A stretch of 41,696 nucleotides of DNA. Source: Pontiellaceae bacterium B12219. Its GTDB lineage: Bacteria > Verrucomicrobiota > Kiritimatiellia > Kiritimatiellales > Pontiellaceae. The DNA is taken from assembly GCA_029432795.1 (NCBI GenBank), contig JARNMJ010000040.1, positions 1 to 41,696 on the forward strand. The letters are read 5' to 3'. Below the pieces are notes generated by a model. The model saw only the letters and a list, made by a program, of their open reading frames with translations, was not told where the DNA came from and searched no databases. Position numbers and translations under genes: made by a program. Below are positions 1-41,696 of the stretch, one piece after another (position 1 is the stretch's first letter; every line of letters begins with the position of its first letter).

Positions 1-118
1 ACCCGGATAAAACAGGGGAGTAGGCTTCGAGAGCCTCAAACCCAACAAACACAATATAATTGAGAAGAAATAGAAGACGTTCGCTTTACAGAACGGAACA
101 ACTTCCGAGGATTGGAAA
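1..118. other. Leader region before the first gene
   Basis: No coding region is recognised here. A short inverted repeat (AGGCT at 22-26, AGCCT at 32-36) is present, without a T-tract. A one-mismatch copy of the dispersed palindrome (TTCCGAGGATTGGAA, 103-117) directly abuts the ATG at 119 and contains the only purine-rich stretch that could act as its ribosome binding site. Confidence 0.5.
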
Positions 119-565
119 ATGAATTTAGATGCTGCAAAAACCTGTATTGAAGCCGCCCTTCAAAAGCTGGAAATCGCCATCGGTGAACCGGTTTTTAATG
201 AGTGGGCAATTGTCGAAAAAAGTTCCCTCCTTCGCCAAGGCTCCGGCGGACAGGCCAAAGGTTGGAAACTCGCGGAATACGGCGGCTCTCGCAAAGAGGC
301 TTTTATTGCCGAATTCAGCCAGGATATGGCGGCCCTGAAAGAAACACTGGATCCGGATAATATACAGCTGGGCGATTTTGCCTTTTCACACGAAGGCTTC
401 GGTTCGGGTTTTGATGCGCACATGTGCGTTGGAGAAGCAAAGCTGATTCTGTTCAACAATACGGAAAAGAACACCGACCAGATTACCTCCAATCCGAAAT
501 GGACGCAGGCCCAGATCCATTTCAGCAACCTGCTCGAAGCATTTATTGCAGATCCGTTAGTATAA
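119..565 (+). CDS. Unrecognised small protein with apparent in-frame repeat insertion
   Basis: This is a 148-aa protein with no signal peptide or membrane segment, so it is probably cytoplasmic. I do not recognise the family. The start at 119 is preceded by GAGGATTGGAAA, which can serve as ribosome binding site. Residues about 35-48 (SSLLRQGSGGQAKG) are compositionally unlike the rest: the DNA at about 226-265 is GC-rich, contains the arms CGCC/GGCG, and resembles a class of short interspersed repeats I recall from other bacterial genomes, which give peptides such as SFAKAPADRP in another frame. I infer that a repeat unit entered the gene in frame. The C-terminal half (FSHEGFGSGFDAHM and onward) looks like ordinary globular protein. 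The gene is convergent with the exchanger gene ending at 620, and only a structured element separates them. Confidence 0.6.
   Translation: MNLDAAKTCIEAALQKLEIAIGEPVFNEWAIVEKSSLLRQGSGGQAKGWKLAEYGGSRKEAFIAEFSQDMAALKETLDPDNIQLGDFAFSHEGFGSGFDAHMCVGEAKLILFNNTEKNTDQITSNPKWTQAQIHFSNLLEAFIADPLV
226..265. repeat. Short GC-rich interspersed repeat unit inside a gene
   Basis: The stretch CCTTCGCCAAGGCTCCGGCG followed by GACAGG forms an imperfect hairpin (CCT/AGG outer arms, CGCC/GGCG inner arms). It stays open in frame in the host gene. Calling it a repeat rests on recall of similar units in other genomes, because there is no second copy in this window. Confidence 0.4.
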
Positions 566-619
566 TTGGAGCGGCGGAGCCTTCACACCGCCTGGTCTAC
601 GAGACCGGCCGCCCCTCCA
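566..619. repeat. Structured TGGAG...CTCCA element between convergent genes
   Basis: The element fills the whole gap between two convergent stop codons. Outer arms TTGGAG (566-571) and CTCCA (615-619) enclose two hairpins: GGCGG (573-577) with CCGCC (588-592), and GGTCT (594-598) with AGACC (602-606). There is no T-tract, so it is not a standard intrinsic terminator. A related element with outer arms CTGGAG/CTCCAG lies at 8238-8287. Confidence 0.5.
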
Positions 620-1603
620 CTACCCCAGACCCACCCAAATAAACCAGCCGAAAGCTGCGAGTAAAACAGCGGCGGCGATGCGCGGAAGTTTCCCCAACAG
701 CACCACAAAAAAAAGGTGCGCCGCGCATAGCCCCATAAGCATCAACAGGGACTGCTGCAAAAATCCAGAGGCAGGAATATCGTGAAATACAGCAAACAAC
801 CCGATGCAGAACGGAATACAAATGTGTGCATCACCGGATTGCGAAGTATAAACGACATCCATTCGCTTCTTAGCCCCGTAGTAAAAGGCCAATAACGCGT
901 TCGGAAGCACCATCAAAACCCCACTGGCCCAGCCCAGTATTTGCGGGAAAACAACTGCATTTTCCAGGCTTTGGAACCATTGCACCAACCAGTCGGTGCT
1001 GATGAAAACGCCGACGGAACCCAGCAGCAATAAGGCAATTTCCAACGGCAGGGTGAGCGGGTAGGATTTCTTTTTCAGGAGATTTGTTTTCTTCACATCG
1101 TAAATATGAAAACACTGCCAAAAGATAAACAGCAGCAATAAGACACAGCCGTCCATGCGGGTGAGGTTTCCGTCTGAAGCCAACAGCCAGACAAACACCG
1201 AAAAGAACAGCGCCGCAACCAGATTAAGCGCCAGCGAAAGACGCCCCATTTTATATTCCAGCACAACGGCCTTGGTTTTCTTCACCGGAATGCGCGTCAT
1301 GCCCCAGATGAGCACCGGCCCGCCCACCAGCAGCGTCATATTGGTGACATTATTGAAAAGGCTGTTAATCACCACCTCTGCTCCGCTCCCGTTATTTCGG
1401 GCCATCACGAGTGCAAAAACGATATTTCCCATACCGGAACAGAACGGCATAACGATGGTGCCGAGCACAGTGCCCTCCACCCCCTGCCCCGACAGCACTT
1501 CCAGCCGCCAGACCACCAGCAAACTTGCCAGCAGAAACAGAATAATGCAGGTGACCGGCGCAAATGCGCCAAGGGATGAAATTGCAGCATGAAGTATTTC
1601 CAT
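620..1603 (-). CDS. Sodium/calcium exchanger-like membrane protein (divergent CaCA type)
   Basis: This is a 327-aa polytopic inner-membrane protein with about ten hydrophobic segments. Two related regions look like the inverted alpha-repeats of the cation/Ca2+ antiporter superfamily. The first is GTVLGTIVMPFCSGMGNIVF followed by an NSLFNNVTN motif, where classic members have PE and GSNIFN. The second is GWASGVLMVLPNALLAFYYG and onward. The acidic residue that normally follows the proline in the first repeat is replaced (MPF), so the transported ion is uncertain. The start at 1603 places a hydrophobic segment near the N terminus. A hydrophilic loop (RIPVKKTK) separates helices in the first half. 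The gene reads toward the 119-565 gene. An exact palindrome copy lies in its second half and encodes FQSLE. The exchanger-like fold is fairly likely; substrate and direction are unknown. Confidence 0.6.
   Translation of the reverse strand: MEILHAAISSLGAFAPVTCIILFLLASLLVVWRLEVLSGQGVEGTVLGTIVMPFCSGMGNIVFALVMARNNGSGAEVVINSLFNNVTNMTLLVGGPVLIWGMTRIPVKKTKAVVLEYKMGRLSLALNLVAALFFSVFVWLLASDGNLTRMDGCVLLLLFIFWQCFHIYDVKKTNLLKKKSYPLTLPLEIALLLLGSVGVFISTDWLVQWFQSLENAVVFPQILGWASGVLMVLPNALLAFYYGAKKRMDVVYTSQSGDAHICIPFCIGLFAVFHDIPASGFLQQSLLMLMGLCAAHLFFVVLLGKLPRIAAAVLLAAFGWFIWVGLG
962..976. repeat. Dispersed palindrome copy 1 (TTCCAGGCTTTGGAA)
   Basis: Exact match to TTCCAR-NNN-YTGGAA, inside the exchanger-like gene, read on the minus strand as codons for FQSLE. 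Confidence 0.85.
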
Positions 1604-2145
1604 AGACCCGAATAATTAGCAGGATTAGAACCAACACCGATACAAAATTCGAGTGCATGTGCAGCGAGTAAAACAGGAATATATGGTTCTACGTAGAATT
1701 TCATGGAAGGGGCAACGGATTAACAGAAAACAACGGATGATATCTTGAAGGAACGCCCATTCGCAGGGTTACTTTTTTACTGTCCAAAAAATTGATTTCA
1801 TGAGCTGTGTATGAATGTAACAGGTTTTTCAGTACAGACTTATACCGCTTATATTAATCCGTTGGAACCTGAGAACATGCGCGCCGCGATCCGTTGCAAA
1901 TAAATTTTCGAAGTACGGGATAGAGGCTCTTGAAATCGTAAACTTCACCACAAAAATCTACGTAGAACCGAATATATACTGAAACACTCACTCCTTTAAA
2001 AAACAGCATCAATTTCAGCATTTTCATACTCCCACGCTGTTCTTTCAAAATAACTTGCTACAGAGGAGCCTTTCAGCGGTAATGTCATTGATCTCCCGAT
2101 CACGCAGCCGGCGCGGTAACGAACAAAAAAAACTGGAGCACAACT
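1604..2145. other. 542-bp intergenic region with inverted TTCTACGTAGA repeats
   Basis: Two inverted copies of a roughly 28-bp sequence, with core GGTTCTACGTAGA and an AT-rich flank, lie at about 1675-1706 (core palindrome TTCTACGTAGAA, 1687-1698) and 1945-1985 (core TCTACGTAGA, 1957-1966, in reverse orientation). Between them the plus strand has a short open stretch (about 1829-1900) that could be a decayed gene fragment, but I do not recognise it. No convincing promoter or RNA gene was seen. Confidence 0.4.
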
Positions 2146-2778
2146 ATGCTGAAAAAATTAATGGAATCGTTTTTTATACTGGCTCTTGCCGGAGGACTTC
2201 AGACCTTTTCAGAAAAGGCGGTGGCTTCCGATGCAAAAACGATCGGAGCAAATACACAGCCCTCAGAATTCGCAACAACAACCACTGAAAAAGCGAAACG
2301 GACCAAGGCCAAATCTAAGACAAGTTTCAAAGACAACCTATTTTTCGGAGGTTACATCAACCTGTCTTTCGGAAACTATAAGGTTATAGGCATCGAACCT
2401 ATGATCGGTTACAGACTGACGCCCAAATTTGCCGCCGGCATGAAGCTACGCTATGACTACATTGAGGATGAACGATATGCCAAGAGCTACACCACCAGTA
2501 CGTATGGCGGCAGTATTTTCGGCAGATATCTTTTAACGCCGAAGTTTTATGCGCAGGTTGAAACAGCGACGTATAACTACGAATACTTCTACTTTTCCGG
2601 CGGATCTGAACGCGACGAATGGGTTCCCTTTCTATTTATGGGCGGAGGCCTCATTCAACCCCTCGGCGAACGGTCCTGGATGAATATCCAGATCATGTTT
2701 GATGTGTGGCAGGACGACAGTTCACCCTACGACGACTGGCAACCCTTCTTCAGCTTTGGTGTCGGTGCAGGATTCTAA
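2146..2778 (+). CDS. Small outer-membrane beta-barrel protein
   Basis: This 210-aa protein starts with a signal peptide (hydrophobic core ESFFILALAGGLQTF, likely cleaved after VAS near residue 28). A Thr/Lys-rich linker to about residue 62 follows, then alternating aromatic/polar strands (FFGGYINLSFGNYKVIGIEP and so on), ending in the terminal Phe typical of barrel proteins recognised by the BAM machinery. The size suggests an eight-strand barrel of the OmpA/OmpX/OmpW kind. No enzymatic motif is seen. GGAG about 10 nt upstream supports the ATG at 2146. The flanking intergenic regions are long, so it is probably transcribed alone. Confidence 0.65.
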   Translation: MLKKLMESFFILALAGGLQTFSEKAVASDAKTIGANTQPSEFATTTTEKAKRTKAKSKTSFKDNLFFGGYINLSFGNYKVIGIEPMIGYRLTPKFAAGMKLRYDYIEDERYAKSYTTSTYGGSIFGRYLLTPKFYAQVETATYNYEYFYFSGGSERDEWVPFLFMGGGLIQPLGERSWMNIQIMFDVWQDDSSPYDDWQPFFSFGVGAGF

Positions 2779-2963
2779 TAAAGGGCGACACGTTGTGATC
2801 TAATGAATTTTCGCTGGCTCACTTTATCCTCATCTCGGAAAAATTTCCTCTCCCGATAAATAGACGATAATCATGGTGTTTTACCTTGAGGAACCGCCGC
2901 CGTTCCGTAGATTAGCTTCATGATCATCTTTTGCACATTTCCATTAATAGCTAGAGGTTAAAA

Positions 2964-5378
2964 ATGAAACCATGCTGTATAATTTCTTTTCTTACCCTTA
3001 TCGGAAGCAGCATATCGTTACAGGCTGGGGTGGAGAGTGCTGTCAACCTGAAGATTCCACCCGGCACCTCCGCCACCTTGACAGCACCGGGATGGAAAGA
3101 AGCAACGTTTACAGAGGGACCTCTCTCTACGGATGACTATGGAGACGGCGGCTTTTCCAGCACAAACTTTATCCACACCACAAACACACTCACTCTCACC
3201 GTAAGTAATCTTCCGCCGCACACCACGCTCGAATTCGGAATGCACTTGAGTCAGATGGGCTCACTTGATCCAGCCCGCGATGGCGATCTCATTACCATCA
3301 CCGTCGACGGCATCGAGGTTTTCCATGCCGGACTGGGCTTTGGCACCGCAGGTGGTTACCATGAAGATAAAATTCAATTTTTCCGGCTGAATGGGGTCAG
3401 TGCCAGCAATGCCCTGCTGGAAACGGCCCGCACCTTGACCTTGGACAAACCCTACGATGAGCATATCTACGACCTGTCACAACTCGCAGCATTAAAAAGT
3501 ATTGTACACACCAACACAACGGCAACCATCGTGATCACTGCTTCCGCTGACCAAGGCTGGGGCAACGAAGGCTATGGCCTTGATAACATCGCGGTCATAC
3601 TCGATGCCGATGGAGACGGGCTCTCGTATGTTGAAGAAACCCTCTTGGGAACCGACCCGAATAAATATGATACGGATCGTGATGGGATGAATGATAAATC
3701 CGAAGTGGACAACGGCCTAAGTCCTCTCATCAGCAATGCTCGGAAAGACTCCGACAACGATGGGTTGCATGATCTCATCGAAGTCAATCGAGTCGGCACA
3801 GACCCGCTGAACCCGGATACGGATGGAGATGGGCTTCCGGACCTTGAATCCCCTCAACTCGAACTATGGAATGATATCGTTTTCGATCACCTCCAAACAC
3901 CAGCCCACGTAACCGACATTATGGCGGTCGCGGCCGGAACACATCATATACTGGTTGCAAAGACGAATGGCACCCTCGCAGCATGGGGTGATAATTCATT
4001 TGGGCAATCTTTCGTTCCATCCTGGGTGAGCTCCACGGTCGAAATTTCGACAAGCCTACACGGACTGGCACTGCAGGCCAGCAGTTCCGTGGTCGCATGG
4101 GGCTATAATAATCGTGGCCAAGCCACGGTGCCGGCCTCGGTCACAAATGCAGTGGCGGTAGCTTGTGGAGGTGAATTCAGCCTGGCCCTGTTGGACGATG
4201 GAACCGTCGCCGCGTGGGGCGACAATTCATATGGCAACCAAACCACGGTACCGGCTTCAGTGACCAATGCGATCGGGATTGCAGCGGGGAACGCTCATAG
4301 TCTGGCCCTTTTGGCGGACGGCTCCGTAGTCGCATGGGGAAACAACTCGTATGGTCAAACGAATGTACCGGCTTCGGTGACCAATGCCATAGCCATCTCG
4401 TGCGGAGATTCACATAGTCTGGCCCTGTTGGAGAATACTTCCATCGTTGCGTGGGGATACAACGCATCCGGTGAATCCACCGTACCTCCGGGGATAACAA
4501 CGGCCGTAGCCATTGATGCCGGGGGCAATCATAACTTAGTACTGCTGGAAGATGGCACGGTAACGGCGTGGGGCGATAACTCTTCCGGCCAACTCACACA
4601 GCCCGCCTCCATCACCATCACCAATGCGGTGGCCATCTCCGCCGGATATTCCTACAGCACCGCACTCGATCTTAAAACGAACCCGCTGGACCCCGACTCC
4701 GATAATGACGGACTCGAGGATGGCCCCGAAGTCAATCTATACGGAACCGACCCAAATCTAGCCGATACGGACGACGATGGCATGGATGACAAGGCGGAAG
4801 TCGACAACGGACTCGATCCACTCATTAGCAATATCGGGCTGGATTCTGATAACGATCAATTGAGTGATATATCCGAAGTCAATACACACGGAACCAACCC
4901 CAAAAAAGCCGATACGGACGATGACGACATCGACGATAACGCTGAAATCGACAACGGGCTCAATCCGCTGGTCAGCAACGTCGGCGCAGATTCAGACGGG
5001 GATCAAATTACCGACAAAGATGAGGTCGACAATGGACTGAACCCGCTGGTCAGCAATACGGGACAGGATTCAGATAATGACAACGTGGATGACCGAACGG
5101 AGGTGCAGATCGGGATGAATCCGCTGCAGGATGATTCCATCGTACTCAATGCCGTACAGAACAACAATGCGCTTTTCGGCCTCTACCCCTCCAATGTTGT
5201 GCTGGACCTTTCGGTCGGTCAAGCCCTGTTTGAGATCGCTGCCGGAACAGCGACGCTACAACTTCAGCTCGAACAATCTGAAGACCTGCAAAGCTGGACG
5301 AATGCCGGCGAGACTGTCGAATGGACTTTACCGGTTGGAACGGAAAAAAGATTCTTCCGCGTGCGTACCGGTCAGTAA
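2964..5378 (+). CDS. Secreted protein with TSP3-type Ca-binding and RCC1-like repeats
   Basis: This 804-aa protein is secreted. Residues 1-22 are a signal peptide ending near SLQAG. Residues about 23-210 form a beta-rich domain. Residues about 213-300 are Asp-rich calcium-binding repeats ([35 protein letters not shown]). Residues about 315-565 carry seven to eight RCC1-like units built on [27 protein letters not shown], predicting a beta-propeller. A second Ca-binding block follows (about 572-722). The C-terminal domain (about 730-804) ends [14 protein letters not shown]...[10 protein letters not shown], a terminus style I associate with secreted proteins of Verrucomicrobia-like bacteria, perhaps for sorting or folding. 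The start is supported by TAGAGGTTAAAA just before the ATG. A surface or extracellular binding role is likely; I see no catalytic domain. Confidence 0.75.
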
Positions 5379-5410
5379 CCCCCAACATTTCGCCAGCGGC
5401 GTTTAGATGT

Positions 5411-5425
5411 TTCCAACCCTTCGAA
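5411..5425. repeat. Near copy of dispersed palindrome (TTCCAACCCTTCGAA)
   Basis: One mismatch to the consensus in the right arm; it lies 33 bp after the stop of the preceding gene. Confidence 0.6.
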
Positions 5426-5470
5426 AACCGGGGCGATGCATGCGGCTCGCCTCCACTTTTCGCCATTCCA

Positions 5471-5505
5471 CAAAAAAAGCGCCCCGCAAACGGGACGCTT
5501 TCTTG
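5471..5505 (-). terminator. Intrinsic terminator of gap
   Basis: The hairpin AAAGCG-C-CCCG, loop CAAA, CGGG-A-CGCTTT (5477-5501) is followed on the minus strand by a run of T (the A-run at 5472-5478). It sits 20-50 nt beyond the gap stop codon. The plus-strand side also has a short T-rich end, so it could act on both convergent genes. Confidence 0.8.
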
Positions 5506-5525
5506 AATCGAAGAAACGACTGAAC

Positions 5526-6563
<1,038 letters not shown>

Positions 6564-6579
6564 TTAAAAATGAGCGCGA

Positions 6580-6608
6580 ACATTACCCAACCCTAAAAAC
6601 CCCGTCAA
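6580..6608 (-). promoter_or_regulatory. Predicted sigma-70 promoter of gap
   Basis: On the minus strand, TTGACG (6608-6603), 17-bp spacer, TAATGT (6585-6580). It lies 59 bp upstream of the chosen start. Confidence 0.6.
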
Positions 6609-6648
6609 CCTTGATACCGTGCTTTTATAGCGGTAATCGGGCTATCTA

Positions 6649-6669
6649 TATTTAGATTAAATCTAAATA
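6649..6669. promoter_or_regulatory. 21-bp perfect palindrome between gap and porin (candidate operator)
   Basis: Arms TATTTAGAT (6649-6657) and ATCTAAATA (6661-6669) around TAA. The palindrome lies between the divergent gap and porin promoters, immediately upstream of the rightward TTGACT, a natural position for a dimeric regulator to affect both. No regulator gene is adjacent. Confidence 0.55.
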
Positions 6670-6674
6670 AGCTG

Positions 6675-6702
6675 TTGACTTTTAATTAGTCGCAACTAAA
6701 TT
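6675..6702 (+). promoter_or_regulatory. Predicted promoter of the porin-Rnf-like operon
   Basis: TTGACT (6675-6680), 16-bp spacer, TAAATT (6697-6702). The spacer and -10 contain a second inverted repeat (TTAGT, loop CGCA, ACTAA). The resulting leader would be about 250 nt, long for a simple gene, and contains an exact palindrome copy at 6713-6727. Confidence 0.5.
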
Positions 6703-6712
6703 GGCCGGCGTT

Positions 6713-6727
6713 TTCCAGTCATTGGAA
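6713..6727. repeat. Dispersed palindrome copy 2 (TTCCAGTCATTGGAA)
   Basis: Exact match, intergenic, just downstream of the predicted porin promoter, so in the mRNA leader. Confidence 0.85.
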
Positions 6728-6958
6728 AAGCAATTATCCCTATCAGGGTGGCCCTGAAGGTTGTTTAAACGAAATTTTATATCGGCGTGCGGGTTCTGCG
6801 GATGAACCGGATGCTGGATGCGGAGCTTTGGTTAGGCAGTTTTCAGCAGGTTTAAGGTATCGCGTTTTCCTACTATAAACGCAGCTCACCAATCCAGCCT
6901 GTGCTTCCCCATTTTCTCATCCAGCTCGTATGCCAGTCATATAACAAAGGAGAATGAA

Positions 6959-8215
6959 ATGAAATATAACTGGATGAACACCCTCAGCAGCAGCGCTTTA
7001 GTTGCTGTTCTCAGCTCAACGGCCCTCGCAACCGATGCGGACCGCCTTTCCGCACTTGAGAAAGAAATGACCGATACCAAAGCAGAACTGGCGGCATTGA
7101 AAGGCGAAAAAACAGATCTCTATGGCATCGAAACATCTGAAAAAAGTAAATTCACCTTCGGCGGTTATGCAGAAGCTCACGCCAACTTTGTCGATGGCGG
7201 CGGGGATCAGTTTGATATCCATCGCCTTGTCCTGTATCTCGGCTATGAATTTGCAGACTGGATTCGCCTCTCTTCCGAAGTGGAACTTGAGCATGCCTGG
7301 ACTGACGACGGCGGCTACGTTTTGCTTGAGCAATTGTATGTCGACTTCCTGCTCTCGGATCCGCTCAGCATCCGGGTGGGTCGCGTACTCGCCCCGTTGG
7401 GCATTGTAAACCAGAACCACGAACCCACCCTCTTTTTCGGGGTCGAACGTCCGTTTGTGGATCAGGTCATCATTCCCACCACCTGGTCCATGGACGGCGC
7501 AGGTATTTTCGGGGCACCCTTAAGCTGGCTGACCTACGAAGCCTACGCCGTGGCCGGTCTGGCCGGCAGCGGGTTTGACGGATCTGACGGTGTGCGCGAC
7601 GGACGCCTCAAAGGGCGCGAAGGACTGGACGATCCAGCCGTTACCGGCCGAATCGACTTCTATCCGTTTGTCGATCGTGATCTCCCGGCCCAGCAAGACC
7701 TGCGTATTGGTGTTTCCGGCTATTACGGCGGGACCGATAACGCAAGCCGAGGCGGCCCTGGACCCGGCAATGTTGACAACACCTTCGCCATGGCCGCAGC
7801 CGATTTTCAATACGATGTTTCCCGCGTCATCGTCCGCGGTGTGGTTGCTTTCGGAAATAACTCCGATGCAGCAGCCCTGAACGCGGCATACAGCAACGAC
7901 GTCGGCGAAGATATTTTCGGCTGGTATCTGGAAGGCGGCGTCAGCGTGATGCCCGATTCCTGGAAAACCGGCAAACTGAAAGAGTCCGACATCATCCCGT
8001 TCGTGCGCTACTCCATGTACGACACCCAGCATAAAGTCCCGACCGGCACGGTCAAAAACGAAGCCAACGACCGCTCTGATGTCACCGTGGGCGTAAACTG
8101 GATGCTGACGCAGAACTTTGTGCTTAAAGCCGATGCGCAATTCATGAGCAATGAGCTCGTCGGTTCAGATGTGAACAACCGCTACAACCTTGGAATGGGT
8201 TGGATTTTCCAATAA
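6959..8215 (+). CDS. Outer-membrane porin with N-terminal coiled coil
   Basis: This 418-aa protein starts with a signal peptide (cleavage after STALA, near residue 24). A short heptad-like segment follows (DRLSALEKEMTDTKAELAALKGE, about residues 27-50, expected to trimerise or contact the cell wall). The barrel begins near FTFGGYAEAHANF and ends MGWIFQ. Segments such as GRVLAPLGIVNQNHEPTLFF and IIPTTWSMDGAGIFG resemble phosphate/pyrophosphate-selective porins of the OprO/OprP type, but specificity cannot be read from sequence. The start is supported by AAAGGAGAATGA upstream. The gene leads directly into the Rnf-like genes 144 bp downstream with a hairpin between them, so porin and redox module may be co-regulated. 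Its stop codon TAA lies inside an exact palindrome copy (8207-8221). Confidence 0.8.
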   Translation: MKYNWMNTLSSSALVAVLSSTALATDADRLSALEKEMTDTKAELAALKGEKTDLYGIETSEKSKFTFGGYAEAHANFVDGGGDQFDIHRLVLYLGYEFADWIRLSSEVELEHAWTDDGGYVLLEQLYVDFLLSDPLSIRVGRVLAPLGIVNQNHEPTLFFGVERPFVDQVIIPTTWSMDGAGIFGAPLSWLTYEAYAVAGLAGSGFDGSDGVRDGRLKGREGLDDPAVTGRIDFYPFVDRDLPAQQDLRIGVSGYYGGTDNASRGGPGPGNVDNTFAMAAADFQYDVSRVIVRGVVAFGNNSDAAALNAAYSNDVGEDIFGWYLEGGVSVMPDSWKTGKLKESDIIPFVRYSMYDTQHKVPTGTVKNEANDRSDVTVGVNWMLTQNFVLKADAQFMSNELVGSDVNNRYNLGMGWIFQ

Positions 8216-8221
8216 TTGGAA
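8207..8221. repeat. Dispersed palindrome copy 3 (TTCCAATAATTGGAA), spanning a stop codon
   Basis: Exact match. The variable centre supplies the TAA stop of the porin gene (8213-8215), so the last two residues, FQ, come from the left arm. Confidence 0.9.
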
Positions 8222-8237
8222 GAGCCGCAGAGCAACA

Positions 8238-8287
8238 CTGGAGGGGTGATCGCCATACGCCCGGGCGCACGGCGTGCGCCGCTCCAG
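8238..8287. repeat. Structured CTGGAG...CTCCAG element with strong hairpin
   Basis: Outer arms CTGGAG (8238-8243) and CTCCAG (8282-8287) enclose a 7-bp perfect hairpin, GGCGCAC (8264-8270) and GTGCGCC (8274-8280). It lacks a T-tract. Its position between the porin and the Rnf-like genes could stabilise the porin mRNA or reduce downstream expression. It shares its outer design with 566-619. Confidence 0.5.
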
Positions 8288-8359
8288 AGCATTGCCTTTC
8301 CCTCTTGCGCAGACACGTCTTAACAACGTACTCTGCGCATTATTTTTTGGAGTACCTGT

Positions 8360-8869
8360 ATGTTAAAAAATGCACTAATAGCGGCTCTGCTTTTCCCCGC
8401 CCTGTCCTTTGGGAACAGTGCGGATCTGCAACAGACGATCAATCAGGCCATGACCGGCCTGACCATTACCACCTCGGGCGATCCCTACTCCCGTGCCATT
8501 AAACGCCTCTACATCGGTCTGGATGAAAACGGCGAACCCAAAACCGGCGTCGCCTTCCGTGAAATTGAATCGTTTAAAACCATCACCGGTGTGGTGGTGG
8601 TCGACAAAACCGAAAGCGGATACATCCTGCGCGAGTCCTCGTTTCCAGACATTGGAAAAATCAAAAACCCCAAAGACCGCAAACAGGTTCTGGCCGTACT
8701 GGAACAATTTCAGAATATTCCCTTCGATCCCCACGCCGAGAAATCAGCGGTCGACACCTTGTCCGGCGCCACACGATACGGGATAAAAGCATCAGGTTAT
8801 CTGAACTACATGGCCCGGCACGTAGCCCTGCAAATGGAAAACCTGCCGGAGTGGGCAAAAAAGAAATAG
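8360..8869 (+). CDS. FMN-binding RnfG-like protein
   Basis: This 169-aa protein has an N-terminal hydrophobic segment (LKNALIAALLFPALSFG), either a cleaved signal peptide or a membrane anchor, then an FMN-binding domain. The DTLSGAT motif (residues 132-138) matches the [S/T]GAT motif of RnfG/NqrC-type proteins, in which FMN is joined to the threonine (here Thr138) by a phosphoester bond. A periplasmic electron-carrier role is expected. It is shorter than typical RnfG (about 200 aa). ATG at 8360 follows GGAGTACCTGT. It lies 3 bp before the RnfC-like start, so translation is probably coupled. Residues FPDIGK are encoded by a palindrome copy. FMN attachment is inferred from the motif. Confidence 0.75.
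   Translation: MLKNALIAALLFPALSFGNSADLQQTINQAMTGLTITTSGDPYSRAIKRLYIGLDENGEPKTGVAFREIESFKTITGVVVVDKTESGYILRESSFPDIGKIKNPKDRKQVLAVLEQFQNIPFDPHAEKSAVDTLSGATRYGIKASGYLNYMARHVALQMENLPEWAKKK
8643..8657. repeat. Dispersed palindrome copy 4 (TTCCAGACATTGGAA)
   Basis: Exact match inside the FMN-binding gene, in the codon phase that gives PDIG. Confidence 0.85.
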
Positions 8870-8872
8870 TCT

Positions 8873-9901
8873 ATGCTGCGCACGATTAAGATCGATTGGG
8901 AACACCTCGCTGATTTCCAGACTCTGGAAACGCCCTTCCCCCGCCCGGAACGCACCTTTCCCGGCATTGATGAAATCAATCCGGAGACGTTTCCAGCCTT
9001 TCTGGATGATATCGAACTGGTCGGTATGGGCGGAGCCGGTTTCCCCACATCGGAAAAAATCAGAGCCAACCGACACTCTCACACCCTCGTCGTCAACGGC
9101 ATCGAATGTGAACCCGGCATTACCATCGACACCGCCGTACTTCTGCACGAATCGCTCTGGGTGGCAGCCGGCGCCGAAGCCTGTGCAAAAGCCATTGGCG
9201 CAAAAAATATCGTGCTCGTTGTGAAGAACGATCCCGAGCTGATTGCCAAATTCCGGAAACTCTACGACGAATTTAAAATCATCCCCTTTAAAAACACATA
9301 CCCTTCCGGAGCGGAAAAAATCATCCTCGAAAAACTGATCGGCAAACGGCCTGCTCCCGGCACACGGCCCTTTCAGTTCGGATATCTGATTCAGAACGTC
9401 GTCTCTCTGCGCGCCGTCGGCCGTGCGATCATCGACGGTATTGCCGTCGTTGAACGCCCCCTCACATTGACCATGCCTTCGATCGGATTTTATAAAAACA
9501 TCATTGCCCCGATCGGGCTCAGTATCCGCGAAATACTGGCCATCAACAACCTGCCCTACGATCCAGCCATTCACATTATTTCCGATTCAGGACTGATGAT
9601 GGGAAAGGAAGTCAGCCTCGACGACGCAATTGAAAAAACCACGCTCTCCCTCCTCATCCTGAAACGTGACGCCGTATGGCGCGAGGAACGGCCCTGTACC
9701 CGGTGCGGAGCCTGCAACACCGCCTGCCCGCTCGGCCTGCACCCGTTCACGCTCACAGAAAAAATCAGAAAAGGAAAAACAACAAACAACGCCTTTAAAG
9801 GACAGATGGCCGAGTGCTTTCTCTGCGGCGTCTGTTCCGCCGTCTGCCCGTCCGACATCCCGCTCGTTCAAACCCTGGCAGAAGGAAAAAAATGCCTGTA
9901 G
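8873..9901 (+). CDS. RnfC-like iron-sulfur/NADH-binding protein lacking the N-terminal domain
   Basis: This 342-aa protein resembles the core of RnfC. Residues about 45-200 contain the NADH/FMN-binding fold of complex I 51-kDa-like proteins (GMGGAGFPTSEK, NGIECEPGI), followed by a probable SLBB-like segment. Two [4Fe-4S] motifs follow: Cys275, 278, 281, 285 (CTRCGACNTACP) and Cys315, 318, 321, 325 (CFLCGVCSAVCP). Standard RnfC is usually over 430 aa and begins with a barrel-sandwich domain that is missing here. It would pass electrons from NADH or ferredoxin to the FMN proteins at the membrane. The gene is 3 bp after the RnfG-like gene and overlaps the RnfD-like gene by 10 bp. A palindrome copy encodes FQTLE near its start. 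Confidence 0.8.
   Translation: MLRTIKIDWEHLADFQTLETPFPRPERTFPGIDEINPETFPAFLDDIELVGMGGAGFPTSEKIRANRHSHTLVVNGIECEPGITIDTAVLLHESLWVAAGAEACAKAIGAKNIVLVVKNDPELIAKFRKLYDEFKIIPFKNTYPSGAEKIILEKLIGKRPAPGTRPFQFGYLIQNVVSLRAVGRAIIDGIAVVERPLTLTMPSIGFYKNIIAPIGLSIREILAINNLPYDPAIHIISDSGLMMGKEVSLDDAIEKTTLSLLILKRDAVWREERPCTRCGACNTACPLGLHPFTLTEKIRKGKTTNNAFKGQMAECFLCGVCSAVCPSDIPLVQTLAEGKKCL
8915..8929. repeat. Dispersed palindrome copy 5 (TTCCAGACTCTGGAA)
   Basis: Exact match with the G/C-pair variant at the inner arm position. Encodes FQTLE in the RnfC-like gene. Confidence 0.8.
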
Positions 9902-10857
9902 TCAGCCCCTTCATCCGAACCGGTTCCCGCTCCTCCGCCATGGCGGCGTGGGCAATGATCGCACTGCTGGTGCCCTGCTCGATCTACAGCGTACTCTACG
10001 ATTCAACCTTTATTTGGCGGCTGATCGGCTATGCCCTGCTCGGCATGCTGGCCGAAACGATTTACACCCTGCTTGTGAAACGAAAACGGCGGCTCATCTG
10101 TATGGGCTCCGGCTTTACCGCCGCGCTTATTGCCGCCAGCGTTCCGCCCTCGATGCCGTTTCTTCCGATGCTTTTTGCCATTCTGATTGCGATCTGGATC
10201 ATAAAACTTCCAATGGTTGGAAGTCCGTTGCGGTTCAACGCCGCCATGGTCGGGCGCCTTTTCCTCATGCTGGTCTATCCGGCCCAAACCGTAAACTGGG
10301 GCACACCGACGGTCGACGTGATTTCCACGGCCACGCCGCAGGAACTGTATCGCACCGAAGGGTTTCCGCTTGAATGGTCCGAATGGCTGTTCAGCAAAAT
10401 TGACGGAACGTGGGAAGGTTTGTTTTTACTGGTCCCCGGAAGCCCCGGCGAAACCTTTCCGTTATTGCTTGTTTTGCTGGGCGGGTGGCTTTGCCGGAAA
10501 GGGATTCTCGGATGGAGAACACCGCTCTTCTTCCTGATTTCATTCAGCATTACCACCGCTGTTTTTGGTCACTCCCCACTCTTTAACCTGCTCTCTTCAG
10601 CCACTCTCTTCAGCGCCATATTTATTGTGGCCGATCCGGTCTCCACGCCGATGAGCAAAAGCGGGCAGATCATTTGCGGCATCATCATCGGCCTCGGCAA
10701 TGCACTGGTTCGTGAATTCACGTTTTACACCGAAGCCATTGTCTATGCTGTTCTGATCGGCAACCTGTGCGCCCCATTGCTCGACCGCATGGCCTTCGAG
10801 CTCCGCGGAAAAGCACTGTTCAAACGCATGACTGAAGTTCCAACGATTGGAAAATAA
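9892..10857 (+). CDS. RnfD-like membrane protein
   Basis: This 321-aa integral membrane protein of the RnfD/NqrB family has about eight to ten hydrophobic segments and family signatures such as GSPLRFNAAMVGRLFLMLVYP and VADPVSTPMSKSGQI. The family attaches FMN to a threonine in an SGAT-type motif; here the corresponding stretch reads DVISTATPQ, with the threonine kept and the glycine replaced. I chose the ATG at 9892, inside the end of the RnfC-like gene, because AGAAGG lies 7 nt upstream and the longer frame from 9814 would add 26 Arg-rich residues before the first helix. The operon seems to end here: a terminator-like hairpin and the convergent trxB follow. No rnfA, rnfB or rnfE is present. 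Confidence 0.8.
   Translation: MPVVSPFIRTGSRSSAMAAWAMIALLVPCSIYSVLYDSTFIWRLIGYALLGMLAETIYTLLVKRKRRLICMGSGFTAALIAASVPPSMPFLPMLFAILIAIWIIKLPMVGSPLRFNAAMVGRLFLMLVYPAQTVNWGTPTVDVISTATPQELYRTEGFPLEWSEWLFSKIDGTWEGLFLLVPGSPGETFPLLLVLLGGWLCRKGILGWRTPLFFLISFSITTAVFGHSPLFNLLSSATLFSAIFIVADPVSTPMSKSGQIICGIIIGLGNALVREFTFYTEAIVYAVLIGNLCAPLLDRMAFELRGKALFKRMTEVPTIGK
10208..10222. repeat. Dispersed palindrome copy 6 (TTCCAATGGTTGGAA)
   Basis: Exact match inside the RnfD-like gene, encoding PMVG; flanking C and G extend the symmetry by one base on each side. Confidence 0.85.
10838..10852. repeat. Dispersed palindrome copy 7 (TTCCAACGATTGGAA)
   Basis: Exact match at the very end of the RnfD-like gene, encoding PTIG two codons before the stop. 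Confidence 0.85.
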
Positions 10858-10883
10858 AAAACCCGCCGGAAATCCGACGGGTT
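10858..10883 (-). terminator. Intrinsic terminator of trxB (shared by convergent genes)
   Basis: Arms AACCCG-C-CGG and CCG-A-CGGGTT (10859-10882) around AAAT. On the minus strand the stem is followed by a T-run (the A-run before 10860), giving a classic terminator for trxB. The plus side has only a weak T-rich tail for the RnfD-like gene. Confidence 0.75.
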
Positions 10884-10891
10884 GTTCTTAT

Positions 10892-10906
10892 TTCCAAGAA
10901 TTGGAA
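10892..10906. repeat. Dispersed palindrome copy 8 (TTCCAAGAATTGGAA)
   Basis: Exact match between the terminator and the trxB stop codon, so in the trxB 3' untranslated region. A second copy lies only 39 bp away. Confidence 0.85.
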
Positions 10907-10915
10907 ATATTTTGG

Positions 10916-11839
10916 TTATTCGCCGAGCGATTCCAGATAACGTTCTGCTTCGAGGGCGGCCGCGCATCCGGTTCCGGCAGCTGTGACGGCCTGACGGTAA
11001 ATTGCGTCGGAAACATCGCCCGCAGCATAAACACCTTCATATTTGGTCTTCACGCCGTCAGCAATCAGATAGCCAACCTCGTCCATTTCCAACTGTCCTT
11101 CAAAGGCTTCGGTGTTGGGCTTGTGGCCGATGGCTGAAAAATATCCAATGGCCGGAACTTCCGTAATTTCATCGGTCTTTACATTTTTAATGCGCACACC
11201 GGTTACGCCGGAGTCGTCGCCGACAATTTCTTCGACGGTTGAATTCCAGGCCATTTCAATTTTCGGGTGATTGATGGCGCGGTCAGCCATAATTTTGGAG
11301 GCACGGAGTTCGTCGCGGCGATGCACCAGTGTGACCTTGGAGGCAAAGCGGGTCAGAAAAATGGCTTCTTCGCAGGCGGTATCTCCGCCGCCAACCACAA
11401 CCACCGGAACATCTTTATAGAAGGCACCGTCGCAGGTGGCACAGGCGGAAACTCCGCGGCCCATAAATTTCTGTTCCGATTCCAGACCGAGATACTTGGC
11501 AGTTGCACCCGTGGCAATAATCACAGTTTTGGCTTCGATCGGATCGCCGGCCATCATTTCCAGCGTGTAGGGCTTTTTCGAAAAATCGGCTTTGGCAACC
11601 GCATCGTACTGCAGAAATCTGGTTCCGAAGCGTTCGGCCTGAGCCCTGAATTTATCCATCATTTCAGTTCCGTCGATTCCGTCAGGAAACCCGGGATAGT
11701 TTTCCACTTCAGTTGTAGTGGTCAGCTGCCCGCCGGGTTGCATTCCTTCAATCACGAGGGGCGACAAATTTGCGCGGGCACAATAGATGGCTGCAGTGAT
11801 TCCTGCAGCACCGGCTCCGATGATTACAACATTTTCCAT
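10916..11839 (-). CDS. trxB: Thioredoxin reductase
   Basis: This flavoenzyme reduces thioredoxin with NADPH in the cytoplasm. The 307-aa protein has the FAD-binding [12 protein letters not shown] at residues 8-19, the redox-active disulfide CATC (Cys133/Cys136), the NADPH-binding GGGDTA at 150-155 with an HRRDELRAS basic patch after it, and the C-terminal FAD motif GVYAAGDV. Length and order of domains are those of low-molecular-weight bacterial TrxB. The ribosome binding site AAGGAAACGAT precedes the ATG at 11839. It is divergent from the dihydrolipoyl dehydrogenase gene and has its own terminator. Confidence 0.96.
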
Positions 11840-12110
11840 ATCGTTTCCTTCAGTTTACATTCACTTAATGGACGGAAAAACTACACGAACGTTCATTCCA
11901 AATCAAACGAGTTTACTTTTAAACAGAAAACACCCGGAACATTCCTCCCGCTTTAAAACCGCCTGGAGTGCATGCGGCAACACTGCATACCACCTGATTT
12001 CCGAATCCCCTCACAATGACCGCTTTTCCAAACATTGGAAATCGCTTTCGGTTGACTCGACTCGAATAAATTCCCAATACTCCGATCACTATTTAAGGAG
12101 AGCGATCACT
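11840..12110. other. Divergent intergenic region, trxB and lpd-like gene
   Basis: This 271-bp region must hold promoters in both directions. A rightward candidate is TTGACT (12052-12057), 17-bp spacer, CAATAC (12075-12080), just after an exact palindrome copy at 12026-12040. The leftward promoter is not clear. No gene is seen. Confidence 0.4.
12026..12040. repeat. Dispersed palindrome copy 9 (TTCCAAACATTGGAA)
   Basis: Exact match, 12 bp upstream of a candidate -35 box of the dihydrolipoyl dehydrogenase gene. Confidence 0.85.
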
Positions 12111-13499
12111 ATGGATTTTGACGTAATTGTTATCGGAGCGGGCCCGGGAGGCTATCCGGCCGCCATCAAAGCTGCCCAACTGGGTGCAAAAACAGCAATC
12201 ATCGAACGCGAATGGCTCGGCGGAACCTGCCTGAACTGCGGTTGTATTCCCACCAAAACGCTGATTGCCGGCGCTGAAGTTTATCAGAAAATCCTGCATG
12301 CGGAATCGTTCGGCATTAAAGTGGGCAAGCCGAAAATTGACTATCCGGCCATGAAAAAGCGTAAGGATGATGTCATCCAAACGCAGCAGAACGGCATTGC
12401 CTATCTGCTTAAATCGCACGGCGTTACCCTTTTTGAAGGCACCGGTTCATTCCGCGATGCCAATACGATCGCCGTGAAAAACTCCGATGGTTCCACCAAA
12501 GAAATTACCGGAAAAACCATCATCATTGCCACAGGCTCCACCTCGACCGTTCCCGGATTTATTCCGAAGCATGAACGAATTGTCGAAAGCCGGGCATTTC
12601 TGGAACTGGAAAAACTGCCCAAAACTCTGCTGGTACTCGGCGGCGGCTACATCGGTTCCGAACTGGCCTGTATGGCGGCCGGTCTCGGTGTGAAAGTAAC
12701 CATTGTTGAGCTGCTGCCCGATGTGCTGATGCTGCTCGATACGGACATTCGCAATGTGGTGAAAAAGCACATGAAGAGCGAGCTGGGCATGACCCTGCTC
12801 ACCGGCGATGCGATGCAGGACATTCAGGCAACGGAAAAAAGCGTAACCGCAAAAGCGGGCGATCAAACGCTGGAAGCGGATATGCTGCTGGTTTCAATCG
12901 GCCGGAGCCCTGTAACAGACGGACTGAATATTGAAGCGGCCGGTGTGGCCCTGAATGAACGCGGTTATGTGGAAGTGGACGAACTGAGCCGCACCAATGT
13001 TCCGCATATTTACTGCATCGGCGATGTTTCCGGACGGATGCAGCTCGCGCACGCCGCCACTTCGCAGGCGATGTATGCCGTTGAACATGCCGTTAAAGGG
13101 GAAGAAAAAATCGAAGAAGTGGTCATTCCGGGGGTCATCTTCACCTCCCCGGAAGTCGCGCTGGTTGGCCTGACAGAAGACGAATGCAAAAAACTTGGCC
13201 GCTCGGTGAATGTGGGCAAATTCCAGTTTAAACCGCTCGGAAAAGCCCAGGCGGCCAATGAAACCGAAGGTTTTGTGAAGATTATTGCGGATAAGGAAAG
13301 CGACATCATCATCGGTGCGCAGTGTGCCGGTCCGCATGCCACGGACCTGATCAGCGAAATGGTGATTGCGGTGCGCGAGGAACTTACAGCGGAAGAACTC
13401 GGCAATACAGTCCACGCTCACCCGACATTTGCGGAAATCTGGATGGAGTGCGCGCACGCCCTGCATAAAGGATGTGTGCACGCACCACCGGCCCGTTAA
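12111..13499 (+). CDS. lpdA: Dihydrolipoyl dehydrogenase
   Basis: This FAD enzyme reoxidises dihydrolipoamide of 2-oxoacid dehydrogenase or glycine-cleavage complexes with NAD. The 462-aa protein has GAGPGGYPAAI at the FAD site (residues 9-19), the redox disulfide GGTCLNCGCIPTK (Cys40/Cys45, with an extra Cys43), the NAD-binding GGGYIGSELA, the FAD motif YCIGDV, and the catalytic HAHPTFAEIW near the C terminus. A longer open frame begins at 11787, but the ATG at 12111 has AAGGAG at 12095-12100 and aligns with the family N terminus. No partner E1/E2 or gcv genes are adjacent. An intrinsic terminator follows. Confidence 0.92.
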   Translation: MDFDVIVIGAGPGGYPAAIKAAQLGAKTAIIEREWLGGTCLNCGCIPTKTLIAGAEVYQKILHAESFGIKVGKPKIDYPAMKKRKDDVIQTQQNGIAYLLKSHGVTLFEGTGSFRDANTIAVKNSDGSTKEITGKTIIIATGSTSTVPGFIPKHERIVESRAFLELEKLPKTLLVLGGGYIGSELACMAAGLGVKVTIVELLPDVLMLLDTDIRNVVKKHMKSELGMTLLTGDAMQDIQATEKSVTAKAGDQTLEADMLLVSIGRSPVTDGLNIEAAGVALNERGYVEVDELSRTNVPHIYCIGDVSGRMQLAHAATSQAMYAVEHAVKGEEKIEEVVIPGVIFTSPEVALVGLTEDECKKLGRSVNVGKFQFKPLGKAQAANETEGFVKIIADKESDIIIGAQCAGPHATDLISEMVIAVREELTAEELGNTVHAHPTFAEIWMECAHALHKGCVHAPPAR

Positions 13500-13528
13500 T
13501 CAAAAGACATCGTCCAAACGAGCGGTTT

Positions 13529-13557
13529 AAAAACGTCTTGGTTTCAAGGCGTTTTTT
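13529..13557 (+). terminator. Intrinsic terminator of the dihydrolipoyl dehydrogenase gene
   Basis: Arms AAAAACG-T-CTTG and CAAG-G-CGTTTTT around GTTT, with the T-run at 13552-13557. It starts 30 bp after the stop codon. Confidence 0.85.
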
Positions 13558-13635
13558 CCTTTTTCCAAAGGTTGACCCCTCATTTTCAAACGGCTACGTT
13601 CTGCGGAATTGCCAAAAAGAAGACCTGATTTAAGA

Positions 13636-14658
13636 ATGAAAAAGATCAATCCAGCCATCCTTGCCATGTTGTTCGCTGCCGGAACCGGCCTTGCGCAGGA
13701 TACCGTTGTGCTGAATAACGGAGACATCCTTTCGGGCACAATTCTTGAACAGACGGCTGATCAAGTTTCTTTCAATTCACCGGTATTCGGTTCGATCAAC
13801 CTGAAACCTGACGATATTAAAGAAATTCGCAATTCGCAGAATCAAAAGGACCAAAAGAATACTCCGAAAGAAGGGCCGGCGAAAAAGGACGGAGCTATCG
13901 GAAATATTCCGAAAGCGAAGCCCAGCCAGCCGACGGCGGTCGCGAAAAAAGATCCGGTCAAAATGAAGCAGTGGTCGGGTCAGGCCGGACTTGCGATTGC
14001 CATTCGTGAAAAAACCAGCTCTAACCAGATTGGAGTCATACGTGAGGAAAAATACGAAACGTATCGCCTTTATGGAAACGTCCAATGGAAAGGAAAGCAG
14101 AACAAGCTGAACTGGGACTGGGTTTACCGCTACAGCAGTGATGAATATAAAGTGCGGGATGATTTCTTCAGCATTGCCCAGGTTTATAAACATTCCTTCA
14201 GTAACAAAAACCTCTATTCCTCCGCCAAAACCCTCTATCAGCGGGATTACAATCGGCGTATTGAAAATGAATTTCTGCAGACGGGAGAACTGGGAATTAC
14301 CTGGTTCGGCAAAGACTCAGACATTCAGTTGCAAACCTCCGCCGGCGCGGGGTATCATACGTACCAACGGCTTGATACCGCTCGAATCAACAAGAATACC
14401 ATCAGCCAGCCTGAATTCATTTTTGACCAGAATTTCCGATGGAATCTAATTAATACACTGGCCCTTACGCAGGGCTACACGCATCTCGGAAACCTGACAA
14501 ATTACCACTTCATCTTCTCCGCCGGTTTTGAAAACAAATTGGTGAAGGATCTGTTTGTGCGGATGGAATACCGGCTCGACCGCGATACCGAAGTCTATTA
14601 CGACGACAAAGGCTATTACGACAAAGCCATCCTCACCAGCTTCCTGTATAAATTCTAG
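13636..14658 (+). CDS. DUF481/YdiY-type outer-membrane protein
   Basis: This 340-aa protein starts with a signal peptide (MKKINPAILAMLFAAGTGLA). Residues about 22-60 carry a small beta domain (DTVVLNNGDILSGTILEQ... DDIKEIRNS) typical of verrucomicrobial outer-membrane proteins. A Lys/Pro-rich linker (about 65-110) follows, then a beta-barrel domain like DUF481, ending SFLYKF with terminal Phe. Related E. coli YdiY is described as salt-induced, but the function is unknown. The start at 13636 is chosen over the in-frame ATG at 13609 because it gives a proper signal peptide. Its stop codon overlaps that of the convergent lipoprotein gene at a shared CTAG. Confidence 0.7.
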   Translation: MKKINPAILAMLFAAGTGLAQDTVVLNNGDILSGTILEQTADQVSFNSPVFGSINLKPDDIKEIRNSQNQKDQKNTPKEGPAKKDGAIGNIPKAKPSQPTAVAKKDPVKMKQWSGQAGLAIAIREKTSSNQIGVIREEKYETYRLYGNVQWKGKQNKLNWDWVYRYSSDEYKVRDDFFSIAQVYKHSFSNKNLYSSAKTLYQRDYNRRIENEFLQTGELGITWFGKDSDIQLQTSAGAGYHTYQRLDTARINKNTISQPEFIFDQNFRWNLINTLALTQGYTHLGNLTNYHFIFSAGFENKLVKDLFVRMEYRLDRDTEVYYDDKGYYDKAILTSFLYKF

Positions 14659-15176
14659 TCCGCTTCCGCCTGCTCCTTTCCAGACTCCGGAGGATCCACC
14701 TTATATTTGCTGGTTTTGATCGGTCTCACGGCGGTGGCTGCAAGCTGAACAATGCCATCCTGCACCCGGAACGGCTTTCCGTAGACAACAATCATATACC
14801 CCGGCTGAGCCCGCCCCTGCAAAACGCTGATTCGCGTAGGTTTATCAACGACCCATCCTGCACGGAAAACGCCCTCCCCTTCAGCCGACAACTGATAGGG
14901 TTTCTTCCAGTTAAATGCGCGCTGATCCACTTCAAAAGCCACCTGAACGGTTCGTTCTGTCTCCTTGAACCGGACATCTTTGATAACCCCCGCCCACACC
15001 ACCTCATTGGTGACATACGCATTAAAGTTTGTCTGAACATCCGCGAGAGCAATCGACCGGTCTGCCTGAACAAACGCTTTCTTCTCCCGACTTTTATAAG
15101 GCCGATAGGCTGTATCCCGCCGCATGGCACAACCGGAAAGAAACACAACTCCGAGTAACGCAATTCGTTTAATCAT
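14655..15176 (-). CDS. Predicted lipoprotein (possibly Slp-like)
   Basis: This 173-aa protein has a lipoprotein signal peptide with lipobox LSGC (Cys16). The mature part is hydrophilic with beta-prone segments (VVWAGVIKDVRFKETERTVQ, GYMIVVYGKPFRVQDG). The pattern 'WAGVI...TxVxVxF...DxRxF...' and a later 'GYMIVVYGKP' loosely recalls the Slp/OB-fold outer-membrane lipoproteins, but I am not certain. The C terminus is charged (PPESGKEQAEAD). The last bases overlap the stop of the convergent DUF481 gene, so the two genes share a transcription end without a visible terminator. Confidence 0.6.
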   Translation of the reverse strand: MIKRIALLGVVFLSGCAMRRDTAYRPYKSREKKAFVQADRSIALADVQTNFNAYVTNEVVWAGVIKDVRFKETERTVQVAFEVDQRAFNWKKPYQLSAEGEGVFRAGWVVDKPTRISVLQGRAQPGYMIVVYGKPFRVQDGIVQLAATAVRPIKTSKYKVDPPESGKEQAEAD

Positions 15177-15358
15177 CTAAACACTCCCCCAATTGAGAGA
15201 TACAAACTACCCAAACACGGCGTCTCTAACAACATATTCCGAGGAATCCTTCCGCCCGCATCATTAGTTTATAAACTTCCGGAATATTTTCACCCCCTGC
15301 TTCTTCAATCCCGATTTTTCAAACGCTGCGATTCAAGTTTATTTAATACGCGCACCAA

Positions 15359-15387
15359 TTGACACCTTTCAGCTAACTCCCTATATT
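15359..15387 (+). promoter_or_regulatory. Consensus sigma-70 promoter of thrS-infC
   Basis: TTGACA (15359-15364), 17-bp spacer, TATATT (15382-15387): near-perfect consensus. Transcription would start about 40 nt before the thrS ATG, leaving no room for a T-box or other long leader. The remaining upstream DNA (15177-15358) shows nothing else I can name. Confidence 0.8.
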
Positions 15388-15434
15388 TACGCTCTTTTTA
15401 CGGAATATTCTTTCTATCGAGGTTAAAAACGAAC

Positions 15435-17174
15435 ATGAACGATTTAGATCAGCTGCGCCACAGTTCGGCGCACGTGATGGCGGCGGCTGTTTGCCGACTC
15501 TTTGAAGACGTACAGCTGGACATCGGTCCGGCCACAGAAGACGGATTCTATTACGACTTTGAACTCCCGGCCCGCATCACCCCGGAAGACTTTGAGCGCA
15601 TTGAAGCGGAAATGCAGAAGATCATCGACGGGGACCACCCCTTTGAATGCAAAACCGTTTCCCGCGAAGAAGCAAAAGAGTTGCTGAAAGACCAGAAATA
15701 CAAACTCGAACGTCTGGCCGACATTCCGGAAGGCGACGAAATTACTTTTTATACCTGTGGCGAGTTCATGGATCTGTGCCGCGGTCCTCACGTGGAAAGC
15801 ACCGGCAAACTGCGCGCGTTCAAAATCATGAACATCGCGGGTTCATACTACCGTGGACGTGAAACCAACCCGATGCTGCAGCGCCTTTACGGCACCGCCT
15901 TTACCAACACAAAGCAACTGCGCCTGCACCTGAAACAGATTGAAGAGGCACAAAAACGCGACCACCGCAAACTGGGCAAGGAACTGGATCTGTTCTCTAT
16001 CTCGGAACAGGTGGGGCCCGGCTTGGTCAACTGGCATCCGAAAGGCGGCCGCATCCGTTCGCTTATTGAAGATTTCTGGAAAAAGGAACACTTTAAAAAC
16101 GGCTACGACATTGTTTACACCCCGCACATCGGCAAAGCCAACCTCTGGGAAACATCCGGCCATCTGGACTTTTACCGGGAAGGCATGTTTGCGGCCATGG
16201 ATGTGGACGGTCAGGAATACTTTGCGAAACCGATGAACTGCCCCTTCCACGTGGAGATCTATAAATCGGGTCTGCGCTCCTACCGCGAGCTGCCGCTCCG
16301 CTGGGCGGAACTCGGCACCGTTTACCGCTATGAAAAAGCCGGCACCCTGCACGGACTCTTCCGGGTTCGCGGCTTCACGCAGGACGATGCCCATATCTTC
16401 TGTACCGTCGAACAGATTGAAGACGAAGTGAAAGAAGTCATCCGCTTCTGCAACTTTATCTGGAAAACCTTCGGCTTCACGGAAGTGAAGGCCTATCTCT
16501 CCACCCGCCCCGAAAAGGCAGTTGGTGAAGAAGCGCGCTGGGATACGGCCACAAGATCGCTCGAAGCAGCAATTAAAGCAGAAGGCCTTCCATATGAAAT
16601 TGATGAAGGCGGCGGCGCATTCTACGGCCCAAAAATTGACTTGAAGGTGAAAGACGCCATCGGGCGTGAATGGCAGACCTCGACAATCCAGTTCGACTTT
16701 AACCTGCCCGAACGGTTTGATCTTAAATATATCGGCGACGACGGCGAAGCACACCGCCCCTACATGGTGCATCGCGCCCTGTTCGGCAGCATTGAACGCT
16801 TCTTCGGCATTCTGACCGAGCACTATACCGGCGGATTCCCCGTCTGGCTGGCTCCGGAACAGGTTCGCGTGCTTCCGCTCTCCGACGATCAGCTCGATTA
16901 TGCGGATGAAGTGCTTTCCAAACTTCGGAATGCAGAATTACGCGCCACAATTGACAAAAAGCAGGGCAAACTGAACGGAAAAGTGAAGAATGCTCAGCTG
17001 GACAAAGTGCCTTATATGCTTATTATCGGTAAGCAAGAACAGGAAAACGGACTCGTTGCCGTGCGTCACCGCCTAACCGGCATGAAAGGTACGATCGGTT
17101 TAGATGAGTTTATCGCCCAGCTCAAACAGGAAGAGCTGGAAAAAAGAACAGTAGACATGGAGGTCTCAGATTAG
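15435..17174 (+). CDS. thrS: Threonyl-tRNA synthetase without TGS domain
   Basis: This enzyme charges tRNA-Thr with threonine and hydrolyses Ser-tRNA-Thr. The 579-aa protein starts directly at the editing domain (HSSAH at residues 9-13, metal-type HxxxH, with FMDLCRGPHV later). The class II catalytic core carries the zinc ligand context MNCPFH and motif 2 FRVRGFTQDDAHIFC. The C-terminal anticodon-binding domain starts near PVWLAPEQVRVLPL. Typical bacterial ThrRS is about 640 aa because of an N-terminal TGS domain of about 60 residues, which is absent; the upstream DNA holds the promoter, so it is not a misplaced start. The ATG is preceded by GAGG at 15419-15422. The stop codon overlaps the infC start. 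Confidence 0.95.
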   Translation: MNDLDQLRHSSAHVMAAAVCRLFEDVQLDIGPATEDGFYYDFELPARITPEDFERIEAEMQKIIDGDHPFECKTVSREEAKELLKDQKYKLERLADIPEGDEITFYTCGEFMDLCRGPHVESTGKLRAFKIMNIAGSYYRGRETNPMLQRLYGTAFTNTKQLRLHLKQIEEAQKRDHRKLGKELDLFSISEQVGPGLVNWHPKGGRIRSLIEDFWKKEHFKNGYDIVYTPHIGKANLWETSGHLDFYREGMFAAMDVDGQEYFAKPMNCPFHVEIYKSGLRSYRELPLRWAELGTVYRYEKAGTLHGLFRVRGFTQDDAHIFCTVEQIEDEVKEVIRFCNFIWKTFGFTEVKAYLSTRPEKAVGEEARWDTATRSLEAAIKAEGLPYEIDEGGGAFYGPKIDLKVKDAIGREWQTSTIQFDFNLPERFDLKYIGDDGEAHRPYMVHRALFGSIERFFGILTEHYTGGFPVWLAPEQVRVLPLSDDQLDYADEVLSKLRNAELRATIDKKQGKLNGKVKNAQLDKVPYMLIIGKQEQENGLVAVRHRLTGMKGTIGLDEFIAQLKQEELEKRTVDMEVSD

Positions 17175-27331: not shown

Positions 27332-27970
27332 ATGTGCGGACGATTCACTCAAACTAAAACCCGAAAAGAAGCACTCGAACAGCTGGCGGAAATTGAGCTG
27401 CCGCCACTCTTTCACGGACGCTACAACATTGCCCCAACCCAGCAGATCGCCGTGATCCGCCAACAGAATCCGAAAACTGCCGAAGACTGCATCTGGGGCT
27501 TTGAAAATCCGCGTTCAGGCGCAACCGTCATCAACGCCCGTTCGGAAACTTTGGCAGAACGGCCGATGTTTAAAAATCTGCTATATACCAACCGTTGTCT
27601 GATTCCCGCCGACGGGTTTTACGAGTGGAAAGGCAAACAACCCTACTATTTCCAAACCCTGGGAAAGCGCCTCTTCGCCTTCGCCGGGCTCTGGCAGAAT
27701 GGCCACTGCGTCATCATCACCCGCGCAGCCGATTCGAATATGCAGGGCATTCACGACCGCATGCCGATCATTCTTCCTCCATCCCGCTGGAATGAGTGGT
27801 TACTGGTTCCAAAGATTGGAAAAACCGGAAGCGGGATCGTCAAATTCCAGCTACCGGAAAAATCAGAACCGTTGAGTGCCCGCCCCGTTTCACCACACGT
27901 CAATAAAGTTGCGAACGATGATCCCGAATGCCTCAGTTCAATTGGTATTCAAACCGACCTTTTTGAATAG
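27332..27970 (+). CDS. SOS response-associated (YedK/HMCES-type) DNA-protein crosslinking protein
   Basis: This 212-aa SRAP-domain protein shields abasic sites in single-stranded DNA by forming a covalent crosslink through Cys2 after removal of the initiator Met. The sequence begins MCGRFTQ and keeps the other known active-site positions of the family: Asn68 in NARSE, Glu98 in GFYEW, and His141 in GIHDRMP. I chose the ATG at 27332, not the upstream in-frame ATG at 27248, because Cys must be residue 2. No clear ribosome binding site precedes it; the upstream DNA contains the palindromic stretch GCAATACGTATTAC. A palindrome copy encodes PKIG. It is not linked to other repair genes here. Confidence 0.9.
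   Translation: MCGRFTQTKTRKEALEQLAEIELPPLFHGRYNIAPTQQIAVIRQQNPKTAEDCIWGFENPRSGATVINARSETLAERPMFKNLLYTNRCLIPADGFYEWKGKQPYYFQTLGKRLFAFAGLWQNGHCVIITRAADSNMQGIHDRMPIILPPSRWNEWLLVPKIGKTGSGIVKFQLPEKSEPLSARPVSPHVNKVANDDPECLSSIGIQTDLFE
27807..27821. repeat. Dispersed palindrome copy 15 (TTCCAAAGATTGGAA)
   Basis: Exact match inside the SRAP gene, giving PKIG. Confidence 0.85.
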
Positions 27971-27977
27971 CCATCCC

Positions 27978-29043
27978 CTACAGCCTCTTCATCGGATTTC
28001 CCCGGTCGTCTTGAATCTCAACGCTTATTCGGCACATCGTTTTTATTCCGTCTACTTCTCCCACCTTAAATTCGATCGTTTCCATATCAGGCGGAAAAAC
28101 CAGGAAAATCGGGATGACGGTTTTTGAGACGGAATAACTGTAACAGGGAATTTCCTCCAGCTGGAATACTTCCTCGTGCTCTTTGTCAAAATCACAACTC
28201 CGGAAACCCGGACATAGTTGCCGATAATCTGAGGACAGACCGCAAAACGCACCCCGAGATTTGCAAGATCCTCCTGATGAAACTCGTCCGCTCCAAACGG
28301 AAAAGTTTTCAGGCCTGATTCAGTTGAAACCACACGAATTAAAACCTCGTTACCCGCTTTTGTGGTTACCATGGGAGCAGAGAGCCTATTTGTTTCACCA
28401 GCCGCATTAAGCTCGTAGATTTCGGCTTTAACCTCCACTTGCTTGAAACTATGGATGGCCAGCGCAACGATCTTCACATTCGGGCCGAGTGCCCGTGCCA
28501 CAGCGAGTAGATCCACATAATTCACGGACTCCTCAAAATCCACAGACGAGATCGAAACCAACTTCATTCTAAGAAGTTCTTCCGAAAGGTCCCCGATGGC
28601 AATCGGTGTTCGGTTCAGAAATACCATTCCATTTGTGCTGAGCTTAATTTGATCCGGCCTTTGGGATCCAGATACATTTCCAGCTGAACCCTTTCAGGAT
28701 CCATCCCCGCCTCCTCGATCGGAGTCAGGAGATCGGTAATCCGTTGCAAAGGAACAATCGTCGGCTCTTTGTTTTCGGGCTCAACCACATCAGCTCCTCC
28801 GAAAAGCTCGTCGACGCCGCCATAATCATCATCTGACCGGGAAAACGCACTCACGGTGATGGAATAGGCCTGTTTAACCTGTTCCGTAAACTGCTTTGCA
28901 TCCATCGGTTCACCGTTGAAAAAGATTTCGCCCGAGCTCAAATCCAAGTCCACACTGTGCTGCGTGATGTGCGCGAACCTTTCCTGATCCGGCGCGGCCA
29001 GCACCGTTCCTGCTAATAGACAAACTATCCCCAACCACTTCAT
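27978..29043 (-). pseudogene. Frameshifted paralogue of the adjacent 381-aa secreted protein
   Basis: The N-terminal part (29043-28615) encodes MKWLGIVCLLAGTVLA and onward, with a signal peptide, and stops at ...SAQMEWYF. A second frame continues the similarity to the neighbour from STNGMVFLNRTPIAIGDL (about 28640) to VRVSGVVILTK (about 28185). A third frame then continues with VFQLEEIPCYSYSVSKTVIP and METIEFKVGEVDG to a TAG at 27978-27980. Each piece aligns with consecutive parts of the 381-aa protein (29045-30190). Two frameshifts are therefore needed, near 28625-28640 (where ATCAA/ATTAA is nearly duplicated) and near 28180-28195 (TTTTGACAAAG). Either this is a decayed duplicate or there are two sequencing errors. 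AAGGAG precedes the ATG, 1 nt after the neighbour's stop. Confidence 0.75.
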
Positions 29044-29044
29044 T

Positions 29045-30190
29045 TCACATCTCCTTCCGGGGCCTGATGGGCTCCGTTATCCGAGCTGCTTCACGGGCCC
29101 TTTCCCGTTGCGCTTTGGTCATGCCCCGCTTATCAACAGTAACCGCTCTCACTCGACAGAATGCTTCCTTCCCATCGATCTTAACCACGGGGAATTCTAC
29201 GGTTTCTATGCCTGGCGGAAGCACCACTTCAATCGGCACGACCACCTTTGAACAGGTATAGCTGGCAACAGGTGTCCCGTTGTGAAGAAAGAGCCCTGCC
29301 CGATCCTGAAGTTTTGTCAAAATGACCACGCCGGACACGCGAATATATTCACCGATGATCTGAGCGTTTACGGAAAATCGAATTCCGAGATTGGCCAAGT
29401 CCTCCTGATGAAATTCGTCCATCCACGGCTCATACGTTTGTTTTCCTGCTCCATTGGTCACCACCCGGATCATCGCGTCCGTTCCCGGCGTCACGGTAAC
29501 CTTGGGAGCGGAATGAACATCACGGGTTCCATCGGGCTTAACCGAAGAAATAACCGCCTCTACCGAAATTCTTTCCTCGTCAACAAACTCCAGCCCGGCA
29601 ATTTCTGCATTTCCGCCGATCGCCCGCAGCACAGAAAGAAGCTGCCGATAATCAACCGGACTGGACGCATTCTTCCGGTCGATTACAAAAGGGTTCCCTC
29701 GTGAATTTAGCTGAGCAAGATCTGCCACCGATATTGCCGTTCCGTTCAACACCACCGGTCCCCCACTCGTCAGTTCAATATGGTGATATTGGTTGCGTTT
29801 CAGCTGAACGGGAAAAACAAAATCCAAACGAACCAGCTCCGGAACAATATGGGTCGAATCAATCTGTTCGAGCACTCTCAGCAAAATCTCTGCTGAAACA
29901 ACTGCGGGCCCGTCCGGGACATCGTCCCCCGGATCAGAAAAAAGATCTTCCCGATTTGCTGAATGCCCCGTGCTATCATCCGAATGAATCGCGGCGTTAA
30001 ATGAAATCGAATAGGCGGTTTCGATGTGACCGGCCAGTTCATCTAAACGTACTGGTTGATCATTAAGTAACAGTTCACCGGTTGCCAGATCCAAATCGAT
30101 ACGGTCCTGCGTGATATGATCAAATTCAGCCTGATCCGGCATCCCAAAAGCAGTACCGGCCAATAAACAAAGTAACCCCATCCACTTCAT
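29045..30190 (-). CDS. Unrecognised secreted protein, intact member of tandem pair
   Basis: This 381-aa protein has a signal peptide (MKWMGLLCLLAGTAFG). I do not recognise the family. The N-terminal third contains two similar phrases, LDLATGELLLNDQPVRLDELA and IELTSGGPVVLNGTAISVADL, so the protein may hold repeated small domains each naming 'what is set = NG/ND' motifs. The central part (DEFHQEDLANLGIRFSVNAQIIGEYIRVSGVVILTK) loosely resembles the beta-rich core of secretin-type proteins, a weak guess only. The C terminus is basic (KRGMTKAQRERAREAARITEP). ATG at 30190 is preceded by GAGGG and gives a proper signal peptide, unlike the longer frame from 30295. It lies in an apparent two-gene unit with its damaged duplicate. 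Confidence 0.6.
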   Translation of the reverse strand: MKWMGLLCLLAGTAFGMPDQAEFDHITQDRIDLDLATGELLLNDQPVRLDELAGHIETAYSISFNAAIHSDDSTGHSANREDLFSDPGDDVPDGPAVVSAEILLRVLEQIDSTHIVPELVRLDFVFPVQLKRNQYHHIELTSGGPVVLNGTAISVADLAQLNSRGNPFVIDRKNASSPVDYRQLLSVLRAIGGNAEIAGLEFVDEERISVEAVISSVKPDGTRDVHSAPKVTVTPGTDAMIRVVTNGAGKQTYEPWMDEFHQEDLANLGIRFSVNAQIIGEYIRVSGVVILTKLQDRAGLFLHNGTPVASYTCSKVVVPIEVVLPPGIETVEFPVVKIDGKEAFCRVRAVTVDKRGMTKAQRERAREAARITEPIRPRKEM

Positions 30191-30302
30191 ATCCAATCCC
30201 TCATTAAACCCGAAGTTCAACAAATACTTTAAATCGCGTACTGCTTCAAGAGCAAGGGATCTGTCATTCGTTCTTGTTTCCAAATCATGAGTCATCTATT
30301 TT

Positions 30303-30317
30303 TTCCAATCATTGGAG
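30303..30317. repeat. Near copy of dispersed palindrome containing the aroQ ribosome binding site
   Basis: TTCCAATCATTGGAG: the last base differs from the consensus and turns the right arm into GGAG, which is the ribosome binding site 6 nt before the aroQ ATG. The two arms can pair and would hide it. Confidence 0.7.
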
Positions 30318-30323
30318 AATGGA

Positions 30324-30758
30324 ATGAAGATACTTGTGCTGAATGGACCCAATCTGAACCTGCTCGGAACCCGTGAACCGGAAATCTACGGCCGCGAAAC
30401 GCTGGCCGATATTGAAACGGAACTGCGAACCACATTTCCCGAGGTTGAAATCACATTCCGTCAATCCAACTCGGAAGCGGAACTGATTACCTGGATCGGG
30501 GAAACGCGGGGCGTCTTTGACGGTATCGTCATTAACCCCGCCGCATTCACACATACCAGCCTGGGCCTATGCGATGCGATCAAAGCGGTCAGTGATGTTG
30601 TACCGACCGTGGAAGTTCATTTGAGCAACACCCATCAGCGTGAGGAGATTCGTCACAAGAGCCTCACTGCACCGGCCTGTATCGGTCAGATTATGGGCTT
30701 CAAAGGATTCGGCTACACGTTGGCCATGCGGGCCATTCTGAATCGACTCAGCGCCTAA
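30324..30758 (+). CDS. aroQ: 3-Dehydroquinate dehydratase, type II
   Basis: This shikimate-pathway enzyme dehydrates 3-dehydroquinate, step 3 of chorismate synthesis, and is usually a dodecamer. The 144-aa protein has the type II signature LNGPNLNLLGTREPEIYG (catalytic Arg17 and Tyr22), the segment VINPAAFTHTS, and VEVHLSNTHQRE with catalytic His, then GQIMGFKGFGYTLA. The ATG at 30324 is preceded by GGAG with 6-nt spacing; an in-frame TTG at 30312 lacks this. Its stop overlaps that of the convergent holB by 4 bp, without a terminator. Confidence 0.96.
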   Translation: MKILVLNGPNLNLLGTREPEIYGRETLADIETELRTTFPEVEITFRQSNSEAELITWIGETRGVFDGIVINPAAFTHTSLGLCDAIKAVSDVVPTVEVHLSNTHQREEIRHKSLTAPACIGQIMGFKGFGYTLAMRAILNRLSA

Positions 30759-31747
30759 CGCCGGGCCATCTTCCGAAAGCCTTCGTCGAAAATCTGCATG
30801 GCGGGAATATTCCGGTCCAGCCGTTGGGCCATATTTTCAATCTCCCGAATAGCATTCAGCGCCGAGGCCTGCGTATGCAGCTTGGCCTGTTGTTCCAGCA
30901 CATTCCGATCATTGGAAAAAATGAGCTGCTCTGCATCGATTCCAGACGCCAGCATCAACACATCCCGATGCCAGTCCAGCATGACCCGAAAAACATCCGC
31001 CTGAACTTCTTTCAACCGGGCATTGATTCGCGCTTCCAGAATCACCTTTAATTTGGATTCATCCAGCGCTTCATCGTTCTGGTCCAGCTCCTCAACCACC
31101 GTGGCCGAAATATTCTCTTTCACCGTATCCAGAATCGCCTTCATCTGGCTGGCCAACCGTGCAGCATCCAATCCGCCCGTCGGCGGCATACCGGATAGAA
31201 CATTCATCAAAAGTATCTGCCAAATCTCATTCAGCATTCCAATGCGCCCTTCCGAAAGAACGATCTTCTGGCAACGGGAAATAATGGTCGGCAACAGGCT
31301 TTGCGGAGAATCGGTGACCAACAGAAGCAAGGTGTTTTGCGGCGGTTCTTCGAGGGTTTTAAGCAGTTTATTTTCGGACTGATTATTCATCCGGTCGGCC
31401 TGCAGAATAATGCCCGCTTTCCAGCCGCCACCAAATGCTGTTTGGGAAATTCGATGAATCAGGGCTTCAACATCCTCCACCCGGACCATGCGCGATTTAC
31501 TCTGCGGTTCGACCCACAGCGTATCAGCATGTTTATGCGCCTCCACCTGCCGGCATCCCTTGCATTCATTACAGGGTTTTTCAGCGCGTTCGCAAAACAA
31601 CAGTTTTAAAAAGGATTCCGCAAACTGGAGGGCATTTCCGCGGGTTGAACCCACAATGACGTAGGCATGCGCCAAACGCCCGGACTCAAATCCATTCCGG
31701 ATTCCCTGCCAGGCTTCGGCATGCATATCAACAACGTCCACACTCAA
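30755..31747 (-). CDS. holB: DNA polymerase III delta-prime subunit
   Basis: This clamp-loader subunit helps load the sliding clamp. The 330-aa protein has an AAA+ fold with a degenerate P-loop (GSTRGNALQF, no GK), as expected of delta-prime, which does not hydrolyse ATP. It also has the zinc module CERAEKPCNECKGCRQVE, the segment MNNQSENKLLKTLEEPP, and the arginine-finger region PTIISRCQ. The likely start is the TTG at 31747 overlapping the tmk stop (TTGA), consistent with translational coupling; a GTG at 31741 and ATG at 31726 are alternatives. It is the last gene of the nadD-rsfS-cysS-tmk-holB operon. Confidence 0.88.
   Translation of the reverse strand: MSVDVVDMHAEAWQGIRNGFESGRLAHAYVIVGSTRGNALQFAESFLKLLFCERAEKPCNECKGCRQVEAHKHADTLWVEPQSKSRMVRVEDVEALIHRISQTAFGGGWKAGIILQADRMNNQSENKLLKTLEEPPQNTLLLLVTDSPQSLLPTIISRCQKIVLSEGRIGMLNEIWQILLMNVLSGMPPTGGLDAARLASQMKAILDTVKENISATVVEELDQNDEALDESKLKVILEARINARLKEVQADVFRVMLDWHRDVLMLASGIDAEQLIFSNDRNVLEQQAKLHTQASALNAIREIENMAQRLDRNIPAMQIFDEGFRKMARR
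30903..30917. repeat. Near copy of dispersed palindrome (TTCCGATCATTGGAA)
   Basis: One mismatch in the left arm, within holB, in the codon phase that gives SNDRN. Confidence 0.55.
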
Positions 31748-32382
31748 AGCAATGCCCCGTTCACCGCATTCCAGACATCGGCAGCCACGTCCTCAATAGA
31801 ACGATCGGCCTTTACAATACAGAACCGTTCGGGCTCGCGTTCCGCCAGCTTGTGATAGCCATCGCGTACCCGATGATGAAATGCGCGCGCTTCCCGCTCA
31901 AAACGGTCGTGCGAATCCTCGGAATCCGCATAGCGTTTTTCCAACCGTTGGAACCCGGCTTCAACATCCAGATCCAGCAGAATCGTGAGATCGGGTTTTC
32001 GGTCATAAATGGCAAAAGCATTAATCGCATCCAACGTGGTCAAATCCATCCCCCGCGCAAAACCCTGATAGGCCATCGTGGAATCGATAAATCGATCGCA
32101 GAGCACCCATCCCCCGCTTCCAAGGGTTGGAAGAATCACACGGTCCATCAACTGGGCGCGACTGGCTGTGAACAGGAGCAGCTCAGAACGGTCGCAGAGC
32201 GGCTCTCCGGCCGCATCGTGCTGAAGCAGATTACGAATCTGTTCGCCCGTTGCTGTTCCGCCGGGCTCCCGCGTGCAGGTGATTTCCAGTCCCCGCTTTT
32301 CAAGCTGCTCAACCAGCAACCGGATCTGCGTGGACTTACCACTGCCCTCGGGCCCCTCAAACGTGATGAATTTTCCGGACAT
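31744..32382 (-). CDS. tmk: Thymidylate kinase
   Basis: This enzyme phosphorylates dTMP to dTDP. The 212-aa protein has the P-loop GPEGSGKST (residues 10-18), the substrate motif LCDRFIDSTMAYQG, and a lid region rich in Arg. ATG at 32382 begins 1 nt after the cysS stop codon; a longer frame to 32520 has no support. Tmk next to holB is a common bacterial arrangement. Two exact palindrome copies fall within the gene, encoding FQRLE and PTLG. Confidence 0.96.
   Translation of the reverse strand: MSGKFITFEGPEGSGKSTQIRLLVEQLEKRGLEITCTREPGGTATGEQIRNLLQHDAAGEPLCDRSELLLFTASRAQLMDRVILPTLGSGGWVLCDRFIDSTMAYQGFARGMDLTTLDAINAFAIYDRKPDLTILLDLDVEAGFQRLEKRYADSEDSHDRFEREARAFHHRVRDGYHKLAEREPERFCIVKADRSIEDVAADVWNAVNGALL
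31939..31953. repeat. Dispersed palindrome copy 16 (TTCCAACCGTTGGAA)
   Basis: Exact match in tmk, minus-strand codons FQRLE. Confidence 0.85.
32118..32132. repeat. Dispersed palindrome copy 17 (TTCCAAGGGTTGGAA)
   Basis: Exact match in tmk, minus-strand codons PTLG; 179 bp from copy 16 but in a different reading phase. Confidence 0.85.
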
Positions 32383-32383
32383 G

Positions 32384-33784
32384 CTAAAGCTTTCTGAGTT
32401 TCGGTCCTTCGGGCGTGTCTTTAACCGTCCAGCCAAGCTCGGCAAGCCGATCACGAATGCGATCGGATTCCCCCCAGTTTTTCTCGGCACGTGCAACTGT
32501 ACGGGCTTCAAGCAGCTCATTAACTTCCGGGGAAATTTCTTCCTGTTGCGGAATCAGCAAGCCCAGCACTGCATCCAGCTCTTTCCAAAGGTTGGAAACT
32601 GCAACAGCCTGACTTCCTGTAAGCGGTGAATCAACCATGGCTTTATTGCCTGCATGAACCGTATCGAACACTGCAGCCATCGCCCCGGAAATATTCATGT
32701 CGTCATCCATGGCTTCCGCAAAGCGTGCCCGGGTGCTCTGAGCCCATTCCGGCAATTCCCCGGCTTTGGTTTCAGAACCGGCAGCTTCCTGTACTGTTGT
32801 ATAAAATTCATCCAGACGTTTCAACGCCGCCCGGTTTGCGTCCAACGATTTGAAGGCAAAGTTCAGTGACTGACGATAGTGCGATGAAAGCAGCTCATAC
32901 CGGACTTCGCGTCCGGTGTACCCCATATCCAGAATCTCGCGAAGGGTGTAAAAATTACCGACGGATTTGGACATTTTTTTCCCATCGACCACCAGGTAGC
33001 CACAGTGCATCCAATATTTTGAATACATTTTTCCGGTGGCCGCTTCGGACTGCGCAATTTCGTCTTCATGATGCGGAAAGATATTGTCGACGCCGCCGGT
33101 ATGAATATCAAAACTGTCCCCCAGCAGATCCATGCTCATGGCCGAACATTCAATATGCCAGCCCGGACGTCCTTTGCCCCAGGGCGAATCCCAGACCACA
33201 TCGCCGTCTTCAGGAACATAGGCCTTCCACAAAGCGAAGTCGGCGGCATTGTCTTTATCGTATTCATCCTGTGCAACACGTGCTCCGGACTGCATACCCT
33301 CCCGATCGAGATGCGCCAGTTTTCCATATGTTTCAAACTTATCAATGCTGTAATAAACCGAACCGTCTTCGGATTGATAGGCGTAGCCTTTCTCGAACAG
33401 GGTCTCAATGATCTTAATCATTTGCGGAATATAATCCGTCGCCGCAGGATAGTGCTCCGCCGGCTCAATATTGAGTTTTGCCAAATCATCAAAGAAGGCA
33501 TCAATGTAGGTCTTCGTATATTCTTTAAGGGCCATGCCCTGCTCAATCGATGAACGTATGGTTTTGTCATCCACATCGGTCAGGTTCTGAACCTGCGTGA
33601 CTTCGAATCCGCAGAATTTAATATAGCGGCGAAGCAGATCCTCGAACATATAGGCCCGAAAATTTCCGATGTGCGCGTAATTATATACGGTCGGCCCGCA
33701 GGTATACATTCGCACATGTTTACCATCGAGGGGAATCAACTCCTCCTTCGTCCGGCTCATCGTATTGTAAATTTTAAATGCCAT
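32384..33784 (-). CDS. cysS: Cysteinyl-tRNA synthetase
   Basis: This enzyme charges tRNA-Cys. The 466-aa class I synthetase has Cys29 of CGPTVYN as zinc and substrate ligand, the HIGH motif as HIGN (residues 38-41), further zinc ligands in WHIECSAMS and HHEDEIAQ, and KMSKS around residue 270. ATG at 33784 overlaps the rsfS stop (TAATG), giving coupled translation; upstream extension to 33907 is out of family. It forms the centre of the nadD-rsfS-cysS-tmk-holB operon. Confidence 0.97.
   Translation of the reverse strand: MAFKIYNTMSRTKEELIPLDGKHVRMYTCGPTVYNYAHIGNFRAYMFEDLLRRYIKFCGFEVTQVQNLTDVDDKTIRSSIEQGMALKEYTKTYIDAFFDDLAKLNIEPAEHYPAATDYIPQMIKIIETLFEKGYAYQSEDGSVYYSIDKFETYGKLAHLDREGMQSGARVAQDEYDKDNAADFALWKAYVPEDGDVVWDSPWGKGRPGWHIECSAMSMDLLGDSFDIHTGGVDNIFPHHEDEIAQSEAATGKMYSKYWMHCGYLVVDGKKMSKSVGNFYTLREILDMGYTGREVRYELLSSHYRQSLNFAFKSLDANRAALKRLDEFYTTVQEAAGSETKAGELPEWAQSTRARFAEAMDDDMNISGAMAAVFDTVHAGNKAMVDSPLTGSQAVAVSNLWKELDAVLGLLIPQQEEISPEVNELLEARTVARAEKNWGESDRIRDRLAELGWTVKDTPEGPKLRKL
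32583..32597. repeat. Dispersed palindrome copy 18 (TTCCAAAGGTTGGAA)
   Basis: Exact match in cysS, minus-strand codons SNLWK, the third possible reading phase of the palindrome. Confidence 0.85.
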
Positions 33785-34140
33785 TATTCCCCACCTTTCA
33801 GTTCCAGCGATGGCGCATCTTTCCAGAGTTTTTCCAGATCGTAGAACTCGCGCATCTCCCGCTCGAAGATGTGAACCATCACCCCGTGATAGTCCATGAT
33901 CATCCAACCGCTCTCGGGCACACCTTCTTTTTGAAATCCCTTAAAGCCGGCATCTTTATAAAGCCGCTGCAGACCATCGTAAAGCGCCTTGAGGTGGGGT
34001 TTGTTTGCTCCGGTCGCGATGATAAAATAGTCGGCAATATTGGCATGATTCCGCAAGTCGATGGCAACAAGGTTCTCGGCCTTACGCTCATCCAGAAATT
34101 CGACAATTTCCTTAATTATTTCCTGATCAGTTTTTTCCAT
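33784..34140 (-). CDS. rsfS: Ribosome silencing factor
   Basis: RsfS (Iojap family) binds ribosomal protein L14 on the 50S subunit and prevents subunit joining when growth slows. The 118-aa protein has the conserved core NLVAIDLRNHANIADYFIIATGANKPHLKAL and WMIMDYHGVMVHIFEREMREFYDLEKLW, with the usual length. ATG at 34140 lies 7 nt after the nadD stop; the longer open frame to 34263 only reads through nadD in another frame. nadD-rsfS adjacency is a common arrangement. Confidence 0.95.
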   Translation of the reverse strand: MEKTDQEIIKEIVEFLDERKAENLVAIDLRNHANIADYFIIATGANKPHLKALYDGLQRLYKDAGFKGFQKEGVPESGWMIMDYHGVMVHIFEREMREFYDLEKLWKDAPSLELKGGE

Positions 34141-34147
34141 AATTTTC

Positions 34148-34777
34148 TTAGCCTTTGTATAAGCCGTTCTCAAAAATATACTTTTCCACTTCAGCGGGCA
34201 CGAGATACCGAATCTCAAGCCCCTGCGAGACACGCATCCGAATTTCAGAGGATGATATGCCAATCATATGGGACTCAAACGTATTGTTAAGTACGCGTTC
34301 CCTGTTCTTTTCAGTAAGCTGAATTTTTTCACGTATCCGGGAAATGTCACTTTCTCCGGGGCGCATGAAGGATGCAACCTCGCATAGCTCCAGCAGTTCG
34401 TCAATATTGTACCAATTGTGCAGATCAACCAAGGTATCGGTACCAACGATTAAAACCAGTTCGACAGCCGGATATTCACCCTTTAAAGCTCGGACCGTTT
34501 CGAAGGAATAGGAAACTCCTCCCCGTTGCATTTCGATATCGGAAACGCTGAATCGCGTATCCGATTCCAGCACTTCATTCAACATATTCAAACGGTGCTC
34601 AGCTGAGCTTTGCTGAAGGTGCTGTTTATGAGGAGGTATTGCTGCCGGGATAAAAATAACTTCAGACAGCCCAAGCTTTTCCGCTGCATCCTGTGCAATA
34701 ACCAAATGCCCTAGGTGAAGCGGATCAAATGACCCGCCAAAAATGCCAATCCTGTTCGACAAGGACATGGCCTCCAT
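34148..34777 (-). CDS. nadD: Nicotinate-nucleotide adenylyltransferase
   Basis: This enzyme joins ATP and nicotinate mononucleotide to deamido-NAD, the penultimate step of NAD synthesis. The 209-aa protein has GGSFDPLHLGHL (residues 14-25, nucleotidyltransferase signature), PPHKQ substrate region, and the C-terminal ISSSEIRMRV. The start at 34777 or the in-frame ATG at 34768 (MSLSNRI) are both possible. It follows the Wza-like gene by 32 bp on the same strand without a clear terminator, so the export operon may read into it. Confidence 0.94.
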   Translation of the reverse strand: MEAMSLSNRIGIFGGSFDPLHLGHLVIAQDAAEKLGLSEVIFIPAAIPPHKQHLQQSSAEHRLNMLNEVLESDTRFSVSDIEMQRGGVSYSFETVRALKGEYPAVELVLIVGTDTLVDLHNWYNIDELLELCEVASFMRPGESDISRIREKIQLTEKNRERVLNNTFESHMIGISSSEIRMRVSQGLEIRYLVPAEVEKYIFENGLYKG

Positions 34778-34809
34778 GACGCGCCCCCTGTGGTTTTACA
34801 GACGAGAGA

Positions 34810-35427
34810 TTAGTACCACGTCTGCCATACTTTAATGACGTCACCTGCGTTAATCTTCACATCAAGAGAAGGGTCCCGCTCCAGCTTTTTGATATCGTAT
34901 GTGTAAACTTTCCCATGACGGGCAATCGTTACTTTTTTAAGGTTGGCAAATGCTGTCGGCCCTCTGGCACCGGCAATCGCCTGCAGCAGTGTCGTACCGC
35001 TCATCAGCTGAAATTGCCCCGGCGCATTCACCTCACCCTGCACATAAAAGACCTTTGCGGTCATTGTTACGTTAACAGAAACATTTTTATAAATGCCGCC
35101 GTCAATATAAAGCCGCTCTATCTGGTGCTCTAACTGAGAAGTTGAAAGCCCCGCGGCTTTGATTGGTTCTTCAATATGAAGCAAGTTAATCTCGCCATTT
35201 TCATCGACAACCACTTCCAGAACCTGCTGCTCCATTATACCGCTAAAGCGAATGTACAGTGGATCGAGCGCCTTGATTGTATACCCGCCTGTAAAGTTTT
35301 CATCTGCCATCGGCGTACCGGCATTTACGGCACCGTCACTTCCTGCAGAACCGACAGGCTGCACAACACAACCGCAAAGAACTACAGAGAACATCACTAC
35401 AATCGAAAAAATAAACTTATGCATCAT
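34810..35427 (-). CDS. Wza-like polysaccharide export lipoprotein
   Basis: This 205-aa outer-membrane lipoprotein has a signal peptide with lipobox LCGC (Cys20). A poly-export domain (YTIKALDPLYIRFSGIMEQQ... VDENGEINL) is followed by one SLBB-type domain (VFYVQGEVNAPGQFQLMSGTTLLQAIAGARG) and ends KINAGDVIKVWQTWY. It is much shorter than E. coli Wza (about 380 aa), matching the single-SLBB exporters of other phyla that need a separate outer-membrane barrel. It lies 26 bp after the Wzc-like gene, so the two are probably co-translated partners. Confidence 0.88.
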   Translation of the reverse strand: MMHKFIFSIVVMFSVVLCGCVVQPVGSAGSDGAVNAGTPMADENFTGGYTIKALDPLYIRFSGIMEQQVLEVVVDENGEINLLHIEEPIKAAGLSTSQLEHQIERLYIDGGIYKNVSVNVTMTAKVFYVQGEVNAPGQFQLMSGTTLLQAIAGARGPTAFANLKKVTIARHGKVYTYDIKKLERDPSLDVKINAGDVIKVWQTWY

Positions 35428-35453
35428 ATCATTCCTAGAGGTTTACTTCCGCC

Positions 35454-37550
35454 TTAAGCATCGTCATCCATCGACACGTCACTCTGTGAACTATGATAAT
35501 AGTCAGAGTAGTACGAGTGATAATAATAGTAGTAATCATCACGCATGACATTAATGTTATTCAGGACAGCTCCAACGACATTAACACCAAGAGCTTCAAT
35601 CATTCCCTTGGCTTTAATCAGCATATCGCGCGGATATTTGCGGTACTGAACAACGATGATCGCACCATCGGTCTCTTTCGCAATAATAGAGGAATCGCTG
35701 ATACCAACCAATGGCGGGGTGTCAATCAAGACAACATCATATTTTGACTTCAAGCTGGAAATTAGTTCCCCGATTCTTTTCGGATCCAACACGCCCAAAG
35801 AGGTTCTTGGCAGACGCCCGCTCGGGAGAAAATGAAGATTAGGTACGCTGGTCGCTTTAATGGCTTCTTCCACCGGCACATCACGCAGCAACACATTGGT
35901 TAAACCAAAGCGATTTGAAACGCCCAAAATGGTGTGTTGCACAGGACGGCGTAAGTCGGCATCAATCAGCAGAACTTTTTCACCTTGTTGCGCACTGACA
36001 AAGGCCAGGTTGAAACAGGTCGTGGATTTACCTTCACCTGCACCACCGGACAGCACGGAGAACGCGCCGCGATGCGACCCACCTTCAGTGAAGGCCAAAT
36101 TAGTACGCAGCACCCGATACGCCTCAGCATGCTCACTATCCGGCCCCTCTTCAATCAATGGGCGCACTTTCTGAGGAATCAGACCAAGAACAGGCAAGCC
36201 GAGAATACGCTCAACGTCATCCGCCGTCTTGATGGAGGTATCAAGATATTCAATGAAGTATGCAAGACCAACACCGGCGCCGAGACCGACAAATATACTT
36301 AACAGTACATTCATGAAAAGGTTTGGACTAACCGGACGGCGATTAGGTTCTGCCACATCAATAATTTCAACAGGATTACGCGGAACCTGTAGTGTAATTA
36401 TTTCCTGACGATGCTTTGCTTTCAACTGATTATAAATGAAGCGTTCTGTTTCCAGGTCATTCTGCGCATTTCGAAACGGACGGTATTTTGTACCCTGAGA
36501 TTCAATCGAGTCATAACGAACTGTCGCCAGAACTTTATCCAGACTCTCAAAATTATTCTTTGCAATCATGTATTCAGTTTGCAGACCGTTGCGCAACGCC
36601 TGCAAACGTTGTTTCAGCGTATCTTCTAATGTCTGTTTCTGAAGTGCATATCTTCGAACTTCGGGATGATTTTCACCATAGTCAGCATCCAGCGAACTAA
36701 GCTGAACTTCTATGTCCTGCAGCTGCTGAATGGTATTCATGACAATCTGGTCAAACGTAATGTAGGAAGCCTGCTCAATCAGATCTTTATCATCCAGATC
36801 TTCGAGAATCTGAAGCAGACCCTCTTTTTCAACCATCTCTTTTTGAGCCATAAGACGGTCGCCCTCCAATTGCTGGATTCGAATATCGCTGACGTCGACG
36901 CTGCCTTCACTGCCGATCACAGCAATATCCTGTTCCGCTCGAATCGTCTGAACCTTTTCTTCTGCAATTTCAACACGCGTTAGCTGCTCTTTCAGAGCTT
37001 CATCGATCTTATCAATTGCCCCGCGGGCATTTTTAATTGCAAGGTCCAACCGGGAGTCGCGATACACTTCAGCCAGTTCATTTGCGATATCCGCAGCAAC
37101 CTCAGGATTATCCTGTTTAACGCTGATAACGATCAAAGAGGTATCGCGTTGCTGAAAAACATCAACGCTGTTCTGTAAAATTTTAAGAGCAACTTCCCGG
37201 GGAAGTTTTTCGCCGCCTTTACCCCATTCCTGTTGCAAATCCAACCGGTTTACCACTTCATAAAGAATCGGCTTGGAGGTTAATATTTCGAATTGAGTAC
37301 GCAGAAAATATGGATTGTACGAAGTGTAGTAAGACTGCTGCATTGCAAAAGGATTGATCTCAGGCGCATCCTCAGAAACAGAAATACGAACCGATGAAGC
37401 GTAGATATTCGGCAACATCAACGTGTAAACAGTGCCTGTTAAAACCACAAGAAACGCTACAGCAAGTACAATTTCCTTTCTTGAGCGGATAACCCGCCAG
37501 TAATCAAGAAAGTGAAGGGTGCTAGACTGCTGCTCGGACTCGTTACTCAT
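35454..37550 (-). CDS. Wzc-like chain-length regulator and BY-kinase
   Basis: This 698-aa inner-membrane protein couples polysaccharide polymerisation to export. The N-terminal chain-length (Wzz) domain has TM1 near residues 30-50. A long coiled-coil periplasmic region (about 170-400) and a proline-rich motif (NRRPVSPN) precede TM2 (about 415-435). The cytoplasmic bacterial tyrosine kinase has Walker A GGAGEGKST (about 501-509), Walker A' VLLIDADLRRP, and Walker B VVLIDTPPL. The C-terminal tail is a Tyr cluster (about 10 Tyr between 669 and 689, DDYYYYYHSYYSDYYH), the expected autophosphorylation site. Domain order is as in Wzc. ATG at 37550. It is encoded between the barrel protein and the Wza-like gene. 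Confidence 0.93.
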   Translation of the reverse strand: MSNESEQQSSTLHFLDYWRVIRSRKEIVLAVAFLVVLTGTVYTLMLPNIYASSVRISVSEDAPEINPFAMQQSYYTSYNPYFLRTQFEILTSKPILYEVVNRLDLQQEWGKGGEKLPREVALKILQNSVDVFQQRDTSLIVISVKQDNPEVAADIANELAEVYRDSRLDLAIKNARGAIDKIDEALKEQLTRVEIAEEKVQTIRAEQDIAVIGSEGSVDVSDIRIQQLEGDRLMAQKEMVEKEGLLQILEDLDDKDLIEQASYITFDQIVMNTIQQLQDIEVQLSSLDADYGENHPEVRRYALQKQTLEDTLKQRLQALRNGLQTEYMIAKNNFESLDKVLATVRYDSIESQGTKYRPFRNAQNDLETERFIYNQLKAKHRQEIITLQVPRNPVEIIDVAEPNRRPVSPNLFMNVLLSIFVGLGAGVGLAYFIEYLDTSIKTADDVERILGLPVLGLIPQKVRPLIEEGPDSEHAEAYRVLRTNLAFTEGGSHRGAFSVLSGGAGEGKSTTCFNLAFVSAQQGEKVLLIDADLRRPVQHTILGVSNRFGLTNVLLRDVPVEEAIKATSVPNLHFLPSGRLPRTSLGVLDPKRIGELISSLKSKYDVVLIDTPPLVGISDSSIIAKETDGAIIVVQYRKYPRDMLIKAKGMIEALGVNVVGAVLNNINVMRDDYYYYYHSYYSDYYHSSQSDVSMDDDA

Positions 37551-37576
37551 ATAGCTTACTCCACATTAAAATCAAA

Positions 37577-37600
37577 GTGGTGAAGGTAAACCTTCACCAC
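37577..37600 (-). terminator. Hairpin between barrel protein and Wzc-like gene (attenuator candidate)
   Basis: Perfect 10-bp arms GTGGTGAAGG (37577-37586) and CCTTCACCAC (37591-37600) around TAAA. On the minus strand the hairpin is followed by a broken T-tract (TTTGATTTTAAT). It may act as a partial terminator or as an mRNA stabiliser that sets the ratio of barrel protein to Wzc/Wza. Confidence 0.55.
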
Positions 37601-37642
37601 CTTATCATTCAAATAAAATCTCAAACATTCAGATGGAATCGA

Positions 37643-38857
37643 TTACAGACGTAATCTCCAACCGCAATCAACACGGTTGCTATCCCATTCACTAAGAGGA
37701 GATCCACTGGAAACCATACGGTTCTGGTAGATATAACCTAGCTCCAGGAAGTTATTGCGATTCAACTGATAAGAAGCGCGCAATCCCAACGAAATGTAAC
37801 TGTCTTTTGAATCCGGAAGAGAAGCTCCGTACGTAACATAGTCACTCTTATAGTTACTATAGATATAGTTGAACGCTCCGGATAACATAATTTTTGCAGT
37901 AATGTCATGACGTACCCCAAGACTGAGACTGAGCTGATCCTGAGCATTATAATATGAGTTTTCCGAACGATACAGAGAGTATCCCAGAGAAGTAGTGACA
38001 CTGGTTCGAGCAGAAGGGCTCACTTCAACACCGGCCTTCAAATACGGAGCGGAAGTATCACTTGAACTTCCGACATTATCAACCGATGTGAATGAATAAC
38101 CCAAGCGACCAAAACCCGTAACATTCGGCGTGAAGTTTTGATCCACACCAAGCATCGGTGTAACCGCATCATATCCACCGCGATCACCTTCATAGGCCAG
38201 GCCAGCGTAATTAACACCCGCCATAACCTGAGTTTTATTAGGTTTCAGCTGGCGATAATAGGAACCGTCAGCAGAAACCAGATTATAGTTATTACCACCG
38301 TCGCTTGTACCACCGCTTATTCCCTGCCATTCACCATACGTTTTATCATCCCAGATACGGAATTCGTACCCGGCACCGACGCGCAGACCGCTAACATCAT
38401 TCAGCGTATAATCGACAGCACCCAAAAGCTCATTTTCATAGTAGTTCTGATTATATTCACTTGGTCCGCCAGCACCCGGATTTTCCGTCTGACCTTCTTT
38501 TTGCTGATAACGGAAGCGATCAGACAAAGTTAAGAATGTACGCTGAGAAACAGCATGATTTAACCGAGCATAAAGATCCTGATAGGTAATGAATTTAGGA
38601 TCCGCATCAAAGCGATACTGAAATTCCGGCTGCCAATACAGCAACGCATCCGTTCTGGATGAAAAATTCATCTTGGCGGACAAATTGATAACATCCGTTA
38701 TAAAAGCAGACGATGTTTTGTCCGGCGTCTTATAAATATTGTCATCAAATCCCACACGGACCTGGTTTTGAAATCGAACCACACGCTCTTTAGCAGCGAA
38801 TGAAGATCCGGCAACAATCGATAGAGCAGCGAGCACATGAAGTGTACTTTTTGTCAT
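37643..38857 (-). CDS. Putative beta-barrel porin of exopolysaccharide cluster
   Basis: This 404-aa outer-membrane protein has a signal peptide (MTKSTLHVLAALSIVAGSSFAA). Its repeated amphipathic strands with aromatic girdles (for example ALLYWQPEFQYRFDADPKF, VDYTLNDVSGLRVGAGYEFR) end with GWRLRL. It fits the 'beta-barrel porin 2' type found in exopolysaccharide gene clusters, where such a barrel is thought to form the outer-membrane exit for exporters with short Wza. The final residue is Leu rather than Phe. AAGGGAG precedes the ATG. It is separated from the Wzc-like gene by the hairpin at 37577-37600. Confidence 0.8.
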   Translation of the reverse strand: MTKSTLHVLAALSIVAGSSFAAKERVVRFQNQVRVGFDDNIYKTPDKTSSAFITDVINLSAKMNFSSRTDALLYWQPEFQYRFDADPKFITYQDLYARLNHAVSQRTFLTLSDRFRYQQKEGQTENPGAGGPSEYNQNYYENELLGAVDYTLNDVSGLRVGAGYEFRIWDDKTYGEWQGISGGTSDGGNNYNLVSADGSYYRQLKPNKTQVMAGVNYAGLAYEGDRGGYDAVTPMLGVDQNFTPNVTGFGRLGYSFTSVDNVGSSSDTSAPYLKAGVEVSPSARTSVTTSLGYSLYRSENSYYNAQDQLSLSLGVRHDITAKIMLSGAFNYIYSNYKSDYVTYGASLPDSKDSYISLGLRASYQLNRNNFLELGYIYQNRMVSSGSPLSEWDSNRVDCGWRLRL

Positions 38858-38903
38858 AATTAATAACTCCCTTAAAACAACCTAATTTATTAGCCCTAGC
38901 AAC

Positions 38904-39461
38904 TTATTCCGGCGTAGCTTCGTTATCCGACGGGTCCAATCCAGCATTCCAGAAGTTACCAAACTGGCTCTGATAAAACGCTCTCATCTGTTGCGAATTC
39001 CAAGGAACATCATACATATTCGGGGGATCATAAGGCTGACCTGGACCACCGGCTGTATTCGCCTTGGAATCTTTCCATTGATTAACCGCATCAGCAACCT
39101 GCTCCGGAATCACTCCATTGAGGGCATCCATCGCCTTTTCCAGAGATGCACGAATCGCATCAGCTGCAGATTGCGCCGCGTCCTCATCACCATTTCTTAA
39201 AGCTACGACAATATCCGCATAGCTCTGCATGGCCTGATTCACAGAAGCATCAACTGCATCCGACCGCTTTACCGCCTCGGCAATTGCATCAACATCGCCG
39301 CCCAGAGCCGCCTGGGAAAGATTGGCTTTGGCCATAACTGACAGCGCAGATATTTCAGCAAGGTCTCCAGCCGCCGCCGCCTGATCAACAGCGCTTGCGG
39401 ACATGACTACCAGCCCACTCAGACAGACTAATCCTAATATGTTTTTGTAAATTTTATTCAT
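38904..39461 (-). CDS. Unrecognised secreted Ala-rich protein, export operon
   Basis: This 185-aa protein has a signal peptide (NILGLVCLSGLVVMSASA). Residues about 25-125 are Ala-rich and strongly helical (AAAAGDLAEISALSVMAKANLSQAALGG, EDAAQSAADAIRASLEKAMDAL), suggesting a helical bundle. The last 50 residues are Pro/Asn-rich and aromatic (GPGQPYDPPNMYDVPW... SQFGNFWNAGLDP). I do not recognise the family. It is 10 bp from the next secreted-protein gene and 46 bp from the barrel-protein gene, so it is almost certainly part of the same transcript. Confidence 0.65.
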   Translation of the reverse strand: MNKIYKNILGLVCLSGLVVMSASAVDQAAAAGDLAEISALSVMAKANLSQAALGGDVDAIAEAVKRSDAVDASVNQAMQSYADIVVALRNGDEDAAQSAADAIRASLEKAMDALNGVIPEQVADAVNQWKDSKANTAGGPGQPYDPPNMYDVPWNSQQMRAFYQSQFGNFWNAGLDPSDNEATPE

Positions 39462-39471
39462 GGCTTGCTCC

Positions 39472-40041
39472 TTATTTAGAGTATTTCTCAGCTATCAGTT
39501 TTTTAACACGCTCGTAATTGAACTGAACCTGCGAAGAAGAGGCCAGCGCATCCTGCAAGGCTGTGCGGATAACATCCAGCGATTCAGCTTTATTACTCTG
39601 AACGGCTTCAACATATGTAATCGCAATCTGAACAACTTCAGCTCCTGACAAGGCGACGCCGGCATTGACCTTGGCAAGCAACGCATAATCACTGGCAATT
39701 GATGGGTTTTTCGCTGTCGCAACTTTGGACGAGCTTTCTTTGGCACCTTTCAGGGAGTCGATTGCAATCTTCCAATTGGCTGAAGCTGCTTCAACAACCT
39801 GAGCAACATCAGGCATCAAAGGCGAGTCCTCAGGAATCTGCGCAATAAGCTCCTTACCTGCCGCGATAGCCTCGCGAGCCTTTTCCACCTGAACCTCTGC
39901 AGCCGATATAGCTTTTTGAGCCTGATCAGCAACAGTCAAGGCAGGCTTAGAATCAGCCGCCTGTGCATAAGTGGAATGTACAGTTACGCTTCCAGCGAGA
40001 ACTGCAACTACCAATCCAACGGTCAAACAATATTTAGTCAT
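39472..40041 (-). CDS. Unrecognised secreted helical protein, export operon
   Basis: This 189-aa protein has a signal peptide (LTVGLVVAVLAGSVTVHSTYA). The mature part is Ala/Val-rich and helical (QKAISAAEVQVEKAREAIAAGKELIAQIP, VAQVVEAASANWKIAIDSLKGAKESSSKVA). Composition and length resemble the adjacent 185-aa protein, so they may be distant paralogues, but direct sequence similarity is not clear. I cannot name a function; a periplasmic or surface partner of the exporter is suggested by position only. Confidence 0.65.
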   Translation of the reverse strand: MTKYCLTVGLVVAVLAGSVTVHSTYAQAADSKPALTVADQAQKAISAAEVQVEKAREAIAAGKELIAQIPEDSPLMPDVAQVVEAASANWKIAIDSLKGAKESSSKVATAKNPSIASDYALLAKVNAGVALSGAEVVQIAITYVEAVQSNKAESLDVIRTALQDALASSSQVQFNYERVKKLIAEKYSK

Positions 40042-40104
40042 GCCCCTTATCCTCTAGTTAAGTTTCCTATAAATATAAAAACATTGTGTTAGACGCAAGA
40101 AAAA

Positions 40105-40560
40105 CTACCAATTTAACTGTGCAGCAAACCGCATAGCCCGCGACAACTCCTTGTAGCCTTGTTCATAATCTACGTCTTCCATAGTACAGAACTCTTCCCA
40201 CGAAGCAATGCCTTTAGGCAAAAGAACTTTGCCCATCTGAAATTCAGCTTCTCCGGAAAAAATCAATTCAATCTGCCCCATCACCCTTGCGCAGTCTTTA
40301 ACAGTAAACTCCGATCCATTAACCACTTCCATTAACCCGAAATAAACGCCCTGCTCATTCATAAACGCAACACAGTCATTCAAAGTTGCTGATTGAGGAA
40401 CATATCGATCAAAAAGTCCGGAGTATTTTGCCAGAATTACAGCAGCATCTGCATGCGACGGAATAATTTTATGCCCCGAAATCTCCTCTGAACTTGCACG
40501 ATTGCAAATCAGACAGAGACCAAAAGTCAGCATGCCAATTGTCCATTGTTTATAATTCAT
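40105..40560 (-). CDS. Unrecognised small secreted protein, first gene of export operon
   Basis: This 151-aa protein has a signal peptide (core WTIGMLTFGLCLICNRASS). The mature part contains four Cys (near NDCVAF, VKDCARV, WEEFCTME) and helical segments, ending RAMRFAAQLNW. No family is recognised. It is the first gene after the divergent region shared with rnhC (40561-40661) and so likely follows the operon promoter, which I could not place with confidence. Confidence 0.6.
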   Translation of the reverse strand: MNYKQWTIGMLTFGLCLICNRASSEEISGHKIIPSHADAAVILAKYSGLFDRYVPQSATLNDCVAFMNEQGVYFGLMEVVNGSEFTVKDCARVMGQIELIFSGEAEFQMGKVLLPKGIASWEEFCTMEDVDYEQGYKELSRAMRFAAQLNW

Positions 40561-40661
40561 GATAAACGCCCGATGAAGTTATTTGATTCGAGCAAAAACG
40601 CAGCTATGTTACAAACCATCTATTCACAATTTATGCCGAAATTTTATCATGGAACACGCGA

Positions 40662-41609
40662 ATGAAAACCAACTCCTTCACATTTAAACTCAACGAAGAA
40701 CAACAGGAACAACTACTTGAACTGCTCAAGAATTCAAACTACGTACCCGAAAACGTTCCGCACACACGAATTGCCGTATCGATCCCGGACTGTCGCATCA
40801 ATCTCTATAATTCCGGGAAATTATTGGTTCAGGGCAAGGCCAGCCAGGAATGGATCACCTTCACTTTGGAAACCGAAATTCTTAAAGAGGCCCAATTCGG
40901 TTACGATAAAGTGCTCGATCCGGAGGCTTACCAACCCCACATGGGTATTGATGAAAGCGGAAAAGGCGACTTCTTTGGTCCGCTCGTGATTGCATCCGCC
41001 TATGTAGACGAAGGGCTCGTTGAAAAATTACGGGATATGGGCGTGCGGGATTCAAAAAAAATATCATCCGACAATGTCGCACTGACCATGGCCCGGGATA
41101 TACGCAAACTACTGGGCAACCGATGCGCTATGGTTACCATCGGACCCCGCTCTTATAATCGTATGTATTCAAAGATTCGAAATGTGAATAAGATGCTGGC
41201 ATGGGGCCACGCCCGTGCCATTGAAAACCTGCTCGAAAAGGTACCCGATTGCCCGCGCGCGCTTTCTGACAAATTCGGGCCTACCCATCAGATTGAACAA
41301 GCCCTGTTTGATAAAGCTAAAAAAATAAAACTCGACCAACGCACCAAAGCCGAATCCGACCCCGCTGTTGCCGCGGCCTCTATTCTTGCCCGGGCAGGAT
41401 TTCTCTACGCACTTAAAGAAATGGGGAAAACGCATAACTTTGAAGTTCCGAAAGGCGCTTCGGAAAAAGTCCGCAAAGAAGCGGAGAAACTGGTCGCTTA
41501 CAAAGGTCCGGGCATTCTGCTCGATACTGCAAAATGTCACTTCCAGACAACGGACAAAATTCTGGCAGAAGTCGGCTACTCCCGAAAAGACCTGCCCTCC
41601 CCCTCCTAG
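40662..41609 (+). CDS. rnhC: Ribonuclease HIII
   Basis: This enzyme cuts RNA in RNA-DNA hybrids, acting in primer and R-loop removal. The 315-aa protein has an N-terminal TBP-like substrate-binding domain (about residues 1-90) and an RNase H fold beginning with GIDESGKGDFFGPLV, where Asp97 and Glu98 form the DE pair typical of HIII. RDSKKISS and SDKFGP follow, then DPAVAAASILARA. Length is normal. ATG at 40662 is preceded by a weak purine stretch. It is divergent from the export operon. Confidence 0.95.
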   Translation: MKTNSFTFKLNEEQQEQLLELLKNSNYVPENVPHTRIAVSIPDCRINLYNSGKLLVQGKASQEWITFTLETEILKEAQFGYDKVLDPEAYQPHMGIDESGKGDFFGPLVIASAYVDEGLVEKLRDMGVRDSKKISSDNVALTMARDIRKLLGNRCAMVTIGPRSYNRMYSKIRNVNKMLAWGHARAIENLLEKVPDCPRALSDKFGPTHQIEQALFDKAKKIKLDQRTKAESDPAVAAASILARAGFLYALKEMGKTHNFEVPKGASEKVRKEAEKLVAYKGPGILLDTAKCHFQTTDKILAEVGYSRKDLPSPS

Positions 41610-41696
41610 CAGTCTGTCGGACTTATCCATTTCAGATTTAAGATATCTGTGATAGACTGGATCAGTCTTAACGGATTGGACTTATGGCGACTCGAC
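41610..41696 (+). other. Window-edge region with inverted repeats and possible start of a gene
   Basis: Inverted repeats AGTC/GACT (about 41612-41624) and AGACTG (41654-41659)/CAGTCT (41663-41668) precede an ATG at 41684 (MATR, cut by the window end). The arrangement of small hairpins before an ATG recalls REP-associated transposase (RAYT) genes, but four residues cannot support that. Confidence 0.25.

Follow-up and report, generated by a model that had tools for sequence, protein, structure and literature searches.

Dyad-symmetric sites that serve chromosome architecture are known from the MatP/matS, Noc and parS-type systems. The nucleoid proteins known from bacteria either have loose binding or recognise a limited set of sites, so that rotational packing rules are hard to read from sequence. 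Short motifs may also be iterated across whole genomes: HIP1 of cyanobacteria is palindromic, iterated and patchy among lineages, and alternate HIPs accompany matching methyltransferases (PMC4390886). Regulators of the Lrp type bind 13–17 bp sites in same-face clusters, two or three helical turns apart centre to centre (PMC2995911), and the Pasteurellaceae and Neisseriaceae have an excess of DNA uptake sequences (PMC1939737).

We describe here a 15-bp palindrome, TTCCAR-NSN-YTGGAA, that shares features with several of these. Like HIP1 and the alternate HIPs it recurs about a thousand times, both within and outside genes, and is patchy among related genomes. Unlike HIP1, of which we know no helical phasing, it is helically phased in two genomes (G107 and G001), is longer, with another sequence and a gapped centre, and forms tandem arrays in other families; it matches neither the HIP1 sequence GCGATCGC nor a GC-rich alternate HIP. 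Lrp/AsnC (FFRP) operator clusters resemble it in having several 13–17 bp dyad sites per target, on one face, at two or three turns; here, however, there are hundreds to thousands of sites, mostly intragenic in G107 and G000, the phasing in G107 spans up to about 48 turns, and presence of an Lrp gene (285 of 345 genomes) does not track the motif. Density, coding locations and origin by substitution recall DNA uptake sequences, whereas the present motif is dyad-symmetric, helically phased in relatives, and found in arrays. Compared with the dyads of MatP/matS, Noc and parS-type systems, also sites for chromosome architecture, the present ones are far commoner and are tied to no single region in that part of G107 which was sampled. 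Phased A-tracts of prokaryotes leave a signal of helical period throughout the genome, which has been linked to DNA-bridging proteins (PMC3940949), but here a specific 15-bp recognition sequence takes the place of generic A/T runs.

Palindromes in the window

The window is the whole stretch of DNA analysed, 41,696 nt. It holds 18 exact copies of TTCCARNNNYTGGAA; 100 dinucleotide shuffles gave a mean of 0.01 and never more than 1. A sequence-only reading by a model had listed these 18 copies and put the chance expectation far below one per window, and on recount every coordinate was correct. It counted eleven copies as coding, and 11 indeed lie wholly within coding sequence; by the ORF map the copy at 8207 overlaps a stop codon and the other 6 are intergenic. 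No exact copy occurs at 33–41.7 kb, as it had noted. The seven one-mismatch copies that it gave are all genuine, but the total is 11, those at 16916, 26181, 27650 and 27845 having been overlooked; its degenerate copy at 13562 has 3 mismatches and falls outside our list of copies with at most 2. No strand is assigned to any copy below; signs are those of genes.

Exact sites:
962–976, TTCCAGGCTTTGGAA, in the Na/Ca-exchanger-family gene 620–1603 (−), FQSLE; also in 3 relatives
6713–6727, intergenic, between a divergent GAPDH gene (−) and a porin-like gene (+), the latter with a Pfam score slightly below the cut-off
8207–8221, overlapping the stop codon of the porin-like ORF 6959–8215 (+)
8643–8657, in ORF 8360–8869 (+), RnfG-like from its position, with no Pfam hit, FPDIGK; also in 2 relatives
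8915–8929, in the RnfC-like gene 8873–9901 (+), which has Nuo51 FMN-binding and 4Fe-4S domains and which we take to be RnfC, FQTLE; also in 3 relatives
10208–10222, in the RnfD-family gene (+), LPMVGS; also in 3 relatives
10838–10852, at the C-terminal end of the RnfD-family gene, PTIGK
10892–10906, intergenic, 54 bp from the 10838 site
12026–12040, upstream of a presumed dihydrolipoamide-dehydrogenase-like gene, its name and start being our assumption
19097–19111, in the autotransporter gene 17762–20590 (+), FQGLE
20701–20715, intergenic, with convergent genes on either side
22438–22452, intergenic, upstream of the CTP synthase gene
26337–26351, directly past the stop of the autotransporter gene 22590–26333
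26652–26666, in the FAA-hydrolase-family gene (−), VPDLGN; also in G021
27807–27821, in the SRAP gene (+), VPKIGK; in G000 only among 11 rows
31939–31953, in the thymidylate kinase gene (−), FQRLE; also in 3 relatives
32118–32132, in the thymidylate kinase gene (−), LPTLGS; also in 2 relatives
32583–32597, in the cysteinyl-tRNA synthetase gene (−), SNLWK; also in 4 relatives

One-mismatch copies:
103–117
5411–5425
16916–16930, newly added
18166–18180
20718–20732, 17 bp past the start of the exact site at 20701
21216–21230
26181–26195, newly added
27650–27664, newly added; these columns hold an exact site in G021, G020 and G002
27845–27859, newly added
30303–30317
30903–30917, with an exact site at the same columns in G021 and G020

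The 3-bp centre had been taken to be free, which is wrong: at its middle position 42 of 47 G000 sites and 201 of 209 G107 sites have C or G, and the consensus is TTCCAR-NSN-YTGGAA. A weak flank preference, T before the site and A after it, was seen among the 47 G000 sites.

Abundance and distribution

A genome-wide count, named in advance by the sequence-only reading as a possible refutation, left it standing: the window's own 4.75-Mb genome has 1,406 exact sites, against 1 for a backwards control. Within what was searched, enrichment is restricted to one class, the Kiritimatiellia to judge by record titles, and within the family it is patchy, with 1 to 2,106 copies across 29 genomes. The richest genomes carry about 0.3–0.5 copies per kb (roughly one site per 2–4 kb), both genic and intergenic. 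Most sites are inside genes in G000 and G107; the 209 exact sites of the G107 sample comprise 148 coding and 61 intergenic, at densities of 0.21 and 0.51 per kb, and lie beside 156 one-mismatch copies. Very high iteration of the HIP1 type, in coding and intergenic DNA, is thus found here. The G107 sample covers 0–2.56 of 3.88 Mb and both skew arms; 38 of its 41 stretches have 1–12 sites and 3 have none. A segregation signal restricted to one region does not show in these two thirds of the genome.

Of the 345 genomes of the class, 78 have pairs of sites 30–33 bp apart; the control gives none. Other families have intergenic tandem arrays with a spacing of about 31 bp and T-rich and A-rich flanks, and in phage contigs arrays lie upstream of terminase genes. 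All 5 sites of the low-copy genome G085 sit within two arrays of this spacing.

Helical phasing

The new result of this analysis is helical phasing of the sites, at the B-DNA period, in G107, in G001 and in the tandem arrays of other families. Among the 61 exact pairs of G107 that are at most 500 bp apart, 53 are separated by whole 10.45-bp turns and 2 are in anti-phase; the figures are 8 and 4 among the 18 pairs at 501–800 bp, and pairs at 801–4,000 bp show no phase preference. At 16–210 bp, 40 exact pairs give R = 0.84 at 10.4 bp. Pairs of coding sites, each site exact or with one mismatch, give R = 0.92, 0.81, 0.83, 0.73, 0.67 and 0.58 in consecutive distance bins between 16 and 500 bp, and those in one gene at different codon phases give 0.86, 0.78 and 0.74 (37, 26 and 12 pairs). 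For same-gene pairs within 300 bp, R is 0.80 at 10.45 bp versus 0.19 at 10.8 bp; phased pairs also lie inside unrelated genes. Phasing in G107 depends on motif quality: exact sites are not phased with 3-mismatch decoys (R = 0.11 and 0.09; 44 and 90 pairs). Copies with 4 or 5 mismatches have a slight short-range signal (R = 0.22 and 0.08), for which we have no explanation.

In G001, from a second genus of the family, 11 pairs at 61–300 bp give R = 0.72 (p = 0.0012), and 81 exact pairs from other families give R = 0.87. Across 115 stretches of named genomes, R at 16–200 bp is 0.96, 0.92, 0.87 and 0.90 (10, 9, 62 and 13 pairs), leaving out the spacing by which the stretches had been selected. In all these counts pairs from one cluster are non-independent. 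In G107, G001 and other families most close spacings are of 21–22 and 30–32 bp.

Within the genus of the window itself, phasing is weak or fails to reach significance. Spacings in G000 have their highest peaks at 22 and 31–33 bp; pairs at 20–50 bp (50 of 61, those listed) give R = 0.27 (p = 0.026), 23 pairs at 51–81 bp give 0.20 (p = 0.40), and both ranges pooled give 0.21 (p = 0.039), with a best single period of 14.1 bp. Stretches from this genus yield R = 0.23 for 17 exact pairs (p = 0.42) and 0.22 for 49 pairs when one mismatch is allowed (p = 0.10); exact pairs within 500 bp in stretches of G000, G002, G020 and G021 are in phase in 16 of 36 cases and in anti-phase in 8.

Proposed explanation

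The whole-turn spacing in relatives suggests a putative DNA-packaging protein that holds the chromosome by one face, with protein sequences altered so that its sites are preserved. That the palindromes are sites of an oligomeric, Lrp-like protein that reads one face and organises the nucleoid has, in our estimate, a probability of about two in three; we infer the protein binding, the oligomerisation, the architectural role and the loss of the system in low-copy lineages. A protein-binding site was among the readings offered from the letters, and it is supported by the phasing in relatives, which that reader had not seen.

The motif would act as an operator-like element in the Kiritimatiellia, bound by an abundant protein that forms dimers or oligomers, with one dimer per palindrome. 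Dimers on adjacent sites would interact only on the same helix face, so selection would keep whole-turn spacings (22, 31–32, 42, 52, 63 bp and onward, to about 500 bp) and purge out-of-phase sites. Short spacings might allow side-by-side cooperative binding or wrapping, and those of 100–500 bp the bridging of DNA loops or a continuous nucleoprotein fibre. Since the richest genomes have about one site per 2–4 kb across genes and intergenic DNA, chromosome architecture would be the natural role, and gene control would follow as a by-product. Sites would be born by point mutation at tolerant positions, be retained even when amino-acid changes are the price, and decay where a lineage lost or weakened the system. 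The odds seem to us about even for the fuller picture of a sequence-addressed chromatin-like system, in which thousands of near-identical palindromes mark one helix face chromosome-wide and keep rotational register over hundreds of bp, phased fibres or loops form on them from an oligomeric protein, and housekeeping proteins have been rewritten to keep so strict a register.

The best structural analogue of the candidate binder would be an Lrp/AsnC-type octamer. Lrp/AsnC genes occur nearly throughout the class (285 of 345 genomes), with the motif or without, and do not match its distribution; none was found in G010, G022, G023, G024 and G026 of the window's genus, which have 14–171 sites and are 59–89% complete. 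No recurrent gene adjoins the arrays in 47 array rows. The genome itself may record the packing rules, favoured and avoided rotational offsets being countable from the sites; such counts also yield how far the interaction reaches (about 500 bp in G107) and the length of the helical repeat (10.45 bp).

Alternative explanations

A global transcription regulator of the ordinary kind, with a very large number of sites, might instead be at work, the arrays being its promoters or operators. Dyad symmetry, the two- or three-turn spacing of Lrp targets, the higher intergenic density in G107 (0.51 vs 0.21 per kb) and the arrays upstream of phage terminase genes agree with this. We nevertheless hold it improbable, since 148 of the 209 G107-sample sites are intragenic, phased pairs lie within unrelated genes, and array neighbours are not recurrent; the 47 array rows, some arrays being counted twice owing to overlapping loci, divide into 10 in genes and gaps that are co-directional (19), divergent (7), convergent (4) or have one flank unknown (7).

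The data agree less well with DNA uptake, HIP1-type methylation, mobility or RNA hairpins than with the nucleoid-protein reading. An uptake sequence, read as a palindrome by a competence receptor and accruing by biased transformation and recombination, is less probable again than a regulator. The 0.3–0.5 copies per kb of the richest genomes, the coding and intergenic placement and the substitution at tolerant positions suit it, as does the precedent of Pasteurellaceae and Neisseriaceae. ComEC was found in 24 of 24 genomes checked, but it is equally present in motif-poor genomes and so does not discriminate. Against uptake stand the phasing to 500 bp in G107, which has no known role in it, and the intergenic arrays spaced about 31 bp, which to our knowledge are not the known form of uptake sequences.

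We rate no higher a HIP1-like origin, with a cognate methyltransferase or methylation-directed mismatch repair making and keeping the sites. It is favoured by the likeness to HIP1 as an iterated, lineage-patchy palindrome, by the methyltransferases that go with alternate HIPs, and by one-mismatch copies being frequent too (11 in the window; 156 beside 209 exact in the G107 sample). Repair or methylation acts on single sites, however, and so predicts neither helical phasing nor anti-phase loss, and the palindrome has 15 bp with a two-fold degenerate R/Y pair, against the 8 bp of HIP1.

Phased intrinsic bends, A-tract-like and without a specific protein, would have the helical repeat as their period, would have a precedent in known A-tract periodicity and would agree with the T-rich and A-rich array flanks. 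They are very improbable, as bending would need neither 12 specified positions nor a C/G middle base, and 3-mismatch copies are unphased.

Origin of the copies and imprint on proteins

Copies arise by substitution, not insertion. In orthologue alignments 13 of 16 site columns are ungapped throughout, site-less orthologues included, and 10 of 16 hold a site in at least two genomes; the 47 G000 sites have unrelated flanking sequences. The tiny mobile palindrome once proposed is contradicted by these data. Mobile or copy-number-driven palindromes, REP- or MITE-like, gain something from the tandem arrays of some families and the near-fixed centre of G091 (GCC/GGC, among the matches listed), which suggest local copying there; for the window's genus they are largely refuted by the ungapped columns and unrelated flanks, unrelated genes carry phased pairs, and we give them hardly any weight. 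An RNA hairpin working in transcripts has the least chance. In its favour, the palindrome can fold, if weakly (−3.1 to −5.1 kcal/mol in four examples), and sense-strand G..T exceeds A..C in G000 genes (11 vs 5); against it, in the larger G107 sample non-pairing A..C is no rarer than G..T (27 vs 19) and a 10.45-bp period belongs to B-DNA.

Among the interpretations of the sequence-only reading, selection at the DNA level and protein binding are supported; the mobile palindrome and the free centre are not, and a regional segregation signal is not seen in the sampled two thirds of G107. Its view that selection or spread acts on DNA and not on a peptide is borne out by exact sites in all three codon phases, as it had claimed, by G107 phasing across codon phases, and by synonymous resampling, the codon-preserving control that it had proposed: window genes hold 11 sites, against a mean of 1.12 and a maximum of 4 in 50 resamplings with proteins kept, and G107 genes hold 146 against a mean of 17.7.

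The palindromes imprint protein sequences, a DNA-level demand directly shaping them: in sampled G107 genes FQxLE occurs 84 times where 2.0 are expected (42-fold), and the scrambled peptides FxQLE and ELxQF occur 2 times each.

Abundance and form of the palindrome

The 15-bp palindrome TTCCAR-NSN-YTGGAA (TTCCARNSNYTGGAA) is found in the window far more often than chance predicts. The 18 exact matches to TTCCARNNNYTGGAA counted in the sequence-only reading are confirmed (0.01 expected), and none of 100 shuffles yielded as many. That reading also reported about seven one-mismatch copies; such copies exist, but number 11. Its description of the 3-bp centre as free does not hold, since the middle base is C or G at 42 of 47 sites in the window's whole genome (G000) and at 201 of 209 in the motif-rich relative G107. 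Flanks lack conservation apart from weak T/A (47 sites, G000). Centres vary in the window's genome; among the copies listed for genome G091 (L093) the centre is nearly fixed as GCC/GGC.

G000 (4,748,661 bases, 273 contigs) holds 1,406 sites and a single copy of the backwards control pattern, and the window's genes hold 11 sites versus 1.12 expected (maximum 4) when codons are resampled with proteins kept (50 runs), so that the observation stands against both controls. G107 consists of one 3.88-Mb contig, on which 893 sites lie; it was sampled as 41 stretches (820 kb, all within 0-2.56 Mb). All gene calls are those of a simple custom caller rather than a standard program. Resampling the codons of G107 gave 17.7 sites versus 146 observed, and the two synonymous resamplings rule out codon usage as the cause of the sites. 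Four scrambled palindromes have 0 or 1 copy each in the G107 sample.

Taxonomic range

All 29 genomes of the window's family have at least one match, from 1 (G005) to 2,106 (G020); G021 has 2,088, and G017 has 11 in 4.3 Mb. Four small genomes filed in the window's genus (G005, G006, G007 and G011; 1.1-1.3 Mb) have 1-4 sites each, suggesting loss with genome reduction. Among 288 genomes drawn from the larger group of the phylum, all high counts are in the window's class, and the largest count in rows marked only as same phylum is 16. In G087 (family f34 of the phylum, outside the window's class) the backwards control pattern occurs 55 times.

Of the 345 class genomes, 78 have site pairs 30-33 bp apart and none has control pairs; some families have hundreds (1,305 in G340, 728 in G040) and others never have them. 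A scan of 84,980 species' genomes for pairs at this spacing yielded at least 115 stretches. The titles of the 80 listed, from which the class name Kiritimatiellia is taken, read Kiritimatiellae, Kiritimatiellales, Kiritimatiellia, Pontiellaceae, Lentisphaerae, Verrucomicrobia or unclassified, with two exceptions: one stretch labelled Firmicutes, and the stretches of a single MAG labelled Spartobacteria. Around 1400-1550 of locus L194 (genome G351) is an array of 31-bp period whose unit, ATTCCAGCGGCTG[GT]AACG, resembles the palindrome yet differs from it and may reflect a variant specificity. The motif is not described in the titles or opening lines of abstracts retrieved, and exact-sequence queries found no match; the word "palindrom" is absent from the word-searched text of Pontiella papers, and "motif" from that of one of them.

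Origin and placement of copies

Codon alignments of 22 orthologue groups, with up to 12 genomes, contained 16 site columns. Thirteen have no gap in any row; of the other three, two fall within the variable tail at the C-terminus of RnfD and one where 5 of 11 rows have gaps. Ten of the 16 columns have an exact site in 2-5 genomes, with near-copies frequent in the remaining rows. Examples of such shared exact sites are:

Thymidylate kinase, FQRLE: site in G000, G021, G002 and G027
Cysteinyl-tRNA synthetase, SNLWK: site in G000, G021, G020, G002 and G012

Given the ungapped columns and the near-copies, sites arise through point mutation; the same columns rule out insertion or mobility, and with it the "tiny mobile palindrome" of the sequence-only reading. 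No site column was found in 12 of the 22 groups (some with only three genomes), including threonyl-tRNA synthetase, CTP synthase and GAPDH, and this lack in slow genes suggests that sites become established at positions where the protein can accommodate them. Protein sequences bear their imprint: 84 copies of FQxLE (2.0 expected) and 13 of SNxWK (0.4 expected) were counted in 587 sampled G107 genes, and the scrambled peptides FxQLE, ELxQF and KWxNS occur 2, 2 and 0 times.

G107 sites, at 0-12 per 20 kb, are spread across the sampled range and lie on both sides of the skew switch, which is near 1.4 Mb. Their density is 0.51 per kb between genes versus 0.21 in coding sequence (61 and 148 sites). 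Array rows from other families, 47 in number with some arrays appearing twice, comprise 10 called intragenic, 19 in co-directional, 7 in divergent and 4 in convergent gaps, and 7 with one flank unknown. Array neighbours in 27 genomes include no recurrent gene family, save one short similarity between two genomes, and inspection by eye of low-array genomes found no shared feature. In the window itself, two large autotransporter-barrel proteins (17762-20590 and 22590-26333) lie either side of the CTP synthase gene.

Helical phasing

Phasing strength of pair spacings is given as R; a pair is in phase when its cosine exceeds 0.5 (a third by chance), and p values of 0 denote an observed value reached by none of 2,000-20,000 simulations. 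Overlapping pairs inside one cluster are not independent. Exact pairs in G107 at 16-210 bp have R=0.84 at 10.4 bp, the best period (40 pairs), and no simulation was as high. Of the 61 exact pairs within 500 bp, 53 are in phase and 2 anti-phase; the figures are 8 and 4 of 18 pairs at 501-800 bp, and 53 and 62 of 181 from 801 to 4,000 bp. At 301-500 bp the pair number is near expectation (13 versus 10.7), yet 10 are in phase and none anti-phase, which suggests removal of out-of-phase neighbours. When only adjacent sites are taken, exact or with one mismatch, R=0.75 (104 spacings of 16-300 bp).

Phased pairs occur inside unrelated genes, and R is 0.86, 0.78 and 0.74 for exact or one-mismatch pairs whose members differ in codon phase. 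These pairs, the intergenic pairs and the period (R=0.80 at 10.45 bp, 0.19 at the alpha-helix period of 10.8 bp) rule out peptide periodicity as the cause. With two mismatches, copies show phasing at 16-100 bp (R=0.73) and lack it at 101-300 bp (0.17); with three they are not phased (0.11, 0.09). At odds with motif dependence, copies with four or five mismatches have slight signals at 16-100 bp (0.22 and 0.08), significant given their large numbers. The half-site TTCCAA, counted with the sites themselves, is phased (0.49); three 6-mers of similar composition are not (0.12-0.21).

Other families have tandem arrays with spacings mostly of 22 and 30-32 bp, and R=0.87 (81 exact pairs). Two such arrays account for all 5 sites of G085, and three pairs with 32-bp spacing for 6 of the 17 in G065. 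The named-genome stretches (all 115 used, many pairs being from tandem arrays) have R=0.96 at 16-29 bp (10 pairs), 0.92 at 34-60 (9), 0.87 at 61-110 (62) and 0.90 at 111-200 (13), with too few pairs farther apart. For G001, a second genus of the family, 47 of the first 50 listed of 1,555 positions were used, the other 3 each being alone on its contig; R is 0.98 at 16-60 bp (10 pairs) and 0.72 at 61-300 bp (11 pairs, p=0.0012), phasing is not significant at 301-800 bp (18 pairs), and within 500 bp 18 of 26 are in phase and 1 anti-phase.

Phasing is weaker in the window's genus. In G000 the 20-50 bp range contains 61 pairs versus 12.9 expected, with peaks at 22 (5) and 31-33 (17) among the 50 listed, for which R=0.27 (p=0.026). 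The 51-81 bp range, with all its 23 pairs listed, has no phasing at 10.45 (p=0.40), and both ranges together have R=0.21 (p=0.039) and a best single period of 14.1 bp. Among the G000 pairs listed, spacings of 20-81 bp favour about 22, 31-33, 45-48, 60-63 and 74-78 with none at 64-73, closer to a 14-15 bp than a 10.5 bp periodicity. The 75 pairs listed for G021 (25 of 118 at 20-50 bp, 50 of 62 at 51-81 bp) have R=0.30 (p=0.0015). Stretches of this genus had no significant phasing among 17 exact pairs, and within 500 bp 16 of 36 pairs in G000, G002, G020 and G021 are in phase and 8 anti-phase. The phasing claim therefore rests on the relatives and is not demonstrable in the window itself.

A putative binder

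The B-DNA period, the dyad symmetry, the dependence on an intact motif and the loss of anti-phase pairs together argue for protein dimers that interact if they share a helix face. DNA uptake or HIP-like maintenance might each help sites to spread, but both leave the helical phasing unexplained; ComEC, as a marker of uptake, is not discriminating by its presence. An RNA hairpin in transcripts is disfavoured, although the smaller G000 sample leans towards it (11 G..T versus 5 A..C).

We know of no kind of iterated genomic palindrome kept in helical register, although the components of this system, iterated palindromes and same-face operator clusters, are already known. For same-face dimers the likeness is to Lrp-type regulators, whose clustered 13-17 bp sites share a helix face at distances of two or three turns (PMC2995911); in one such regulator DNA is apparently wrapped around an octamer (PMC10201364). 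Theirs is also a same-face interaction, but on a small scale. Most class genomes (285 of 345) have one to three Lrp/AsnC matches, motif or not, so that presence or absence does not discriminate and the likeness is mechanistic only. A signature search of the DNA stretches analysed found no Lrp gene.

Viral contigs contributed 23 stretches with close site pairs. Three phased arrays lie in gene-poor stretches upstream of a terminase large-subunit gene:

L375:2786-2946, phased array
L374:3034-3164, phased array, with an integrase also on this contig
L385:650-767, phased array

Such arrays suggest that phages of these putative hosts share the same binder. L374 and L375 have diverged in the array region but are highly similar in the DNA immediately downstream. 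The unit number of the arrays also differs between these two related contigs.
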